DNA from: Saccharopolyspora gloriosae
Lineage (GTDB): Bacteria; Actinomycetota; Actinomycetes; Mycobacteriales; Pseudonocardiaceae
Direction of reading: 5' to 3'
DNA: 64,000 bases
NCBI RefSeq assembly: GCF_022828475.1
Contig: NZ_CP059557.1
Span: forward strand, 5,813,470-5,877,469
Part shown: in pieces, positions 1 to 64,000 of the stretch
Layout: each line of letters begins with the position of its first letter
How positions within the stretch are numbered: position 1 is the first letter of the stretch
Translations under genes and position numbers: made by a program
Notes under the pieces: model-generated
Databases searched by the model: none
What the model was told of the DNA's origin: nothing
What the model saw: the letters and a program-made list of their open reading frames with translations, nothing else

Positions 1-70
1 TCCGCCGTCGTGGATGTCGGTTGGGTGACGCGATGGTGACGCTCGGTTCGCAGGGTGGACACTGATCTAC

Positions 71-919
71 ATGACAGTGAGTCCCACGGTGCGCCGTCGC
101 CGCCTCGCCGCAGAGCTGCGCAGGCTTCGAGGACTGGCGGAGGTAACCCAGCAGCAGGCCGCCACCCACCTCGGTTGCACACAGGCGAAAATCGGCAGAT
201 TCGAAACGGCGAAGCGCTCTCCCTCCATCGGCGATGTCAGCGCTCTGCTGGACTTCTACGCGGTCAACGGCTCCGAACGCGAACAGTTGATCAACCTGGC
301 CAGGGACGCCCGCAAGCGCGGCTGGTGGCACTCCTACAGCGACGTGCTGCCCGAGTGGTACGAGACGTACGTCGGCCTGGAGGCCGAGGCTTCGTCGATG
401 CACACCTGGGAGTCGGAGGCCATCCCCGGACTGCTGCAGACCGCGGAATACGCCTACGCCATCACCAGGTCCACCCTGATCCGGGCGAACGAGCCGGAGA
501 TCGGCCGCCGCGTGGAGCTGCGGATGCAGCGCCAGGACCGGATCACCGGGTCTCAGCCCTTGGACTTGTGGGCGGTGATCGGCGAAACCGCGTTGCGGCG
601 CGGAGTGGGCGGATCGGCCGTACTGCGCCGCCAGTTGGAGCACTTGCTCACTTTGGCGGAACTGCCCAACGTGACGCTGCAGGTCATGCCACTGGATGCC
701 GGCGCGCATCCGGCTCAGGCAGGTCCATTCGTCATCTTGCGCTACTCCAATCACGTGGATCCGGATGTCGTCTATCTGGAAACCCACGTTGGCGGGCTTT
801 ACCTCGAACGAGATAACGAGCTGTCCAAATACGTGACGATGATGGACCATCTACGCGCACACGCGATCGACCCGGAAGGGTCTATTCAAGTGATTCACGA
901 GCGCATAGGAGAGCTGTAG
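71..919 (+). CDS. XRE-family regulator with DUF5753 domain
   Basis: DNA-binding regulator of the type present in many paralogues in filamentous actinobacteria. Residues about 13-68 form a Cro/C1 helix-turn-helix (TQQQAATHLGCTQAKIGRFE). Residues about 100-275 match DUF5753, with the typical WESEAIPGLLQT and LRRQLEHLL segments. The 282-aa length is normal for the family. The ATG at 71 directly precedes the helix-turn-helix, and no better upstream start is visible. The stop codon abuts the ATG of a DUF397 gene, the usual two-gene arrangement. Family members control development or secondary metabolism; the target here is unknown. Confidence 0.93.
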   Translation: MTVSPTVRRRRLAAELRRLRGLAEVTQQQAATHLGCTQAKIGRFETAKRSPSIGDVSALLDFYAVNGSEREQLINLARDARKRGWWHSYSDVLPEWYETYVGLEAEASSMHTWESEAIPGLLQTAEYAYAITRSTLIRANEPEIGRRVELRMQRQDRITGSQPLDLWAVIGETALRRGVGGSAVLRRQLEHLLTLAELPNVTLQVMPLDAGAHPAQAGPFVILRYSNHVDPDVVYLETHVGGLYLERDNELSKYVTMMDHLRAHAIDPEGSIQVIHERIGEL

Positions 920-1111
920 ATGGAATATCTCACGGGTTGGCGGACCAGCACCCGTAGCACGCACCAAGGACAATGCGTGGAGGTCGGCTTCGGGGTCGCG
1001 CGCGTCGGCGTGCGCGACACGAAGGACCGGCCGGGTGGCTACTTCGCCGTTGACCCCGCGCGGTGGCAGGACTTCCTCGGAGTCCTCAAGCGCGGCGAGT
1101 TCGACCGCTGA
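920..1111 (+). CDS. DUF397 small protein
   Basis: A 63-aa DUF397 protein: N-terminal WRTSTRSTHQGQCVEV (the family usually reads W-x-K-S-S-x-S-x-x-x-x-x-C-V-E-V), then VGVRDTKDRPGG and a C-terminal W-x-x-F-L segment. It starts at the base after the stop of the XRE-DUF5753 gene (TAG|ATG), so the two are almost certainly co-translated. In known pairs the DUF397 partner modulates or antagonises the XRE protein, and that role is inferred here from family and context. Confidence 0.93.
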   Translation: MEYLTGWRTSTRSTHQGQCVEVGFGVARVGVRDTKDRPGGYFAVDPARWQDFLGVLKRGEFDR

Positions 1112-1167
1112 CCCTGGCTTGACCGCGGCCGTCGCGCACCGGCCGCGTCGCGGAACCAACTGAAGAA

Positions 1168-1199
1168 CCGAGCGGGTGGCACGATCCGCACCCGCTCGG
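1168..1199. terminator. Hairpin between convergent genes
   Basis: Perfect 11-bp inverted repeat (CCGAGCGGGTG / CACCCGCTCGG) with a 10-nt loop. It lies between the convergent DUF397 gene and the PH-domain operon. There is no long T run, as is common for high-GC actinobacterial terminators. It probably serves both directions. Confidence 0.6.
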
Positions 1200-1312
1200 C
1201 CCCGATTTCAATAGTTGGATTAATCCACTAATTGATCTACAGTTCGCATCCTTTTCCGGTCGCCCCCTGGTCACATCCGGATCAATGCGAAACGCATCTC
1301 ACCCGAATGGCC

Positions 1313-2809
1313 CTATCTGTCGCCCGTATTAATCGCGGGCACGGGTTCGAGGAATGGCGCGAGCAGCTCCGGTACCGCGGCGTCCGCGAACACGAGACCG
1401 TCCCCGGTACGCACGTCCGGAACCGCGTAGCGACCGGAACCCGCGGCGGTGGTGGCGACCACGTCCATCAGCCCGGACCGGCGCTGGAACACCGACTGCT
1501 CGAACCGCCAGCCGATGATCCCGCCGCGCTGCAACGCGACGGTCCGCCGCACCGCGGTGCCGCGCCTGCTGAGCAGGTACCTGCCGTGCAGCCGATGCCC
1601 CAGGTTCCGGTAGGCGTCGATGCCGAACGCGACGGCGATCACCGCGCTCAACACCACCACCGCCACGGCCAGGCCGACCGGAATCCAGCCCAGCGCCGCG
1701 AACACGATCGCCGCCGCCGCGAACGGCAGCGCCGCCAGCAGCGCCCACGTGATCCGCCTGCGCAGCGCGGCGCGCGGATGCCCGGCGAACCCGTCGCCGG
1801 GGAAGCGGTCCTCCCCCAGGACCTCGGCGGCGACCCGCCGGGCCTCTCCACGCGGCGCGGGCGGCAGCAGCGTCTTCGAGTCCGGCTGGCTGCCGTCCTT
1901 GTTGTCGCTGAGCCCCGTGGCGACCGCGTTGGTGCGGGCACCGCGCGTCCAGCGCAGCAGCAGCGGCTCGGAGAGTTCAACACCGCGAAGTCGCTTCTCC
2001 TCCAGGGAGATCGACCGCTTGGTCAGAAGTCCGCGCCGCACCCGCAGCGTTCCCGAGGACTCCCGGGTGAGGGTGAAGTTCCACCACAGTTCCAACGACA
2101 GCAGGAACGACCCGAGCACCCCGACCAGCAGCGCGCCCAAGCTGGGAACCGCGATTCCCAGCCACAGCGGCACCGCCAGGAACTGCTCCTCGATCGCCCG
2201 GTACAGGCCGAACTTCGTGAACAGTTCGGACAACGAGCCGAACGCCGAGGCGATCGCGCCCCACACGGCCAAGATCAGCGACATCGTCACGCCGGAGTAC
2301 AGCAGCCACACCGGGCGCAGCCGGGCCAGCACCCCGTCCGCCTGCTCCGAAGAGTCCGAAGTGGACTCGCGCAGCAGCAGCGCGGCCCGGATCCGTTCCG
2401 CCTCCGGCCGGGCGATCCCGTCCAGCTTCAGCTCGCCGTCGGCCTGAGCTCCGGTGCCGATCTGCACGACCGACAGGCCGAGCAGCCGGTGCACCGGGTC
2501 GGCGGTGAGGTCGACGCTGCGGACGCGGTCCCGCGGCAACGACCGGTGGCTGCGCGACAACGCGCCCTTGCGCAGCTCCACCCGCTCGTCACTGATCCGG
2601 TAAGTGGTGAACCACCAGTCCACCCCGGCGATTCCGGTGAGCACCGCCGCCGCACCAGCCCACATCCCCGACATCGCGCCGACCAAGCCCGGATTCGCCC
2701 CCGCGATGAGCATCACGCCCGCGGTCGGGATCAGCGGCGCCAGCACCAGGATCAGCAGCACCAGCACGACCTTGCCGTCGAGCCGCCGCCAGTCGGTCGC
2801 CCCGCTCAT
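1313..2809 (-). CDS. YdbT-like membrane protein with repeated bacterial PH domains
   Basis: A 498-aa integral membrane protein with three bacterial PH-like (bPH2) repeats, each preceded by paired hydrophobic helices. PH signatures are TYRISDERVELRKGALSRSHR (residues ~70), FTLTRESSGTLRVRRGLL (~235) and a third near residue 420 (LLSRRGTAVRRTVALQ). The ATG overlaps the stop of the upstream gene by 4 bp (ATGA), so the two are translationally coupled. This matches the ydbS-ydbT pair of Bacillus, which has been linked to bacteriocin resistance. The function here is not shown, and an envelope or stress role is inference. Confidence 0.85.
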   Translation of the reverse strand: MSGATDWRRLDGKVVLVLLILVLAPLIPTAGVMLIAGANPGLVGAMSGMWAGAAAVLTGIAGVDWWFTTYRISDERVELRKGALSRSHRSLPRDRVRSVDLTADPVHRLLGLSVVQIGTGAQADGELKLDGIARPEAERIRAALLLRESTSDSSEQADGVLARLRPVWLLYSGVTMSLILAVWGAIASAFGSLSELFTKFGLYRAIEEQFLAVPLWLGIAVPSLGALLVGVLGSFLLSLELWWNFTLTRESSGTLRVRRGLLTKRSISLEEKRLRGVELSEPLLLRWTRGARTNAVATGLSDNKDGSQPDSKTLLPPAPRGEARRVAAEVLGEDRFPGDGFAGHPRAALRRRITWALLAALPFAAAAIVFAALGWIPVGLAVAVVVLSAVIAVAFGIDAYRNLGHRLHGRYLLSRRGTAVRRTVALQRGGIIGWRFEQSVFQRRSGLMDVVATTAAGSGRYAVPDVRTGDGLVFADAAVPELLAPFLEPVPAINTGDR

Positions 2810-3360
2810 GTCGCGTCCCCGCGCACGGCCTGCGTGGTGGCGGTGAGCACGTCGACGAGCTCGGTGGCGACCCGGTGATCAAGACCGTCGATGCGCAACG
2901 GCCCGGCCGCCGACGCCGTGGTGACGGTGACGCTGGAAAGCCCGAACATCCGCTGCAGCGGACCGCGCACGGTGTCCACGGTCTGGATCCGCGACATCGG
3001 CGCCACCCGCCACTCCTGCCGCAACCAGCCCGCGGCCGTGTAAACGGCGTCGTCGGTGTTCTCCCAGCGGTGCACCCGATAACGCCATTGCGGCATCACG
3101 ATCAGGTAAGGCACGCCGAGCACCGCCACCACGACCAGTGCCAGCACCAACCAAGGCCGAGCAGGTTCGATCAGCGCGGCGAGCACCGCGAGCGCGATCA
3201 ACGGCGGTAAGACCAGTGCCGCGGCCTGCACGGACCACCACCCGATGGCTCTGCGTTCGATCCGGTGGCGAGGCGGGCGCAACCGCACCTGTGCACTCGC
3301 CGAACTGTCTCCAGAGGACACTTTGCGGTCTCCGATTCGGTGGGTCGATACTGCCGCCAT
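2806..3360 (-). CDS. YdbS-like bacterial PH domain membrane protein
   Basis: About 184 aa with two adjacent transmembrane helices (WSVQAAALVLPPLIALAVLA and LVLALVVVAVLGVPYLIV), then one bPH2 domain. The bPH2 signature is YRVHRWENTDDAVYTAAGWL ... VAPMSRIQTVDTVRGPLQRM. It is first in a two-gene operon with the YdbT-like gene, with a 4-bp overlap. The ATG at 3360 is the first reasonable start. The reading frame continues upstream only into the family C repeat and is not coding there. An internal GTG near 3300 is an alternative start. Confidence 0.83.
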   Translation of the reverse strand: MAAVSTHRIGDRKVSSGDSSASAQVRLRPPRHRIERRAIGWWSVQAAALVLPPLIALAVLAALIEPARPWLVLALVVVAVLGVPYLIVMPQWRYRVHRWENTDDAVYTAAGWLRQEWRVAPMSRIQTVDTVRGPLQRMFGLSSVTVTTASAAGPLRIDGLDHRVATELVDVLTATTQAVRGDAT

Positions 3361-3421
3361 GGTGTCAGCTTTCACTGGGTTGGCGGGGAGTCCACGGCTC
3401 GTTTTGGTTTGGTGGTCGGGT

Positions 3422-3522
3422 GGCGGAACCTCAGTTGGTCTCTCCCCGCGGGATCTTTTTCCCAAGTGGCTCCGCCACGAGGGAAAAAGCTGTCCTCGCG
3501 AGAGACCAACTGAGAACCCGCC
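3422..3522. repeat. Family C long hairpin repeat, copy C1
   Basis: About 100-bp near-perfect hairpin. The outer arms contain TCAGTTGGTCTCTC / GAGAGACCAACTGA, the middle arms CTTTTTCCC / GGGAAAAAG, and the tip GTGGC TCC GCCAC. It fills the 322-bp gap between the PH-domain operon and the glycosyltransferase. Similarity to copy C3 (61587-61687) starts about 20 bp before the hairpin and continues past it through a second small hairpin, TATGCGC TTC GCGCATA, into GGCCTTCGGCCGCAAG-type repeats, to about 3620. Confidence 0.85.
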
Positions 3523-3682
3523 GGTGAGCGGCTTTGTGACGTGGGCTATGCGCTTCGCGCATACAAGCACGGCTGCGCCGCAAAGCACGGCCTTCGGCCG
3601 CAAGGCGGGCTTGCTTCGCAGCCCTTTGCGGGGGCGCCGGTGGCAAGATCAGGTTGGATGGGTCTGGTACCCGGTGTCCGCG

Positions 3683-5170
3683 CTACAGCTGGAGGACCTG
3701 GTTCCAGAGGCTCTGCCACGGTTCCTGGCGGCCGGTGAGGAGCCAGACCGGGATGCCGCCGTGGCCGACTTTGCGCATTTCCGCGAAGTGCGGGCGCCAC
3801 TTCGCCGGGTCGTTGCCGACCAGCAGGACGTTCTCGGCGGTCGAGTCCGGTGCGCCGAAGGGGCCGTAGCCGCGGTGCGGACTGTGCGCGAGCGGTAGCC
3901 CGTACTCGTCGGAGCGGGCGTCGAGCATCGCGGCGAGGATGTAGCTCTCCCCGACCACCGCGGTGTGCTCGCGGGTCGCGGCGGGCAGATCCCGGTAGGC
4001 CATCGACACATCGTGGGCGAGCATCCGGTCCGCGGGAACTCCGAAAGCCGAGGTCAGCAGCGTGGACATCCACACGACTCCGCCGGCGGCGAGCACCGAC
4101 AGCGCACCTGCGGGCCAAGCCACCCAGCTCAGGCCGCGACGGCCGAGGGCGGCCCGGGTCTCCCGCCTGCGCTGGAACGCCACCGCGCCCGCCGCCAGCA
4201 GCACGCCGTACATCCCGATCACGTAGTACGGCCGCCCGCTGGTGGCGATGTAGAACACGTACTGCACGAGGGCCGCAGCTCCGATGAAGCGGTACGGACG
4301 GAACTCCGCGGCGAACAGCAGCCGTGCCGTGCCGTACAGGCACAGAACAGCGCCGAGCACACCCGCGTAGAGGATCATCTGGATGGCCGCCCCCGAACGG
4401 CCACCGCTGAGGATCGGCGTTTCCGTCACGACCACCTCGCGCATCGCGAGCTGGGGCCACCCGTGCAGCGCCTGCCAGATCAGCGTCGGTGCCGCGATGA
4501 CCAGCGCGATCCCGGCGCACCCCCAGAACATCGGGCGTCGCAACAGGTCCCGCGGACCGAACACGAGCAGGCATCCCAACAACGCCGCGCACAGCACGGC
4601 GACGTGGACCTTCGTTTGCATCGTCACTCCGATGACGACGCCGAGCGCGAGCAGCAGCCGATCGTCGGCCACGCCCTGCGCGTGCTGCCTGCACCAGCGC
4701 ACCAGCAGCTGGCTCAACAGCATCCACAGCGGCACTTCCAGCGTGTACGGCGTGATCCAGTGCGCGACCAGCGACGTCCACAACCCGGTCGCGAACGCCA
4801 GCCCCGTGATCACCTGGCTGCGCCGGTCCCCGCCCAGCTCCTTCGCCAGCAGCCCTGCCAGGAAGATCCCGCTCGCCGAGATCAGCGTCGCGGGCAGCCG
4901 CAGCAGCAGCATGGAATTCGGCGCGAGCCACTCCATCGCCCCCGCCAGCAGCGGTGCCACCGGCGGCTGGTCAACGTAACCCCAGTCCGGGTGGTACCGG
5001 CCGATGGCCAGCATGTAGACCTCGTCGATCCAGTACCCGCCGAGCAGGCTCACGGCGGTGTGCGCCGCGACGAACACCGCGGCGATGAGCAGCAGCGGCC
5101 TACTCGCGAACGCCGGCGCAGGTTCCACTCCGGCCGCTGGTCTTGTGGTGGTCGGCACCGCCGTCTGCAT
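3683..5170 (-). CDS. GT39/PMT-type membrane glycosyltransferase
   Basis: A 495-aa multi-pass protein of the ArnT/PMT (GT39, PMT_2) superfamily, which transfers sugars from polyprenyl-phosphate donors outside the membrane. The first helix (residues ~27-44) is followed by the diagnostic loop GGYWIDEVYMLAIGRYHPD, containing the acidic DE pair, and then VDQPPVAPLLAG. About 11-13 hydrophobic helices follow, and the tail is soluble (QEPWQSLWNQVLQL). It is preceded by the divergent histidine kinase gene. The acceptor (cell-wall glycan or protein) cannot be told from the sequence. Confidence 0.88.
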   Translation of the reverse strand: MQTAVPTTTRPAAGVEPAPAFASRPLLLIAAVFVAAHTAVSLLGGYWIDEVYMLAIGRYHPDWGYVDQPPVAPLLAGAMEWLAPNSMLLLRLPATLISASGIFLAGLLAKELGGDRRSQVITGLAFATGLWTSLVAHWITPYTLEVPLWMLLSQLLVRWCRQHAQGVADDRLLLALGVVIGVTMQTKVHVAVLCAALLGCLLVFGPRDLLRRPMFWGCAGIALVIAAPTLIWQALHGWPQLAMREVVVTETPILSGGRSGAAIQMILYAGVLGAVLCLYGTARLLFAAEFRPYRFIGAAALVQYVFYIATSGRPYYVIGMYGVLLAAGAVAFQRRRETRAALGRRGLSWVAWPAGALSVLAAGGVVWMSTLLTSAFGVPADRMLAHDVSMAYRDLPAATREHTAVVGESYILAAMLDARSDEYGLPLAHSPHRGYGPFGAPDSTAENVLLVGNDPAKWRPHFAEMRKVGHGGIPVWLLTGRQEPWQSLWNQVLQL

Positions 5171-5356
5171 GATCTCCCCCAGGAACTTCCGTGGACGGTG
5201 CCCATTCCACGGCAGCGGCGCGGATCATCGCGACGGCGATCGGTCTGGTCCCGGCGGCACCGAAGTCGTCTCCCCATGCGACTTTCGTAGGTTCCTGGCC
5301 GCCGACCGGTGCGCGTGGCGGCCGAACGGCCCGGTTCCGCGGCTACCGTGTGCTTC

Positions 5357-6598
5357 GTGCAACGCCCGCTATGGCGATACCTGTGGGACACGCCGCGGGC
5401 CGCGGTGTTCGACGTGGTGCTGGTCGCCGTCCTGCTCCCGCTCGGCCCGATTCTGGCTTCGCTGTACCCGTCGGATCTGCCGCCGCAGGACTACGGCTGG
5501 ATGGGCGGCGAGTGGGTCGCCGTCGTACTGGCGAACCTGTTCACGGTGAGCCTGTTGGCGCGGCGCCGCTTTTCCGTGGTGCTGCTCGCCATCGGAGCGG
5601 CGGCGATGCTCGTCCACGCGATCACGTACTCGGCGGGCATCGGGCCGTTCCTGACCATGAACATGCGGACCGACCCGTGGATGCCCGCCGACCTGATGTT
5701 CGCCATCTACGCGTTCGCCGCGTTCGAAACCCGGCCCCGGCGGCGGGTCCTCGGCTGGATCCTGGTCGCCTTCATCGTGTTCGCCGCACTGCGGCTATGG
5801 ACGCACCCGGACGGCGAAACGCTCAGCAACGCCTTCTGGGTCACCGCGTTCCCCGCGGTGATCGGGTTGTGGATCGGCGAGCGGCGGCGGCTCGTCGTGG
5901 CGCTGCGGGATCGGGCCGAGCGCGCGGAACGGGAACAGCACCTGCTGGCCGAGCAGGCCCGCGCGGACGAGCGGGCGAAGATGGCCACCGAAATGCACGA
6001 CGTGGTCACGCACCGGGTGAGTCTGATGGTGTTGCAGGCGGGTGCGCTGGGTGTGACCTCGCAGGATGCGGCCACCCGGACCGCCGCCGAGGAACTGCGC
6101 GCGGGCGGCTGCCAGGCGCTGGACGAGCTGCGCGACTTCCTCGGCGTGCTGCGCTCCGGTGACGAGCGGGCGGAGCGGACGGCGAGCGTTCCCGCCCCGG
6201 ACCTGTCCGGTTTGGTCGCCGAGACCGAGGCCGTCGGCATCCCGGTCCGGCTCACCGAACTGGGCAGCACCGCGCAGGTCTCCCCGTCGGTGGGCCGCAC
6301 CGCGTACCGCGTGGTGCAGGAGGCGTTGACGAACGTGCACAAGCACGCGCCGGGCAGCTCCGTGGACGTGCACGTGGAATACGGCTCGGATCGGGTGCGG
6401 CTGGCGGTGCGCAACACGCGGCCGGAGACGGCCGGTGAACTCGCCGGACACGGCGGCGGAGCGGGACTGCTCGGACTGCGGCAACGGGTGGAACTCGTCG
6501 GCGGCACCTTCCATTCCGGCCCGACCGGGGATGGCGGGTTCGAGGTCGGTGCCATACTTCCGGGGTACGTGCCCACGGCCGAAGCCGTTTCCGGCTAG
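5357..6598 (+). CDS. NarL-type sensor histidine kinase
   Basis: Five or so N-terminal transmembrane helices (residues ~15-160), then a HisKA_3 dimerisation domain with phospho-acceptor motif MATEMHDVVTHRVSLMVLQA and a HATPase_c domain ending GAGLLGLRQRVELVGG. The GTG at 5357 (VQRPLWRYLW) is preferred because the longer frame upstream has no membrane or domain content; it gives 413 aa. The response regulator gene follows 25 bp downstream on the same strand, so the two form a two-component system. The signal is unknown. Confidence 0.9.
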   Translation: MQRPLWRYLWDTPRAAVFDVVLVAVLLPLGPILASLYPSDLPPQDYGWMGGEWVAVVLANLFTVSLLARRRFSVVLLAIGAAAMLVHAITYSAGIGPFLTMNMRTDPWMPADLMFAIYAFAAFETRPRRRVLGWILVAFIVFAALRLWTHPDGETLSNAFWVTAFPAVIGLWIGERRRLVVALRDRAERAEREQHLLAEQARADERAKMATEMHDVVTHRVSLMVLQAGALGVTSQDAATRTAAEELRAGGCQALDELRDFLGVLRSGDERAERTASVPAPDLSGLVAETEAVGIPVRLTELGSTAQVSPSVGRTAYRVVQEALTNVHKHAPGSSVDVHVEYGSDRVRLAVRNTRPETAGELAGHGGGAGLLGLRQRVELVGGTFHSGPTGDGGFEVGAILPGYVPTAEAVSG

Positions 6599-6623
6599 TG
6601 CCTTGCCGAACGGGGACTCTGGG

Positions 6624-7283
6624 GTGAGTGAACCGATCCGCGTCGTGCTGGTCGACGACGAACCGATGGTGTGCGCGCACCTGCGCACCATTCTCGGTTC
6701 GGCGCCGGACATCGAGGTAGTCGACGACGCCCAGGACGGCGCCGCCGCGGTGGAAGCCGTGGTCCGGCACCGGCCACACGTGGTGCTGATGGATCTGCGC
6801 ATGCCCGGGGTGGACGGGCTGACCGCGACGGAACGGATCAGTGAGCTGCCGAATCCGCCCGCGGTGGTGGCGTTGACGACGTTCGACGCGGATCAATACG
6901 TGCTGCGGGCGTTGCGCGCCGGGGCCTCCGGGTTCCTGGTGAAGTCGACGCCGCCGGAAGATCTGATCGGGCTGGTGCGGGTCGCCGCGGACGGGCACAC
7001 GGTGCTGTCTCCGGAGGCGGCGAAACGGCTGATCACCGCGTCCGCCGGGCAGCAGAGCGGGAGGCAGCGCGCGCTGGCCGCGATCCGCGAACTCACCGAA
7101 CGGGAACGGGAAGTGCTCACCGGCATCGGCGAGGGCCTGTCCAACGCGCAGATCGGGGAACGCCTCTACCTGTCGGAGGCGACGGTCAAGGGCTACGTCT
7201 CCCGCACCCTGGTGAAACTCGACTGCACCAACCGCGTCCAGGCCGGCCTGATCGCCCACGAAGCCGGTCTCACCCACCGCTGA
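6624..7283 (+). CDS. NarL/FixJ-family response regulator
   Basis: A 219-aa two-domain regulator. The receiver domain (residues 1-120) has the acidic pair VDDEP, the phospho-acceptor Asp in VVLMDLRMPGVDG and the conserved Lys in FLVKSTPPEDL. The C-terminal LuxR helix-turn-helix is LTEREREVLTGIGEGLSNAQ with SEATVKGYVSRTL. The start is GTG at 6624 (VSEPIRVVLVDDE), and the upstream part of the open frame overlaps the kinase gene in another frame. It is the cognate partner of the kinase immediately upstream. Confidence 0.93.
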   Translation: MSEPIRVVLVDDEPMVCAHLRTILGSAPDIEVVDDAQDGAAAVEAVVRHRPHVVLMDLRMPGVDGLTATERISELPNPPAVVALTTFDADQYVLRALRAGASGFLVKSTPPEDLIGLVRVAADGHTVLSPEAAKRLITASAGQQSGRQRALAAIRELTEREREVLTGIGEGLSNAQIGERLYLSEATVKGYVSRTLVKLDCTNRVQAGLIAHEAGLTHR

Positions 7284-7316
7284 AGGTTCTTCGAATGACC
7301 TGCGCAGTGGGTCGCT

Positions 7317-7387
7317 CAGCGGTTTCCTCGCTGCGGGATCTTTTTCCCAAGTGGCTCCGCCACAAGGGAAAAAGCCGTCCTCGCTGA
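7317..7387. repeat. Family C hairpin repeat, short copy C2
   Basis: Truncated version of the family C hairpin. The core is kept (GCGGGATCTTTTTCCC, GTGGCTCCGCCAC, GGGAAAAAG), but the outer TCAGTTGGTCTCTC arms are replaced by a 6-bp TCAGCG / CGCTGA closing stem. It lies between the response regulator and the cysM terminator. Confidence 0.75.
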
Positions 7388-7477
7388 GAACCCGCCGGTG
7401 GTCTTTTTGCTTCGGTGGTCGCTGCTCATCGGCTTCGCCGCTGACAAAACACCCCGTTTCCGGGATTTCCACACGCG

Positions 7478-7511
7478 GAAGGCCCGCCCGAGCGGACTCG
7501 GGCGGGCCTTC
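7478..7511. terminator. Strong hairpin 3' of cysM
   Basis: Perfect 15-bp inverted repeat (GAAGGCCCGCCCGAG / CTCGGGCGGGCCTTC) with the 4-nt loop CGGA, 14 bp beyond the cysM stop codon. It also faces the end of the response regulator transcript. Confidence 0.85.
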
Positions 7512-7525
7512 GCGAGGTTCCGGAA

Positions 7526-8491
<966 letters not shown>

Positions 8492-8520
8492 TCAGAGCCC
8501 GGTGCCGGGCCTGCGGTTGC

Positions 8521-8799
8521 TCAGAGCATGCCGCCTGCGACGGCGGGCAGGATCGTCACGCTGTCACCGTCGGCGACGCTGGCCTCCAGGCCACCGGAGA
8601 AGCGGACGTCCTCGTCGTTGACGTAGATGTTGACGAAGCGGTGCAACGAGCCTTCCTTGACCAAGCGGTCCTTGAGGCCGTTGTGCTTGTTGTCGAGGTC
8701 GTTGATGACCTCGGCCACGGTGCTGCCACTGGCTTCGACGGACTTCTGACCGTCGGTGTGGGTGCGCAGGATGGTGGGGATCGAGACCTTGATTGCCAT
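8521..8799 (-). CDS. cysO: Sulfur carrier protein CysO with C-terminal extension
   Basis: A 92-aa ubiquitin-fold sulfur carrier (MoaD/ThiS family) that delivers sulfide to CysM as a C-terminal Gly-Gly thiocarboxylate. It is recognised by VSIPTILRTHTDG, FVNIYVNDEDVRFSGG and DSVTILPAVAGG. The start is ATG 8799 with GGGAGG upstream, while an in-frame ATG at 8823 lacks a ribosome site. The protein ends GGML, not GG: codons GGC GGC ATG CTC before TGA. Two residues must therefore be trimmed before thiocarboxylation, presumably by Mec encoded just upstream. Confidence 0.93.
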   Translation of the reverse strand: MAIKVSIPTILRTHTDGQKSVEASGSTVAEVINDLDNKHNGLKDRLVKEGSLHRFVNIYVNDEDVRFSGGLEASVADGDSVTILPAVAGGML

Positions 8800-8884
8800 G
8801 TTGAGGAACCTCCCTGTCCACAAGGACTACTGAACGGAACTTTCGCACGCCGAGACCCGCCGCGTGCGGGGCGGCAGGTGCGGC

Positions 8885-9349
8885 TCAGCCCTGGTCGGGC
8901 ACCTCGTCGGTGCCGGTGTGGGCGAACATGTACGACTCCACGATCTCCACCGGCTCCTCGGTCACCACGCCGTCGAGGATGCGGTACGAGCGCAGTTCGT
9001 GGGTCTCCGGGTCCTTGGTGGACACGAGAACGTAGTGCGCGTTGGGTTCCGAGGCGTAGGCCACGTCGGTTCGCGACGGGTACGCCTCGGTGGCGGTGTG
9101 CGAGTGGTAGATGACGATCGGCTCTTCGTCGGCCTCGTCCATCCCGCGCCACACCTTGAGCTGCTCGCCCGAGTCGAACCGGTAGAACGTCGGCGAGCGC
9201 TCCGCGTTGATCATTTCGATGAGCCGCTCGGGGCGGTCCGACCCGTCGGGACCGGCGATGACGCCGCATGCCTCGTCCGGGTGGTCCCGTCGAGCGTGCG
9301 CGACCATCGCGTCCACGAGGTCACGTCGAATCACCAGCACAGGCACCAT
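8885..9349 (-). CDS. mec: JAMM/MPN+ metalloprotease Mec
   Basis: A 154-aa zinc-dependent JAB1/MPN+ peptidase. The JAMM motif is complete: HSHTATEAYPSRTD (HxHx10D with the preceding Ser), plus an upstream catalytic Glu in ACGVIAG-x-IEMINAERSP. In mycobacteria Mec hydrolyses the CysO-cysteine adduct and releases cysteine. Here it may also process the CysO Met-Leu tail. ATG 9349 (MVPVLVIRRD) is chosen because the longer frame to 9379 has no domain content. It is upstream of cysO and cysM on the same strand. Confidence 0.92.
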   Translation of the reverse strand: MVPVLVIRRDLVDAMVAHARRDHPDEACGVIAGPDGSDRPERLIEMINAERSPTFYRFDSGEQLKVWRGMDEADEEPIVIYHSHTATEAYPSRTDVAYASEPNAHYVLVSTKDPETHELRSYRILDGVVTEEPVEIVESYMFAHTGTDEVPDQG

Positions 9350-9433
9350 CCTACTATGTGAGGCACCGGTGTCCAACATGCGGAACTCCGCTGTCCGGTG
9401 CCGTTTGCGGGATCAACGTTCGCCCACAATGGT

Positions 9434-10471
9434 TCATTCCCGCGCCGAGGGGTAGAGGCGCGTGTAGGACGTCACCTCACCGACCGGTTCGGCCGCGAGC
9501 ACGGCCCGCACGATGGCCCGCTGCACGACCCGCGCGGCCACCGCGCACACCTCGTCGAGCACCGGAACCCACTGCGCACCGGGATCCCGCTCCCCGGTGG
9601 CGAGGGCGAACACGGTGTCGCCGTCGCGCATCGAGTGCGCCGGACGGATCGCCCTGGCCAGACCGTCCTGCGCGGCGACCGCGACCCGGCGGCAGTGCGC
9701 CTTGGTCAGGGCGAGGTCGACGGCGACGGATCCGATGGTGGTGTTCAACGGGCGGGGCACTAGGCCGTGGCGCCCCGGGCGGCCCGCGGTGGGGTCGTTG
9801 CGAGATCGGGCGGCGGCGATCTCCGCTTCAGCCGGGGCGCGGAGGCCGGGATGCGAGTCCCACGGCAGCCCGGTCTCCGGGTCGATCACGGAGCCGAGCG
9901 AGTTGACCGCGAGCAGCGCGCCCACGGTGACGTCCACGTCGAGCGCGGCGCTGTGGAACACGGCGCTCGCGGTGCCGATGCCGCCTTTGAGCGCTCCCGC
10001 CACGGCTCCGGTGCCCGCGCCGACGTTGCCTTCCCGCGTGTCGTGCGCGGTGGCGGTTTCGCAGGCGAGACGGCCGAATTCGGCGTCGGGCCGGTTCCCC
10101 CAGTCGCTCATCGGCAGGTCGAACAGCACGGCGGCGGGCACGACGGGCACCACTTGGTGGGCGTGGGCGCCCACCTGGATCCCGCACCCGCGTTCCTCCA
10201 GCCACCGCATCACCCCGTCGGCGGCGGCGAGCCCGTAGGCGCTGCCACCGGTGAGGACCACGCCGTGCGCCTGCGAGACCAGGTGCGTCGGTTCCAGCAC
10301 ATCGGTCTCCCGAGTACCGGGACCGCCTCCGCGCACGTCAACGGCGGCGACCGCCCCGCGCGGCACCAGCACCACGCTCGTCCCCGTGGCCCATCGCTCA
10401 TCCAGCCGCTGGTGATGCCCCACCAGCACGCCACCGACGTCGACGATCGAATCCCGCACCCCGGAAACCAT
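9434..10471 (-). CDS. P1-family (DmpA/NylC-type) peptidase or hydrolase
   Basis: A 345-aa Ntn-type self-processing hydrolase of peptidase family S58/P1 (DmpA aminopeptidase, nylon oligomer hydrolase). Family signatures are GVLVGHHQR at the N-terminus, GGGPGTRETDVLEP, GGSAYGLAAADGV and the autocleavage region VGALLAVNSLGSV. The Ser after Asn is the expected new N-terminal nucleophile. ATG 10471 is chosen over the longer frame to 10540 because that extension runs into family B repeats. Rv1333 occupies the same place next to mec in M. tuberculosis. The physiological substrate is unknown. Confidence 0.88.
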   Translation of the reverse strand: MVSGVRDSIVDVGGVLVGHHQRLDERWATGTSVVLVPRGAVAAVDVRGGGPGTRETDVLEPTHLVSQAHGVVLTGGSAYGLAAADGVMRWLEERGCGIQVGAHAHQVVPVVPAAVLFDLPMSDWGNRPDAEFGRLACETATAHDTREGNVGAGTGAVAGALKGGIGTASAVFHSAALDVDVTVGALLAVNSLGSVIDPETGLPWDSHPGLRAPAEAEIAAARSRNDPTAGRPGRHGLVPRPLNTTIGSVAVDLALTKAHCRRVAVAAQDGLARAIRPAHSMRDGDTVFALATGERDPGAQWVPVLDEVCAVAARVVQRAIVRAVLAAEPVGEVTSYTRLYPSARE

Positions 10472-10491
10472 GCACCCATCCTGCCCGCACC

Positions 10492-10542
10492 GGGTCAACG
10501 GCCCATCCGCCCGGTCCCACCGGTCAACGGGGACGTTCACCC
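10492..10542. repeat. Family B dyad repeat, copy B1
   Basis: Imperfect inverted repeat just upstream of the P1 hydrolase start. The left arm GGTCAACGGCCCATCCGCCC pairs loosely with a right arm containing CCGGTCAACGGGGACGTTCACC. Confidence 0.6.
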
Positions 10543-10554
10543 GGCGAGCCCACT

Positions 10555-10606
10555 GGGGTCAACGGCTTCTTTGACCGGTCCTATAGGGCTGAAGAGGCGT
10601 TCACCT
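10555..10606. repeat. Family B dyad repeat, copy B2
   Basis: Second imperfect dyad, 12 bp from B1. The left arm is GTCAACGGCTTCTTTGACCG and the right arm GGGCTGAAGAGGCGTTCACC. It separates the P1 hydrolase promoter region from the end of the DUF2017 gene. Confidence 0.6.
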
Positions 10607-10677
10607 GACGAAGATCGTCGTCAGGTGGGCAGCACGAGTGGGGTGCGTGCGCCGCACGGCGGCGTGAACGGTGCAGG

Positions 10678-11241
10678 TCAGGAGGAGACGGCGTCGACCA
10701 AGCTGTCCTGGACCCACGTGAGCCACTGGTAGACGCCGAGGTGCTCGCGCCGGAGATCGTCCTCCGGAGGTTCCTCCGGCATCTCGTCCTGCACGTCGAG
10801 CGCGGTGCCCAGGGCGAGTCGCACGTCGTTGAGCGCGGCCATCCAGTTGTCCGCCTGGTCGCCGCTGAGCACGACCCGTCCGCCTTCGCGGGGGCAGGTG
10901 TCGAGGACGACGGCGGCGACGCCGGTCTTGGTCTCGAGCAGCTCCGGCTCGTACAGGGAACGCATCGCGCCCGCGGCTTCGGGCTGTTCCTCGTCGGTTT
11001 CGCCGGTGTCGGGATCGCGCCGGTAGAAGTCCGGCAGCAACCGCCCGAGCACCCGATCTTCGGGCGGCGTGGACGGCCCGGTGCGGATCCCCGTGAGTTC
11101 GGCCAGTTCGTCCTGCGGCGTTTCCTCGGCCCGCGCGGTGAGCATGTCCTTGATCTGGCCGACGAGCCCGCGGATCACGGCCGCTTCCTGCTGGGACAGC
11201 TCGGCGACCACGTGCCCGTTCTTGCGAGTCCAGCCGTTCAC
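10678..11241 (-). CDS. DUF2017 family protein
   Basis: A 187-aa protein of DUF2017, found next to clpS across actinobacteria (Rv1332 position). It shows ELSQQEAAVIRGLVGQIKDML, the acidic RLLPDFYRRDPDTGETDEEQ and a C-terminal YQWLTWVQDSLVDAV. The start is GTG 11241, 4 bp after the clpS stop, so it is co-transcribed. No biochemical role is established. The constant link with ClpS suggests a part in Clp-dependent proteolysis, which is inference only. Confidence 0.88.
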   Translation of the reverse strand: MNGWTRKNGHVVAELSQQEAAVIRGLVGQIKDMLTARAEETPQDELAELTGIRTGPSTPPEDRVLGRLLPDFYRRDPDTGETDEEQPEAAGAMRSLYEPELLETKTGVAAVVLDTCPREGGRVVLSGDQADNWMAALNDVRLALGTALDVQDEMPEEPPEDDLRREHLGVYQWLTWVQDSLVDAVSS

Positions 11242-11245
11242 GTGA

Positions 11246-11539
11246 TCACGAGTCTTTCTGCATCGTGGCCCACAGGCCTGCGGCGTGCAGTTTCGCGACG
11301 TCGCCCTCGACCTTCTCCTTGGCGCCCGAGGACACCGCGGCTCTGCCCTTGTTGTGGACGTCGAGCATGAGCTTGGTCGCGTGGTCCCGGCTGTAACCGA
11401 AGATCTTCTGCAGAACGTAGGTCACGTAGGACATCAGGTTCACCGGGTCGTTCCAGACGACGGTGACCCACGGCTTGTCCTCGTCTCCGAGCTCGGCCGG
11501 TTCCAGTTGCGCGCGCTCCAGTTCAGCGGGCGAGGTCAT
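11246..11539 (-). CDS. clpS: ATP-dependent Clp protease adaptor ClpS
   Basis: A 97-aa adaptor that delivers N-degron substrates to the ClpC/ClpA unfoldase. The fold signature [20 protein letters not shown] includes the WND-P-N pocket residues, and [20 protein letters not shown] with [12 protein letters not shown] follow. The start is ATG 11539 (MTSPAELER). The open frame runs far upstream, antisense to pncB, without coding character. It is the first gene of the clpS-DUF2017 pair and divergent from pncB. Confidence 0.94.
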
Positions 11540-11631
11540 GTCCCCATGTTCGCACGTGGCCAGGGGGGCGGTGACGACCGCACGGCCAAATCGGGCACGA
11601 CCTGCGGGCGGAGCGGGCGGGCACGGGCACG

Positions 11632-11637
11632 TAACCT
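11632..11637 (+). promoter_or_regulatory. -10 element for pncB, leaderless transcript likely
   Basis: TAACCT lies 7 nt before the pncB ATG at 11645, and no ribosome binding site precedes that ATG. The spacing fits transcription starting at the A of ATG. No convincing -35 is seen. Confidence 0.5.
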
Positions 11638-11644
11638 CTGATCC

Positions 11645-12949
11645 ATGACGGCCGCTTCCAGTACCGCGCTGCGCACAGATCATTACGAGCTGACCATGCT
11701 GGCCAGCGCCTTGCGGGATGGGACCGCGGAGCGCCGGTGCGTGTTCGAGGCGTTCACCCGGCGGTTGCCGGACGGGCGCCGGTACGGCGTGGTCGGTGGC
11801 ACCGAACGGGTGCTGGAGGCGATCGAGAACTTCCGCTTCGACGAGTCCGAGCTGGAGCGCCTTGCCGAGGATCATGTGGTCGATGAGACCACCTTGACGT
11901 GGCTGCGCGACTACAGGTTCCGCGGCGATGTGGACGGTTACCCCGAAGGTGAGCTCTACTTTCCCGGCTCGCCGCTGCTGACGGTGCGCGGCACGTTCGC
12001 TGAAGCGGTGCTGCTGGAGACCGTGCTGTTGTCGATCATGAACCACGACAGCGCGATCGCCGCCGCCGCGGCCCGGATGGTGTCGGCCGCGAACGGCCGC
12101 CGAATCATCGAGATGGGCTCGCGCCGCACCCACGAGGAGTCCGCGGTCGCCGCGGCCCGTGCCGCCTACCTGGCGGGCTTCACCGCGACGTCGAACCTGG
12201 AGGCGGGCCGCCGCTACCGCATTCCCACGGCGGGCACGTCGGCGCATTCGTTCACGTTGCTGCACGATTCCGAGCGTGCCGCGTTCGAGTCACAAATCGC
12301 CGCACTTGGCGCGGACACGACACTCCTGGTGGACACCTACGACATCTCGCGGGGCATCGCGACGGCCGTGGAGGTCGCCGGGACCGGCTTGGGCTCGGTG
12401 CGCATCGACTCGGGCGATGTGGGCGTGCTGGCCCGGCAGGCGCGCGAGCAGCTGGATTCGCTGGGCGCCACCGGCACCCGCATCGTCGTGTCGGGCGACC
12501 TGGACGAGTACGCGATCGCCTCGCTGCGCGCGGAACCCGTGGACGGCTACGGCGTGGGCACTTCGCTGGTGACGGGTTCGGGGGCGCCGACGGCGGGCAT
12601 GGTCTACAAGCTCACCGAGGTGGAGGGCCGCCCCGTCGCGAAGCGCAGCACGCACAAGGAGTCCCGCGGCGGCACCAAGTCCGCGCTGCGCAGGCACAAG
12701 GACACCGGCACCGCCTTGGAGGAGGTCGTGTACCGCACCGGCTCCGATTTCGTGGAGCCCAAAGCCGGACCGCACGACCGCGTGGTGCCGATTCCGCTGA
12801 TGCGCGGCGGAAAGCGGGTCGATGACGTGCCGTCGCTGGAGGACAATCGGCAGCGGCTGCGCCACGCACTGGTGAGCCTGCCGTGGGAGGGTCTGAAGTT
12901 GTCCAGCGGAGACCCGGCGATCCCGACGGTCTTCCACGCTGAGGAGTAG
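11645..12949 (+). CDS. pncB: Nicotinate phosphoribosyltransferase
   Basis: A 434-aa first enzyme of the Preiss-Handler route, making nicotinate mononucleotide from nicotinate and PRPP with ATP hydrolysis. Signatures are [14 protein letters not shown] near the N-terminus, [48 protein letters not shown] (with the His that is phosphorylated in the family), DTYDISRGI and RIDSGDVG. It is followed 2 bp later by pncA, so nicotinamide is deamidated and then captured in one operon. The orientation relative to clpS and dinG matches M. tuberculosis. Confidence 0.95.
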
Positions 12950-12951
12950 GC

Positions 12952-13533
12952 ATGAGCCCAGAGGGGCGCAAGGCACTGGTGGTCGTGGACGTGCAGGTCG
13001 ACTTCTGCGAGGGCGGTGCGCTGGCCGTGGCCGGTGGGGCCGACGTGGCGGCCGCGATCTCCCGCCACGTGGCGGATTCCGGTTACGCCCACGTGGTGGC
13101 GACGCGGGATTACCACATCGACCCGGGCGCCCACTTCAGTTCGCAGCCCGATTACGTGCGGTCCTGGCCGGTGCACTGCGTGGCGGGCACCGCGGGCGCG
13201 GCGTTCCACCCGGAGCTGGAGGTCGGGCCGGTGGAGGCGGTGTTCTCCAAAGGCCAGTACAGCGACGGGTATTCGGGTTTCGAGGGCGTTGACGGCACCG
13301 AGCGCACCCTCACCGAATGGCTCAACTCCCGAGGCGTGACCGATGTGGACGTGGTCGGCGTCGCCACGGACCACTGCGTGCGCGCGACAGCGCTGGACGC
13401 GGCGAAGGCCGGGTTCAGCACCACGGTCCTGCTGGACCTCACCGCCGGCGTTTCCCGCGCCACGGTCGATTCGGCCCTCAGCGACCTGCGCGCCGCCGGA
13501 GTCGCGGTGACCGGAACGCCGGTCGTGATCTGA
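12952..13533 (+). CDS. pncA: Nicotinamidase / pyrazinamidase
   Basis: A 193-aa isochorismatase-fold amidase converting nicotinamide to nicotinate. The catalytic triad is Asp13 (VVVDVQVDF), Lys100 (FSKGQY) and Cys142 (ATDHCVRATALDA). Metal ligands are Asp53, His55 and His61 in TRDYHIDPGAH. It begins 2 bp after the pncB stop. In organisms with this enzyme it also activates pyrazinamide. Confidence 0.95.
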   Translation: MSPEGRKALVVVDVQVDFCEGGALAVAGGADVAAAISRHVADSGYAHVVATRDYHIDPGAHFSSQPDYVRSWPVHCVAGTAGAAFHPELEVGPVEAVFSKGQYSDGYSGFEGVDGTERTLTEWLNSRGVTDVDVVGVATDHCVRATALDAAKAGFSTTVLLDLTAGVSRATVDSALSDLRAAGVAVTGTPVVI

Positions 13534-13537
13534 GGCT

Positions 13538-13570
13538 CCCAGCCGTCGAAGTCGGGGACGGCCGGCTGGG
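13538..13570. terminator. Hairpin after pncBA
   Basis: Inverted repeat CCCAGCCG ... CGGCTGGG starting 5 bp after the pncA stop, with a GC-rich loop. It is a probable operon terminator. Confidence 0.6.
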
Positions 13571-13759
13571 GCGCCGCCCGGTCAGCGGGAATTCACGTGC
13601 CGCTGCCGCGCGTCCTCCGCTGAGATCGGGACGTGCGCTCGACCAGGCTTGATCAGCGCATCGCCGAGGCGGGGGCCGGTGCGCCGCCCGCGCCCGTGAC
13701 GACTCGCCGGGGGATGCGGCCGGTGGGGTTGACAGGGGTGGCCGGTAGCGTTGTCCGGC

Positions 13760-15934
13760 GTGCCAGGTTCTGTTCCGCAGTGGTCCGATCCGGATGTGTT
13801 CGAGCTCGACGAGACCGACGAGCTCCCACCTGAGATCGCCGCCGACCTGGCGTTGAAGGGGGCTCCCGGCGAGAAGAAGCGGCGCCGGGACGAGCCGATC
13901 ACCGCGAAATCCCCGGAGCAGATCCCCGACCTGGCGACGTTGCTCGGGATCGCCGTGCAGTCCGTCGGCGGCTCCGAACGCGAAGGGCAGTCGCGGATGG
14001 CTTCGGCCGTCGAGCACTCCATCGGATCCGGCGAGCACCTCGCCGTGCAGGCCGGGACCGGAACCGGGAAATCGCTCGCCTACCTGGTGCCCGCAATCCG
14101 GCACGCCGTCGTCGAAGCGACCACCGTCGTGATCTCCACCGCGACCATCGCGCTGCAACGCCAGCTCGTCGACCGCGACCTGCCCCGGCTGTCGAAAGCC
14201 CTCACCGAAGCGCTCGGGCGGCCGCCGACGTTCGCGATCCTCAAAGGCCGCCGCAACTACCTGTGCCTCAACCGGATCCACGGCGGCGCCCCCGAAGAAC
14301 CCGAAGAGGGCGCGCTGTTCGACCCGTTCGCCGCGTCCGCGCTGGAACGCCAGATCAAGCGGATCCGCGAATGGTCCACCGAAACCGAGACCGGTGATCG
14401 TGACGAGCTCGTCCCCGGCGTGACCGACCAGGCGTGGCGGCAGCTGTCGGTGACCGCGAAGGAATGCCTCGGCGTGCACCGCTGCCCCATCGGCACCGAC
14501 TGCTTCGCCGAACGCGCCCGCGGCGAGGCCGGACGTGCCGACGTCGTCGTCACCAACCACGCGCTGCTCGCCATCGACGCCCTCGACGACCGGACCGTGC
14601 TGCCCGAACACGACGTGGTCATGGTCGACGAGGCGCACGACCTCGTTGACCGGGTCACCTCCGCCGCCACCGGGGAACTGTCCGCCAACCAAGCGAAACT
14701 CGCCGCGCGGCGCTGCGGGCGGGCCATCGACCAAGGCGTCGCCGACCGGCTCGACGAAGCCGCCGAAGGCATCGAACTCGTCCTCCAAGACGCCCGGCCG
14801 CAACGGCTCGAAGAGATGCCGCAGGCGCTCGGCGGGTCGCTCACCGCGCTGCGCGACGCCGCCGCCGCGTGCATGACCGCGCTCGGGCCGGAGCGCAAAG
14901 AGGACCCCGAGGGCAGCAGCGCCCGGAAACTCGCCCTCGCGCTCACCGAAGAACTGCACGACAACGCCGTCCGACTGCTCGACGCCTTCGACGAACCCGA
15001 AGGGCAACGCCGCGACGTCGTGTGGATCAGCAGCGAACCGAACCGGCCGCCGACGGTGAAAGTCGCGCCGCTCGGTGTCGGCGGACTGCTGCGGGAGCGG
15101 TTGTTCGGGCAACGCACCACGGTGCTGACCTCTGCGACGCTGGCGCTCGGCGGCTCCTTCGACACGCTCGCCCGCCAGTGGGGGTTGCCGCCGGAACGCA
15201 AAGCCGCGCCCGCCCCGGACATGGCCAGCGGCAAGGAAACGCCGCACGACACCAGCGGGCCGAAGTGGACCGGGCTCGACGTCGGCTCGCCGTTCGAACA
15301 CCAGCGCAGCGGCATCCTCTACATCGCCCGGCACCTGCCGCAGCCCGGACGAGACGGGCTGCCGCCGGAGTACCTCGACGAACTCACCGCGCTCGTCGAA
15401 GCCGCCGGTGGGCGCACGCTCGGACTGTTCTCGTCGATGCGGGCGGCGAAGCAGGCATCCGAGGAGCTGCGGGAGCGGCTCAAGACGCCCGTGCTGTGCC
15501 AAGGCGACGACAACACCGCGCAGCTCGTCGGCAAATTCGCAGCCGATCCGGCAACCTCGCTGTTCGGGACGTTGTCGCTGTGGCAGGGCGTGGACGTGCC
15601 CGGGGACTCGCTGCAACTCGTGATCATGGATCGGATTCCGTTCCCCCGGCCCGACGACCCGCTGGCCTCGGCGCGGCAGAAGGCCGTTTCGGCGCACGGC
15701 GGCAACGGGTTCCTCACCGTCGCCGGAACGCACGCGGCGCTGCTGCTCGCCCAAGGCGCCGGGCGGCTGCTGCGGTCCTCGAACGATCGGGGCGTCATCG
15801 CCGTGCTCGACCCCCGGCTGGCCACCGCCCGGTACGGCGGCTTCCTGCGCGCCTCGCTGCCCCCGTTCTGGACCACCTACGACCCGCAGGTCGTGCGCGG
15901 CGCCCTCACCCGCCTCAACGACGCAGCCGGCTGA
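13760..15934 (+). CDS. dinG: DinG-type ATP-dependent DNA helicase
   Basis: Superfamily 2, XPD-like helicase of about 724 aa. Walker A is AVQAGTGTGKSLAYL, DEAH box is VMVDEAHDLVD, and motif VI is LLAQGAGRLLRSSNDRG. Four cysteines between motifs Ia and II (YLCLNR, KECLGVHRC, TDCF) are spaced as in the 4Fe-4S cluster of DinG/XPD enzymes. The start is ambiguous: TTG 13751 or GTG 13760. A TAGCGT -10 at 13746-13751 favours GTG 13760 with little or no leader. It is expected to unwind damaged or R-loop-containing DNA and sits at the Rv1329c position. Confidence 0.9.
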   Translation: MPGSVPQWSDPDVFELDETDELPPEIAADLALKGAPGEKKRRRDEPITAKSPEQIPDLATLLGIAVQSVGGSEREGQSRMASAVEHSIGSGEHLAVQAGTGTGKSLAYLVPAIRHAVVEATTVVISTATIALQRQLVDRDLPRLSKALTEALGRPPTFAILKGRRNYLCLNRIHGGAPEEPEEGALFDPFAASALERQIKRIREWSTETETGDRDELVPGVTDQAWRQLSVTAKECLGVHRCPIGTDCFAERARGEAGRADVVVTNHALLAIDALDDRTVLPEHDVVMVDEAHDLVDRVTSAATGELSANQAKLAARRCGRAIDQGVADRLDEAAEGIELVLQDARPQRLEEMPQALGGSLTALRDAAAACMTALGPERKEDPEGSSARKLALALTEELHDNAVRLLDAFDEPEGQRRDVVWISSEPNRPPTVKVAPLGVGGLLRERLFGQRTTVLTSATLALGGSFDTLARQWGLPPERKAAPAPDMASGKETPHDTSGPKWTGLDVGSPFEHQRSGILYIARHLPQPGRDGLPPEYLDELTALVEAAGGRTLGLFSSMRAAKQASEELRERLKTPVLCQGDDNTAQLVGKFAADPATSLFGTLSLWQGVDVPGDSLQLVIMDRIPFPRPDDPLASARQKAVSAHGGNGFLTVAGTHAALLLAQGAGRLLRSSNDRGVIAVLDPRLATARYGGFLRASLPPFWTTYDPQVVRGALTRLNDAAG

Positions 15935-15951
15935 ACACCCACCTTCGGCAA

Positions 15952-15998
15952 GTGAACGGACCGTTCGTCCAAACAGCTTGGGCGAACGGTCCGCTCAC
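15952..15998. repeat. Family A 47-bp dyad, copy A1
   Basis: First of five copies filling the 697-bp dinG-bioY gap. It has 21-nt arms with a 5-nt loop (ACAGC). The right arm carries GGGC in place of GGAC, and CGCTCAC in place of CGTTCAC. It begins 18 bp after the dinG stop. Confidence 0.95.
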
Positions 15999-16117
15999 CT
16001 CACCTGAGGGGCTTCGCGTTTTTCCGACAGGTGTTGGTGAGGTGCCTCACCGCCCCGCCCCACCGAGCCGCCGGTGCCCCCGAGCCGCAACGCGCCGCCG
16101 CCCAACTCAGGTTTCAA

Positions 16118-16164
16118 GTGAACGGACCGTTCGTCCAACGAGATTGGACGAACGGTCCGCTCAC
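16118..16164. repeat. Family A 47-bp dyad, copy A2
   Basis: Loop CGAGA. Sequence-identical to A4 across all 47 bp. A2 with its downstream flank (TCACTCCACTG, CCAAGATCACCGC, GCCTG-CCACGCCGAAA) is repeated 200 bp later at A4, so this part of the gap arose by local duplication. Confidence 0.95.
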
Positions 16165-16224
16165 TCCACTGACTCCGCCCCCACCAAGATCACCGCAGCC
16201 TGCCCACGCCGAAAGCCGATCCGA

Positions 16225-16271
16225 GTGAACGGACCGTCCGTCCAACGAGATTGAGCAAACGGTCCGCTCAC
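16225..16271. repeat. Family A 47-bp dyad, copy A3 (degenerate)
   Basis: Most diverged copy. The left arm has CGTCCGTCC for CGTTCGTCC and the right arm TTGAGCAAACGG for TTGGACGAACGG, giving several unpaired positions. Loop CGAGA. Confidence 0.85.
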
Positions 16272-16317
16272 TTCAAAACGCCCACCCATCGCGGCACCTG
16301 CTCCGGCTCCGATCCGA

Positions 16318-16364
16318 GTGAACGGACCGTTCGTCCAACGAGATTGGACGAACGGTCCGCTCAC
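16318..16364. repeat. Family A 47-bp dyad, copy A4
   Basis: Identical to A2, exactly 200 bp downstream of it. Confidence 0.95.
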
Positions 16365-16436
16365 TCCACTGGCTCCGCTCCCGCCAAGATCACCGCGGCT
16401 TCACCGCAGCCTGTCCACGCCGAAAAGCTGATCCGG

Positions 16437-16483
16437 GTGAACGGACCGTTCGTCCAACGGGATTGGGCGAACGGTCCGTTCAC
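16437..16483. repeat. Family A 47-bp dyad, copy A5
   Basis: Loop CGGGA, right arm TTGGGCGAACGG. The outer end is GTTCAC, fully complementary to GTGAAC. It lies about 150 bp upstream of the bioY start. Confidence 0.95.
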
Positions 16484-16631
16484 TCCGGAAGCAGGCTGCC
16501 GGGGGTGAGTCGGGGGTCACTTCGCGCTGGGCAGGGGTTGTTCGGTGTCCACAATGTGGTGGGAGTCTTTCTGTTCCTGCCGGTGAGCCGGGTACGTTCG
16601 CAGCGACCTGTGATCGGCGTGAGGAGTCGTC

Positions 16632-17204
16632 GTGCCTGGACAACGCACCGCCCAACCGGCCGCTGACCTGGCCAGGACAGTGGTGTTCGCGGCGTTCATC
16701 GCCGTGCTCGGCTTGTTCCCTGGCCTGTTCATCGCGGGAGCGGCGGTGCCGGTGGTGCTGCAGAACATGGGACCGCTGCTGGCGGGCAGCATCCTCGGCG
16801 CCCGCCGGGCGGGTATGTCGGTGCTGCTGTTCCTGGCGCTGGTGGCGATCGGCCTGCCGCTGCTGTCGGGCGGGCGCGGCGGCATCGCCCCGTTCGCGGG
16901 ACCTAGCGGCGGGTTCGTGCTGGGCTGGCTGCTGTCGGCGGTCGTGGTGGGGTTGATCGTGCAGCGCGGGCTGCCGCGTCCCGGTCTGCCGTTGTTGCTG
17001 CTGGCGAACCTGGCGGGCATTGCCGCGGACTACCTCGTCGGCATCCCCTACTGGGCGGCTTTCACCGGTGATCTCGGCGCGGCGGCGGTGCAGTCGCTGG
17101 TGTTCCTGCCTGGCGATGCGGTGAAGTTGGTCGCGGTGTCGCTGGTGGCGGTGGCGGTGCACCGTGCGCTGCCGGCGGCCACTTCCCGCCCGGCCGGGAG
17201 CTGA
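16632..17204 (+). CDS. bioY: Biotin transporter substrate-binding subunit BioY
   Basis: A 190-aa S component of an energy-coupling factor (ECF) importer with six predicted helices. The BioY signature appears as GLFPGLFIAGAAVPVVLQNMG, RGGIAPFAGPSGGFVLGW and YLVGIPYWAAFTG. The start is GTG 16632 with GAGGAG 6 nt upstream. It heads a five-gene run that ends with the ECF ATPase and T subunits, so it is biotin uptake equipment. No biotin repressor site is recognised upstream. Confidence 0.93.
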   Translation: MPGQRTAQPAADLARTVVFAAFIAVLGLFPGLFIAGAAVPVVLQNMGPLLAGSILGARRAGMSVLLFLALVAIGLPLLSGGRGGIAPFAGPSGGFVLGWLLSAVVVGLIVQRGLPRPGLPLLLLANLAGIAADYLVGIPYWAAFTGDLGAAAVQSLVFLPGDAVKLVAVSLVAVAVHRALPAATSRPAGS

Positions 17205-17257
17205 GCACGCGCCTGAAACCCGGCGGCACCACGCGAATCACCCCGAAAGGACTCCGA

Positions 17258-18607
17258 ATGATCCCGCCGATCTTGGGCGACGGTCCGCTCACGGCCGAGG
17301 TGGCGGCCGCGGGGACCACGCTCACCGGCGCGGAGGTGCTGGCCCGCGCGCACGGTGCCGCGCGGCGGCTGGAGGGAGTGACGCGGGTCGCGGTGGACGA
17401 ACCGGACCCGGTGCATCGGCTGTGCTGGCTGCTGGGCGCGGACTTGGCGGGCGCGGCGACGCTGATCGTGGATCCGGAGTGGTCGCGAACAGAAGCGGTC
17501 CTGGCCGAAGCAAGACCTGCCGCGACCGTCTCCGGCGCTCCCCCGGAGGCGGATCCCGTCGAGCCGCGAGGTGACGACCGCACGCCCTTCTACCTCCCCA
17601 CGACTTCCGGCAGCGGCGGCGCACCGAAGGTGCTGGCGCGCACCCGCCGGTCGTGGCTGTTGAGCTTCACGGCGCTGGAGGTCGAGCTGCGCCGGGACGA
17701 CTCGGTGCTGATCCCCGGCCCGTTGAGCTCCTCGTTGTTCCTGTTCGGAGCGCTGCACGCCCTGCACCAGGACCGCGCGGTGCGGCTCCTGCCCAAGTGG
17801 TCGGCGACCGCAGCCGCCGAGCTCTGCCGGGATGCGACCGTGGTGCACCTCGTTCCCGCGATGCTCGCCGCACTGGTGTCGGTGTGGGAGCGCCGGCCTG
17901 AGCTGCGCGCGGCCTGCCGTCTGCGGCTGGTCGTCTGCGGTGGGGCGGGAGTGGACGGCGACCTGGAGCAGCGGCTGCGGCGGCTGCTGCCGGGCTGCGA
18001 ACTGCTGGAGTACTACGGCTCGGCGGAGCACTCGCTGATCGCCTCGCGCCGCGGCGAGCCGCGCCTGCGGCCGCTGGTGGACGTCGACGTTCGGGACATG
18101 GCAAGGAATTCGCTGCCCGCGGAGAACGTGGGTGTGCTGTGGGTCCGCTCAGAACTCGCCTTCGACGGCTACCTGCGCGACGGCGTGCTCGACGCTGCGG
18201 AACAGGGCTGGTCCAGCGTCGGGGACCGCGCGGTGCGCCACGAGGACGGCACCCTGAGCGTGCTGGGCCGAACCGGTTCCACGATCAGCACCGGCGGCAG
18301 CCTCGTCGTCGCCGAGGAGGTCGAATCCGCGTTGCGAAGTTCCGCCGGTGTGCGGGACGTGGTCGTGGCGGCAACCCCGCATCGGAGGCTCGGGGCGCTG
18401 GTGACCGCTGTGCTGGAAGTCGACCGCCGGGCCTGCCTGACGCGGGCGGAGTTGCGCGCCGGGACGCGGCATCTGGAACCGGCGAAGCGGCCGCGACGTT
18501 GGCTCACGATGCCCGCCCTGCCCCGCACCGGCTCCGGCAAACCCGCGCGCGCCGAGATCGCTGAGGGACTGCGCGACGGCACGCTCGACGCGGAGGAGCT
18601 GGCGTGA
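17258..18607 (+). CDS. AMP-forming acyl-CoA synthetase / ligase-like protein
   Basis: Class I adenylate-forming enzyme, 449 aa, shorter than the usual 500-550. The P-loop is PTTSGSGGAPKVLART, motif A5 is YYGSAEHS, the hinge region is SVGDRAVRHEDGTLSVLGR, and the C-terminal catalytic Lys is in PRTGSGKPARAEI. It should activate a carboxylic acid to acyl-AMP and probably acyl-CoA. Its stop overlaps the start of the thiolase-like gene (GTGA), inside the bioY-ECF operon, which suggests a biotin- or pimelate-related acid. The substrate is unproven. Confidence 0.82.
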   Translation: MIPPILGDGPLTAEVAAAGTTLTGAEVLARAHGAARRLEGVTRVAVDEPDPVHRLCWLLGADLAGAATLIVDPEWSRTEAVLAEARPAATVSGAPPEADPVEPRGDDRTPFYLPTTSGSGGAPKVLARTRRSWLLSFTALEVELRRDDSVLIPGPLSSSLFLFGALHALHQDRAVRLLPKWSATAAAELCRDATVVHLVPAMLAALVSVWERRPELRAACRLRLVVCGGAGVDGDLEQRLRRLLPGCELLEYYGSAEHSLIASRRGEPRLRPLVDVDVRDMARNSLPAENVGVLWVRSELAFDGYLRDGVLDAAEQGWSSVGDRAVRHEDGTLSVLGRTGSTISTGGSLVVAEEVESALRSSAGVRDVVVAATPHRRLGALVTAVLEVDRRACLTRAELRAGTRHLEPAKRPRRWLTMPALPRTGSGKPARAEIAEGLRDGTLDAEELA

Positions 18608-19728
18608 ACGATCGTGCTCCCGTGGTGATCGCCGCCCGTCGCAGCCCGATCGGCGAGGTCGGCGGTGTGCTGCGGAACCTGACCGCCGAACGGCTCGCCG
18701 CGCCCGTGCTCGCTGCGGTGGTGGCCGACTCGGGGCTGGACGCGGTGGACGACGTGCTGCTGGGCAACGTGATGGGGCCTGGCGGGAATCCGGCTCGGGT
18801 GGCGGCGTTGCGCGCCGATTTCGGGTTCGAGGTGCCGGGCATGACGGTGGACCGGCAGTGCGCCAGCGGCCTCAGTTCGATCATCACGGCGGCCGCGATG
18901 CTGCGCGGCGGCGCCGGTGAGCGCTATCTGGCGGGTGGAGTGGAGAGCGCATCGACCGCGCCGTGGCGGGCGCATCGGCCGCGTTCGGCGGGTGAACCGC
19001 CGCGGTTCTACTCCCGCGCGCCGTTCGCGCCCGCCGATCTCGGTGATCCGGACATGGGGCCTGCCGCCGACCTCATCGCCGCCGAGGCCGGAGTGCGCCG
19101 CGAGCGGCAGGACGAGTTCGCGGCGCGCAGCCACGCCCGCGCTGTCGCTGCGCAGGACGCGGGCCGGTTCGACGCGGAACTGGTCGACGTGGGCGGCGGG
19201 CGCGACGAGCGGCCCCGGCGCGGATTCGGTGTGCAGCGGCTGGCGCGTTTCCCACCCGCGTTCACCTCCGACGGCACCGCGACGGCCGCGAACTCCTGCG
19301 GTGTCAGCGACGGAGCCGCGGCGGTGCTGATCACCACGGAGCGGGAGCGTCGCCTGCTGGGCGTGCCGGGGTTGCGCTTGGTCGCCGAGGCCACGACGGG
19401 CGTGGACCCGAATCGTCTCGGGCTGGGTGCGGTGCCCGCGCTGCGCCAGGTGCTGCGGAACCACCCGGCGCCGGAGCTCGTCGAGTTCACCGAGGCCTTC
19501 GCCGGACAGGTGCTGGCCTGCACCGACGCGGCCGGGATCGACGAGCGCAGCGTGAGCCTCGACGGCGGTGCCATCGCGCTCGGACACCCCTGGGGAGCGT
19601 CGGGCGCGGTCCTGGTGGTGCGATTGTTCAGCCGCATGGTGCGCGAGAACGGGCCGCGCACCGGGGTGGCCGCCCTGTCCTCCGGTGGCGGGCTGGGCGT
19701 GGCGACGGTGTGGGAGCGAGTGGATTGA
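18604..19728 (+). CDS. Thiolase-family protein lacking the second catalytic cysteine
   Basis: A 374-aa thiolase-fold protein. The nucleophile is Cys86 in VDRQCASGLSS, and the active-site His is His328 in GGAIALGHPWGASGA. The second catalytic Cys, normally CxGGG, is replaced by Ser359 (ALSSGGGLG), and the NEAFA loop reads TEAFA. It starts GTG 18604, overlapping the ligase stop by 4 bp, and ends overlapping the ATPase start. Thiolases cleave or form 3-oxoacyl-CoA. With these substitutions, activity may be altered towards condensation, decarboxylation or another reaction, or lost. Confidence 0.85.
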   Translation: MNDRAPVVIAARRSPIGEVGGVLRNLTAERLAAPVLAAVVADSGLDAVDDVLLGNVMGPGGNPARVAALRADFGFEVPGMTVDRQCASGLSSIITAAAMLRGGAGERYLAGGVESASTAPWRAHRPRSAGEPPRFYSRAPFAPADLGDPDMGPAADLIAAEAGVRRERQDEFAARSHARAVAAQDAGRFDAELVDVGGGRDERPRRGFGVQRLARFPPAFTSDGTATAANSCGVSDGAAAVLITTERERRLLGVPGLRLVAEATTGVDPNRLGLGAVPALRQVLRNHPAPELVEFTEAFAGQVLACTDAAGIDERSVSLDGGAIALGHPWGASGAVLVVRLFSRMVRENGPRTGVAALSSGGGLGVATVWERVD

Positions 19729-20399
19729 TCGAGTTCGAGGACATCGCGCACGCCTACGGCGAGCACTCGGTGCTGGACGGCGTCAACCTGCGGCTCGGTG
19801 AGAAGCGGGTCGCGTTCGTCGGCGCGAACGGCTCCGGCAAGTCCACGCTGGCACGCATGATCAACGGCCTGGTGGCGCCGACGAGCGGCCGGGTCCTGGT
19901 CGATGGGATCGACCCGGCGCGCGATGGACGGGCGGTGCGCAAGCGCGTCGGCTTCGTGTTCACCAACCCCGACAGCCAGATCGTGATGCCGACCGCGGGT
20001 GAGGACGTGGCGTTCTCGCTGCGCAGGCATGGCATCCGGAAGGCCGAGCGGGAACGCCGGGCCGCCGAGGTGCTGGCCCGGCACGGTCTGGCCGGTTACG
20101 CCGAACACCCGGCGCACCAGCTCTCCGGCGGGCAGAAGCAGCTGCTGGCGCTGTGCTCGATGCTGGTGCTGGAACCGGACGTGCTGGTCTGCGACGAGCC
20201 GACCACGTTGCTGGACCTGCGCAACAAGCGGCATTTCATGGAGCTGCTGCAGGAACTGCCGCAGCAGGTGGTGCTGGTGACCCACGATCTGCACTTGCTG
20301 GACGGGTTCGACCGGGTCGTGGTGCTCGACCAGGGCCGGATCGCGGCCGACGACGCGCCCGCCGCGGCGCTGTCGCACTACCGGGAGCTGATCGAGTGA
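19725..20399 (+). CDS. bioM: ECF transporter ATPase (BioM-like)
   Basis: ABC ATPase of the cobalt/biotin ECF class, about 224 aa. Walker A is GANGSGKSTLARM, Q-loop is TNPDSQIVMPTAGEDVAF, the ABC signature is LSGGQKQLLAL, Walker B is VLVCDEPTTLLD, and the switch His is in VTHDLH. The start is taken as TTG 19725, overlapping the thiolase TGA (TTGA) and beginning IEFEDIAHAYG. GTG 19710 is an in-frame alternative. The symbol follows the bioMNY naming, since BioY is in the same operon. Confidence 0.9.
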   Translation: MIEFEDIAHAYGEHSVLDGVNLRLGEKRVAFVGANGSGKSTLARMINGLVAPTSGRVLVDGIDPARDGRAVRKRVGFVFTNPDSQIVMPTAGEDVAFSLRRHGIRKAERERRAAEVLARHGLAGYAEHPAHQLSGGQKQLLALCSMLVLEPDVLVCDEPTTLLDLRNKRHFMELLQELPQQVVLVTHDLHLLDGFDRVVVLDQGRIAADDAPAAALSHYRELIE

Positions 20400-21001
20400 G
20401 CCTCATCGGCCTGTACGAGCCGGGTTCCAGCCCGGTGCACCGGACTGGAGCCGGGGCGAAGTTCGTGCTGCTGCTCGGCTTCGCGGTGTTGATCTTCTTG
20501 CTCGGTTCGCCGTTGTCGCTGGCCGTGGTCTCGGCGATCGTGGCCCTGGCCTACGTGCTCGCCCGGATTCCGCCACGGCGCTGCGTGCGGGCGTTCCGGT
20601 TGCTGCTGCCGCTGCTCGCGGTGATCTTCCTGTTGCAGTGGTGGATGCTCGGGCTCGATCAGGCTTCGGTGGTGACGCTGCGGCTGCTCGCCGCGATCGG
20701 CGCCGCCAACCTGTTCACCCTCACCACCCGCGTCGACGACCTGGTCACGGCGGTGGAGCGCGGGCTCTCGCCGCTGCGCCGGTTCGGTGTCCGGCCGGAA
20801 CGGGTGGGGTTGCTGGTGGGGCTCACCTTGCAGGCCGTGGCGGCGTTGTCGGCGATCGCGACCGAGACCCGCGAGGCGCAGCGCGCCCGCAGCGCCGAAC
20901 GTTCCGTGTCCGCGTTCGCCGTCCCGTTCCTGGTGCGCACCTTGCGCCACTCCGACGAGCTGGGCGAAGCTCTGGCGGCCCGCGGCGTCGGCGACGACTG
21001 A
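20396..21001 (+). CDS. bioN: ECF transporter T component (BioN-like)
   Basis: A 201-aa transmembrane EcfT protein with about four to five helices. The coupling motifs are ARIPPRRCVRAFR and the C-terminal ALAARGVG, a version of the A-R-G motif that contacts the ATPases. GTG 20396 overlaps the ATPase stop (GTGA). It completes the S, A and T set for biotin uptake in one transcript. Confidence 0.9.
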   Translation: MSLIGLYEPGSSPVHRTGAGAKFVLLLGFAVLIFLLGSPLSLAVVSAIVALAYVLARIPPRRCVRAFRLLLPLLAVIFLLQWWMLGLDQASVVTLRLLAAIGAANLFTLTTRVDDLVTAVERGLSPLRRFGVRPERVGLLVGLTLQAVAALSAIATETREAQRARSAERSVSAFAVPFLVRTLRHSDELGEALAARGVGDD

Positions 21002-21053
21002 ACGGGGCGATGAGTTCGATCCTTGCCTGCCGGTAGCGGGTCCGCTGCACAGA

Positions 21054-21917
21054 TCACTGCGCGGGGACGGGCGGGCCGCCGATGCCGAGCCGCTCGGCGT
21101 GGCGCGCGATGAATCCCCGCACCTCGTCGGCGGATTTGTCCGGCAGGCCCCAGATCGCCTCGGTGACGCCGCTGTCCTCCCACTCCGCGAGCGCTTCCGG
21201 GGTCGGCTTCCGGTTCGCCAGCACATGGATCTCCGGGGATCCGGACCTTCCCGCCTCCGCCCAAGCCGCGCGCAATCGTTCCGCGTTGGCGGGCACATCG
21301 GTGTCGGCGGGCGTGGTGATCCAGCCGTCGGCGTGCGCGGCGATCCAGGCGAACGTTTTCGGTCCCGCTCCCGCCCCGATCAGAATCGGGATCCGCGCGG
21401 GCTTCGGGAACGCCCACGAAGGCCCGAACCGGACGAATTCGCCGGAATACGACGCCTCTTCCTGCGTCCACAGCGCGCGCATCGCCTCGATGTACTCGCG
21501 CAGCGCGGTCCGCCGCCGAGGCGCGGGCACGTGGTGGTCGGCGAGCTCATCGGTGTTCCAGCCGAACCCGGCCCCGAGCACGACGCGGCCACCGGAGAGC
21601 CAGTCCAGCGAGGCGATGGTCTTGGCGAGCGTGATCGGATCCGACTCGACCGGCAGCGCCACCGCGGTGGCCAGCCGGATCCGCGTGGTCAGCGCCGCCG
21701 CCGCGCTCAGGCTCACCCAAGGGTCCAGCGTGCGCAGGTAGCGGTCGTCGGGCAGGTCGGCGCCGCCGGTGCCGGGGTGTGCGGCCGTGCGTTTGATCGG
21801 GATGTGGGTGTGCTCGGGGACGTAGAAGGTGTCGAAACCGGCCTGCTCGGCCGCCTGCGCGGCCGGTCCCGGTGTGATCCCGCGGTCGCTGGTGAACAGC
21901 ACGATGCCGTGTCGCAA
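21054..21917 (-). CDS. LLM-class F420-dependent oxidoreductase
   Basis: Luciferase-like monooxygenase fold, about 287 aa. LFTSDRGITPGPAAQAAEQA, FDTFYVPEHTHIP and GRVVLGAGFGWNTDEL with IPILIGAGAGPKTF are typical of F420-dependent oxidoreductases. The start is TTG 21917, with AGAGGAAA a few nt upstream; the long open frame further upstream is not coding. It is transcribed towards the bio operon and divergently from the TetR gene. The substrate is unknown. Confidence 0.85.
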   Translation of the reverse strand: MRHGIVLFTSDRGITPGPAAQAAEQAGFDTFYVPEHTHIPIKRTAAHPGTGGADLPDDRYLRTLDPWVSLSAAAALTTRIRLATAVALPVESDPITLAKTIASLDWLSGGRVVLGAGFGWNTDELADHHVPAPRRRTALREYIEAMRALWTQEEASYSGEFVRFGPSWAFPKPARIPILIGAGAGPKTFAWIAAHADGWITTPADTDVPANAERLRAAWAEAGRSGSPEIHVLANRKPTPEALAEWEDSGVTEAIWGLPDKSADEVRGFIARHAERLGIGGPPVPAQ

Positions 21918-22398
21918 GGGGTTTCCTCTCCGCGCCGCGGTTCGGCGAGCCCGCGGCGGCGATGCGTGGAAAGAACCTGGCTGAGATCGACGCTCCTCGC
22001 TGCGACCATCGACCCTAGCAAGCGTTTGGCCGAGACCCAAGGAGTCAGCGGGATTCCCTTGTCTGTCAAGAAAAAACCCCGATGGATACGACTCGCACCG
22101 GGCATGGAACGATCGTCCGATCCCCGCATCGGACGTGAACCGGCGGACTGAGCGGACGGGACCGTCACCTCTGGCGCATGCGGCGGCACGAGCGGCGTTG
22201 CCGGGATCGCCCTGAGCCGCCCAAGAGCAACCGGCCTCGCCGCCGGACTTTCGCGACGCAACGTCGCCGACGCTCTTGGGCGGCCTCGTGCGCTGGTGCC
22301 GCCGCCTCAGAGCGGACGACGCGATCTCGGTTTCACGGCCCAGACAGAATATTCCAGAACCCGGCATATCGGTCCGGGCCGGACGATATTTTGAAGGT
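21918..22398. other. Divergent intergenic region, 481 bp
   Basis: Lies between the F420-type oxidoreductase and TetR genes. It contains the 13-bp inverted repeat listed at 22216-22284 and an A/T-richer stretch with AATATT and GATATT just before the TetR start (22345-22393), a plausible promoter or operator. No open frame here has coding character. Confidence 0.6.
22216..22284. repeat. 13-bp perfect inverted repeat with 43-nt spacer
   Basis: GCCGCCCAAGAGC at 22216-22228 is exactly complementary to GCTCTTGGGCGGC at 22272-22284. It lies 115 bp upstream of the TetR start. It could fold into a long stem-loop or bind a looping protein. It is not related to repeat families A-C. Confidence 0.7.
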
Positions 22399-23076
22399 AT
22401 GACTGAGGTCGACCCGCCGAACCTGGTGCCCGAGCGCGGGCCGCGGCTACCGCCCGGCCCGCGTACCGAAGGGGCGTGGGAGCACCACCGCCGAAAGCTG
22501 CGGACCGGCACCTTGCGCGCGGTCGCCGCCAACGGCTACGAGCGCACGAAGGTCGCCGACATCGTCCGGGAAGCGCAGATCTCCCGGCGCACCTTCTACG
22601 AACACTTCGCCGACAAGCAGGAATGCTTCCTGGACGCCTACGAGGCCGCCACGGCGAGACTGATCGACGTGATCAACGACGCCGTGTGCGGCCAGTCCTA
22701 CGGGCATCGGCGGATGCTCAGCGGGATGGACGCCTACCTGCGCGTCGTCACCGGCGATCCCGATCTGGCTCGGGTGTTCCTCGTCGAGATCGTCCGCGTG
22801 GGGTCGGCGGGCATGCGCCGGCGCCGCGACGCGTACCGGCAGTGGGCCGAGATGCTCGCCCGCAACTCCCGGTCCCGGCCGGACTCGGCCGCCGCGGAGT
22901 TCACCGCGGCGCAATGGCAGTCCCTGCTCGCGTCGGTGAACGAACGAGTGCTGGTCGCCATCGAGGAAGAAGCGCTGGGCGATCTGCCCGAGCTGCGCAG
23001 GCAGATCCTCGACCTGCTCGACGCCGTCCTGAACGCGCACCGGACGAACCCCTCCGCACCGATGCCCACGATCTGA
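22399..23076 (+). CDS. TetR/AcrR-family transcriptional regulator
   Basis: A 225-aa repressor-type regulator. The N-terminal helix-turn-helix (residues ~30-77) reads TLRAVAANGYERTKVADIVR, then ISRRTFYEHFADKQECFLDAY. The C-terminal ligand-binding half (residues 85-220) is all-helical and not assignable to a ligand. The start is ATG 22399, and the frame upstream lacks coding features. It is divergent from the F420-type oxidoreductase, the likeliest target by position. Confidence 0.9.
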   Translation: MTEVDPPNLVPERGPRLPPGPRTEGAWEHHRRKLRTGTLRAVAANGYERTKVADIVREAQISRRTFYEHFADKQECFLDAYEAATARLIDVINDAVCGQSYGHRRMLSGMDAYLRVVTGDPDLARVFLVEIVRVGSAGMRRRRDAYRQWAEMLARNSRSRPDSAAAEFTAAQWQSLLASVNERVLVAIEEEALGDLPELRRQILDLLDAVLNAHRTNPSAPMPTI

Positions 23077-23141
23077 GCGGCGGATCACTTCGGAATGCGG
23101 GCCGGAACCTCAGCGGCTTCGCTCTGCACGCCCATCCGAGC

Positions 23142-23939
23142 TCACCTGGTTCCGGACGGGTCCGGCCACTGGGCGAGAACGGTGACGGTGCCCGGGTCGA
23201 TCTCGGTGAAACCCGCGTCCCGAACCGCCGCGACACCGTTGCGGCGCCAAGCGGTCTCCGCGTCATCGCCAGGCAGCAACCGTCGCCAAGTCGCCCCGTC
23301 GGCGACGCGGACCGAACACGGCAGACCGGCCGCCGACCACCGCGCCACCTCGTCAGCGCGCCCCTCCCCGTGCAGCAACGCCGCCAGGAACATCGTGGCG
23401 TGACCGACCTGAGCAGCGGATTTCCCCGCACTCATCGCCACATCCGGATTCAGCCACAGCGCCGGCGCCGACTCCGCAGGCGGGCCTGGCTCGTCCGCGT
23501 CGAGCTCGCTGCCGGAGATCTGCAGCCGCGTCAGCTCCTTCGGCATGTCCGCCACCCGCGACGGCAGGAACGCCCGCACCTCGGCGCCGTCCACCTCCAC
23601 CGTGCGGCCCGGCAACTCCTGCACCGCCGCCCAATGCGCGCCCCGCGCCCGCCGCGAGACCTTGCGGATGCGACCGGAGGTCCAGTGGTGCACCGACTCG
23701 TGCCATTCGCCGCCGGGCTCAGCCCGCTCGTCCAGGCACACCGCGAGCGCGGCCGCCGCCGCTGCCTCCAGCAACGCCGAACGCCGCGGCGGCTCGGCGC
23801 GTTCGATGCGCAGCACCATCGGCATCAGCACGACCTGCTCGGGATCCTCGTCCGAGGTGTCCGCGGTCAACTCCGTCGGCATCGCCAGCCAAGACGCGTA
23901 CCGGGTCAGCAAGGGATTCAGCACAGCGGCATCAAGCAC
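23142..23939 (-). CDS. Peptidyl-tRNA hydrolase PTH2-domain protein
   Basis: A 265-aa protein whose C-terminal half (residues ~150-265) resembles archaeal/eukaryotic-type Pth2. Matching features are MSAGKSAAQVGHATMFLA, where PTH2 proteins have GKxAAQxxHA, and a C-terminal IDPGTVTVLAQWPD. The N-terminal half (residues 1-140) is an actinobacteria-specific helical region of unknown role. GTG 23939 begins VLDAAVLNPLLTRYASWL. A true tRNA-recycling role is uncertain, since bacteria use the unrelated Pth1. Two family A repeats lie directly upstream. Confidence 0.75.
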   Translation of the reverse strand: MLDAAVLNPLLTRYASWLAMPTELTADTSDEDPEQVVLMPMVLRIERAEPPRRSALLEAAAAAALAVCLDERAEPGGEWHESVHHWTSGRIRKVSRRARGAHWAAVQELPGRTVEVDGAEVRAFLPSRVADMPKELTRLQISGSELDADEPGPPAESAPALWLNPDVAMSAGKSAAQVGHATMFLAALLHGEGRADEVARWSAAGLPCSVRVADGATWRRLLPGDDAETAWRRNGVAAVRDAGFTEIDPGTVTVLAQWPDPSGTR

Positions 23940-24017
23940 ACCCCGATTATCCCCGCACCACCCACCGCACCCCCGCCCCCGGCGAAGGGAATCGCTCACA
24001 CCTCGAACCAGGCCGGA

Positions 24018-24064
24018 GTGAACGGACCGTTCGTCCAATGCCGTTGGACGAACGGTCCGCTCAC
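24018..24064. repeat. Family A 47-bp dyad, copy A6
   Basis: Loop TGCCG; outer end GCTCAC. Lies in the 386-bp gap between the divergent PTH2 and P450 genes. Confidence 0.95.
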
Positions 24065-24136
24065 TCCGAAACCGAACCACCCCCGCACCGGCGCACCGCA
24101 ACCCCCGCACCGACCGCGCGGCGGGACTCGATGGGA

Positions 24137-24183
24137 GTGAACGGACCGTTCGTCCAGTGGGATTGGGCGAACGGTCCGTTCAC
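24137..24183. repeat. Family A 47-bp dyad, copy A7
   Basis: Left arm ends CCAG instead of CCAA, loop TGGGA, right arm TTGGGCGAACGG. About 140 bp upstream of the P450 start. Confidence 0.95.
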
Positions 24184-24325
24184 TCCGCTCCGGACGGGTG
24201 GGCGAACGACGCGTCCGAACGGAGCGCGAGCTTCACCCCGACGCTGGTCACCGGACGTCTCGTGATCACCGCATGATGGGTGCGCGCCACCACGGCGCGC
24301 GGGAACGACGTAACGGAGCCGATCG

Positions 24326-25561
24326 ATGGAACCCTCCACCTGCCCGTATCCGCTCGATCCCACCGGGAGCGAACTGCACGCGGAGGCGGCGCGGCTCAGC
24401 GCGCGGGGTGCCGCGACCCGCGTGTCGCTGCCCGGCGAGGTGGAGGCGTGGCTGGTCACCGACCCGGAAGTGCTCCGCTCCCTGTTCGCCGACCCTCGCG
24501 TTTCCAAGGACCCGCACCGGCATTGGCCCGGGTACCGCGACCTGCCGCCGGACTGGCCGCTGCACACCTGGGTCTCGATGCGGAACATGTTCAACTCGCA
24601 CGGCGCCGATCACCGGAGGCTGCGAGCACTGATCGCGCCTGCGTTCACCACGCGACGCATCCGCGGCCTGCGCCCGCACATCGAGCGGATCACCGCGGGC
24701 CTGCTCGACGAGGTCGCCGCCGCGCGACCGGGGGTCGCGATCGACCTGCGCGAGCACTTCGCGAACCCGCTGCCCGTCGCGGTGATCAGCTCGCTGCTCG
24801 GCATCACCGACCGCGACGCCCTGGACGAGATGCGCCGGCTCGTGGAGACGTTCTTCAGCACCACGACGTCACCGGAGCAGATGGTGGCCGGGATGGAGAC
24901 CCTGTACCGGTTGTTCGGCGAGCACGTCGCGTCGTGCCGGCGGAACCCGGGCGATGACCTGACCAGCGATCTGCTGGCGATGCGGGACGAGGACGGCACG
25001 CGCCTGTCGGACGGTGAGCTGACCGACACCCTGATGCTGATGTTCTCGGCGGGCCACGAGACGACCGTGAACCTGCTCGGACACGCCATCGCCGAACTGC
25101 TCACCGAACCTCGGCATCTGGCCGGGCTCCGAGCGGGCGAGCTGAGCTGGGACGCCGTCGTCGAAGAAACCTTGCGCTGGCAACCACCGCTCGCGAATTT
25201 GCCGCTGCGCTTCGCCACCGAGGACGTCGCGCTGCCCGGTGGCGGCACGATCCGGGCAGGCGAACCGATCGTGGCGGGCCTGCTCGCGGCCAACCGGCAC
25301 CCCGCGCACTACCCCGACGGGGACCTCTTCGACCCGGCCCGCGCCGATACCGCGCACCTCAGCTTCGGCCACGGCGTGCACTTCTGCGTCGGCTCCCAGC
25401 TCGCCCGCCTGGAAGCCCGCATCGCGTTGTCCGCGCTGTTCGACCGCTTCCCCCGGCTGACCGCGGCGTTCAGCGAACTGGAGCAACGACCGTCGTTCAT
25501 CTCCAACGGCCACGTCGACCTGTTCGCGATCCCGACCCCCGAAGCAGCCGGGGCGGAGTGA
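24326..25561 (+). CDS. Cytochrome P450
   Basis: A 411-aa soluble bacterial P450. The I-helix oxygen-binding motif is FSAGHETTVNLLGH, the ExxR motif is EETLRWQPP, and the haem-binding loop is FGHGVHFCVGSQLAR with Cys354. No ferredoxin or ferredoxin reductase gene is adjacent, so redox partners must be elsewhere. It is flanked by family A repeats on both sides; the downstream copy A8 begins one base before the TGA, so the repeat supplies the stop codon. The substrate is unknown; the overall look is of CYP107-like hydroxylases. Confidence 0.93.
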   Translation: MEPSTCPYPLDPTGSELHAEAARLSARGAATRVSLPGEVEAWLVTDPEVLRSLFADPRVSKDPHRHWPGYRDLPPDWPLHTWVSMRNMFNSHGADHRRLRALIAPAFTTRRIRGLRPHIERITAGLLDEVAAARPGVAIDLREHFANPLPVAVISSLLGITDRDALDEMRRLVETFFSTTTSPEQMVAGMETLYRLFGEHVASCRRNPGDDLTSDLLAMRDEDGTRLSDGELTDTLMLMFSAGHETTVNLLGHAIAELLTEPRHLAGLRAGELSWDAVVEETLRWQPPLANLPLRFATEDVALPGGGTIRAGEPIVAGLLAANRHPAHYPDGDLFDPARADTAHLSFGHGVHFCVGSQLARLEARIALSALFDRFPRLTAAFSELEQRPSFISNGHVDLFAIPTPEAAGAE

Positions 25562-25604
25562 ACGGACCGTTCGTCCAATGAGATCGGACGAACGGTCCGT
25601 TCAC
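25558..25604. repeat. Family A 47-bp dyad, copy A8 (contains P450 stop codon)
   Basis: Loop TGAGA, right arm TCGGACGAACGG. The TGA in its leading GTGAAC is the P450 termination codon. It lies between the P450 gene and the convergent SRPBCC gene. Confidence 0.95.
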
Positions 25605-25631
25605 TCCGAAAAAGCTGCGGTGCGCGGCTCG

Positions 25632-26087
25632 CTACGCCTCGGCGACCGTCTTCAGGCGGCGGAGGGTCTGCTCCATTCCAGTGCGGAAGATGTCGGCGAA
25701 CTTCTCGCGGCCACCGGTGAGCTTGTAGAGCGGCCGCAACATCCCGTGCTTCGTCCGCGAGGTGTCCCGCTGCTCGGTGACCAGCGTCCCGGTGCCGTCC
25801 GCGGTGAGCAGGTAGCGCCACACCGTGTTGTGCAGCGTCGTGCGGAACGTGAACTCACGCCCTCGCTCGGCCCGCTCCACCACGTTCGGAGTCGGGATCC
25901 CGGGCTTGTTGAACCCGATGAACCGCGCCCCCGCCACCGGTTCCCGGACGCGGCCGCGCCACGTGCAGCGGGCCAGGTTCGGGCTCCACTCCGGCATCCG
26001 GGTGATGTCGGAGAGCAGGTCCCAGATCTGTTCCGGCGTCGCCTCGATGCGCAGCGACACTTCGTCCACTTCGGCCTGCCCGGTCAT
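25632..26087 (-). CDS. SRPBCC / polyketide cyclase-like protein
   Basis: A 151-aa START/SRPBCC-fold protein. VSLRIEATPEQIWDLLSDIT begins the domain, followed by MPEWSPNLARCTW and GARFIGFNKPG and ending in a long C-terminal helix (MEQTLRRLKTVAEA). Such proteins bind hydrophobic small molecules and include cyclases and dehydratases, but many are uncharacterised. It converges on the P450 gene with a family A repeat between, so a functional link is possible but unproven. Confidence 0.85.
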   Translation of the reverse strand: MTGQAEVDEVSLRIEATPEQIWDLLSDITRMPEWSPNLARCTWRGRVREPVAGARFIGFNKPGIPTPNVVERAERGREFTFRTTLHNTVWRYLLTADGTGTLVTEQRDTSRTKHGMLRPLYKLTGGREKFADIFRTGMEQTLRRLKTVAEA

Positions 26088-26158
26088 GTTCGCTCCCACT
26101 GCCCTGTCGTGATCACTTACCGGAACGTCAACGACCGCGGGCCGGTCACCGTTGCGCC

Positions 26159-27505
<1,347 letters not shown>

Positions 27506-27542
27506 CTAGCGCGCACATCACGTTGCGCTCGCGGTGAGCGAC

Positions 27543-29318
27543 CTACTTCTCGGTGGCGTCGCGGTCCCCGCCCTGTTCCGGCGGGACCACCGCCTGCGCC
27601 GCCTTCTCGGACGGAGCGGCGTGCGCGAGCGACTTACCGGTGAGTCCGATGTGAGCTTCGAGGCGCATCCGGTCCGCGACGTGCGGGTAGTGCAGCTCGA
27701 AGGCCGGGCGCTCGGAACGGATCCGGGGCAGCTCGGTGAAGTTGTGCCGCGGCGGCGGGCAGGACGTGGCCCACTCCAGGGAGTTGCCGTAGCCCCACGG
27801 GTCGTCGACGTTCACGATCTCGCCATAGCGGTAGCTCTTGAACACGTTCCACAGGAACGGCAGCATCGAGGCGCCGAGGATGAACGCACCCACCGAGGAC
27901 AGCATGTTCAGCGCGGTGAACCCGTCCGATTCCAGGTAGTCCGCGTACCGGCGGACCATGCCCTCGTTGCCCAGCCAGTGCTGCACCAGGAACGTGGTGT
28001 GGAAGCCGATGAACGTCAGCCAGAAGTGGATCTTCCCGAGGCGCTCGTCCATCATCCGGCCGGTCATCTTCGGGAACCAGAAGTAGATGCCCGCGAAGGT
28101 CGCGAACACGATCGTGCCGTAGAGCACGTAGTGGAAGTGCGCCACCACGAAGTACGTGTCCGAGACGTGGAAGTCGATCGGCGGCGCGGCCAGCAGCACG
28201 CCGGTCAGACCGCCGAACAGGAACGTCACCAGGAACCCGACGCTGAACAGCATCGGCGTCTCGAACGTCAACTGGCCGCGCCACATGGTGCCGATCCAGT
28301 TGAAGAACTTCATGCCCGTCGGAATGGCGATGAGGAACGTGGTGAACGAGAAGAACGGCAGCAGCACCGCGCCGGTCGCGTACATGTGGTGCGCCCACAC
28401 GACGATCGACAGCGCCGCGATGCCCAGCGTCGCGTACACCAGGCCGGTGTAGCCGAACAGCGGCTTGCGGCTGAACACCGGGAAGATCTCCGAGACGATG
28501 CCGAAGAACGGCAGCGCGACGATGTAGACCTCGGGGTGCCCGAAGAACCAGAACAGGTGCTGCCACAGGATGACGCCGCCGTTGGCGGGGTCGAAGACGT
28601 GGGCGCCGAGCTGCCGGTCCGCCAGCAGGCCCATGAGGGCCGCGGTCAGGATCGGGAAGGCCATCAGGATCAGCACGCTCGTCACCAGGATGTTCCAGGT
28701 GAAGATCGGCATCCGCCACATCGTCATGCCCGGTGCGCGCAGGCAGACCACGGTAGTGATCATGTTGACCGCACCGAGGATCGTGCCCAGACCGGACACT
28801 GCCAGGCCGGCGACCCAGAAGTCCGCGCCGTGCCCCGGCGAGTGCAGGGCGTCCGAGAGCGGGGTGTAGGCGAACCACCCGAAGTCCGCGGCACCGCCCG
28901 GCAGCAGGAACCCGCTGACGACCACGATCCCGCCGAACAGGTAGAGCCAGTAGCCGAACGCGTTCAACCGCGGGAACGCGACGTCCGGCGAACCGATCTG
29001 CAGCGGCAGGATGTAGTTCGCGAAGCCGAACAGGATCGGCGTCGCGTACAGCAGCAGCATGATCGTGCCGTGCATCGTGAACAGCTGGTTGTACTGCTCC
29101 TGGGACAGGAACTGCATCCCGGGAACGGCCAGCTCCCCGCGGATCAGCATCGCCATCAGCCCGCCCACGATGAAGAAGGCGATCGAGGTGACGAGGTAGA
29201 GGATGCCGATCTGCTTGTGGTCGGTGGTGCGGAACATCCGCGCCAGGAACGAACCCTTGACCGTTTGCCGCGCCGGATAGGGGCGCGTGGCTATCGGCTG
29301 TGGCGCGACGGCCGTCAC
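27543..29318 (-). CDS. ctaD: Cytochrome c oxidase subunit I (aa3 type)
   Basis: A 591-aa haem-copper oxidase core subunit with 12 predicted transmembrane helices. It carries the haem a and a3/CuB ligand regions [32 protein letters not shown] and [11 protein letters not shown] (adjacent His pair). [12 protein letters not shown] marks the a3/a ligands of helix X. GTG 29318 is preceded by GGAGG. It reduces oxygen to water with proton pumping; the other subunits are elsewhere. Confidence 0.96.
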
Positions 29319-29678
29319 GGTGCCTCCTGCACTGTTCCTCGTGATTGCGCGGACCCGCTGTGGACGGGGCCGCCCGACCCGGACGGGTCGGCGCGTCGGC
29401 TGCGACGCGCCCAGGTACCAGGTGGCCTGCGCCCGGCACGATCGCTGCCGTCTGCGGATAGTAGTCCGGCCGCCGCGCGTGCCTGCGGCCGGGCCGTAGC
29501 CACCCTAGTCATCGACTCGCGCAAGGTCATCAGTGGTGAGAGCGAGGCGACACCGCGCGTTCCCCTCCGGATCGGCGCACCCTGATGGTTGAGCGCGTCT
29601 CGATCGATAACCTGGAGTCCGACAGCCCCGGCCGGCACCCCGACCGGAACGATCACCACCCTGGGAGAGGGCGGTCAC
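29319..29678. other. Divergent ctaD / lipoprotein promoter region
   Basis: 360 bp without a gene between divergent ctaD and the DUF305 lipoprotein. On the ctaD strand a TACTAT -10-like hexamer (complement of 29458-29463) would give a ~130-nt leader, but no good -35 is present. No repeat of families A-C is present. Confidence 0.4.
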
Positions 29679-30434
29679 GTGCAGCGAGCCTTGTTCCACC
29701 GGCACCGGCCCACGCGGACCGCACCGCCCGGCCGCGCGTGGTCGCGGACCGCGCCCGGCGGCCCGGCGGCGGCCGAACCCCGTCCCCATCGAGCGGGCCG
29801 GAGCTCGCCGGACAGCGGCGGTCGCGCGCCGCGACGGATGCTGATCGGCGCGGCGCTGGCCTGCGGACTCGTGCTCACCGGCTGCGGTCCCGCTCCGCAG
29901 CCCGCGCCGCCTCCCGCCACGGACACCTCCGAGGCGCCCGGCACGGACGACGCGGACCTCGATGAGTTGGAGGACGGGTCGCACACGAGCACCGATCAGG
30001 AGTTCGCGAGTCAGCTGCTGGCGCACCACCAGCAGCTGCTGGAACTGACCGACTTGGCGGCGGAGTCCGGTGATCCGGAGGTGGCCGCCTTCGCGGCGCG
30101 GCTCAGGCAGGACCGGCAGGCCCAGGCCGACGAGCTGACCGGGTGGCTCACCGCCACCGAGGGGCTTCCTTCGGGCAGCGCGCCCGAGGACCTGGTCGCC
30201 GAGCCGTCGCAGCTGCCCGGGATGCCTAGCGCCGAGCTGCTGGCGCGGCTGCGGCAGGTTCGCGGCGCGGAGTTCACGGCCTCGTTCAAGGAGGCCATGA
30301 CGGGCCTCTACGACGGCGGTGAGCAGTTGGCACAAGCGGAACTGGAGGAGGGCTCGGCGCCTGAGATGCGTTCCTTGGCGGAGCGGGTCCTCGACGGTCA
30401 CGACACCGAACGGGCCGACCTCACCGCCCTCTGA
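29679..30434 (+). CDS. DUF305 lipoprotein
   Basis: Predicted lipoprotein with a lipobox LVLTGCG after a hydrophobic stretch (MLIGAALACGLVL), then a Pro/Ala/Asp-rich linker and a DUF305 domain. The domain begins DQEFASQLLAHHQQLLELTD with the conserved His pair, and repeats as EFTASFKEAMTGLYDGGEQL. DUF305 proteins are often linked to metal handling. The start is uncertain: GTG 29679 has a GGGAGAGG ribosome site but gives about 50 residues before the signal peptide, while ATG 29838 gives a normal signal peptide without a ribosome site. Confidence 0.82.
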   Translation: MQRALFHRHRPTRTAPPGRAWSRTAPGGPAAAEPRPHRAGRSSPDSGGRAPRRMLIGAALACGLVLTGCGPAPQPAPPPATDTSEAPGTDDADLDELEDGSHTSTDQEFASQLLAHHQQLLELTDLAAESGDPEVAAFAARLRQDRQAQADELTGWLTATEGLPSGSAPEDLVAEPSQLPGMPSAELLARLRQVRGAEFTASFKEAMTGLYDGGEQLAQAELEEGSAPEMRSLAERVLDGHDTERADLTAL

Positions 30435-30462
30435 ACCCACTCGAACCTTGGTCGTCCCGATT

Positions 30463-30588
30463 CGATTTCGCGAGAAATCGACTCGCCCCAACCCCTCGCC
30501 TACGGCGCAACCCCAGGTGAACGAACACTTCGACCGGCCTGTGCTGCGTCCGGGCGCGGTCGGGCTCGGTCGATTTCTCGCGAAATCG
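30463..30588. mobile_element. 126-bp element bounded by 18-bp inverted repeats (MITE-like candidate)
   Basis: CGATTTCGCGAGAAATCG at 30463-30480 is the exact reverse complement of CGATTTCTCGCGAAATCG at 30571-30588, and each is itself a 7-bp stem with a 4-nt loop. The 90 bp between them code for nothing recognisable. The geometry resembles a miniature inverted-repeat element, but no target-site duplication is obvious and only one copy is present in this window. The terminal hairpins could equally be paired regulatory sites. Confidence 0.5.
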
Positions 30589-30594
30589 CAGGAG

Positions 30595-30622
30595 TTGTCC
30601 ACAGGTGGACGAGTTGTCCACA
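30595..30622 (+). promoter_or_regulatory. Two consensus DnaA boxes in tandem
   Basis: TTGTCCACA occurs at 30595-30603 and again at 30614-30622, same orientation, with 10 bp between, so starts are 19 bp apart. This matches the actinobacterial DnaA box consensus exactly. They lie about 100 bp upstream of the short-chain dehydrogenase gene, immediately after the 126-bp inverted-repeat element. Confidence 0.55.
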
Positions 30623-30647
30623 GGATGGCGGGACTCGGCACGACTAG

Positions 30648-30693
30648 ACCTACCGGAAGTAAGCTACCGCCGGTAGGCTACTTCGGAGTAGGT
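30648..30693. promoter_or_regulatory. Nested dyad upstream of the SDR gene, operator candidate
   Basis: A 13-bp central palindrome CTACCGCCGGTAG (30664-30676) sits inside a longer imperfect dyad beginning ACCTACCGG and ending GGAGTAGGT. It lies 28 bp before the ATG of the dehydrogenase, where a repressor would block transcription. No regulator is encoded next to it. Confidence 0.5.
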
Positions 30694-30720
30694 GATGTCG
30701 AACCAAGCTCGGGAGTGCGC

Positions 30721-31632
30721 ATGCCGTCAACGATGTCCGGCAAAGTCGTCCTGATCACCGGAGCCGCGCGCGGCATCGGTGCGCAGACCGCCAGGGAGCT
30801 CGCGCGCCGCGGCGCCACGCTCTCGCTGACCGGGCTCGAACCCGATGAGCTCAAGGCCGTCACCGCCGAGCTCGGCGACGACCACACCTGGTTCGAAGCC
30901 GACGTCACCGACCCCGACTCCCTGCAAGCCGCCATCGACGGCACCGTCGCCGCGCACGGCCGGATCGACGCCGTGATCGCCAACGCGGGCATCGCACCGT
31001 TCGGCACCGTGCAGAACGGCGACCCGCACTCGTTCACCAAGACCATCGACGTGAACATCAACGGCGTCTTCCACACCGCGCGCCTCGCGCTGCCGCACGT
31101 GATCGAGCAGCGCGGCTACATCCTGGTCGTGTCCTCGCTGTCGGCGTTCGCCCCGATCGGCGGCATGGCCGCCTACACCGCGAGCAAGGCGGGCGCGGAG
31201 GCCCTGGCCAGCGCGTTGAACACCGAGGTGGCCCACCTCGGTGTCGCCGTCGGCAGCGCGCACCCGTCGTGGATCGACACCGACCTGGTGCGCGACGCGA
31301 AGAACGACCTGCCGAGCTTCCGCAAGCTGCGCGAGATCCTGCCGTGGCCGATGCACTCCACGACCACCGTGGACAAGTGCGCCACCGCGTTCGCCGACGC
31401 CGTGCAGCGCCGCTCCCGCCGGGTCTACGTGCCGCGCTCGGTGGCGGTGATGCACTGGCTGCGCAACCTGCCCGCTTCGAAGCTGGTCGCGCGGATCATG
31501 GCCCCGACGGTGCGCAAGATCATGCCGCAGATGGAGCGGGAGGTCGCAGCGCTCGGCCGCTCGTTCAGCGCCCGCAACCAGGCGTTGCAGGGCACGCCGA
31601 AGACTCCGGCCGCGGAGCAACCGCGCAGCTGA
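30721..31632 (+). CDS. Short-chain dehydrogenase/reductase
   Basis: Classical SDR, 303 aa. The NAD(P) loop is VLITGAARGIGAQTA, NAGIAPFG follows, the catalytic Ser is in LVVSSLSAF, and the Tyr-Lys pair is in YTASKAGAEALA. The C-terminal extension (residues ~240-303) contains a hydrophobic or amphipathic segment (VMHWLRNLPASKLVARIMAP) suggesting membrane association. Either ATG 30721 or ATG 30733 could start it. It stands alone behind an unusual upstream region with an inverted-repeat element, DnaA boxes and a nested dyad. Confidence 0.9.
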   Translation: MPSTMSGKVVLITGAARGIGAQTARELARRGATLSLTGLEPDELKAVTAELGDDHTWFEADVTDPDSLQAAIDGTVAAHGRIDAVIANAGIAPFGTVQNGDPHSFTKTIDVNINGVFHTARLALPHVIEQRGYILVVSSLSAFAPIGGMAAYTASKAGAEALASALNTEVAHLGVAVGSAHPSWIDTDLVRDAKNDLPSFRKLREILPWPMHSTTTVDKCATAFADAVQRRSRRVYVPRSVAVMHWLRNLPASKLVARIMAPTVRKIMPQMEREVAALGRSFSARNQALQGTPKTPAAEQPRS

Positions 31633-31716
31633 GCTCCACTTGGCCGAGGGCGCGTCCGGCCAAGTGGTTTCGGGGCGGGCCGGGTGACCGGGCGCGGGCC
31701 ACCCGGCCCGTCGAGG

Positions 31717-32565
31717 TCAGGACCGTCGTGCGGGTGCGCGACCGGCAGTGGCCGGCACGCCCTTGCCCGGCCGCTCGGCCGGAACGTTCACCGGAGCGCG
31801 GACGTTCGCCGCAGGCGGGCCGGACGCGGCGGGCATCCGCCCGTCAGTGGGCCTGCGCACCGGAACCGCGTTGCGCTCGCCGCTCTGCCGGGCCGGAACT
31901 CGCGCCGTTGCCGCGTCCGAATTCCGCCGGGCGCCGGGAACGCGTTCCTGTTCGATCTTCTCGATGATCCGCCACACCGTGGTCTGCGCCTCGTCCGGTT
32001 CCACGCTGCGGTGGTTCGGGCCGGGCAGTTGCCCCTCGGCACGCCACCAGCGCGCGCACACCACGAGCCCGCCCATGGAGGCGCCGAGCGTGTTGAGCAC
32101 GACGTCGTCGGTGGAGGCGACTCGCCCCGGGATGCAGAAGAACTGCACCGCCTCGATCGTCAGGGCCGTCGACAGCCCGCCGATGACGATCTTGCCGTAG
32201 CCGTCGAACCAGCGGACCCGCATCGGCACCAGCGTCGCCATCGGCAGCAGCAGCACCAGGTTCCCGGCCAGCTGCACCCACGGCCGGACATCGCCGGGGG
32301 CCGCGCGCAACGCCGTCAACAGATCGTTGCCGATCTCCATCCGGACCCGCTCGGCGATCTCCGGTTGCGGGTAGAACACCAGGTAGGCGGTGAACATCAC
32401 CGCGAACACCAGCACCGCGTCGATCAGCGGTTCGTGCAGCGGGGAGACCGACCGCAGCCGGTTGCTGCGCACCGTCCCGGACACCGCGGCGACGAGCACC
32501 GCCAGCGGGAACAGAACCGTCAGAGCCGGGACGAAACCGTCGAAGGCCAGAAAGAGTTGATACAC
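31717..32565 (-). CDS. VanZ-family membrane protein
   Basis: A 282-aa protein with five transmembrane segments in residues 1-175 and the VanZ signatures WVQLAGNLVLLLPMATLVP, STALTIEAVQFF and STDDVVLNTLGASMGG. The last ~100 residues are disordered, rich in Arg, Ala and Pro. The start is GTG 32565. VanZ-like proteins influence glycopeptide or lipopeptide susceptibility in some bacteria; nothing around this gene indicates a resistance cluster. Confidence 0.87.
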   Translation of the reverse strand: MYQLFLAFDGFVPALTVLFPLAVLVAAVSGTVRSNRLRSVSPLHEPLIDAVLVFAVMFTAYLVFYPQPEIAERVRMEIGNDLLTALRAAPGDVRPWVQLAGNLVLLLPMATLVPMRVRWFDGYGKIVIGGLSTALTIEAVQFFCIPGRVASTDDVVLNTLGASMGGLVVCARWWRAEGQLPGPNHRSVEPDEAQTTVWRIIEKIEQERVPGARRNSDAATARVPARQSGERNAVPVRRPTDGRMPAASGPPAANVRAPVNVPAERPGKGVPATAGRAPARRS

Positions 32566-32726
32566 CTCAGCCGCACTTCCTCTGGTCTATGCCAGGACCG
32601 CGAACCAATGTCTGCATCAGGTGGTTCCGTGCGGTGCGGCGGACGCACCGCGAGCGACCACCTGCCGCGCTCGTCGCGCGGGGAGTCGGCGGTCGGCATT
32701 GACCGATCAAGAAGGGGGTCAAGAAG

Positions 32727-32764
32727 GTGGCCGGGCATCGCCTCGCGGGTCGATACCCGGCCAC
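32727..32764. terminator. Hairpin 3' of the subtilase gene
   Basis: GTGGCCGGG / CCCGGCCAC 9-bp stem with a 20-nt loop, about 20 bp past the protease stop codon on the minus strand. Confidence 0.6.
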
Positions 32765-32783
32765 ACCGGTTTCTTGCGGAGCG

Positions 32784-33950
<1,167 letters not shown>

Positions 33951-34603
33951 GGGATTACCTCCGTCACGAACCGACAAGTTTCCGGCGGACGCACCGCCCG
34001 GCACTGGAGTCGATTGCTCTAATTGACTCGGATGCCGAAAACGTATCTACCGGATCCGCTCGGAACAAAGGCATGGCTAGAACCCGCCACCCCTTCCCGA
34101 CGTGCGCCGACGCCTTCCAAGATCCCCACCTTGACAGGCCTTAGCTGCTGTTTTCCCGAGAATTGGGAGCGATTCGCACGGGAGTGTCAGGACACACCCA
34201 ATGGGACTTTGCCATCATTCACAGGCCCACATCGAGTTTGCGCTGTTCAACTCGGGAAAGTGCGGGAAAAACGTGGAGGAAGTCCCGGTTAAGCCGACGA
34301 TGGCCCAGTTCAAGCAGTGTGCGACGTGGACACTCCAACACGATCATCAGCGCCCCGTCCGAAATCGGAGTGATTTGGAGCGCAAGACGAGCGCCGCACA
34401 CTCGGCCCCATGCCGAGCAATGACCCCAATGGTCCGAAATGGCCGGTTCCGTAACGCGAGTAACACTGCGAACACACCATCGGCACGGTGCGTAAATGAT
34501 TCCCGCTATTTGAAATGTCCGAGAAGAACCTTGACCCGCCCGGCAGCCACGGCCGCACCGAGCCGCGCAGGCCCGTGCGGTGGCATTTCCCGGATCGGCA
34601 CGG
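33951..34603. other. 653-bp gap of lower GC, no recognisable gene
   Basis: Lies between sdhB and the upstream side of the protease gene. The base composition is visibly less GC-rich than the surroundings, and open frames on both strands (for example plus 34201-34623 and minus 34219-34401) lack ribosome sites and third-position GC bias. It contains the protease promoter on the minus strand; otherwise I see no repeat, RNA gene or protein family. It could be a decayed gene. Confidence 0.5.
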
Positions 34604-35362
34604 TCAGTCCCGCTTGCGCCTGAACAGCCTCAGCAACGGATCGTAGTACCGATCGGCGGCGCGTTCCTTCAACGGGATGAGCGCGTTATCGGTGATCTGG
34701 ATGTGCTCCGGGCACACGTCGGTGCAGCAGCGGGTGATGTTGCACAGCCCGAGTCCGTGCTCCTCGCGTCCCTCGTCGGCGCGATCCTTGCGGGTCTCGC
34801 CGCGGGCGTCCAGCGGATGCATCTCCAGCTCGGCGATGCGCATCAAGAACCGCGGCCCGGAGAAGGCCTCCTTGTTGTCCTCGTGGTCCCGGATCACGTG
34901 GCAGACGTCCTGGCACAGGAAGCATTCGATGCACTTGCGGAACTCCTGGGAGCGCTGCACGTCCACCTGCTGCATGCGGTACTCGCCGGGTTCGAGGTCG
35001 GCGGGCGGTTCGAACGCGGGCACTTCGCGCGCCTTGACGTAGTTGAACGACACGTCGCACACCAGGTCCTTGATCACCGGGAAGGTGCGCATCGGCGTGA
35101 CGGTGATGACCTCGTCGGTGGCGAACGTCGACATCCGCGTCATGCACAGCAGCTTCGGCTTGCCGTTGATCTCCGCCGAGCAGGAGCCGCACTTGCCCGC
35201 CTTGCAGTTCCACCGCACCGCCAGGTCGGGGCATTCGGTGGCCTGCAGGCGGTGCACGAGGTCGAGCACGACCTCGCCCTCCGCCGCCTCGACGACGTGA
35301 TCTCGCAGCTCACCGCCGTCTGCGTCGCCGTGCCACACGCGAAGATGCGCCAGGTAGCTCAT
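34604..35362 (-). CDS. sdhB: Succinate dehydrogenase iron-sulfur subunit
   Basis: A 252-aa SdhB/FrdB. The N-terminal 2Fe-2S motif is CKAGKCGSCSAEINGKPKLLC. The C-terminal 4Fe-4S/3Fe-4S motifs are CIECFLCQDVC and CNITRCCTDVCPEH. It transfers electrons from the flavoprotein to quinone sites in the membrane subunit. It follows sdhA by 11 bp on the minus strand. The type matches the Sdh1 complex of mycobacteria (Rv0247c). Confidence 0.95.
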   Translation of the reverse strand: MSYLAHLRVWHGDADGGELRDHVVEAAEGEVVLDLVHRLQATECPDLAVRWNCKAGKCGSCSAEINGKPKLLCMTRMSTFATDEVITVTPMRTFPVIKDLVCDVSFNYVKAREVPAFEPPADLEPGEYRMQQVDVQRSQEFRKCIECFLCQDVCHVIRDHEDNKEAFSGPRFLMRIAELEMHPLDARGETRKDRADEGREEHGLGLCNITRCCTDVCPEHIQITDNALIPLKERAADRYYDPLLRLFRRKRD

Positions 35363-35373
35363 CGTCGGCCTCC

Positions 35374-37260
35374 TCAGCCCGCCGTGGCGGCTAGTTCCTC
35401 TTCGGTGAAGTACTTGCGCAGTTCTTCGGCCGCGAACAGCTCCAGCAGGTCCGGGCGCACCGGGAGCTGGCGCTGCTCGTCGACGCGGACGCCGTCCCTG
35501 CTCAACGAGCAGGCCAGCAGGGTGCGCCGCCAGGTGGGGGCCATGCCGGGGTGGTCGTCGCGGGTGTGCCCGCCGCGGCTCTCGGTGCGCAGCACCGCCG
35601 CTCGCGCCACGCATTCGCTGACCAGCAGCATGTTCCGCAGATCCAGCGCCAGGTGCCAGCCGGGGTTGAACTGCCGGTTGCCCTCGACGACCAGGTTCCG
35701 GGACCGGTCCCGGAGTTGTTCCAGGCGCCGCAACGCGTCCTGCATCTGTTCGCCGACGCGGATGATGCCGACCAGGTCGTTCATCACCTGCTGCAGCTCG
35801 GAATGCAGGGTGTACGGGTTCTCCGCCCCCGAGTTCACGGCGGCGAACGGCTGTTCCGCCCGCTTCGCCGCATCGTCCACATCGGACTGGCGGATCTCCG
35901 GGCGATGCCCGGCGTCCAGGTACTCGGCGGCGCCGATCCCGGCACGCCTGCCGAACACCAGCAGGTCCGACAGCGAGTTCCCGCCCAGCCGGTTCGAGCC
36001 GTGCATCCCGCCCGCGACCTCACCGGCCGCGAACAGGCCCGGCACTCCGGAGGCCCCGGAGTCCGGATCGACCTCCACCCCGCCCATCACGTAGTGGCAG
36101 GTGGGGCCGACCTCCATCATCTCCCCGGTGATGTCCACATCGGCCAGTTCGCGGAACTGGTGGTGCATCGACGGCAGCCGCCGGGTGATCTCGTCCGGCG
36201 TCAGCCGGGACGCGATGTCCAGGAACACGCCGCCGTGCTCGGAGCCGCGCCCCTCCTTGATCTCGCTGTTGATCGCGCGAGCCACCTCGTCGCGCGGCAG
36301 CAGCTCCGGTGGCCTGCGGTTGCGCTCCGGATCGGCGTACCAGCGGTCGGCCTCGTCCTCGGTGTCGGCGTAGTTGTCCTTGAACACGTCGGGGATGTAG
36401 TCGAACATGAACCGGCGTCCGTTCGCGTCGCGCAGCACTCCCCCGTCGCCGCGCACCGATTCGGTGACGAGGATGCCTTTCACGCTCGGCGGCCACACCA
36501 TGCCGGTCGGGTGGAACTGCACGAACTCCATGTTGATCAGAGCGGCCCCGGCGCGCAGCGCCAGCGCGTGGCCGTCGCCGGTGTACTCCCACGAGTTCGA
36601 CGTGACCTTGAAGGACTTGCCGATGCCGCCGGTCGCGAGGATCACGGCGGGAGCCTGGAACCGCACGTACCGCCCGCTCTCGCGCCAATAGGCGAACGCC
36701 CCGGCGAGCCGTCCGTCCGGGGCGTCCTTGAGCAGTTCGGTGACGGTGCACTCCTGGAACACCTTCAGCCGCGCCTCGTAATCGCCGTGCTCGGCGAAGT
36801 CGGCCTGCTGCAACGAGACGATCTTCTGCTGCAAGGTGCGGATGAGTTCCAGTCCCGTGCGGTCCCCCACGTGCGCGAGCCGCGGGTATTCGTGGCCGCC
36901 GAAGTTGCGCTGGCTGATCCGCCCGTCCGCGGTGCGGTCGAACAGCGCCCCGTAGGTCTCCAGCTCCCACACCCGCTGCGGCGCCTCCCGCGCGTGCAGT
37001 TCCGCCATCCGCCAGTTGTTCAGGAACTTCCCGCCGCGCATGGTGTCCCGGAAGTGCACCTGCCAGTCGTCGTGCGGGTTGGCGTTGCCCATCGAGGCCG
37101 CGATGCCGCCCTCGGCCATCACCGTGTGCGCCTTGCCGAACAACGACTTGCACACCACCGCCGTGCGCAGCCCCCGCTGCCGGGTCTCGATGGCCGCGCG
37201 CAGTCCCGCGCCGCCCGCGCCGATCACGATGACGTCGTAGTCGTGCTGCTCGATCTGCAT
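35374..37260 (-). CDS. sdhA: Succinate dehydrogenase flavoprotein subunit
   Basis: A 628-aa FAD subunit. The dinucleotide fold is YDVIVIGAGGAGLRAAIETR, the flavinylation His lies in VVCKSLFGKAHTVMAEGGIA, and active-site segments are FHPTGMVWPPSVKG and RLGGNSLSDLLVFGRRAG. It oxidises succinate to fumarate. ATG 37260 begins MQIEQHDYDV, and upstream in-frame sequence overlaps the membrane subunit gene. It is the middle gene of a three-gene operon with 10-11-bp gaps. Confidence 0.95.
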   Translation of the reverse strand: MQIEQHDYDVIVIGAGGAGLRAAIETRQRGLRTAVVCKSLFGKAHTVMAEGGIAASMGNANPHDDWQVHFRDTMRGGKFLNNWRMAELHAREAPQRVWELETYGALFDRTADGRISQRNFGGHEYPRLAHVGDRTGLELIRTLQQKIVSLQQADFAEHGDYEARLKVFQECTVTELLKDAPDGRLAGAFAYWRESGRYVRFQAPAVILATGGIGKSFKVTSNSWEYTGDGHALALRAGAALINMEFVQFHPTGMVWPPSVKGILVTESVRGDGGVLRDANGRRFMFDYIPDVFKDNYADTEDEADRWYADPERNRRPPELLPRDEVARAINSEIKEGRGSEHGGVFLDIASRLTPDEITRRLPSMHHQFRELADVDITGEMMEVGPTCHYVMGGVEVDPDSGASGVPGLFAAGEVAGGMHGSNRLGGNSLSDLLVFGRRAGIGAAEYLDAGHRPEIRQSDVDDAAKRAEQPFAAVNSGAENPYTLHSELQQVMNDLVGIIRVGEQMQDALRRLEQLRDRSRNLVVEGNRQFNPGWHLALDLRNMLLVSECVARAAVLRTESRGGHTRDDHPGMAPTWRRTLLACSLSRDGVRVDEQRQLPVRPDLLELFAAEELRKYFTEEELAATAG

Positions 37261-37270
37261 CGAGGGCCTT

Positions 37271-38095
37271 TCAGTTGAACAGTCGGGGATCGGGGAACGC
37301 GCCTGCGGCGATGAGCAGCACGTACAGGTCGACCAGCGCCACCGACAGCAGTGAGGCCCAGGCGAGCTGCATGTGCCGCGCGTTGAGCGCACTGATCTTG
37401 GTCCACAGCCAGTAGCGCACGGGATGCTTGGAGAAGTGGTTGATGCGCCCGCCGATGAGATGCCTGCACGAGTGGCACGACGCGGTGTACATCCACAGCA
37501 GCACCACGTTCACGACCATCAGCAGCGAGCCGATACCGACGCCGAAACCGCCGTCCGCGCCGTGGAACGCGATCACGGTGTCGTAGGTGAGCACGGCCGC
37601 GACCAGCAGCGCGACGTAGAAGAAGTACCGGTGCAGGTTCTGCATCACCAGCGGGAACCGGGTCTCACCGGTGTAGCCGCGGTGCGGTTCGGCGACCGCG
37701 CAGGCAGGCGGCGCCGCCCAGAACGAGCGGTAGTAGGCCTTGCGGTAGTAGTAGCAGGTCAGCCGGAATCCGAACACGAACGGAAGCACGATCACCGGGG
37801 GCGGCAGGAACGGCCCCATCGCGGGCAGCCACTGCCCCCAGTGGCTCGCCCCCGGTACGCAGGCCTCGCTCAGGCAAGGCGAGAAGAACGGCGCCAGGTA
37901 GTGGTATTCGGGCACCCAGTAGTAGCTGTTCATGAACGTGCGGATCAGGCCGTAGATCAGGAACAACCCCAGCCCGACCACGGTGACCAGCGGTCCGAGC
38001 CACCACCGGTCGGTGCGCCGGGTGCGCGGGTCGGCGCGGCCGGGCGGATGGGCCGGTTCGGCGTTGGACGGATCGATACCGGGGAGTGCGGACAT
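37271..38095 (-). CDS. sdhC: Succinate dehydrogenase membrane anchor (Sdh1 type)
   Basis: A 274-aa integral membrane protein with five predicted helices and histidines placed for haem binding (LVMQNLHRYFFYVA, ASCHSCRHLIGG, FSKHPVRYW). It is a single fused-type anchor as in Rv0249c, unlike the separate SdhC/SdhD of other systems. It heads the sdh operon. A small conserved gene precedes it, as in M. tuberculosis. Confidence 0.88.
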   Translation of the reverse strand: MSALPGIDPSNAEPAHPPGRADPRTRRTDRWWLGPLVTVVGLGLFLIYGLIRTFMNSYYWVPEYHYLAPFFSPCLSEACVPGASHWGQWLPAMGPFLPPPVIVLPFVFGFRLTCYYYRKAYYRSFWAAPPACAVAEPHRGYTGETRFPLVMQNLHRYFFYVALLVAAVLTYDTVIAFHGADGGFGVGIGSLLMVVNVVLLWMYTASCHSCRHLIGGRINHFSKHPVRYWLWTKISALNARHMQLAWASLLSVALVDLYVLLIAAGAFPDPRLFN

Positions 38096-38224
38096 GGCTG
38101 ACCTCGTTGTCGGTGTCCGGTTCGGCCTGGGCGCTCGATCGTTCTTGCCGGTAGTGCGCGTGGTGGTCCACTGGTGCCGCTGGGAGTTTCGGCGCCGTCG
38201 CCGGAGCCGCCACCCCGGTCGGCC

Positions 38225-38506
38225 TCAGTGTTGTGGCCGTCCGCCGACTCCTTCGTCGTCGGCGTCGCGCCACAACGAGGGGTCGTAGGGCGTGTCCGGC
38301 ACCATCACCGTTTCGCCGCCGGTCATTTCCCTGCGCGGGGCGGGCAATGCGGACAGCTCGGCGAGGTCGATCTCGAGCCGTTCCACATCGTTGCTCAGGC
38401 GGCGCACGGCCGCAGCGTTTCCGTACCGCGATCGGAGCATGCCGACGCTGTTGCGCAGTTGCCCCAGAACTCGCTGCACATCGGTCAGTTCGGTAGCCGA
38501 AGACAT
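38225..38506 (-). CDS. Conserved small protein upstream of sdh (Rv0250c-like position)
   Basis: A 93-aa soluble protein with an N-terminal helical coiled region (LTDVQRVLGQLRNSVGMLRS, RRLSNDVERLEIDLAEL) and an acidic disordered tail ending GVGGRPQH. ATG 38506 has GAGAGGTG upstream. Its place directly before the sdh membrane anchor gene is the place of Rv0250c, and the helical opening looks alike. Function unknown; a helper for the Sdh1 complex is a guess from conserved neighbourhood. Confidence 0.75.
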   Translation of the reverse strand: MSSATELTDVQRVLGQLRNSVGMLRSRYGNAAAVRRLSNDVERLEIDLAELSALPAPRREMTGGETVMVPDTPYDPSLWRDADDEGVGGRPQH

Positions 38507-38626
38507 GGGCGAACACCTCTCGTACGGGTCGTCGCATCGACGTCTCCGAGAGTGCCCCGAGCTCACAATTGTGACAAGAGCCACACGGTCGACTTCCAGG
38601 ATTTCCCTCGGCCGAGCCCGAACTTC

Positions 38627-38655
38627 ACCCGGCCCGCAGCGAGTTCGGGCCGGGT
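38627..38655. terminator. 10-bp perfect hairpin
   Basis: ACCCGGCCCG / CGGGCCGGGT with a 9-nt loop, 28 bp past the stop of the 49-aa membrane protein on the minus strand. It separates that operon from the sdh locus. Confidence 0.65.
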
Positions 38656-38682
38656 TTCGCAACCCGCGGTGACCGGGAAGGC

Positions 38683-38832
38683 TCAGTCGCCGTCGGTGTC
38701 GTCGCGGGAACGGCGGCGGTCCCGGTAGACGATCACGGCGACGACGGCGACGACCGCGAAGGTGGGTACGAAGAACGGCACGGCCGTGATGATCGGGTGG
38801 CTGGCCAGGATCTGCGTCTCCGCGACGATCAC
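38683..38832 (-). CDS. 49-aa single-helix membrane protein, translationally coupled
   Basis: Begins GTG 38832 (VIVAETQILASHPIITAVPF), whose GTGA overlaps the TGA of the large membrane protein upstream. It has one transmembrane helix (FFVPTFAVVAVVAVIVYRDR) and a basic then acidic tail (RRRSRDDTDGD). The overlap, codon bias and tail support a real gene. It is probably a small subunit or stabiliser of the 615-aa membrane protein. Confidence 0.75.
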   Translation of the reverse strand: MIVAETQILASHPIITAVPFFVPTFAVVAVVAVIVYRDRRRSRDDTDGD

Positions 38833-40676
38833 ACCGCCGTCCCTTCCCGCTCCGGAGCGGCGGGCCGCTCCGGCACTCCGGCTCCGGCCCGCCCGATCCG
38901 CTGCGCGCCCCAGGCCAACGAGAGCACCAGCGCCAGCGAGCAGGCCAGCACGACGAGCGAACAGGTGACCCACAGCCAGGACGGGATGTCCTGCTTCGTC
39001 TCGCGCTGCAGCACCTGCCACTCCGGCTGCGAATCGCGGGTGAACTGCGGGTCGGCGGTGACCGCCGGGACGCCGAGCGCCTCGTCGGCGGGCATGTACA
39101 CCGGGATGGCGACCATCGCGCGACCGTCGTGGAGCCGGATCATGGTCTTCCAGGTGCCGTGCAGCGGCATCGGCTCATTGGTGCGGTAGGTGTCGGGGCC
39201 GATCCGGGTGAGCCGGTCGACGTGCAGGTCACCGCCTTGCCAACCGGTCATGGTGAGCCAGCTGGAGTCCTGCCCGGCGCCGGGCGGGCTCATCCGCACG
39301 ACGGCCTGTCCGGTGCGGTCCTGCGGTCCGCCGCGCACGTCGGTGAGCGTGACGGTCGCCTGCACGGCCGGCGCGGTGCCGATCAGCGCGTTGGTCACCG
39401 CGAGCGCGATCACCACGAGTGCGCCGGTGAACAGCGGCACCGAGACCTTGGGGCGCGGCAGCTCACCGCGCAGCGCTCCCGCCAGCAACGCCCCGAGCAC
39501 ACCGCCCGCGACACCACCTGCGATGGCCATGGCAGCGCCTTCGACGGCCATGTCCGGAGTCCACGGCAGCGGGAAGGCGACCTGCGTCCACGCGTATTCG
39601 GCCGCGTACCCGACAGTGCCGATGAGCAGGCCGGACACAACGCCGAGCGCCAGCGCGCGACGAGCGAGCAGCAGCGCGGCCGCTTCGACGCAGAGCGCTT
39701 CCACGATGTGCAGCGGGATGGTGGCGAACTGCTCCCCGAGGACGGGTCCGACGAGCACGGCGACGCCGCCGCGCACCAGCACGTAGAACCCGACGACGAA
39801 CAGCGCCGCGCCGCGACCGGCCCACAACCGGGCGACGACCAGCGCGCAGCCGACGGCCACGGCGATCAGGAACGGTTGGTGCACCATGCGGAACTGCTGC
39901 ACGCCGAAGTCGAACTCGGCCTGGAACACCGACAGGCCGACGAGCAGTCCGCCGATGGCCATGCCGCGGTGCCCGAACCGGGCCAGGGTTCCCGGTTCGC
40001 CCAGGTCGGAGCGGGCGAGCCTGCCTTCGCGTTCGAGCAGCGCGACGGCGACCAGGGACAGTCCGGCGCCGCCGATGAGCATCAGGTGCGTCGGCCCCCA
40101 CAGCGTCACGTCCTGGCCGAAGATGCGGTGCCACACGTCGTCGAGCGGGAAGCCGAGCAGCGCGTAGAACCCGGCTCCGGCGAGCAGCACGCCGCTGACC
40201 GGGGCGTGCCAGTCGCGGGTGATGCGCACGGCCGCGCCGCCGACGGGTTCGTCCTTGGGCAGCACCACGGCGAGCATGCCCGCCGCGAACAGCCCGAACA
40301 GCCCGATGAGGATGGGGTAGTGCGCGATGTTGGCCAGCGGGCCTTCGTCGCGGCCCTGGGTGATGTGCAGCGAGATGTCCCAGTACATGCCGAGCAGTGC
40401 CGTGATCAGCGAGAGCATCGCGACGATCTGCGGGAGCGCGACCCAGCCGGGCAGTCCGCGCGGCAGCACCCGCTGGGAGAGCACGGCCGCCTTGGCGAGC
40501 AGCCGGGTGCGGCCGGTGCGGTGCGCGTATCCGAGCAGCAGCAGCACCAAGGTGAGCACGGTGGCGCCGCCGGAGGCGATGAAGATCTGGTCGAGCGCGG
40601 CACCTCCCGCGGGCCGCGCCTCTTGCGTCAGCAGCACCCGGGGCCACTCCACAGCGGTCTGGTTCATGCCGGTCAT
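38829..40676 (-). CDS. Large multi-pass membrane protein with C-terminal YtkA/FixH-like domain
   Basis: About 615 aa with roughly 14-16 hydrophobic helices in residues 25-440 and a further helix near the C-terminus (WVTCSLVVLACSLALVLSLA). Between them (residues ~445-575) is a soluble beta-rich region resembling YtkA/FixH-like domains (DRTGQAVVRMSP, GPDTYRTNEPMPLHGTWK). Histidines lie in several helices (THLMLIGG, FGHRGM). The start is uncertain: ATG 40676 and 40667 are the first with membrane topology intact. It is divergent from a cupredoxin-like lipoprotein gene. A role in copper or electron transport is inferred from context only. Confidence 0.75.
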   Translation of the reverse strand: MTGMNQTAVEWPRVLLTQEARPAGGAALDQIFIASGGATVLTLVLLLLGYAHRTGRTRLLAKAAVLSQRVLPRGLPGWVALPQIVAMLSLITALLGMYWDISLHITQGRDEGPLANIAHYPILIGLFGLFAAGMLAVVLPKDEPVGGAAVRITRDWHAPVSGVLLAGAGFYALLGFPLDDVWHRIFGQDVTLWGPTHLMLIGGAGLSLVAVALLEREGRLARSDLGEPGTLARFGHRGMAIGGLLVGLSVFQAEFDFGVQQFRMVHQPFLIAVAVGCALVVARLWAGRGAALFVVGFYVLVRGGVAVLVGPVLGEQFATIPLHIVEALCVEAAALLLARRALALGVVSGLLIGTVGYAAEYAWTQVAFPLPWTPDMAVEGAAMAIAGGVAGGVLGALLAGALRGELPRPKVSVPLFTGALVVIALAVTNALIGTAPAVQATVTLTDVRGGPQDRTGQAVVRMSPPGAGQDSSWLTMTGWQGGDLHVDRLTRIGPDTYRTNEPMPLHGTWKTMIRLHDGRAMVAIPVYMPADEALGVPAVTADPQFTRDSQPEWQVLQRETKQDIPSWLWVTCSLVVLACSLALVLSLAWGAQRIGRAGAGVPERPAAPEREGTAV

Positions 40677-40761
40677 GGAACACCAGAAGCTGGACAATGT
40701 CATCCCCTGATGTGACATTAGTTGTTGTAAACGTTCGGGGTGACCACGGAGGACCACTGCG

Positions 40762-41127
40762 ATGACAACGACGGCGCGGCTCATCGGATGCGCACTGACC
40801 GCCTCGGCCCTGCTGCTCACGGCCTGCGGTGCTCCCCCTCCTGAACCCGCCGCATCGGACGCGCCTCCGGTGGTGGTCGACGCGGAGGTCGCGGACGGCC
40901 AGGTCCGCACCGGCACCGAGCGGGTGGCGGTGCCGCTCGGCGGCCACGTGCGCTATCAGGTGCGCAGCGACCAGCGCGACGAGCTGCACGTCCACGGCTA
41001 CGACGAGTCGGCGCCGCTGAACCCCGGCCAGGTCGCCGCGGTCGAGTTCACCGCCGACAAACCCGGCGTGTTCGAGGCGGAGCTGCACGAATCCGGGCTG
41101 TCGCTGCCCAGCCTGGAAGTGCGGTGA
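40762..41127 (+). CDS. Cupredoxin-like lipoprotein
   Basis: A 121-aa lipoprotein. The signal peptide has lipobox LLLTACG (Cys22). The mature part is one cupredoxin_1-like beta domain, recognised by DELHVHGYDESAPLNPGQVA and KPGVFEAELHESGLSLPSLE. The usual C-terminal Cys and Met copper ligands are missing; only His residues (HVHG, LHES) could bind metal. ATG 40762 has GGAGG upstream. Its stop overlaps the start of the next membrane gene, so the two are a unit. Confidence 0.88.
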   Translation: MTTTARLIGCALTASALLLTACGAPPPEPAASDAPPVVVDAEVADGQVRTGTERVAVPLGGHVRYQVRSDQRDELHVHGYDESAPLNPGQVAAVEFTADKPGVFEAELHESGLSLPSLEVR

Positions 41128-42416
41128 GCACCGAGTTCCTCGCCCACGGGCTCGGCGGGCGCACCGACCTGCCGCTCAACGGCGCGGCCGCCGTCGTCGG
41201 CGGGGCGCTGGCGGTCGCGGTGTCGTTCGCCGCGCTGCTCGCGCTGTGGTCGAAGCCCTGGCTGAACCCGGAATCCGGCCGCCCCGTCCGGCTCGCCGCG
41301 GTGGAGTCCCCTCGGCTGCGCGGTGCCGCCCGGATCGTCGTGCTGCTGCTCGCGGTCTTCGTGGTGGCCGTCGGCTTGTTCGGCCCGGCGGAGACGAACG
41401 CGAACCTGGCCCCGTGGGTGCTGTTCGTGACGTTCTGGGTCGGGTTGATCCCGGCGAGCGTGCTGCTGGGTCCGGTGTGGCGGGCGGTGAATCCGCTGCG
41501 CACCGTGCTGCGCGCGCTGCGGCTGGGGCGCGATCCGAAACCGATGCCCGCGTGGCTCGGCTACCGGGTGGCGACGGCGTGGCTGCTGGGTTTCGTGTGG
41601 CTGGAGCTGGTCGCGCCGAACCGCGCCGATCCGCGGCTGGTCGCCGTGCTGATCGTGAGCTACGCGCTGCTGAACCTGGCCGCCGCCGCCCGCTACGGCC
41701 CGGCGTGGTTCGAGCGGGGCGACGGCTTTGAGGTGTACTCGACGCTGCTGGCTCGCTTCGCGCCGCTGGGCAGGCGGTCGGACGGGACGTTGATCCTGCG
41801 CAACCCGCTGGCCGGGCTGGTGCGGGCGGATCCGGTGCCGGGTCTGGCCGGGTTGGCGTGCGTGCTGATCGGGTCGACAGCGTTCGACGGGCTCACCCGG
41901 ACCAGCTGGTGGCAGGCGCTGCTGAACGCGACGGGCCTGCCGGACGTGCTGGCGGCGACCTGCGGATTAATGGTGTCGATCGCGGGGATCTCGGTGCTGT
42001 ACTTCGGTTCGATGCGGCTGAGCGCGATCGTCTCGGGCAGCTCCGAGCCGTTGCCCGCCCGGTTCGCGGCGACACTGCTGCCGATCGCCGTGGGCTACGG
42101 CGTGGCGCACTACTTCTCGTTCTTCGTGATCGAGGGGCAGCAGCCGTTCATCCTGGCCGGTGATCCGTTCGGCACCGGGCTGGACCTGTTCGGGTCCGGC
42201 GGGAACGTGCCGGACTACTCGGTGCTCTCCCCCGGTGCGGTGGCGATGGTGCAGATCAACGCGATCGTGCTGGGCCACCTCGCGAGCACCGCCGCGGCCC
42301 ACGACCAGGCACTGCGGCTGTTCGAGGCGCGGCAGGCCCGCCTCGGTCAGCTGCCGGTGGTGCTGGCGATGGTGCTGCTGACCGGAACGGGATTGTTGCT
42401 GTTGCTGTCGGGGTGA
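41124..42416 (+). CDS. Multi-pass membrane protein coupled to cupredoxin-like lipoprotein
   Basis: A 430-aa protein with about 10-11 transmembrane helices, starting GTG 41124 with a 4-bp overlap (GTGA) on the lipoprotein gene. Conserved-looking loops are RAVNPLRTVLRALRLGRDP, GYGVAHYFSFFVIEGQQPF and HDQALRLFEARQA. I do not recognise a family with known function. The fixed pairing with a cupredoxin-like lipoprotein suggests an envelope metal or redox function, which is inference. Confidence 0.8.
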   Translation: MSTEFLAHGLGGRTDLPLNGAAAVVGGALAVAVSFAALLALWSKPWLNPESGRPVRLAAVESPRLRGAARIVVLLLAVFVVAVGLFGPAETNANLAPWVLFVTFWVGLIPASVLLGPVWRAVNPLRTVLRALRLGRDPKPMPAWLGYRVATAWLLGFVWLELVAPNRADPRLVAVLIVSYALLNLAAAARYGPAWFERGDGFEVYSTLLARFAPLGRRSDGTLILRNPLAGLVRADPVPGLAGLACVLIGSTAFDGLTRTSWWQALLNATGLPDVLAATCGLMVSIAGISVLYFGSMRLSAIVSGSSEPLPARFAATLLPIAVGYGVAHYFSFFVIEGQQPFILAGDPFGTGLDLFGSGGNVPDYSVLSPGAVAMVQINAIVLGHLASTAAAHDQALRLFEARQARLGQLPVVLAMVLLTGTGLLLLLSG

Positions 42417-42668
42417 TCAGGCCCCGCCGCCACCGCCACCGCCGCCGTCGCCGCCACCACCGCTGCCACCGCCGTCGAAGCCGCCGCTGACGTTGCCTCC
42501 GTCGAAGCCACCGCCGTGCACGGAATGGCCGTACGTGGAGTGGTGAGCGCCGCCGGCCCCGATGAACGGGGCTGCGGTGTGGCCCCCACGACGTGCGGGG
42601 CGTCGGCGTCGGACGGCGAAGGCGATCACCGCTGCGACGAGCACAAAAAGCCCCACTGCTGAGATCAT
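42417..42668 (-). CDS. Small membrane protein with Gly-rich tail
   Basis: 83 aa from ATG 42668. One transmembrane helix (MISAVGLFVLVAAVIAFAV) and RRRRPARR are followed by a His/Gly-rich region (HHSTYGHSVHGGGFDGG) and a C-terminal tail almost entirely Gly. Its stop directly abuts the stop of the convergent membrane protein gene (TGA|TCA). Such tails occur in low-complexity envelope proteins. Function unknown. Confidence 0.6.
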   Translation of the reverse strand: MISAVGLFVLVAAVIAFAVRRRRPARRGGHTAAPFIGAGGAHHSTYGHSVHGGGFDGGNVSGGFDGGGSGGGGDGGGGGGGGA

Positions 42669-42747
42669 GACGATCAACCCCCATCGTCTCGGGCTCAGTG
42701 CCGCCCGCGGGAGCCCGTTTCCCGATGCGCGCGGGCGTCTCCGAAAG

Positions 42748-42921
42748 TTACCAGTCCGAAGGTTCCCGAACGATCGTTTCGCCCTCGATCTTCGCCGTCG
42801 GGGCGATGTCGAAGCCACCGTTGATCGACGTCGCGGAGTTCGTACCACCGCGCATCGCCCGGGTGCGGTGGCGCGACGGGATCGTCGAGATCAGCGCGAT
42901 CACGATCAGCACCGCGAACAA
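42748..42921 (-). CDS. 57-aa single-helix membrane protein
   Basis: Frame from TTG 42921 (or GTG 42912) to TAA 42748. It encodes LFAVLIVIALISTIPSRHR, a transmembrane helix with basic edge, then GGTNSATSINGGFDIAPTAK and a hydrophilic end EGETIVREPSDW. Third codon positions are overwhelmingly G or C, unlike the overlapping frame on the same strand. The upstream sequence GGTTGATCGTC also precedes the neighbouring Gly-rich gene, so the two may be diverged duplicates. A GGAGG lies about 15 nt from the TTG, further than ideal. Confidence 0.6.
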   Translation of the reverse strand: MFAVLIVIALISTIPSRHRTRAMRGGTNSATSINGGFDIAPTAKIEGETIVREPSDW

Positions 42922-43007
42922 CGGCCACGACGATCAACCTCCACCGTCTCCGGATCTCACCACCAGAGCCCGGCACCCGATGATCGCGAGTGCACCACCA
43001 AGCCAAC

Positions 43008-44996
43008 TCACCCGGCAGCGTTGTCGTTCTCCTCTTCCCGCAACGGAAATCCGATCCACAGCACATCCCTGGCCCTGGTCAACGCGACCAGCTGCATCCG
43101 CTCGTCCCGCTCCCGCGCCTCCCGAAACCGCTCCTGTTCGCCCCGCTCCAGGGGTAGTTCCGGCACGAACACCACGCGGAACTCCAGCCCCTTGGCCCGG
43201 AACACGCTTCCCACCTTGACCGTCCCGTCCCGCTCCCCCAAGTGGTCGTCCAGGTCGCGCACGCCGAACCCCTGTCCTCGCAACGCCTTGTGCCAGCGAC
43301 TGGATTCACCCTTGTCGAAGGTGAGCACGGCGACGTCGTCCGGTTCCACATCACCGAACCTGCGCAGCGCCGCCAGCAAAGCGTCCGCCTGCTGCTCCTT
43401 CGGCCCCTTCCACGGGATCACCTCGCCTCCGCGCAGCGTGGCCACGGCCTCGCGCAACGAGAATCCCGCGGCACCGTCGAGGTCGTCGACCTGGTTCGAG
43501 GCGTCGAACCGCTTGGCCCACTCCAGGATCCGGGAGGCGTTGCGGTAGTTGTTGCGCAGCACTTCACCACGCCCGCTGATGACGAGTCCCGCATCGGAGA
43601 GGCGCCAGCCGCCGGGATAGATCTGCTGCTGCCCGTCGCCGACCAGCAACAGCCGATTCCGGCCTTCACCGGCCATGCTGCCCAGCAGCCGGAGTCCGAC
43701 GAGGGTGATGTCCTGCACCTCATCCACGACGACCCCGGCCAGCGGCGGGTCCAGCGGTGCCCGCTGAAGTTCGTCGTAGGCGGCGATGAGCAGATCGTTG
43801 AAGTCGTGCACTCCTTTGTCCGCGAGCAACCGCTCGTAGGTCTGGTAGAGCCGCCACACCAGCTCCCGATCGGAGCCGCGTTCCACTCGCAATCCGCGTC
43901 CCGTTCGCCGCACGTCCTGGTAGTCGGCGAGTTCGGTGATGCCACGTCCCTTGATGACCCGATCGATCTCGTCGCGCCAGTAGAGGTAACCGGAGTGCAG
44001 CTCTTCGAGCCTGCTGCGCTTGCCGACCTGCGACCACGCATGGGAGAACGCGTTGTCGCACGCTTTCGTGTCCACGATGATGTTCTGGCCGCGGTCCCGC
44101 AGCAACCGTCTCGCCCAGCGGTGCACAGTGCTGAACTCGGCGCGATCGCCGACCTCCGGCGCGAGCCGCTCGAACGAACGCTGTGCGATCGGCGGCAGGT
44201 TGCGGGAATAGGTCGTGAACAACAGCGGTCCGACGCTGTTCCTAGCCAAGCGCACCATCCGGTGCAGCGCGACCACGGACTTGCCGGTACCCGCTGGGCC
44301 GCTGATCCGCGCGGGTCCGTTGTAGTCCCGTCGCACCATCGCGGATTGGGAGTCGTCGAGGAAGGTCAGCCAGGACTCGAACGGGCCTTCCAGCGCCTTG
44401 TCGAACCGATCCCGAGCGAGGTCGGCGAGGTCGAACAGTTCGGCGCCGGGCTCGGTTTCCGGCGCCGACTCCTGCGACGGCACGAGCTCGGTGAAGTCCG
44501 CGTCGCCGGTGGTCAGGTGCGCGATCAGGGACTCCGCGTCCCGTTTGGTCAGTCGCCGATCGCCGCGTTCCAGCACTTGCCCCAGCGTTGCCTCCGACAC
44601 CGTGAGGTGGTGCCCTCGGGACTGCTTGGAGGGTTCCTGTCCCAGCGGCAGAACCACCACCGGACGCACCACGGCCTCGCTGACCACGCCTGCAGGCAAG
44701 CGGGCTCCGAGGAAGAGCTCTCCGGCCTTGCGCAGCATCCTGGCCGCTTCACCGAGTTCCGGTTCGCTGTCGCGGACGGCCACGGCCAGCACGCCCTGCG
44801 GGCCGATCAGCAGCACGTCCGCCCGCCCGGGCGGGGTGGCCGGGAACGCGGTGTGCGCGAAGGTTCGCCAGCCACGGCCGGATACCACCAGGAACTGGGT
44901 GAGCACCTGCCGCTTCCAGCCCGGCAGTTCGGGGAAGCGAGCGACGGTGCGTTCCGCGGCGCGGCGCAGTCGTTCCGCGCGATGATCGGTGCCCAT
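43008..44996 (-). CDS. UvrD-like helicase with N-terminal NERD-like domain
   Basis: A 662-aa superfamily 1 helicase. The N-terminal ~120 residues resemble a NERD nuclease-related domain (WRTFAHTAFP, RADVLLIGPQGVLAVAVRD), but the Lys expected near the end of the core is Arg. The helicase part has Walker A GPAGTGKSVVALHRM, Walker B VVVDEVQDI, motif III LLLVGDGQQQIY, motif IV-like LRNNYRNASRIL and a final QLVALTRARDVLWIG. It should unwind DNA, with possible nuclease activity. It could act in repair or in defence; there are no companion genes to decide. Confidence 0.87.
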   Translation of the reverse strand: MGTDHRAERLRRAAERTVARFPELPGWKRQVLTQFLVVSGRGWRTFAHTAFPATPPGRADVLLIGPQGVLAVAVRDSEPELGEAARMLRKAGELFLGARLPAGVVSEAVVRPVVVLPLGQEPSKQSRGHHLTVSEATLGQVLERGDRRLTKRDAESLIAHLTTGDADFTELVPSQESAPETEPGAELFDLADLARDRFDKALEGPFESWLTFLDDSQSAMVRRDYNGPARISGPAGTGKSVVALHRMVRLARNSVGPLLFTTYSRNLPPIAQRSFERLAPEVGDRAEFSTVHRWARRLLRDRGQNIIVDTKACDNAFSHAWSQVGKRSRLEELHSGYLYWRDEIDRVIKGRGITELADYQDVRRTGRGLRVERGSDRELVWRLYQTYERLLADKGVHDFNDLLIAAYDELQRAPLDPPLAGVVVDEVQDITLVGLRLLGSMAGEGRNRLLLVGDGQQQIYPGGWRLSDAGLVISGRGEVLRNNYRNASRILEWAKRFDASNQVDDLDGAAGFSLREAVATLRGGEVIPWKGPKEQQADALLAALRRFGDVEPDDVAVLTFDKGESSRWHKALRGQGFGVRDLDDHLGERDGTVKVGSVFRAKGLEFRVVFVPELPLERGEQERFREARERDERMQLVALTRARDVLWIGFPLREEENDNAAG

Positions 44997-45194
44997 GCTC
45001 GCGAACCTCCGCGTTCTCCTACGAACGAACCCGACTCAAGATCGAACGTAGCGGCGCGGGGCCGACCAGGTCAGCGACCGAACGAACGGACCACCCGATC
45101 GCCGGAGCAGGCACTGCTCCGCACAGGGGACGAATCCGCTTTCACCTGCCACAGCGGCATATTCCGCTGCCATGTCCCCCCGGCCAGAAGATGG

Positions 45195-45243
45195 GTGAAC
45201 GTTCACTTCGCCCGATCCCGCCGGTTCAAAGGAGACATTCACC
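45195..45243. repeat. Family B dyad repeat, copy B3
   Basis: Begins GTGAACGTTCACTTCGCCCG and ends GGTTCAAAGGAGACATTCAC. With B4 it occupies the 331-bp gap between the helicase start and the xylulokinase end. Confidence 0.6.
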
Positions 45244-45256
45244 TGGTGGCACCAGA

Positions 45257-45305
45257 CCCAACGGCCTCCGTTGACCGGTCTGATCGGGCGAAGGCGGCGT
45301 TCACC
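45257..45305. repeat. Family B dyad repeat, copy B4
   Basis: Left arm CAACGGCCTCCGTTGACCGG, right arm GGGCGAAGGCGGCGTTCACC; 13 bp after B3. Confidence 0.6.
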
Positions 45306-45327
45306 TCATGGCCGACCGAGAGTGCCG

Positions 45328-46740
45328 TCAGAAGCCGTGGATCTGTTCGCGGGCGGTGCGGTAGGCGTGGCGGACCGCTTCGCCCTGGTAGACGTTCGCC
45401 GCCGGGCACGCCTCCGAGCGCAGCTCCCAGTCCGGCGGAGCGACCGAGCCGGAAACCGCCCACGCCGCCTGTTTCGCGGCGCCGAGCGCGACGTACTCGG
45501 TGGTTTCCGGGATCTCCACCGGCACCCCGAACAGCGAGGGAGCGACCGCGCGCACCGCGGCGGATTCGCTCGCACCACCGATCAGCAGCACCCGGCGGAC
45601 GTCCACGCCGACCCGGCGCAGCGCCTCCACTCCGTCGGCGAGGCCGCACAGCATGCCCTCGACCGCGGCCCGCGCCAAGTTCTCCGGCGTCATGTTGGTG
45701 CCGCGCAGGCCGGTGAGCGTTCCGGTGGCGTCCGGCAGGTCCGGGGTCCGCTCCCCCTCCAGGTAAGGCAGCAGCGTGAGCCCGCCCGCACCGGCCGTCG
45801 CGTCCAGCGCGAGCCGGTCCAGTCCGGCGAGGTCGGTGCCGAGCATGGTCGCGGTACCGCTGAGCACCCTGGCCGCGTTGAGCGTGCACACCAGTGGCAG
45901 GTACCGGCCGGTGGCGTCGCAGAATCCCGCGACGAGCCCCGTTTCGTCGGCGCACGGCCGGTCGGCGACGGCGAACGCGGTGCCCGAGGTTCCCAGCGAC
46001 ACGACCACATCGCCCGGCCCCGCGCCGATTCCCAGCGCCCCGGCCATGTTGTCGCCGGTGCCCGCGCCGAGCAGCGCGCCGTCCAGCGGAGCGAAACCGG
46101 ACACGCGCCCGGCGGATTCGGCAGGCCCCAGCACGTCCGGGAGCCGCGGCCTGCGGCCGCCCATCGCCTTGCCGAGCAGGTCCGGCAGCCAGTTCCCGGT
46201 GGTGGGCGCGTAATAGCCGGTGCCGGAGGCGTCGCCGCGATCGGTGCAGGCACGTTCGGGACGGCCGGCGAACAACCAGGTCAGCCAGTCGTGCGGCAGC
46301 AGCACCCGGTCGACGCGGTCGGCGTGGTGCGGTTCGTGCTCCGCGAGCCACGCCAGTTTGGTGAGGGTGAAACTCGCGACCGGCACCAGTCCGGTGCGTT
46401 CGGCGAGCGTCGCGGCGCCGTGCTCCTCGATCAGCGCGCGGGCCTGCGGCGCGGAACGGGTGTCGTTCCACAGCAACGCGTCCCGCACCGGGTTCCCCGC
46501 GTCGTCCAGCGCGACCATGCCGTGCTGCTGGCCCGCGACGGACACCGCTTCGATCTTGCCGGGCGTGTCGGCGGCGGCCTGCTCAACGGCCCGCTGCGCC
46601 GCCGTCCACCACGCCCACGGGTCCACTTCGGTGCCCGCCGGATGATGCGCTTTCCCGTCGGACACGACCCGGCCGGTTTCCGCGTCGGCGACCACGGCTT
46701 TGGTGGACTGGGTCGAACTGTCGATGCCGAGAACGAACAC
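45328..46740 (-). CDS. xylB: Xylulokinase
   Basis: A 470-aa FGGY-family sugar kinase phosphorylating D-xylulose. The N-terminal phosphate loop is LGIDSSTQSTKAVV, substrate motifs are VAGQQHGMVALD and LLWNDTRS, catalytic-region Asp is in GTGDNMAGALGIGAG, and the C-terminal ATP motif is VLLIGGASESAAVR. GTG 46740 begins VFVLGID. No xylose isomerase or transporter is adjacent. Length and motifs favour XylB over GlpK or L-ribulokinase. Confidence 0.9.
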   Translation of the reverse strand: MFVLGIDSSTQSTKAVVADAETGRVVSDGKAHHPAGTEVDPWAWWTAAQRAVEQAAADTPGKIEAVSVAGQQHGMVALDDAGNPVRDALLWNDTRSAPQARALIEEHGAATLAERTGLVPVASFTLTKLAWLAEHEPHHADRVDRVLLPHDWLTWLFAGRPERACTDRGDASGTGYYAPTTGNWLPDLLGKAMGGRRPRLPDVLGPAESAGRVSGFAPLDGALLGAGTGDNMAGALGIGAGPGDVVVSLGTSGTAFAVADRPCADETGLVAGFCDATGRYLPLVCTLNAARVLSGTATMLGTDLAGLDRLALDATAGAGGLTLLPYLEGERTPDLPDATGTLTGLRGTNMTPENLARAAVEGMLCGLADGVEALRRVGVDVRRVLLIGGASESAAVRAVAPSLFGVPVEIPETTEYVALGAAKQAAWAVSGSVAPPDWELRSEACPAANVYQGEAVRHAYRTAREQIHGF

Positions 46741-46855
46741 GGGTCAGCCTCTCACCTCTGCGCTGCGGTGCTACGAGGAAATCCTGCCAGATCCCCGAAA
46801 CCGGCCGAAGAAGTCCGCAGCGACTCCTCGCCCGCGTTCGCGCGAGAAGCGCCGG

Positions 46856-47740
46856 TCAGAATTTGCGGCCGACCCCGCACAGCGTCAGGTCCTGCGCGGA
46901 GAGGCGCGAACGCAGTCGCGGACCGTCCGGCCACCAGTCCACGGGCCGGGTCAGGCCGGGGGCGACGAGACCGGTCCCGTCGAACAGCGCGGCGATCTCG
47001 TCGCGGTCCCGGAACCAACCGGTACCGAGTTCGGCGAGCATCAGCTTCTCCAGCCGCACGGCCGTTTCAGCGTGCGCGGGCTCCTCCGGGCGGTGCAGGT
47101 GGCTCACCGCCACGTACGAACCGGGGGCCAGCGCGTCCACGTACTCGGCCATCGCGCGGTGCGGGTTCGTCCCGTCGGAAACGTGTTGCAACGTCGCGGC
47201 CTGCAGCAGCGCGACCGGCCGGGAGAAATCGATGTTGCGGGAGATGACGGGCATCGCCAGCAGCTCCGCGGAGCGCGTCAGGTCGGCGAACGCGACGTGC
47301 GTGTGGTCGTTGTCCGCGAGCAGCGCCTGAGCGTGCGAGAGCACCATCGGATCGTGGTCCACGTACACGACGACCGAGTCCGGATTGGCCCATTGCGCCA
47401 CTTGGTGCGTGTTCTCCGCGGCGGGCAGACCGGAACCGATGTCCAGGAACTGGTCGATGCCGACGGTTCCCGCCAGGTAGCGCACCACCCGCATCAGCCA
47501 TGCCCGGTGATCCAGGGTGGCGGTGGCCAGACCCGGCGACAGTTCCACGGCGGCGTCGACGACTGCGCGATCCACCGCGTAGTTGTCCTTGCCGCCCTGC
47601 AGGGCGTCGAAGCAACGCGCCACGCTGGGACTTCTGGTGTTCAGCCGGCGCATGTCCAGCGGCCCGGTCGCGGAGTCCGACGCCTCATCTGCGAACGACC
47701 GGCTTCGGCGGACGGGAGCGACACCGGGGCGACCGGACAT
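46856..47740 (-). CDS. SAM-dependent methyltransferase, DUF574/Methyltransf_19 family
   Basis: A 294-aa protein of the actinobacterial family PF04672 (formerly DUF574). RCFDALQGGKDNYAVDRA and the SAM-binding GIDQFLDIGSGLPAAENTHQ are its hallmarks, with YVDHDPMVLSHA after it. ATG 47740 has a GAGGTG ribosome site. It is preceded by a perfect 10-bp operator-like dyad overlapping its predicted start site. The methylated substrate is unknown for this family. Confidence 0.9.
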   Translation of the reverse strand: MSGRPGVAPVRRSRSFADEASDSATGPLDMRRLNTRSPSVARCFDALQGGKDNYAVDRAVVDAAVELSPGLATATLDHRAWLMRVVRYLAGTVGIDQFLDIGSGLPAAENTHQVAQWANPDSVVVYVDHDPMVLSHAQALLADNDHTHVAFADLTRSAELLAMPVISRNIDFSRPVALLQAATLQHVSDGTNPHRAMAEYVDALAPGSYVAVSHLHRPEEPAHAETAVRLEKLMLAELGTGWFRDRDEIAALFDGTGLVAPGLTRPVDWWPDGPRLRSRLSAQDLTLCGVGRKF

Positions 47741-47755
47741 CGAACACCTCGCAGC

Positions 47756-47788
47756 GGTTATGACACTTGCACTGTCATAACCAGTATA
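47756..47788 (-). promoter_or_regulatory. Operator-like perfect dyad and -10 of methyltransferase gene
   Basis: GGTTATGACA (47756-47765) and TGTCATAACC (47773-47782) form a perfect 10-bp dyad with a 7-nt spacer. Directly upstream on the minus strand is TATACT (47783-47788), a good -10. A repressor on the dyad would sit over the transcription start and leader. TTATGACA-like halves are unusual in this GC-rich DNA. Confidence 0.6.
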
Positions 47789-47892
47789 GGCATGCGCCAC
47801 AGCCGTTCCGGGGCATGACCAACGGACGAAAAGTTGATCGAATCTGACAACTTCCCGGTACGCTTCGGCCAGTCTTCGCGAGGGAGCACAGG

Positions 47893-48360
47893 TTGCGCGT
47901 CACGATCACCGTCAACGACACCGAGCAACGGCACGAAGTCGAGGATCGCACCTTGCTCGTGCACTTCCTGCGGGAGAACTGCGGCTTGACCGGCACGAAC
48001 ACCGGCTGCGACACCACTTCGTGCGGCGCGTGCACCGTGCTGTTCGACGGCGAGTCCGTGAAGTCCTGCACCGTGCTGGCCGCGCAGGCCGACGGGCACG
48101 CGGTGACCACCATCGAAGGGCTCTCCGCCGACGAGGAGCTGCACCCGGTGCAGCGGGCCTTCCAGGAGCGCCACGGCCTGCAATGCGGGTTCTGCACACC
48201 CGGCATGGTGCTGGCCTCGGTGTCGCTGCTGCAGGAGAACCCCTCACCGACCGAGCGCGAGGTGCGCGACGGCCTGGAAGGCAACCTGTGCCGCTGCACC
48301 GGTTACCAGAACATCGTCGATTCGGTGCTCACGGCATCGCGCGAGGAGGCCGCCCGGTGA
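47893..48360 (+). CDS. Molybdenum hydroxylase small (2Fe-2S) subunit, CoxS-like
   Basis: A 155-aa xanthine dehydrogenase/CO dehydrogenase family iron-sulfur subunit. The plant-type 2Fe-2S motif is [15 protein letters not shown] ... KSC and the second cluster motif is CGFCTPGMV ... [10 protein letters not shown]. The start is TTG 47893 with GAGGGAGC upstream. It transfers electrons from the molybdenum subunit to the FAD subunit. The FAD subunit gene overlaps its stop, but no large subunit gene follows. Confidence 0.92.
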
Positions 48361-49166
48361 TTCCCGCCGCGTTCACCTATCGCCGCGCGGAGTCCGTGGA
48401 CGAAGCGCTGCGGCTGCTCGCCGAGCACGGCGACGACGCGAAACTGCTGGCCGGCGGGCACTCACTGCTGCCGCTGATGAAACTGCGCCTCGCGGTGCCC
48501 GAGCTGCTCGTCGACGTGGCCGGGCTGCGGGAGCTCGCGTTCATCGACGACGCGGACTCCGCGGTGCGGATCGGCGCGCTGACCCGGCATCACGACTTGG
48601 CGAATTCGGCGCTGCTGACGCGCGAAGTGCCGTTGCTGGCGCACGCGGCGGGCACCATCGGTGATCCGCAGGTGCGACACCGCGGCACCCTCGGCGGTTC
48701 GCTGGCGCACGGCGACGCGGCGGCGGACCTGCCCGCGGTGGCGTTGGCGCTGGACGCGGTGCTGGTGCTGCGCGGACCCGACGGGACCCGGGAGGTACCC
48801 GCCGGGGAGTTCTTCGTGGACTTCTTCGAGACGGCGCTGGAACCGGGCGAGATCCTCACCGAGATCCGGGTGCCGAAGCAGACCGCCGGGTGGGACTTCC
48901 AGAAGTTCACCCGCCGCGCCATCGACTGGGCCGTCGTCGGTGCCGCCGTCGCGGGTGACGCGGTGGCGCTGGTGAACATGGGCGCGACGCCACTGCGAGC
49001 CACGGCCGTCGAGTCCGCACTGGCCGCCGGGGCGTCACCCGCCGAGGCCGCGGAGCACGCGGCCGACGACACCTCCCCCGCCGACGAACCCACCGCCTCC
49101 GCCGACTACCGCCGCCACCTCGCCCGGGTCCTCGTCCGCCGCGCCTTGGAGAACTCGCGGGCCTGA
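48357..49166 (+). CDS. Molybdenum hydroxylase FAD-binding (medium) subunit, CoxM-like
   Basis: A 269-aa FAD subunit. The FAD motifs are [19 protein letters not shown] and [20 protein letters not shown], followed by the CO-dehydrogenase C-terminal domain ([19 protein letters not shown]). GTG 48357 overlaps the 2Fe-2S gene stop (GTGA). Together the two form the reductase half of a molybdenum hydroxylase, but the Mo-binding CoxL-type subunit is not in the window. Confidence 0.92.
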
Positions 49167-49420
49167 TGCCGAGCGGACTCGGATGAACGGCGCTCGCGGA
49201 GCAGTCCGCCGCGCGGTTCGAACTCGGTGCGGCAGTTCTTCGAAGCAATACTTCGAGGCAATAGGAAACGGCCAGTGCTCGTTCGAACGGACGGGCTGAG
49301 CCGGGAGACTTTCGCGCAAGTTCCCCCGATGGCGGGTTCCGGCCCGGACGGGTCCCCGCGATCATCGTCGGCGACCAGGCCGTGATCATCATCGGCCGCG
49401 TCCGCGACGAGGGGCTTCAC

Positions 49421-50464
<1,044 letters not shown>

Positions 50465-50531
50465 ACCCGGCCATCGGCGGCAGCAAACCCCTGCACGCGG
50501 CACACCCCGCCCTGCCGCAGAGCGGATCGGA

Positions 50532-50578
50532 GTGAACGGACCGTTCGTCCAACCGGATCGGGCAAACGGTCCGCTCAC
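50532..50578. repeat. Family A 47-bp dyad, copy A9
   Basis: Loop CCGGA, right arm TCGGGCAAACGG with two weakened pairs, outer end GCTCAC. It lies between the convergent rutA and methyltransferase genes. Confidence 0.95.
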
Positions 50579-50615
50579 TCAGAACAGGCACCCAGACCGA
50601 GCCGACGCGAGCGGA

Positions 50616-50662
50616 GTGAACGGACCGTTCGTCCAACGGGATCGGACGAACGGTCCGCTCAC
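50616..50662. repeat. Family A 47-bp dyad, copy A10
   Basis: Loop CGGGA, right arm TCGGACGAACGG, outer end GCTCAC; 37 bp after A9 and 25 bp from the stop codon of the methyltransferase. Confidence 0.95.
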
Positions 50663-50687
50663 TCCACACCGCTCCAGCCGACCGTGC

Positions 50688-51536
50688 TCACGGGCGCCTG
50701 GCGACCAAGAAGGTTCGTTCGGTTCGGACCGTGAGGTCGTCGCGGTGCTCGAGTCCGCCGGGACCGTCGGCGAGCAGGGTGTCGAGCGCCGCCACGTCGT
50801 CGGTGTCGAGCCGAGCAGCCAGGAACGGCCGCATGCGGCTCAGCGCCGCCTCGGCGTAGCGGGCGGTTCCGGCGGGGAGCGGTGCGGTCAGGTGGATGTC
50901 GGACGTCCGCTGCGCCGCCACGGTGAAACCGGCTTCGGTCAGCAGTTCTCCCCAGTCCGCGCTGATGTGCGGGAGGAGTTCGGCGCGCATCTGGGCCAGC
51001 AGTTCGTGACAGCGCGCTTCGAGTCCGGAACGACCGAAGCCGAGATCGTCGGGCAGGAAGCGCGGGAAGCCTTCGAGCTCCGCCACCGCCAGCAGGCCAC
51101 CCGGCCGCACCGCGGCGAACACTTCGGACAGGACGCGAGCGGGATCGGACAGGTGGTGCATCGACGCCGAGGCCCACACCAGGTCAACGGGGTCATCGAG
51201 CTGTGGGAACGATTCGTCGAGGTCCGCCTGCACGGTGCCGATCCTGTCGCCCACGCCTCGCTCGGCGGCTTTCGCGGCGAGGTGTTCCAGCATCGGAGCG
51301 GAGGCGTCCACGGCGGTCGCCGTCGCCTGCTCGAAGCGGTCCAGCAGAGCGAAGGTGCCGGTACCGGAGCCGCTGCCGAGGTCGAGGATGCGCCGGACGG
51401 GCGGTTCGGCCAGGTCCCGCAGCGTGGCGATGATCTCGGACAGGTGTTCGTGGAGCACTTCGGCGTCGAGGTCGAGCATCGCGATCTGCGTGGACTCGTC
51501 GGCTTCGGTGGAGTGCTGGTGTTCGTGGTGTGCCAT
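50688..51536 (-). CDS. Class I SAM-dependent methyltransferase
   Basis: A 282-aa Rossmann-type methyltransferase with SAM motif I RILDLGSGSGTGTFALLDRF, motif II region ATAVDASAPMLEHLA, and motif IV DLVWASASMHHLSDP. The N-terminus is His-rich (MAHHEHQHSTE), possibly metal-binding. It is divergent from the XRE-cupin regulator, with only 47 bp between the two starts, so that regulator probably controls it. The substrate is unknown. Confidence 0.88.
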   Translation of the reverse strand: MAHHEHQHSTEADESTQIAMLDLDAEVLHEHLSEIIATLRDLAEPPVRRILDLGSGSGTGTFALLDRFEQATATAVDASAPMLEHLAAKAAERGVGDRIGTVQADLDESFPQLDDPVDLVWASASMHHLSDPARVLSEVFAAVRPGGLLAVAELEGFPRFLPDDLGFGRSGLEARCHELLAQMRAELLPHISADWGELLTEAGFTVAAQRTSDIHLTAPLPAGTARYAEAALSRMRPFLAARLDTDDVAALDTLLADGPGGLEHRDDLTVRTERTFLVARRP

Positions 51537-51570
51537 ACCCCCAAACTAGCCAGATCTTGCTCCAACGGCA

Positions 51571-51576
51571 TACTAT
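51571..51576 (+). promoter_or_regulatory. -10 element of XRE-cupin gene, leaderless transcript likely
   Basis: TACTAT lies 7 nt before the ATG at 51584, which lacks a ribosome site; TTGCG-AATGA-CGCAA flanks the ATG as a short dyad (51579-51593), a possible autoregulatory site. Confidence 0.5.
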
Positions 51577-51583
51577 TTTGCGA

Positions 51584-52165
51584 ATGACGCAAGAAGGAGA
51601 TTTGGACGGTCTTGTCCGACAGCGGCTCAAGAGCCTGCGGACGGCACGCGGACTATCGCTCGACGAGCTGGCGACGCGCTGCTACCTGAGCACGTCCACG
51701 CTCAGCCGCATCGAGACCGGGCATCGGCGCATCAGCCTCGACCAGCTCGCGCCGCTCGCCCGTGCCCTCGGTACGACTCTCGACCAGCTCGTAGAGTCCG
51801 CGACCGACGAGGACGTCGTGATCCGGCCGGTGCACGACGAACATCGGGGCGCCACTTCCTGGCTGCTCAGCAAGGATTCCGGCCCGCACGGCATGACCGT
51901 CGCCAAGATGCGGCTCACCAAGCCCGCACCGGCGCCGGACTCCGGGAAACTCGGCGTGCACCCCGGCGTCGACTGGTTCACGGTGCTGTCCGGCACGGTG
52001 ATGCTGGTGCTCGGCGAGCGCACCATCCTCGTCGAAACCGGCCAGGCCGCCCAGTTCTCCACGATGACTCCGCACGCCTTCGGCGCCCACGGCGGCCCGG
52101 CGGAGATCCTCACCATCCTCGACCACGACGGCCAGCGCACCCACCTCACCGGCAGCACCGGGTGA
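51584..52165 (+). CDS. XRE regulator with C-terminal cupin
   Basis: A 193-aa protein. The helix-turn-helix (residues ~14-68: LKSLRTARGLSLDELATRCY, then STSTLSRIETGHRRISLDQL) is followed by a cupin_2 domain (residues ~110-185: HPGVDWFTVLSGTVMLVLGE, HAFGAHGGPAEIL). Such proteins sense a small molecule in the cupin and usually repress an adjacent gene. The divergent methyltransferase is the obvious candidate. Its TGA lies within the first bases of family B repeat B5. Confidence 0.9.
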   Translation: MTQEGDLDGLVRQRLKSLRTARGLSLDELATRCYLSTSTLSRIETGHRRISLDQLAPLARALGTTLDQLVESATDEDVVIRPVHDEHRGATSWLLSKDSGPHGMTVAKMRLTKPAPAPDSGKLGVHPGVDWFTVLSGTVMLVLGERTILVETGQAAQFSTMTPHAFGAHGGPAEILTILDHDGQRTHLTGSTG

Positions 52166-52213
52166 ATGGCCAATTCGACCGGTAGGACCGGGCGAAGGCG
52201 ACATCGACCTCAC
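52162..52213. repeat. Family B dyad repeat, copy B5 (contains XRE-cupin stop codon)
   Basis: Begins GTGAATGGCCAATTCGACCG, so the TGA of the regulator gene is part of the repeat. Ends GGGCGAAGGCGACATCGACC with CTCAC. Confidence 0.6.
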
Positions 52214-52224
52214 CCGCAGGACCG

Positions 52225-52273
52225 GTGGAGATGCCCATTTGACCGGCGGGTCCGGTCAACGGCGGCATTCACC
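52225..52273. repeat. Family B dyad repeat, copy B6
   Basis: Left part GAGATGCCCATTTGACCGG, right part CCGGTCAACGGCGGCATTCA. It is the best-paired copy and lies 12 bp after B5. Confidence 0.65.
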
Positions 52274-52288
52274 TGACTCGCCCGCTGA

Positions 52289-52837
52289 TCACACTCGTGG
52301 TGGCCAGGGCGCCCAGGTGAGCTCGCCGTTCGGGAGTCGGGTGCGGAGTGATTCGAGGCGGTCGCCGTCGACTCGGCCCCGGCTGCGACTCGAACGACCG
52401 TCCATCGACCGGGACGTCTCGTACCACCAGCCGTCGTCGTAGATGAGGCGCTCGGTCACGGCTCCGGCCGTGATGGCGGTGAGCCACCAGCGGAGCTCGT
52501 CCGCGCACCTCTCGAACGACTCCTCGCAGGCATCGCATCCGCACACCGGAAGGTGACCGTCACTGCCTCCCGCGACCAGCACGCGCAACCCGGGGAAGGC
52601 GTCGAAGACGACCGTCACCGACGCCGCGGACGGATCGTCGGGAGTCAACGTCACCGCCCGGGCGGGGTCCGTGCCGTGCGGGTCGGTTTCGGTGGATTCC
52701 GTTCGCCGCACGGCGAATCGGCGCTCGTGGTCGGCGAGCAGGTCGTCGGCGAACTCGTGCAGCGGGCGGAAGCGCTCGGCATTGGTGACCCGCCCGTACG
52801 CCTCCGTCGGCGGACCGTCCTCTCCCCAGGTGTCCAT
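52289..52837 (-). CDS. Conserved hypothetical protein
   Basis: 182 aa from ATG 52837 (MDTWGEDGPPTEAYGRVTNA). It contains a Cys pair, CGCDACEES (residues ~97), a Trp-rich stretch LRWWLTAITAG ... DDGWWYETS and a Trp-Pro C-terminus. It looks like a soluble actinobacterial protein (possibly DUF6226, which I cannot confirm). Codon usage is typical of the region. It is divergent from the ahcY riboswitch region. Confidence 0.65.
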   Translation of the reverse strand: MDTWGEDGPPTEAYGRVTNAERFRPLHEFADDLLADHERRFAVRRTESTETDPHGTDPARAVTLTPDDPSAASVTVVFDAFPGLRVLVAGGSDGHLPVCGCDACEESFERCADELRWWLTAITAGAVTERLIYDDGWWYETSRSMDGRSSRSRGRVDGDRLESLRTRLPNGELTWAPWPPRV

Positions 52838-53013
52838 GTCGGCATGATCTCCGGGCGAGTTGGGCGGCGGCAAACGAATTTCGCCGATCCTGCCGGAACG
52901 TTGCACCGCGTTGAACGGGCGCCGAACGGAACTCTCGGCGAACCGCTTCCGCCGATCTGGAACCTTCTTCGAAGGCGATTTTCGATTTCCTTCGATCGAG
53001 CCATTACCCCGCG

Positions 53014-53043
53014 TTGACACGGCTCGAAAGTTCTTGGCATAGT
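53014..53043 (+). promoter_or_regulatory. Promoter upstream of the ahcY leader
   Basis: TTGACA (53014-53019) and CATAGT (53038-53043) are separated by 18 bp. Transcription would start near 53050, about 45 bp before the riboswitch candidate and 450 bp before ahcY. Confidence 0.6.
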
Positions 53044-53095
53044 TGGTCTCGCTGTTGAGATTCACGTGCGAGCGCCGATCATCGGCGCGGTCATC

Positions 53096-53164
53096 GCCGA
53101 GAGGCGCTGCGACGGATTCGGTCCGCCACGCTCGACTTTGGCTCACCACGCAAGGGCGCCTCCA
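53096..53164 (+). ncRNA. S-adenosylhomocysteine (SAH) riboswitch candidate
   Basis: The core sequence CCGAGAGGCGCTGCGACGG resembles the conserved SAH aptamer start (cGAGGMGCGNUGCRA). Helices can be drawn: P1 CGAG (53098) with CTCG (53131-53134); P2 CGGA-TTCGG-TCCG (53113-53125); P4 GAGGCGC (53101-53107) with GCGCCTC (53156-53162), 7 bp perfect. The CCACGCTCG after P2 matches the CCAGGCUCG block apart from one base. It lies between a good promoter and ahcY, the classic SAH-induced target. Assigned by eye, not by covariance model. Confidence 0.65.
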
Positions 53165-53172
53165 CAAGGGAG

Positions 53173-53328
53173 GTGAACTGGAACTTCGCCCTCGGCACGT
53201 CTCCGGCTCCGACACGGCATGATTCCGCGTCCTCGATGGCGATCGCGGACGCCGACGAGCCGTCCCCTGCCGTGAAAGCCGTTCATCGAACTGGCTCAGC
53301 ACCGTTCCAGAGCGGCCGCACCGAATAA
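53173..53328 (+). other. Possible leader ORF after the riboswitch
   Basis: A 51-codon frame from GTG 53173 to TAA 53328 follows AAGGGAGG, an almost ideal ribosome site, but with no spacing to the GTG. The product (VNWNFALGTSPAPTRHDSAS at its start) matches nothing I know. It may be a leader peptide or only a ribosome-binding or anti-terminator element within the 330-nt stretch before ahcY. The rest of the leader shows no other feature. Confidence 0.3.
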
Positions 53329-53497
53329 CTACCGGCGATTCTTCGGGCTGCGCGAATTCGATCGCGCTGCCGCGATACTGGGCGCCCCGGCAAGGCGATC
53401 CACTTCCGGCGATGAAACACGTCCACATCTCAGCGAATGCCCATTCGACTTCTTTCAGGCGCTGTTCCCGGAACCGATCTCAACACGAGAGGAAACC

Positions 53498-54955
53498 ATG
53501 AACGACAAGTTCCGCACCCTCGACGGCATCGACTTCGCCGTCGCCGACCTGTCCCTGGCCGCCTCCGGGCGCACCCAGCTGCGGCTCGCCGAGCACGAGA
53601 TGCCGGGGATCATGGCGGTGCGCAGGGATTTCGCGGGCGCGAAACCGCTGCGCGGGGCGCGCATCGCCGGGTCGCTGCACATGACCGTGCAGACCGCGGT
53701 GCTCATCGAAACCCTCGTCGAGCTCGGCGCGGAAGTGCGCTGGGTGTCGTGCAACATCTTCTCCACCCAGGACGAGGCGGCCGCCGCGGTCGTCGTCGGC
53801 GCCGGCACCCCCGAGGCCCCCACGGGCAGTTCGGTGTTCGCGTGGAAAGGCGAAACCCCCGCCGAGTACTGGTGGTGCACCGACCAGCTGTTCCGGTTCA
53901 GCGGCGGTCGCGGCCCGACGATGCTGCTCGACGACGGCGGGGACGCGACGTTGCTCGTGCACAAGGGAGTCGAGTTCGAACGCGCCGGCGCGGTGCCGCG
54001 GCCCGTGGCCGGAGATCCGGAGGACCACCGCCTCCTGCTCGCCACGCTGGCCGCGAGCATCGAGCGGGATCCTCGGCGGTTCACAGCCATGGCCGAGCAG
54101 ATCCGAGGCGTCTCCGAGGAGACCACCAACGGCGTCAAACGCCTGTACAAGCTCGCCGCCGACGGTGAGCTGCTGTTCCCGGCGATCAACGTCAACGACT
54201 CGGTGACGAAGTCCAAGTTCGACAACAAGTACGGCATCCGCCACTCGCTGCCCGACGGCATCAACCGGGCGACCGACACGATGCTCGGCGGCAAAACCGC
54301 CGTCGTCTGCGGGTACGGCGACGTCGGCAAAGGCGCCGCGGAAGCGTTGCGCGGCCAAGGTTCCCGCGTCGTGGTCACCGAGATCGACCCGATCTGCGCG
54401 CTGCAGGCGGCGATGGACGGATTCCAGGTCGCGGCGCTGGATTCGGTGGTCTCCACCGCCGACGTGTTCATCACGACCACCGGCGGCTTCGGCATCATCA
54501 CGGCTTGGCACCTGGCGGCGATGAAGCACAACGCGGTGGTGGGCAACGTCGGGCACTTCGACGACGAGATCGACATGGCCGGACTGGCCGCGACTCCCGG
54601 GATCCGCAAGCAGGAGATCAAACCGCAGGTCCACGAGTGGACCTTTCCCGACGGGCACGCGGTCATCGTGCTCTCCGAAGGGCGCCTGCTGAACCTGGGC
54701 AACGCGACCGGCCACCCCAGCTTCGTCATGTCGAGCTCGTTCACCAACCAGGTGCTGGCGCAGATCGAGCTGTTCACCAAGCCCGGTGAGTACGGGAAAT
54801 CGGTGCACCTGCTGCCGAAACACCTCGACGAGAAGGTGGCGCGACTGCACCTGGACGCGCTCGGAGTGGAGCTGACCGAGCTCACCAAGCAGCAGGCCGA
54901 ATACCTCGGAGTGGACGTCGCGGGGCCGTACAAACTGGACCACTACCGGTACTGA
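53498..54955 (+). CDS. ahcY: Adenosylhomocysteinase (SAH hydrolase)
   Basis: A 485-aa NAD-dependent enzyme splitting S-adenosylhomocysteine into adenosine and homocysteine, removing the inhibitor of methyltransferases. Substrate domain motifs are [36 protein letters not shown] and [11 protein letters not shown]. The NAD fold is [21 protein letters not shown]-terminal KLDHYRY contains the Lys and Tyr that close over NAD. ATG 53498 has GAGAGGAAA upstream. A putative SAH riboswitch lies in its long leader, so expression should rise with SAH. Confidence 0.96.
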
Positions 54956-54962
54956 ACGGGCC

Positions 54963-54999
54963 GGGGTTCGTGCGCGCCGAGTCGGTGCGCACGAACCCC
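54963..54999. terminator. Bidirectional hairpin after ahcY
   Basis: Perfect 13-bp stem GGGGTTCGTGCGC / GCGCACGAACCCC with an 11-nt loop, between the convergent ahcY and nuclease genes. Confidence 0.8.
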
Positions 55000-55009
55000 G
55001 CTGTGATGG

Positions 55010-56167
55010 CTAGCTTTCGCAGGCGGTGCCGTCGCCGTCTCGGTCGAGGTGGGAGCCGTATCCGGGCTCACCTCGATGCAGCGGGGCGGCTCCGGCGCTC
55101 TTGGCCGCCGTGCAGTTCTCGTAGTAGGCGCTGTTGCTGTCGTCGGACGAGTCCGATTCGGATTCCGAAGTCTCCGGGCTCGATTCCGGGCTCGGGTTCG
55201 GCTGCGGGTCGGGTTGCGGCTTCGGGCGCGGTTTCGGGCTCGGATCTCCCGATTCCGGCGCACCGAAGTACGGGCACCCGGCCCAAACGCCGACGTTCCG
55301 GGACTGCGCCTGGTACTGCTCGGCCGAGATCTCGGCCCAGCGCGTGGTGTTCGGGGAGTCGGCCCGGGACTTGGCGAACCCGTCCGCCACCATCGACTTG
55401 TTCGTGAACACGCCGGATTCGTTCCAGACGTGCAGCAAGAATCGGCCGTCCGAGTCCTGCAGCTGCCGGTCCTGCCGAACCCACACCTCGCTCCCCACCG
55501 GAGCCAACTCCCGCAGGTGATCCGCGGCTTCCCGGTGAGAGCACTGGCCGGGATCGGTGGCTTCGATGTTCAGCAAGCGCACGCGGACCGTGGCGGTGCT
55601 CGGGAAGATCGTTCCGGTTGCGGGCGGGGACAGCTGGATCTCGTCGCCGTCGTCGACCGACACGACCACGGCCTGCTGCGCGTCACTCGGTGCGCCCGCC
55701 GGGGCGACCGGTGACGGCTGGGGCGGAATCGACGCGGGCGCAGCCGGCACCGGTGTCGCGGGCGCGGCGGCGGCTTGCCGCGAGTTGTCCTCCGGCGCGT
55801 CCGTCGTGGTGAACGGGGCGAACACGAACGAGAGGGCCATCAGCGCGACCCCTGCCCCGGCTCGCGCCAAGGAACCGCGAACCGCGACGTTGTCCCGCCT
55901 TCCCACCCGCCGCGCCCCGAAGACGACGCCCCAGCTCAGCACGCCGACACCCGTCAGGAACGCCAAGCCGATCAACGCCTCGGCCAGCGGAGGCCCAGGA
56001 TCGACGGTGAGTGCGAGGGCGAACAGCGTGTAGCCGATCCCGAAGCGAACCCAGAAGCGCCGCGTCACGGCCGGATCTCCCTGGCCGCGGTGGAAAAACC
56101 CGTACCAGGCACCCCAGAGCATCAGCCCCAGGCCTCCGCACCCCAGGAAGGGGACCAAATCCTGCAC
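55010..56167 (-). CDS. Membrane-anchored SNase-like nuclease with excalibur domain
   Basis: 385 aa from GTG 56167. Four N-terminal helices (residues ~5-120) are followed by a Pro/Ala linker and a staphylococcal-nuclease-like domain (residues ~168-300: VRVRLLNIEATDPGQC, DSDGRFLLHVW). An acidic Ser/Pro-rich linker leads to a C-terminal excalibur calcium-binding motif, HLDRDGDGTACES. Arginines matching the SNase catalytic pair (VRLLNIE and DGRFLL) are present. It probably acts outside the membrane on extracellular nucleic acid; activity is unproven. Confidence 0.85.
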   Translation of the reverse strand: MQDLVPFLGCGGLGLMLWGAWYGFFHRGQGDPAVTRRFWVRFGIGYTLFALALTVDPGPPLAEALIGLAFLTGVGVLSWGVVFGARRVGRRDNVAVRGSLARAGAGVALMALSFVFAPFTTTDAPEDNSRQAAAAPATPVPAAPASIPPQPSPVAPAGAPSDAQQAVVVSVDDGDEIQLSPPATGTIFPSTATVRVRLLNIEATDPGQCSHREAADHLRELAPVGSEVWVRQDRQLQDSDGRFLLHVWNESGVFTNKSMVADGFAKSRADSPNTTRWAEISAEQYQAQSRNVGVWAGCPYFGAPESGDPSPKPRPKPQPDPQPNPSPESSPETSESESDSSDDSNSAYYENCTAAKSAGAAPLHRGEPGYGSHLDRDGDGTACES

Positions 56168-56466
56168 TGCTGCTCCAGTTCACGCGGCGTGGGACGCCCG
56201 AGCGGGCGCCGAAACAGGACGCACCGTACTGGACTGATCACTTGGGGTGTTCATCGGTTTCGGCGAACGGAGCATCACCGTTGGGACACCTGGCCGCGCC
56301 GGTTCCTGAGGGCGCTCTGCCGACCGCACGCGGCGGCTGCACACCCCCTGGTCACAGCCTCCACCCCCCTCCGGCGGTGAGCAGGCGTCAGCGACCACCT
56401 CACGTTCCACCCGAGCCGAACGTCTGCTGAGAGGCGCCCGCCGCTCGATCGAGCACCTGGGATGGA

Positions 56467-56513
56467 GTGAACGGACCGTTCGTCCGATCTAGTTGGACGA
56501 ACGGTCCGCTCAC
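56467..56513. repeat. Family A 47-bp dyad, copy A11
   Basis: Left arm CCGA for CCAA, loop TCTAG, outer end GCTCAC. It is the first of three copies at ~120-bp spacing in the 648-bp gap after the nuclease gene. Confidence 0.95.
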
Positions 56514-56587
56514 TCACTCCCCCACGGGGGCCAGGCTCGGCTGGGGTGAGCGACGGCTCCGCTCGGCCACCGAGAGCCTGGGGTGGA

Positions 56588-56634
56588 GTGAACGGACTGT
56601 TCGTCCAACAAGGCTGGACGAACAGTCCGTTCAC
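56588..56634. repeat. Family A 47-bp dyad, copy A12 (compensatory change)
   Basis: The left arm has GGACTGTTC where other copies have GGACCGTTC, and the right arm has the matching GAACAGTCC for GAACGGTCC, so the pair changes from C-G to T-A and the stem is kept. Loop CAAGG. Confidence 0.95.
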
Positions 56635-56704
56635 TCGGGGAACCCGAGCGGCACCGCCCGGCGAGCACCCGGGGCGCTCGGCGGCCATGCCCGATCGGGA
56701 GTGG

Positions 56705-56751
56705 GTGAACGGACCGTTCGTCCCATCCCGTTGGACGAACGGTCCGTTCAC
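56705..56751. repeat. Family A 47-bp dyad, copy A13
   Basis: Left arm ends CCCA, loop TCCCG. Fully complementary outer ends. It lies 65 bp upstream of the frameshifted Ada-type gene. Confidence 0.95.
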
Positions 56752-56815
56752 TCCCACCCACCTCTGGCGCGGGGCGGGTGGGAGCCGGCTGTGCGACAGG
56801 GGAGGGCGAGGGTTG

Positions 56816-57069
56816 GTGAGCAGGATGTACACGCTGCTGGATGTGCGCGGGGAGCCGTACTCGAGCGCGGTGCCGGGGCGGTCGGCGGGCATCGGCGGGG
56901 TCGGATCTACGGGCGACTGGACTGCCGGGCCGCGCTGCGCGCGATCGCCCGTGGCGGTTACGTGACGCAGCGGGTGTTCTTCGCCGACGAAGCCACGGCC
57001 CGCGCGGCCGGATACCGCCCGTGCGCAGTGTGCCTGCCCGAGCAGCACCGGCGGAGCGGGATCCAGTGA
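56816..57069 (+). pseudogene. Ada-type zinc-binding domain protein, frameshifted
   Basis: Two frames together encode one small Ada metal-binding-domain protein. GTG 56816 or ATG 56825 gives MYTLLDVRGEPYSSAVPGR, then the homology continues in another frame as GGHRRGRIYGRLDCRAALRA and YVTQRVFFADEATARAAGYR with CAVCLPEQHR to TGA 57069. The four Cys-type zinc residues (LDC, PCAVC) survive. One base appears missing near 56882-56886, after the CGG of PGR. It precedes alkB, tag and alkA, which fits an alkylation-response role. A sequencing error is possible. Confidence 0.75.
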
Positions 57070-57112
57070 ACGGACCGTTTGCCCAGTCTTGTTGGACGAA
57101 CGGTCCGTTCAC
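57066..57112. repeat. Family A 47-bp dyad, copy A14 (contains stop codon)
   Basis: The leading GTGA includes the TGA that ends the Ada-type frame. The left arm is CGTTTGCCCAG, loop TCTTG. Confidence 0.95.
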
Positions 57113-57176
57113 TCACTTCCCGATCGGGCGCCCGGTGCAGGCGGAGAGTCAGCTTGATCGTCGAGAGCCGGTTTGG

Positions 57177-57223
57177 GTGAACGGACCGTTTGCCCAGTCC
57201 TGTTAGACGAACGGTCCGTTCAC
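57177..57223. repeat. Family A 47-bp dyad, copy A15
   Basis: Left arm CGTTTGCCCAG as in A14, loop TCCTG, right arm TTAGACGAACGG. A14 and A15 share left-arm variants seen nowhere else in the window, so they are probably a recent duplication. Confidence 0.95.
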
Positions 57224-57351
57224 TCACTCCCAGACCGGGGAGTGGGCGCGTTCGACGGGGCGCAGGGGTACAGCGGGCTTCCGGCGGGGGAGCGCCGACA
57301 CGCGGGGCCACCGCTGTTCCGCCGTGCACCGCGAGGAGGAGGATCGGCCCG

Positions 57352-58008
57352 GTGAGCTCCCCTCTGTTCCACCTGCCGCCGCGGACCGTCGCGCCCGGCG
57401 CGGTGCACGTGCCGGGGTGGCTGGGTGTCGGGCGGCAGCGGGAGCTGGTGGAGGCCTGCCGTGGCTGGGCTCGCGGCCCGGTGCCGATGCGGGCGGCGGC
57501 GCTGCCCAGCGGTCACCGGATGTCGGTGCGGACGGTGTGCCTGGGCTGGCACTGGTACCCGTACGCCTACAGCCGCACCGCCGACGACGTGGACGGCGCC
57601 CCGGTGGCGCCGTTGCCGGAGTGGCTCGGTGAGCTGGGCCGTGCGGCGCTGGCCGCCGCCTACGACCGGGAGGACGCGACCGGCTACCGCCCGGACACCG
57701 CGCTGATCAATTTCTATGATGAGCACGCGAAGATGGGCATGCACCAGGACAAGGACGAACGTTCCGGGGAGCCGGTGGTGTCGCTGAGCATCGGCGACAC
57801 CTGCACGTTCCGCTTCGGCAATCCGGAGTCGCGCGGGCGGCCTTACACCGATGTGGAGTTGAGTTCGGGCGACCTGTTCGTCTTCGGCGGCCCGTCACGG
57901 CTGGCCTATCACGGCGTTCCGTCGGTCCGCCCCGGCACGGCGAACCCGGACACCGGCTTGAGCACCGGACGCATCAACATCACCCTGCGGGTCACCGGAC
58001 TGGCCTGA
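57352..58008 (+). CDS. alkB: AlkB-family 2-oxoglutarate/Fe(II) dioxygenase
   Basis: A 218-aa oxidative demethylase repairing 1-methyladenine and 3-methylcytosine in DNA or RNA. Iron ligands are His131 and Asp133 (MGMHQDKDE) and His187 (LAYHGVP). The 2-oxoglutarate and substrate arginines are Arg207 and Arg213 (GRINITLR). GTG 57352 has GAGGAGGA upstream. It is followed 24 bp later by tag, in an alkylation-repair operon. Confidence 0.93.
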   Translation: MSSPLFHLPPRTVAPGAVHVPGWLGVGRQRELVEACRGWARGPVPMRAAALPSGHRMSVRTVCLGWHWYPYAYSRTADDVDGAPVAPLPEWLGELGRAALAAAYDREDATGYRPDTALINFYDEHAKMGMHQDKDERSGEPVVSLSIGDTCTFRFGNPESRGRPYTDVELSSGDLFVFGGPSRLAYHGVPSVRPGTANPDTGLSTGRINITLRVTGLA

Positions 58009-58032
58009 ACTCGACGAGCGCGGAGAACGAAC

Positions 58033-58644
58033 GTGAGCCCCATCGAATCCGACAACGGCGTGGTCATCGGCGAGGACGGCCTGGCCCGCCCGCCGTGGGC
58101 GGCGCGGGATCCCCTGCTGCGGGAGTACTACGACACCGAGTGGGGCATGCCGGTGCGCGGCGAGCAGCCGCTGTTCGAGCGGATCTCCTTGGAGGGTTTC
58201 CAAGCCGGATTGTCGTGGGCGACGATCCTGCGCAAGCGCCCCGCTTTCCGGGAGGCGTTCCGCCACTTCGACCCGGACGCGGTGGCCGCCTTCACCGAGG
58301 ACGACGTGACCCGGCTGCTCGCGGACACGGGAATCGTGCGCAACCAGGCCAAGATCCGCGCCACCATCGCCAACGCCCGCGCCACGATCGAGCTGCGCGA
58401 GCAGGACGGCCTCGACGCATTCGTGTGGTCGTTCCAGCCGAACACGACCCCGGAGCCGCGCACGCTCGCCGAAGTACCGACCACTTCGCCGGAGTCGGTG
58501 GCGTTGTCGAAGGCGTTGCGCCGCAGGGGTTTTCGCTTCGTCGGGCCGACGACGATGTTCGCGTTGATGGAGGCCGCGGGCATCGTCGACACACACCTCG
58601 TCGACAGCCATCGCCGCGGCTCGTCCGGGGTTTGGCAGGCGTGA
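58033..58644 (+). CDS. tag: DNA-3-methyladenine glycosylase I
   Basis: A 203-aa HhH-superfamily glycosylase removing 3-methyladenine. Family motifs are DPLLREYYDTEWGMP, LEGFQAGLSWATILRKR and GFRFVGPTTMFALMEA. Compared with E. coli Tag, three of four zinc-snap ligands are changed (Cys4 to Pro, His17 to Tyr, Cys179 to Ser), while the His175 equivalent in DTHLVDS remains; the zinc is probably absent. The TGA overlaps the alkA start (GTGA). Confidence 0.9.
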   Translation: MSPIESDNGVVIGEDGLARPPWAARDPLLREYYDTEWGMPVRGEQPLFERISLEGFQAGLSWATILRKRPAFREAFRHFDPDAVAAFTEDDVTRLLADTGIVRNQAKIRATIANARATIELREQDGLDAFVWSFQPNTTPEPRTLAEVPTTSPESVALSKALRRRGFRFVGPTTMFALMEAAGIVDTHLVDSHRRGSSGVWQA

Positions 58645-59504
58645 CGGGAACGGTGCGGCTCGACACGGCAGGCCCGTTCGCGGTCCATTCCGCGATGGCT
58701 TCGCTCGCCGCGCACGCGGTGCCGGGTGCCGAGCGGGTCGATCGGGACGCGCGGACCGTCACCCGGCTGCTGAAACTGCCCGGCGGTCCGACCGAGGTCA
58801 CCGCGACGCTCGCCGACGATCACGTGGAGCTCGCCGCCGACTTCGCCACCGCCGACGATGTGGCGGTGGCGGCGCGGGTCACGCGGCACCGGTTGGATCT
58901 GGACGCCGACGTGGAACGGATCGACGCCGTCCTCGCCGCCGACTCGTCGCTGCGCCCTCTGGTCCACGCCAGGCCGGGCCTGCGGGTGATCGGCCACGTG
59001 GACGGGTTCGAGGCTGCGATCAGCACCGTGCTCGGCCAGCAGGTCAGCTTGGCCGCCGCCCGCACCTTCACGGGCAGGCTGATCGCCGCTTACGGCACGC
59101 CGCATCCCTGCGGACTCACGGAGTTCCCCGGTCCGGGGGTTCTCGCGGGCGTCGCGGGCGAGGAACTCCGCGCCGCCGTGGGCATCACCCGGGCGCGCAC
59201 GCGCACGCTGCACGCGTTGGCCGAAGCCTTCGCCGATGGCCTCGTGCTGCACCCGGGCGGCGACACCGAGCGGCAGCGCCGCGAGCTGCTGGCGCTGCCC
59301 GGAATCGGGCCGTGGACGGTGGAGTACCTCGCGCTGCGCGCCTTCGGGGACCGTGATGCGTGCCCGGCGGGAGACCTGGTGCTGCGTCGCGCTCTCGGCG
59401 CGGACACCGCCGCCGAGGCCCACGCCCGTGCGCACGCGTGGTCGCCCTATCGGGCGTACGGCGTGTTCCACCTGTGGACCGAGACCGCCTACCTGAACCG
59501 GTGA
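58641..59504 (+). CDS. alkA: DNA-3-methyladenine glycosylase II (AlkA-like)
   Basis: A 287-aa HhH-GPD base-excision glycosylase of broad alkyl-base range. It has an AlkA N-terminal beta domain (residues ~1-90) and the helix-hairpin-helix LALPGIGPWTVEYLALRAFG. The catalytic Asp lies in CPAGDLVLRRALG. GTG 58641 overlaps the tag stop. The usual AraC-type activator fusion is missing; the broken Ada-type domain upstream may be what remains of the sensing part. Confidence 0.9.
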   Translation: MTGTVRLDTAGPFAVHSAMASLAAHAVPGAERVDRDARTVTRLLKLPGGPTEVTATLADDHVELAADFATADDVAVAARVTRHRLDLDADVERIDAVLAADSSLRPLVHARPGLRVIGHVDGFEAAISTVLGQQVSLAAARTFTGRLIAAYGTPHPCGLTEFPGPGVLAGVAGEELRAAVGITRARTRTLHALAEAFADGLVLHPGGDTERQRRELLALPGIGPWTVEYLALRAFGDRDACPAGDLVLRRALGADTAAEAHARAHAWSPYRAYGVFHLWTETAYLNR

Positions 59505-59599
59505 GCACGTGGCGCATCCGCCCAACTGAACTGCGAAAACGATTCCCGCCCTGCGGTCCGGCACCGCGAAGGGCATCCGACACGCCACCGCCCCTAAAC

Positions 59600-59628
59600 T
59601 TGACTAATTCCAGAAACGCTGCTTGGCT
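59600..59628 (+). promoter_or_regulatory. fur-katA promoter region
   Basis: TTGACT (59600-59605) with a downstream TTGGCT 17 bp later (59623-59628), 6 nt before ATG 59635, gives a near-leaderless transcript. The A/T-rich TTGACTAATTCCAGAAACG looks like the autoregulated furA promoter type of actinobacteria; this resemblance is from memory and unchecked. Confidence 0.45.
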
Positions 59629-59634
59629 CGTGTC

Positions 59635-60060
59635 ATGTCGGCCATCGATGCCACCGCACTCCTGCGGGCAGCCGAGCTTCGGGTGACTCGTCCGCGGGTC
59701 GCGGTGCTGTCGATGGTCGCCGACAACCCCCACTCGGACACCGACACCATCGCGACGGCCGTCCGCCGCGACCTGGGATCGGTGTCGACCCAGGCGGTGT
59801 ACGACGTGCTGCGCGCGCTGACCGAAGCGGGCCTGGTCCGTCGCATCGAACCGGCGGGCTCGCCCGCCCGGTTCGAAACCCGTGTGGGCGATGACCACCA
59901 CCACTTGGTGTGCCGCGCCTGTGGCGCCATCACCGACGTCAGCAGTGCGGTCGGCGAGGCACCCTGCCTCGCCGTCCAGGACTCGCGAGGTTTCGACCTC
60001 GACGAGACCGAGGTGATCTTCTGGGGAAGTTGCCCGGATTGCCTCGCACGCGGCGAATGA
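59635..60060 (+). CDS. Fur-family regulator (FurA/CatR/PerR type)
   Basis: A 141-aa metal-dependent repressor. The winged helix ([38 protein letters not shown]) is followed by a metal-binding C-domain with HHH ([12 protein letters not shown]) and a second Cys pair ([10 protein letters not shown]) forming the structural zinc site. It lies 19 bp before katA and most likely represses itself and the catalase, with peroxide relieving repression, as for FurA-KatG or CatR-CatA. Confidence 0.92.
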
Positions 60061-60079
60061 TCCCGAACAGGAGCACGTT

Positions 60080-61543
60080 TTGCCCGAGAACAACCAGAAG
60101 CCGTTGACGACCGCGGCCGGCGCACCGGTCCCGGACAACCAGAACTCGATGACCGCGGGCGCGCGCGGACCGATGCTGCTGCAGGACCTGTGGTTCCTGG
60201 AGAAGCTGGCCCACTTCGACCGCGAAGTCATCCCCGAGCGCCGGATGCACGCCAAGGGATCGGGCGCGTTCGGCACCTTCACGGTGACCGGCGACATCAC
60301 CCGCTACACCTCGGCGAGCATCTTCTCCGAGATCGGCAAGAAGACCGAGATGTTCGCCCGCTTCTCCACCGTCGCCGGTGAGCGCGGCGCGGCCGACGCC
60401 GAGCGCGACATCCGCGGCTTCGCGCTGAAGTTCTACACCGACCAGGGCAACTGGGACCTCGTCGGCAACAACACCCCGGTGTTCTTCTTCCGCGACCCGC
60501 TGAAGTTCCCCGACCTGAACCACGCGGTGAAGCGCGACCCGCGCACCAACATGCGCGACCCGGAGAACAACTGGGACTTCTGGACCAACCTCCCCGAGGC
60601 GCTGCACCAGGTCACGATCATCATGTCGGAGCGCGGCATCCCCGCCTCCTACCGGCACATGCACGGCTTCGGCTCGCACACCTACAGCCTGATCAACGCC
60701 GACGGCGAGCGGTTCTGGGTGAAGTTCCACCACCGCACCCAGCAGGGCATCAAGAACCTCACCGACGCCGAGGCCGAAGCACTCGTCGGCAAGGACCGCG
60801 AGTCCCACCAGCGCGACCTGTTCGACTCGATCGAGAACGGCGACTTCCCGAAGTGGAAGCTGTACGTGCAGATCATGCCGGAGGCCGACGCCGACGACTA
60901 CCGCTTCCACCCCTTCGACCTCACCAAGGTGTGGTCGAAGAAGGACTACCCGCTGATCGAGGTCGGCGAGTGGGAGCTCAACCGCAACCCGGAGAACTAC
61001 CACGCCGACGTGGAGCAGGCCGCGTTCGCGCCGAGCAACCTGGTGCCGGGCATCAGCTACTCGCCCGACAAGATGCTGCAGGGACGGCTGTTCTCCTACG
61101 GTGACGCGCAGCGCTACCGCCTCGGCGTCAACCACCACCAGATCCCGGTCAACGCGCCGAAGATCCCGGTGAACTCCTACCACCGCGACGGCGCGATGCG
61201 CGTCGACGGCAACCAGGGCGCCACCCCCGGCATCGAGCCGAACTCCTACGGCCGCTGGCAGGAGCAGCCCTCCTACCGCGAGCCGCAGCAGGCCGTGGGC
61301 GGCGTCGCCGACCGGTTCAACTACCGCGAGGACGACGCGAACTACTTCGAGCAGCCCGGCAACCTGTTCCGGAACATGTCGCCCGAGCAGCAGCAGGTGC
61401 TGTTCGCGAACACCGCGCGAGCCATCGACGGAGCCTCCCAGGCCACCATCGAGCGCCACATCCACAACTGCACTCAGGCCGACCCCGCTTACGGCGAGGG
61501 CGTCCGCAAGGCAATCAAGGCTTTGGCGGACGGCGAGCTCTGA
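60080..61543 (+). CDS. katA: Monofunctional haem catalase
   Basis: A 487-aa clade 3 catalase dismutating hydrogen peroxide. The distal His lies in [16 protein letters not shown], the Asn region is [18 protein letters not shown], and the proximal haem Tyr is in [17 protein letters not shown] 60080 with AGGAG upstream is the start ([11 protein letters not shown]). It is co-transcribed with the Fur-family gene. An ankyrin-repeat gene follows after a repeat-rich gap, an arrangement seen with some catalases. Confidence 0.95.
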
Positions 61544-61586
61544 TTCCGTTCTGGTACTCGGCCTCGTTTTGCTTTGGGGGTCGGGT

Positions 61587-61687
61587 GGCGGAACCTCAGT
61601 TGGTCTCTCGCTGCGGGATCTTTTTCCCGAGTGGCTCCGCCACGAGGGAAAAAGCTGTCCTCGCGAGAGACCAACTGAGAACCCGCC
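61587..61687. repeat. Family C long hairpin repeat, copy C3
   Basis: Nearly identical to C1: outer arms TCAGTTGGTCTCTC / GAGAGACCAACTGA, core CTTTTTCCC / GGGAAAAAG, tip GTGGC TCC GCCAC. Orientation is the same as C1. It sits 43 bp after katA in a 434-bp gap and is followed by the TATGCGC hairpin and the tandem array. Confidence 0.85.
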
Positions 61688-61730
61688 GGTGAGCGGCTTA
61701 GTGACGTGGGCTATGCGCTTCGCGCATACA

Positions 61731-61896
61731 GGCACGGCCTTCGGCCGCAAGGCACGGCCTTCGGCCGCAAGGCACGGCTTGCTTCGCTGCCGCACGGCAC
61801 GGCTACGCCGCAAGGCACGGCCTTCGGCCGCAAGGCACGGCTTGCTTCGCTGCCGTACGGCACGGCTACGCCGCAAGGCGCGGCCTTTGGCCGCGA
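61731..61896. repeat. 63-bp tandem array of GGCACGGCCTTCGGCCGCAA units
   Basis: GGCACGGCCTTCGGCCGCAA recurs at 61731, 61751 and 61814. The block from 61751 repeats with 63-bp period at 61814 with one change (CCGCACGG to CCGTACGG), and a third, diverged unit starts at 61877. Each unit contains small palindromes (GGCCTTCGGCC, GGCTACGCC, GGCTTGCTTCGCTGCC). A shorter version follows C1 at 3560-3610. Confidence 0.85.
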
Positions 61897-61977
61897 GGTG
61901 GAGGGCTGGGGTTCCCCGGTGTGGTGCGCGATCCAGCGCGCCGTGCCGGGGAATTTCCTTTCGGATCGGGAGAGGGC

Positions 61978-62364
61978 ATGAGCAACGGGGAACTCACTCC
62001 GGAGCAGGTCGAGCGTGTCGTGGCGATCGCGATGGATCTGGCCAGGGAAGGCGACACCGAGCAGCTGATCGAGTTCGTCGGGCACGGGCTGCCCGTCAAC
62101 GTGACCGACTCGGACGCGAACACGCTGCTGATGCTCGCCGCGTACCACGGTCACGCGGCGACGGTCCGCGCGCTGCTCGACCACGGCGCCGATCCTGACC
62201 TGCGCAACGCGCGCGACCAGTCCCCCATCGCGGGTGCGCTGTTCAAGGGCGCCGACGACGTGGTGGCGGTGCTGCTCGCGGCGGGTGCGGACCTGGACGC
62301 AGGCGTTCCGACGGCCCGCGACGCCGCGAAGATGTTCGGCCGGGAACACCTCCTGGCGGGCTGA
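61978..62364 (+). CDS. Ankyrin-repeat protein next to katA
   Basis: 128 aa, two to three ankyrin repeats: ANTLLMLAAYHGHAATVRAL ... HGADPDLRNARDQSPIAGAL ... FKGADDVVAVLLAAGADLDA. ATG 61978 has GGGAGAGG upstream. Ankyrin genes adjoin catalase genes in several bacteria (for example katB-ankB of Pseudomonas, where it supports peroxide resistance). A similar helper role is inferred from position. Confidence 0.88.
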   Translation: MSNGELTPEQVERVVAIAMDLAREGDTEQLIEFVGHGLPVNVTDSDANTLLMLAAYHGHAATVRALLDHGADPDLRNARDQSPIAGALFKGADDVVAVLLAAGADLDAGVPTARDAAKMFGREHLLAG

Positions 62365-62516
62365 CCGGAGAAGTGGCTCCACTTCCTCCGACGTCACCCT
62401 GCTACGCGGCGGAGAGCAACATGAGCTCCTGCCGGATCACCACGTTCTCCCGCTCGGCGGGCTCCTGCGCCGGTTGATGAGACGACCGGAATCGGTCCGG
62501 CCGCCTCGCCTCCGCT

Positions 62517-62984
62517 TCACTCCGCGACGCTGCGGCGCCGGACCGGGTGCTGGGACAGGATGGACACGCGGTTGAACGCGTTGATGGTGATGGCCGCCCA
62601 GATCACCAGGGACACCTCTTCGTCGGTGAGGGCTTCCCGTGCTCGCGCGTAGGCGGCGTCGTCGGGGTGCCGACCGGCGACCAGCGTGACCGCTTCGGTC
62701 AGCTCCAGGGCCGCGCGCTCGCGCGGACCGAACAGGTCGGTGTCCCGCCAGCCGGGCAGCACGCCCAGCCGCTGAATCGTCTCACCCGCTTCGAGGGCGC
62801 GGCGGGTGTGCAGGTCCAGGCAGAACGCACACCCGTTGAGCTGCGAGGCGCGGATGTTGACCAGCTCCAGCAGCACCCGCTCCACGCCGATCTCGCGAGC
62901 TTGAGCGGTGACCTCCGCCGCGGTCGCGTTCAGCGCCTTGAACACCGTCGGAGTCCGCTTGTCGAGGAAAACCCGATCGGACAT
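62517..62984 (-). CDS. AhpD-like carboxymuconolactone decarboxylase family protein
   Basis: A 155-aa helical protein with the AhpD redox motif C52-A-F-C55 and His59 (NGCAFCLDLHTRRALEAGE). The CxxCxxxH arrangement indicates peroxidase or disulfide-reductase activity rather than lactone decarboxylation. It precedes no ahpC. It is transcribed in a run with the acetyltransferase and FMN reductase genes next to katA, so a role in oxidative-stress defence is reasonable. Confidence 0.88.
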   Translation of the reverse strand: MSDRVFLDKRTPTVFKALNATAAEVTAQAREIGVERVLLELVNIRASQLNGCAFCLDLHTRRALEAGETIQRLGVLPGWRDTDLFGPRERAALELTEAVTLVAGRHPDDAAYARAREALTDEEVSLVIWAAITINAFNRVSILSQHPVRRRSVAE

Positions 62985-62987
62985 CGT

Positions 62988-63323
62988 TCACCCCGTCCGT
63001 TCGCGTACCGCGGCGAGCTCGTCCGGCGTGGCCTTGTCCACGAGCTCGTCGACCTCGTGGTGGCTCTTGAGGTACTTCACCACGAACGGGCACACCGGCA
63101 CGATGCGCAGACCCGCATCAGCGGTCTCGGCCAATGCGCGGCCGACGAGCGTGCCGGCGAGCCCGCGACCGCCGAAGTCCGCACCGATCTCGGTGTGGAA
63201 GAAGATGCGTTTCCCGTTGCGGTCGAGGTATTCGGCGAATCCCGCCTGCGTGCCGTCAACGGTGATCTCGTAGCGGTCCCGGTCGGTCGACCGGGCGACC
63301 GCCACCTCGGATTCGTCAGACAT
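62988..63323 (-). CDS. YjdJ-type GNAT N-acetyltransferase
   Basis: A 111-aa short GNAT-fold protein of the Gcn5-related YjdJ/GTNAT class. Acetyl-CoA-binding segment RIFFHTEIGADFGGRGLAGT is followed by LVGRALAETADAGLRIVPVC and PFVVKYLKSHHE, the family hallmark. It lies 3 bp upstream of the AhpD-like start on the minus strand and 8 bp after the FMN reductase stop. The substrate is unknown. Confidence 0.88.
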   Translation of the reverse strand: MSDESEVAVARSTDRDRYEITVDGTQAGFAEYLDRNGKRIFFHTEIGADFGGRGLAGTLVGRALAETADAGLRIVPVCPFVVKYLKSHHEVDELVDKATPDELAAVRERTG

Positions 63324-63331
63324 GGCTTCCT

Positions 63332-63931
63332 TCAGCGCGTCGCGGTTTCTCGGATGAGTTGTTCGAACGGAACCGGGTCGGTGAACGGATCCGCCTTCGT
63401 CGCCGCCGGTTGACCTCGCACGACTGCGGCGAGTTCACCCGCGGCGCGGGTGATGCGCCGGTTGAGTTCGGTGTCGCCGCCCCAGTCACCGCTGGCGGCG
63501 TAGACGGCGGTGGGCACCACGCGTGCCCGCAGGTAGGCCAGCAGTGGCCGCAGCGCGTGCTCGAGGACCAGCGAATGCCGCTCCGTGCCACCGGTCGCGG
63601 CGAGCAGCACCGGTTTGTCCTGCACCGAATCCGGATCGACGATGTCCATGAAGGACTTGAACAAGCCGCTGTAGGACGCGGTGAACGTGGGACTTACCAG
63701 GATGAGTCCTGCCGCGGTGCCGAGCCGGTCGAGCACCTCCTGCAGGTGCGGGTTGGCGAACCCGGTGAGCAGGTTGTCGGTGATGTCGTGGGCGTAGTCG
63801 CGGAGTTCGACCACCTCGATCGTGGTGTCGTCGCCCAGCTCGTCGCCGGTGGCCGTGGCCAGCCGGTCGGCCAGCATCCGGGTGCTCGACGGCTGCGACA
63901 ACCCGGCGGAGATGACGAGAACGTGCGTCAT
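63332..63931 (-). CDS. NAD(P)H-dependent FMN reductase (CE1759 type)
   Basis: A 199-aa flavodoxin-fold reductase. MTHVLVISAGLSQPSSTRML is the phosphate loop and SPTFTASYSGLFKSFMDIVD the conserved FMN_red segment. Its ATG overlaps the stop of the gene entering from the right edge. CE1759-type reductases supply reduced flavin to a neighbouring luciferase-like monooxygenase (CE1758 type), which the partial upstream gene probably encodes. Confidence 0.88.
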   Translation of the reverse strand: MTHVLVISAGLSQPSSTRMLADRLATATGDELGDDTTIEVVELRDYAHDITDNLLTGFANPHLQEVLDRLGTAAGLILVSPTFTASYSGLFKSFMDIVDPDSVQDKPVLLAATGGTERHSLVLEHALRPLLAYLRARVVPTAVYAASGDWGGDTELNRRITRAAGELAAVVRGQPAATKADPFTDPVPFEQLIRETATR

Positions 63932-64000
63932 GCCGTTGCCTCCTTCTGCCGAACCAGGGACTCGTGGGTGGGCGCGTCGGGCACGTGCTCCGGCTTCCGC
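63928..64000 (-). CDS. C-terminal end of a gene cut by the window edge
   Basis: The last ~23 codons, ending KPEHVPDAPTHESLVRQKEA plus TA and TGA, whose TGA overlaps the FMN reductase ATG (ATGA). A CE1758-type luciferase-like monooxygenase would be expected from the FMN reductase next to it. The fragment is too short to prove that. Confidence 0.6.
   Translation of the reverse strand, partial: RKPEHVPDAPTHESLVRQKEATA

Follow-up and report, generated by a model that had tools for sequence, protein, structure and literature searches.

The 47-bp palindromes that recur between genes of the soil bacterium Saccharopolyspora gloriosae are probably recognition elements in duplex DNA rather than RNA hairpins. 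Their sequence patterns suggest phased arrays of half-sites for a putative DNA-binding protein, placed in a BIME-like manner at the ends of transcription units. The elements occupy characteristic locations, have a fixed length, lack arm covariation within genomes, are helically phased in four genomes, and turn over in copy number at conserved sites. From these features we infer that a protein binds them, as well as its possible nature and function.

The first-pass annotation of a 64,000-nucleotide stretch of DNA (the window) had claimed 15 copies of constant 47-bp length at five intergenic sites. All 15 were found at the claimed positions, each exactly 47 bp long, with 21-nt arms (imperfect in many copies) around a 5-nt centre. 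The copies and their neighbors are as follows; copies have no strand assigned.

15952..15998, array 1, copy 1 of 5, 17 bp past the stop of a DEAD-box/Helicase_C_2 gene (13796-15934, + strand)
16118..16164, array 1, copy 2
16225..16271, array 1, copy 3
16318..16364, array 1, copy 4
16437..16483, array 1, copy 5
16683-17204, + strand, BioY, the gene after array 1
24018..24064, array 2, copy 1 of 2, between divergently called PTH2-domain (23142-23924, - strand) and P450 (24326-25561, + strand) genes
24137..24183, array 2, copy 2, spacing 119
25558..25604, single element in a convergent gap, at the end of the P450 gene
50532..50578, array 4, copy 1 of 2, between convergent luciferase-like monooxygenase (49382-50464, + strand) and methyltransferase (50688-51536, - strand) genes
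50616..50662, array 4, copy 2, spacing 84
56467..56513, site 5, copy 1 of 5, between divergently called SNase/Excalibur (55010-56167, - strand) and 2OG-Fe oxygenase (57352-58008, + strand) genes
56588..56634, site 5, copy 2, variant GGACTG...CAGTCC
56705..56751, site 5, copy 3
57066..57112, site 5, copy 4
57177..57223, site 5, copy 5

Array 1 (spacings 166, 107, 93, and 119) is wholly absent from the orthologous 156-bp intergenic region of the relative G003, and the relative G001 has 6 copies. Three copies are present in the G001 orthologues of array 2 (spacings 118 and 109) and of the single element at 25558 (116 and 118), and one copy in that of site 5, which has spacings of 121, 117, 361, and 111 in the window. 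The GTGA of the element at 25558 provides the TGA stop codon (25559-25561) of the P450 gene. A scan of viral contigs with the P450 protein found no relative.

The 20 window matches to an arm pattern represent 14 copies, of which six match on both strands; 100 dinucleotide shuffles of the window gave 0. The one copy missed was the variant at 56588, with which the claim that the arms keep GGACCG and CGGTCC does not hold invariably. A search for the arms in the whole genome, set beforehand as a check, yielded 156 forward and 131 reverse matches to an arm 12-mer (its reversed control gave 0 and 1), and copies were also found in relatives. With a weight matrix, 203 hits, 198 of them scoring at least 40, were obtained in 59 stretches plus the window, a sample of 705 kb taken around pattern hits; most own-genome counts given here use the 198, and 192 were placed between two called genes. 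The sampled parts of the 6.88-Mb genome hold about 200 copies in 85 intergenic arrays.

The palindromy often extends 2 bases further per side (GA...TC), to about 51 bp. These flanks are present in 8 of the 15 window copies, and each flank base occurs in 78 to 88% of 104 co-directional copies. Among 184 distinct copies, the first four arm pairs are G-C in 180, T-A in 180, G-C in 161, and A-T in 182; most ends are GTGA...TCAC, with GTCA or TTGAC in some. The loop had been described as freely variable, but the same copies show a bias: the commonest loops, counting both orientations, are TCCCG (35) and TCTCG (21). Neighboring elements are 89% identical, versus 84% for any two elements. Each 47- to 51-bp element can be read as two inverted half-sites, GTGAACGGACCGTTCGTCCAA, with centres 30 bp apart, and each half-site contains a 13-bp palindrome, GAACGGACCGTTC.

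The elements are mainly found at gene ends, with convergent gaps favored and divergent gaps disfavored. Among the 85 arrays, 42 lie between co-directional, 36 between convergent, and 7 between divergent genes as called, uncurated, by a codon-usage caller, and 0 lie inside called genes; the outcome that had been named in advance as damaging, no further copies or copies within genes, did not occur. The distance from stop codon to copy is at most 100 bp in 92 of 114 cases (median, 34.5). Copies occupy 36 of 86 convergent and 7 of 106 divergent gaps, background counts that describe copy neighborhoods because stretches of G000 to G003 were mostly picked for holding copies. The annotation had proposed gene-end or gene-start positions; the former prevail. 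In the window, the sites at 24018 and 56467, two of five, lie between divergently called genes, and the 7 divergent arrays count against the explanation favored here. A TetR, a LacI, a PucR, and a YbaB gene are found in the flanks of five divergent arrays. Operator autoregulation was rejected as a route to the binding protein, as these regulators are several and unrelated, with none in common.

A GC-rich hairpin past a stop codon is a trait of intrinsic terminators, and the annotation had listed an mRNA end or attenuation element among its options. The elements could be terminators or stabilizers of mRNA 3' ends, in which a 21-bp RNA hairpin follows the stop codon and clusters provide redundant, bidirectional termination without a U-tract. 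Consistent with this are the stop-codon distances and gap preferences above, a predicted RNA fold averaging -32 kcal/mol, and a previous proposal, in the excerpted text of PMC8355165, that hairpin clusters act as terminators. The arms, however, do not covary within genomes. Watson-Crick cells numbered 3387, versus 3410 (sd, 8.3) after shuffling, with 18 double Watson-Crick changes versus 28.6 from shuffles, and no excess of arm pairing was detected in any of the four genomes. Two points weigh against the duplex-DNA reading: between genera, both sides of the inner stem differ, which also runs counter to the missing covariation, and such a nearly perfect palindrome would be unexpected if duplex half-sites alone mattered.

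Mismatches were also informative. An initial count in the gene sense gave 106 G.U and 67 A.C, but this bias was rejected as an RNA signal, because mismatches follow the replication strand: G.U exceeds A.C in 18 of 19 arrays after leading-strand genes, and sense A.C exceeds G.U in 13 of 16 decided cases after lagging-strand genes. Mutation skew (0.137 for GC and 0.199 for TA in spacers) can explain the bias. Moreover, T makes up 4 or fewer of the 8 nt directly past the hairpin in 103 of 104 co-directional copies (at least 5 in 1), no copy is overlapped by any of the 9 consensus terminators in 15900-26200, and the window has no Rfam match at gathering score. An RNA role also does not predict the spacing described below. 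These results leave the mRNA-end or attenuation option without support, and we consider it unlikely that the elements are terminators or 3'-end stabilizers.

Start-to-start spacings of neighboring copies are quantized at about 62, 73, 85, 96, 107, and 118 bp, a comb with a period of 11.25 bp (bootstrap, 11.0 to 11.45). In the own genome, 108 neighbor spacings gave R = 0.54 at this period, and one spacing per array (n = 65) gave 0.576, against a 99.9% null level of 0.368. The first 25 spacings, from loci of an initial multigenome scan whose listed matches include chance hits in unrelated taxa, had not been significant (R = 0.26 at 11.0; p = 0.19). Copies in G001, G002, and G003 were located with a pattern that matches the core in a single orientation; values for G001 and G002 refer to the matches listed. 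In both G001 and G003, 0 of 2000 jittered sets reached the raw value; the one-per-array value for G001, 0.41, lies above the 95% and below the 99.9% null level. The comb, found in the own genome and seen in these two relatives, was then put to the test in a fourth genome, G002, for which the other three supplied period and phase in advance, and it was confirmed (n = 81; u = 5.18; mean cosine, 0.407; none of 5000 jittered sets reached as high a value). Some G002 spacings had been seen before the test, but they played no part in fixing period or phase; the 60 not previously in view gave u = 5.23. Leave-one-out u values were 6.67 for the own genome, 5.53 for G001, 5.17 for G002, and 2.77 for G003; orthologous arrays share ancestry, which leaves the four tests partly dependent on one another. 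Of 37 own spacings, only 4 are found again in the orthologous G001 array. Stop-to-copy distances, copy-to-start distances, and intergenic lengths, used as controls, were aperiodic, and spacings two apart were weakly periodic or not periodic.

Some arrays contain near-identical tandem units, spacers included. Tandem duplication was rejected as a full account of the comb, because the comb persists among spacers whose similarity does not exceed that of shuffled sequence: u was 7.52 for 184 spacers with best matches of 0.68 to 0.75 to another spacer, a level that shuffled spacers reach as well (median best match, 0.70). Consecutive spacers have a similarity of 0.70 or less, close to the 99% level for random pairs, in 31 of 45 cases. 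When spacers are de-duplicated at 0.68 identity, a step that removes chance matches too, the comb weakens, with the signal reached by 18 of 2000 nulls in the own genome (n = 43), 120 of 2000 in G001 (n = 30), 250 of 2000 in G003 (n = 18), and 1 of 2000 for all genomes (n = 91). Spacers without a relative at 0.68 or more gave a mean cosine of 0.22 and number eleven, too few to decide. Which helical face would be occupied depends on the assumed repeat: peaks fall at about n + 0.5 turns for 11.25 bp and at about n turns for 10.6.

The family is common to several Saccharopolyspora, and 47-bp versions occur in Halosaccharopolyspora and Rhodococcus spelaei; with these two other genera the outer 14 nt are common at equal length, and the inner stem differs. 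Between the own genome and G001, 29 sites are shared, 2 are occupied in G001 only, 0 in the own genome only, and 110 in neither, in stretches partly picked for copies, such that losses in relatives are undersampled outside contiguous blocks. Copy number differs at 22 of the 29 shared sites. For orthologous sites outside the close species, neighbors of the anchor gene differ or fall beyond the sampled stretch in G004, G005, G006, G008, G010, G026, and G040, and only G002 was informative. At six sites aligned in two or three species, blocks were gained or lost, with flanks too diverged to call a target-site duplication.

Such turnover could reflect a REP- or MITE-like element mobilized or amplified in trans by some enzyme, with position and phasing marking the sites that can accept or tolerate a new copy, as when a looped complex gives rise to insertions or duplications. 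Array blocks gained or lost between species (array 1 absent in G003, and a five-copy G003 array absent in the own genome and G001), the near-identical tandem units, the same ends in other genera, and a lineage-specific related family (family B; 31 pattern hits in the own genome and 0 in G001 to G003) all fit this explanation. A RAYT/Y1 transposase was rejected as the mobilizer: the Y1 domain PF01797, the only transposase domain searched for, had 0 matches in the four copy-rich genomes, G000 to G003, with 1 in G004 and 2 in G005. The RAYT check proposed in the annotation was thus negative, and with occupied sites largely the same in two species, its option of a RAYT-mobilized REP is not supported. 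Spacers at most 0.70 alike between elements 89% identical also argue against mobilization: for neighboring elements to stay alike while spacers diverge, selection or conversion on the element is required. We regard mobilization in trans as quite unlikely. It is highly improbable that the elements are neutral relics, old repeats tolerated at gene ends whose palindromy is kept by template-switch (quasipalindrome) repair. The variable copy number at shared sites fits a relic, and the spacer mutation skew can account for strand-biased substitutions, but elements are conserved next to near-random spacers, phasing is kept across changing spacings in four genomes, and template-switch repair predicts an arm covariation that is absent within genomes.

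Among the options of the annotation, the evidence favors a protein-binding dyad, because neighboring copies are helically phased and both arms of a copy behave as half-sites in their own right. In the duplex-DNA reading, arrays of one to six elements, mostly directly past stop codons, would keep neighbors at whole-turn increments (11.25 bp), and bound proteins would stand in a fixed rotational relation, so that those on successive elements could touch, loop, or wrap DNA. The arrays may serve as a sequence-specific nucleoprotein block or supercoiling buffer at transcription-unit ends. More tentatively, and with somewhat less than even confidence, we propose a class of chromosome-architecture elements: paired half-site arrays held in register at the negatively supercoiled in vivo repeat and bound by a putative genus-level protein that would loop or wrap DNA at places where supercoils accumulate from convergent transcription. 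If so, the genome sequence would record in vivo DNA twist, with selection acting on spacing and leaving spacer sequence and copy number to drift. RNA and DNA readings of gene-end palindromes are hard to tell apart; here sequence evolution separates them, through the lack of within-genome arm covariation, a replication-set mismatch bias, and a comb that persists in four genomes despite changing spacings. A DNA-level role of such palindromes becomes directly testable, and the reading predicts a further DNA-binding protein in Saccharopolyspora.

Several known systems resemble the element in part. The LexA/SOS box is a GAAC...GTTC dyad with four bases between half-sites; the 47-bp element shares the dyad but has five bases between half-sites and a gene-end position, and the spacing led us to reject LexA box identity. 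The E. coli REP sequence likewise differs from the element, and binding by gyrase, IHF, or Pol I is a mark of BIMEs. Among the matches listed, literature searches on REP with helical phasing and on palindromic repeats of Saccharopolyspora or actinobacteria described neither such phasing nor the element; full-text matches to the arm sequences, in a search with most subscription journals outside it, were by title unrelated; and the excerpted texts of PMC3610266, PMC3733652, and PMC12306157 mention neither the element nor its phasing. As excerpted, PMC3733652 describes REP/BIME palindromes (GTAG and CGTC families) that are likewise many-copy, clustered, intergenic, and 3' of genes in co-directional and convergent gaps, with proposed roles in supercoiling, termination, and mRNA stability, and whose end tetranucleotide can supply a stop codon (TAG in REP, TGA here). 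The element thus resembles REP in the broad sense of many clustered extragenic copies at gene ends. It differs from GTAG/CGTC REP in its mostly GTGA...TCAC ends, its 21-bp stem in 47 bp (about 51 with GA/TC) rather than a stem of 5 to 13 bp in a 20- to 40-bp unit, the lack, in the four copy-rich genomes, of the RAYT that accompanies GTAG REP, and a helical phasing that those excerpts do not mention. The gyrase-targeted REP sites of E. coli, proposed in the same excerpts to relieve transcription supercoiling, are also DNA elements at gene ends; the role suggested here is similar but distinct and putative, and the two-half-site architecture and comb spacing differ. Hairpin-cluster intrinsic terminators (excerpts of PMC8355165) likewise place several hairpins past a stop codon, but the elements here form one conserved sequence family without within-genome covariation and with a mismatch bias not set by the transcript. 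The 11.25-bp period itself, near the in vivo helical repeat, is as expected for a helically phased DNA-binding array. It falls inside the range of 10.95 to 11.6 bp published for in vivo DNA looping, where spacing of lac operators likewise acts periodically (fits of 11.60, 11.08, and, without HU, 10.95 bp per turn in the excerpted text of PMC1762422); the elements here differ from these phased operators in their gene-end location, their number of about 200, and the putative status of their protein.

All 15 copies of family A, a 47-bp palindrome with 21-nt arms and a 5-nt centre, that the first-pass annotation had recorded in the window were recovered exactly where it had placed them, each 47 bp long. 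An arm pattern matched 14 of the 15 and found nothing when the window was shuffled 100 times. Further copies, for which the annotation had proposed a search, were found both in the rest of the genome and in relatives. The single-contig, 6.88-Mb Saccharopolyspora gloriosae chromosome (G000) holds the 12-mer GTGAACGGACCG 287 times, versus 1 occurrence of the reversed control. A search of 100 genomes for relatives gave matches in 10: many in G000 and three other copy-rich genomes (G001 to G003), and fewer in G004 and G005. G010 had 17 forward and 18 reverse matches, and G024, G026, and G040 had 1 to 3 each. Matches listed from a scan of named genomes included family A in Saccharopolyspora species and versions of it in Halosaccharopolyspora lacisalsi and Rhodococcus spelaei. 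Requiring the ends GTGAACGGACCGTT and exactly 47 bp gave matches in 11 of the 297 genomes from the family and in 4 of 46 genera. Copies are also clustered: about 5.65 to 5.875 Mb of G000 (window included), ~3% of the chromosome, has 62 of 198 copies, and the orthologous segments of G001 (687 to 918 kb) and G003 (5.22 to 5.42 Mb) are likewise dense.

A weight matrix identified 203 family A matches in the window and 59 further G000 stretches, mostly chosen because they hold copies. The 198 scoring at least 40 align gap-free at 47 bp, the width of the matrix itself. The claim of constant length held in an independent search for GTGA-type hairpins allowing 43 to 51 bp, which recovered 189 of these copies, all at 47 bp; length exceptions were one 49-bp relative and a few shortened ones. 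GA...TC flanks frequently lengthen the palindrome. Within each arm lies a shorter palindrome of 13 bp, GAACGGACCGTTC, a type present 227 times within elements and 7 times elsewhere in the stretches, 5 of these 7 being part of shortened or lengthened elements. The centre, described earlier as freely varying, does vary but is biased toward TCCCG (35) and TCTCG (21) among 184 distinct copies, read in either orientation. The versions in G010 and R. spelaei share the outer 14 nt with family A; their inner stem differs and is again self-complementary, and nearly all copies among the matches listed keep the 47-bp length.

Two other palindromes were observed. Family B, with ends GTGAA...TTCAC, is about 47 bp long with arms unlike family A; both it and A/B hybrids occur in G000 as relatives of family A that keep the 47 bp and differ in the arms. 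Its pattern had 31 matches in G000, none in G001 to G003, and 1 each in three others of 60 genomes searched. The second dispersed palindrome, with six copies in the G000 stretches, is a hairpin of about 110 nt whose 35-nt apical part, CTTTTTCCCTAGTGGCTCCGCCACGAGGGAAAAAG, is identical among copies and whose outer stem has three compensated versions. One copy had an RNA fold z of -6.6, and no Rfam match fell on the hairpin in the four loci searched.

Other palindromes (L numbers are G000 stretches taken around pattern matches)
G000 1275990: family B
G000 1732688: family B
G000 2341095: family B
G000 3850559: family B
Window 45195: seemingly related to family B
Window 52162: seemingly related to family B
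G000 199040 (L011): second palindrome
G000 417423 (L015): second palindrome
G000 2195155 (L029): second palindrome
G000 2420901 (L030): second palindrome
G000 4856576 (L046): second palindrome
G000 6220491 (L064): second palindrome

Using our own gene caller, we found 42 co-directional, 36 convergent, and 7 divergent family A arrays. None of the 85 lay within a called gene, unlike the random scatter inside genes that the annotation had taken as counting against its reading. Among intergenic regions of at least 51 bp in the same stretches, an array was present in 36 of the 86 between convergent genes, 42 of the 201 between co-directional genes, and 7 of the 106 between divergent genes (convergent versus divergent, odds ratio 10, p = 6e-9). 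Placement at gene ends or starts had been suggested; gene ends stood (median stop-to-copy distance 34.5 bp; 92 of 114 within 100 bp), but gene starts mostly did not (median copy-to-start distance 147 bp; 13 of 56 within 100 bp). In five cases, window 25558 among them, the element's GTGA supplies the gene's TGA stop, and 3 of 11 copies examined from two other genera have the same offset. One of the few divergent sites is a six-copy array between 2'-5' RNA ligase and TetR regulator genes (L038, 3793 to 5766; G000 about 3.94 Mb).

If the element were a selected RNA hairpin, its two arms should change together. Watson-Crick cells in leading-strand orientation numbered 3387, versus 3410 (sd 8.3) after one arm was dealt out anew, and double changes between arms numbered 18 versus 28.6; no excess arm pairing was found in copies from G001, G002, and G003. 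Between genera, the inner stem is altered on both sides. With arrays grouped by the strand of the gene, mismatch type (G.T versus A.C) was set by replichore, as inferred from GC skew, which changes sign mostly near 3.7 to 3.9 Mb. Sense G.U prevailed in 18 of 21 arrays at leading-strand genes (A.C in 1) and in 3 of 17 at lagging-strand genes (A.C in 13). G000 spacers are skewed on the leading strand (GC 0.137, TA 0.199) and intergenic DNA without copies more weakly so (0.043, 0.032), as if spacers were more exposed or less constrained; because of this strong skew, mutation bias can explain the replichore-dependent mismatches. No U-tract follows the hairpin. On these three grounds, the lack of covariation, the replichore bias, and the missing U-tract, sequence evolution within genomes does not support selection of an RNA hairpin, nor the mRNA-end or attenuation role offered earlier.

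RNA models also do not predict the phasing of the copies. Start-to-start spacings of G000 neighbours cluster at about 62, 73, 85, 95, 107, and 118 bp, with 65 to 72, 75 to 82, and 100 to 104 bp empty, and fit best to a comb of period 11.25 bp (bootstrap 10.9 to 11.6; periodicity statistic R = 0.54; n = 108). Pooling G000, G001 (copies as listed), and G003 gave 11.25 bp (11.0 to 11.45; n = 267). With one spacing per array, R was 0.576 in G000 (n = 65; null 99.9% level, 0.368), 0.605 in G003 (n = 26; 0.570), and 0.41 in G001 (n = 43), above the 95% level (0.341) and below the 99.9% level (0.422). For G002, period 11.25 and phase 62.3 were fixed in advance from those three genomes; the mean cosine was 0.407 (u = 5.18; n = 81, copies listed), and 0.477 (u = 5.23) for the 60 spacings not seen before this test. 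Leave-one-out u ranged from 2.77 (G003) to 6.67 (G000). Of 107 G000 spacings, 90 were no more than a quarter period off the comb, where half would be expected. Distances to stops and to starts lacked the period, as did the lengths of intergenic regions; it was weak or nil in two-apart copy distances, and 25 spacings from named-genome loci, among the matches listed, were not significant on their own. Very strict spacer de-duplication weakened the signal, which was kept in 184 spacers whose best relative is just 0.68 to 0.75 identical, the level of shuffled spacers (median best match 0.70). An exact G000 spacing recurs in the orthologous G001 array in 4 of 37 cases. Of three examples of such arrays with changed spacings, two stayed on the comb (107 versus 95, 96, 97, 95; 96 versus 84, 83, 84) and one partly left it (86 versus 100, 97, 81). 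For comparison, in vivo helical repeats from a fit to lac-loop data are given as 11.60, 11.08, and, without HU, 10.95 bp/turn, relaxed DNA having ~10.5 (PMC1762422). The absolute helical face depends on the twist assumed and so is not deducible.

G001 is collinear (inverted) with the window region at about 88% identity. In stretches partly picked because copies were present, mapped intergenic regions had copies in both G000 and G001 at 29 sites, G001 only at 2, G000 only at 0, and neither at 110; for G003 the counts were 14 both, 3 G003 only, 2 G000 only, and 87 neither. Copy number was unequal at 22 of the 29 common sites. The window array at 15952 to 16483 is missing from G003, and a five-copy G003 array is missing from G000 (window 30434 to 30720) and G001; whole copy blocks can thus be gained or lost between species. 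Recent tandem duplication, leaving identical spacers, accounts for some arrays, but in 31 of 45 pairs of consecutive spacers the similarity is 0.70 or less. Identity averages 89% between neighbouring elements and 84% between any two.

The best account of family A is a duplex element of two half-sites, bound by a putative protein. Successive elements in rotational register would let the bound proteins interact, loop, or wrap. Where the elements lie, at gene ends and between convergent genes, suggests that they may block or absorb transcription and its supercoils. The analysis itself showed their placement, length, arm independence, phasing, and turnover; binding, the protein, and this function are what we infer from the sequence patterns. 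The annotation had also considered a REP-like element. Family A lacks the defining tag and stem size among the REP features described in PMC3733652, as well as, in G000 to G003, the RAYT association, and is therefore a kind of gene-end palindrome rather than a REP member, although it behaves like the REP/BIME repeats described there.
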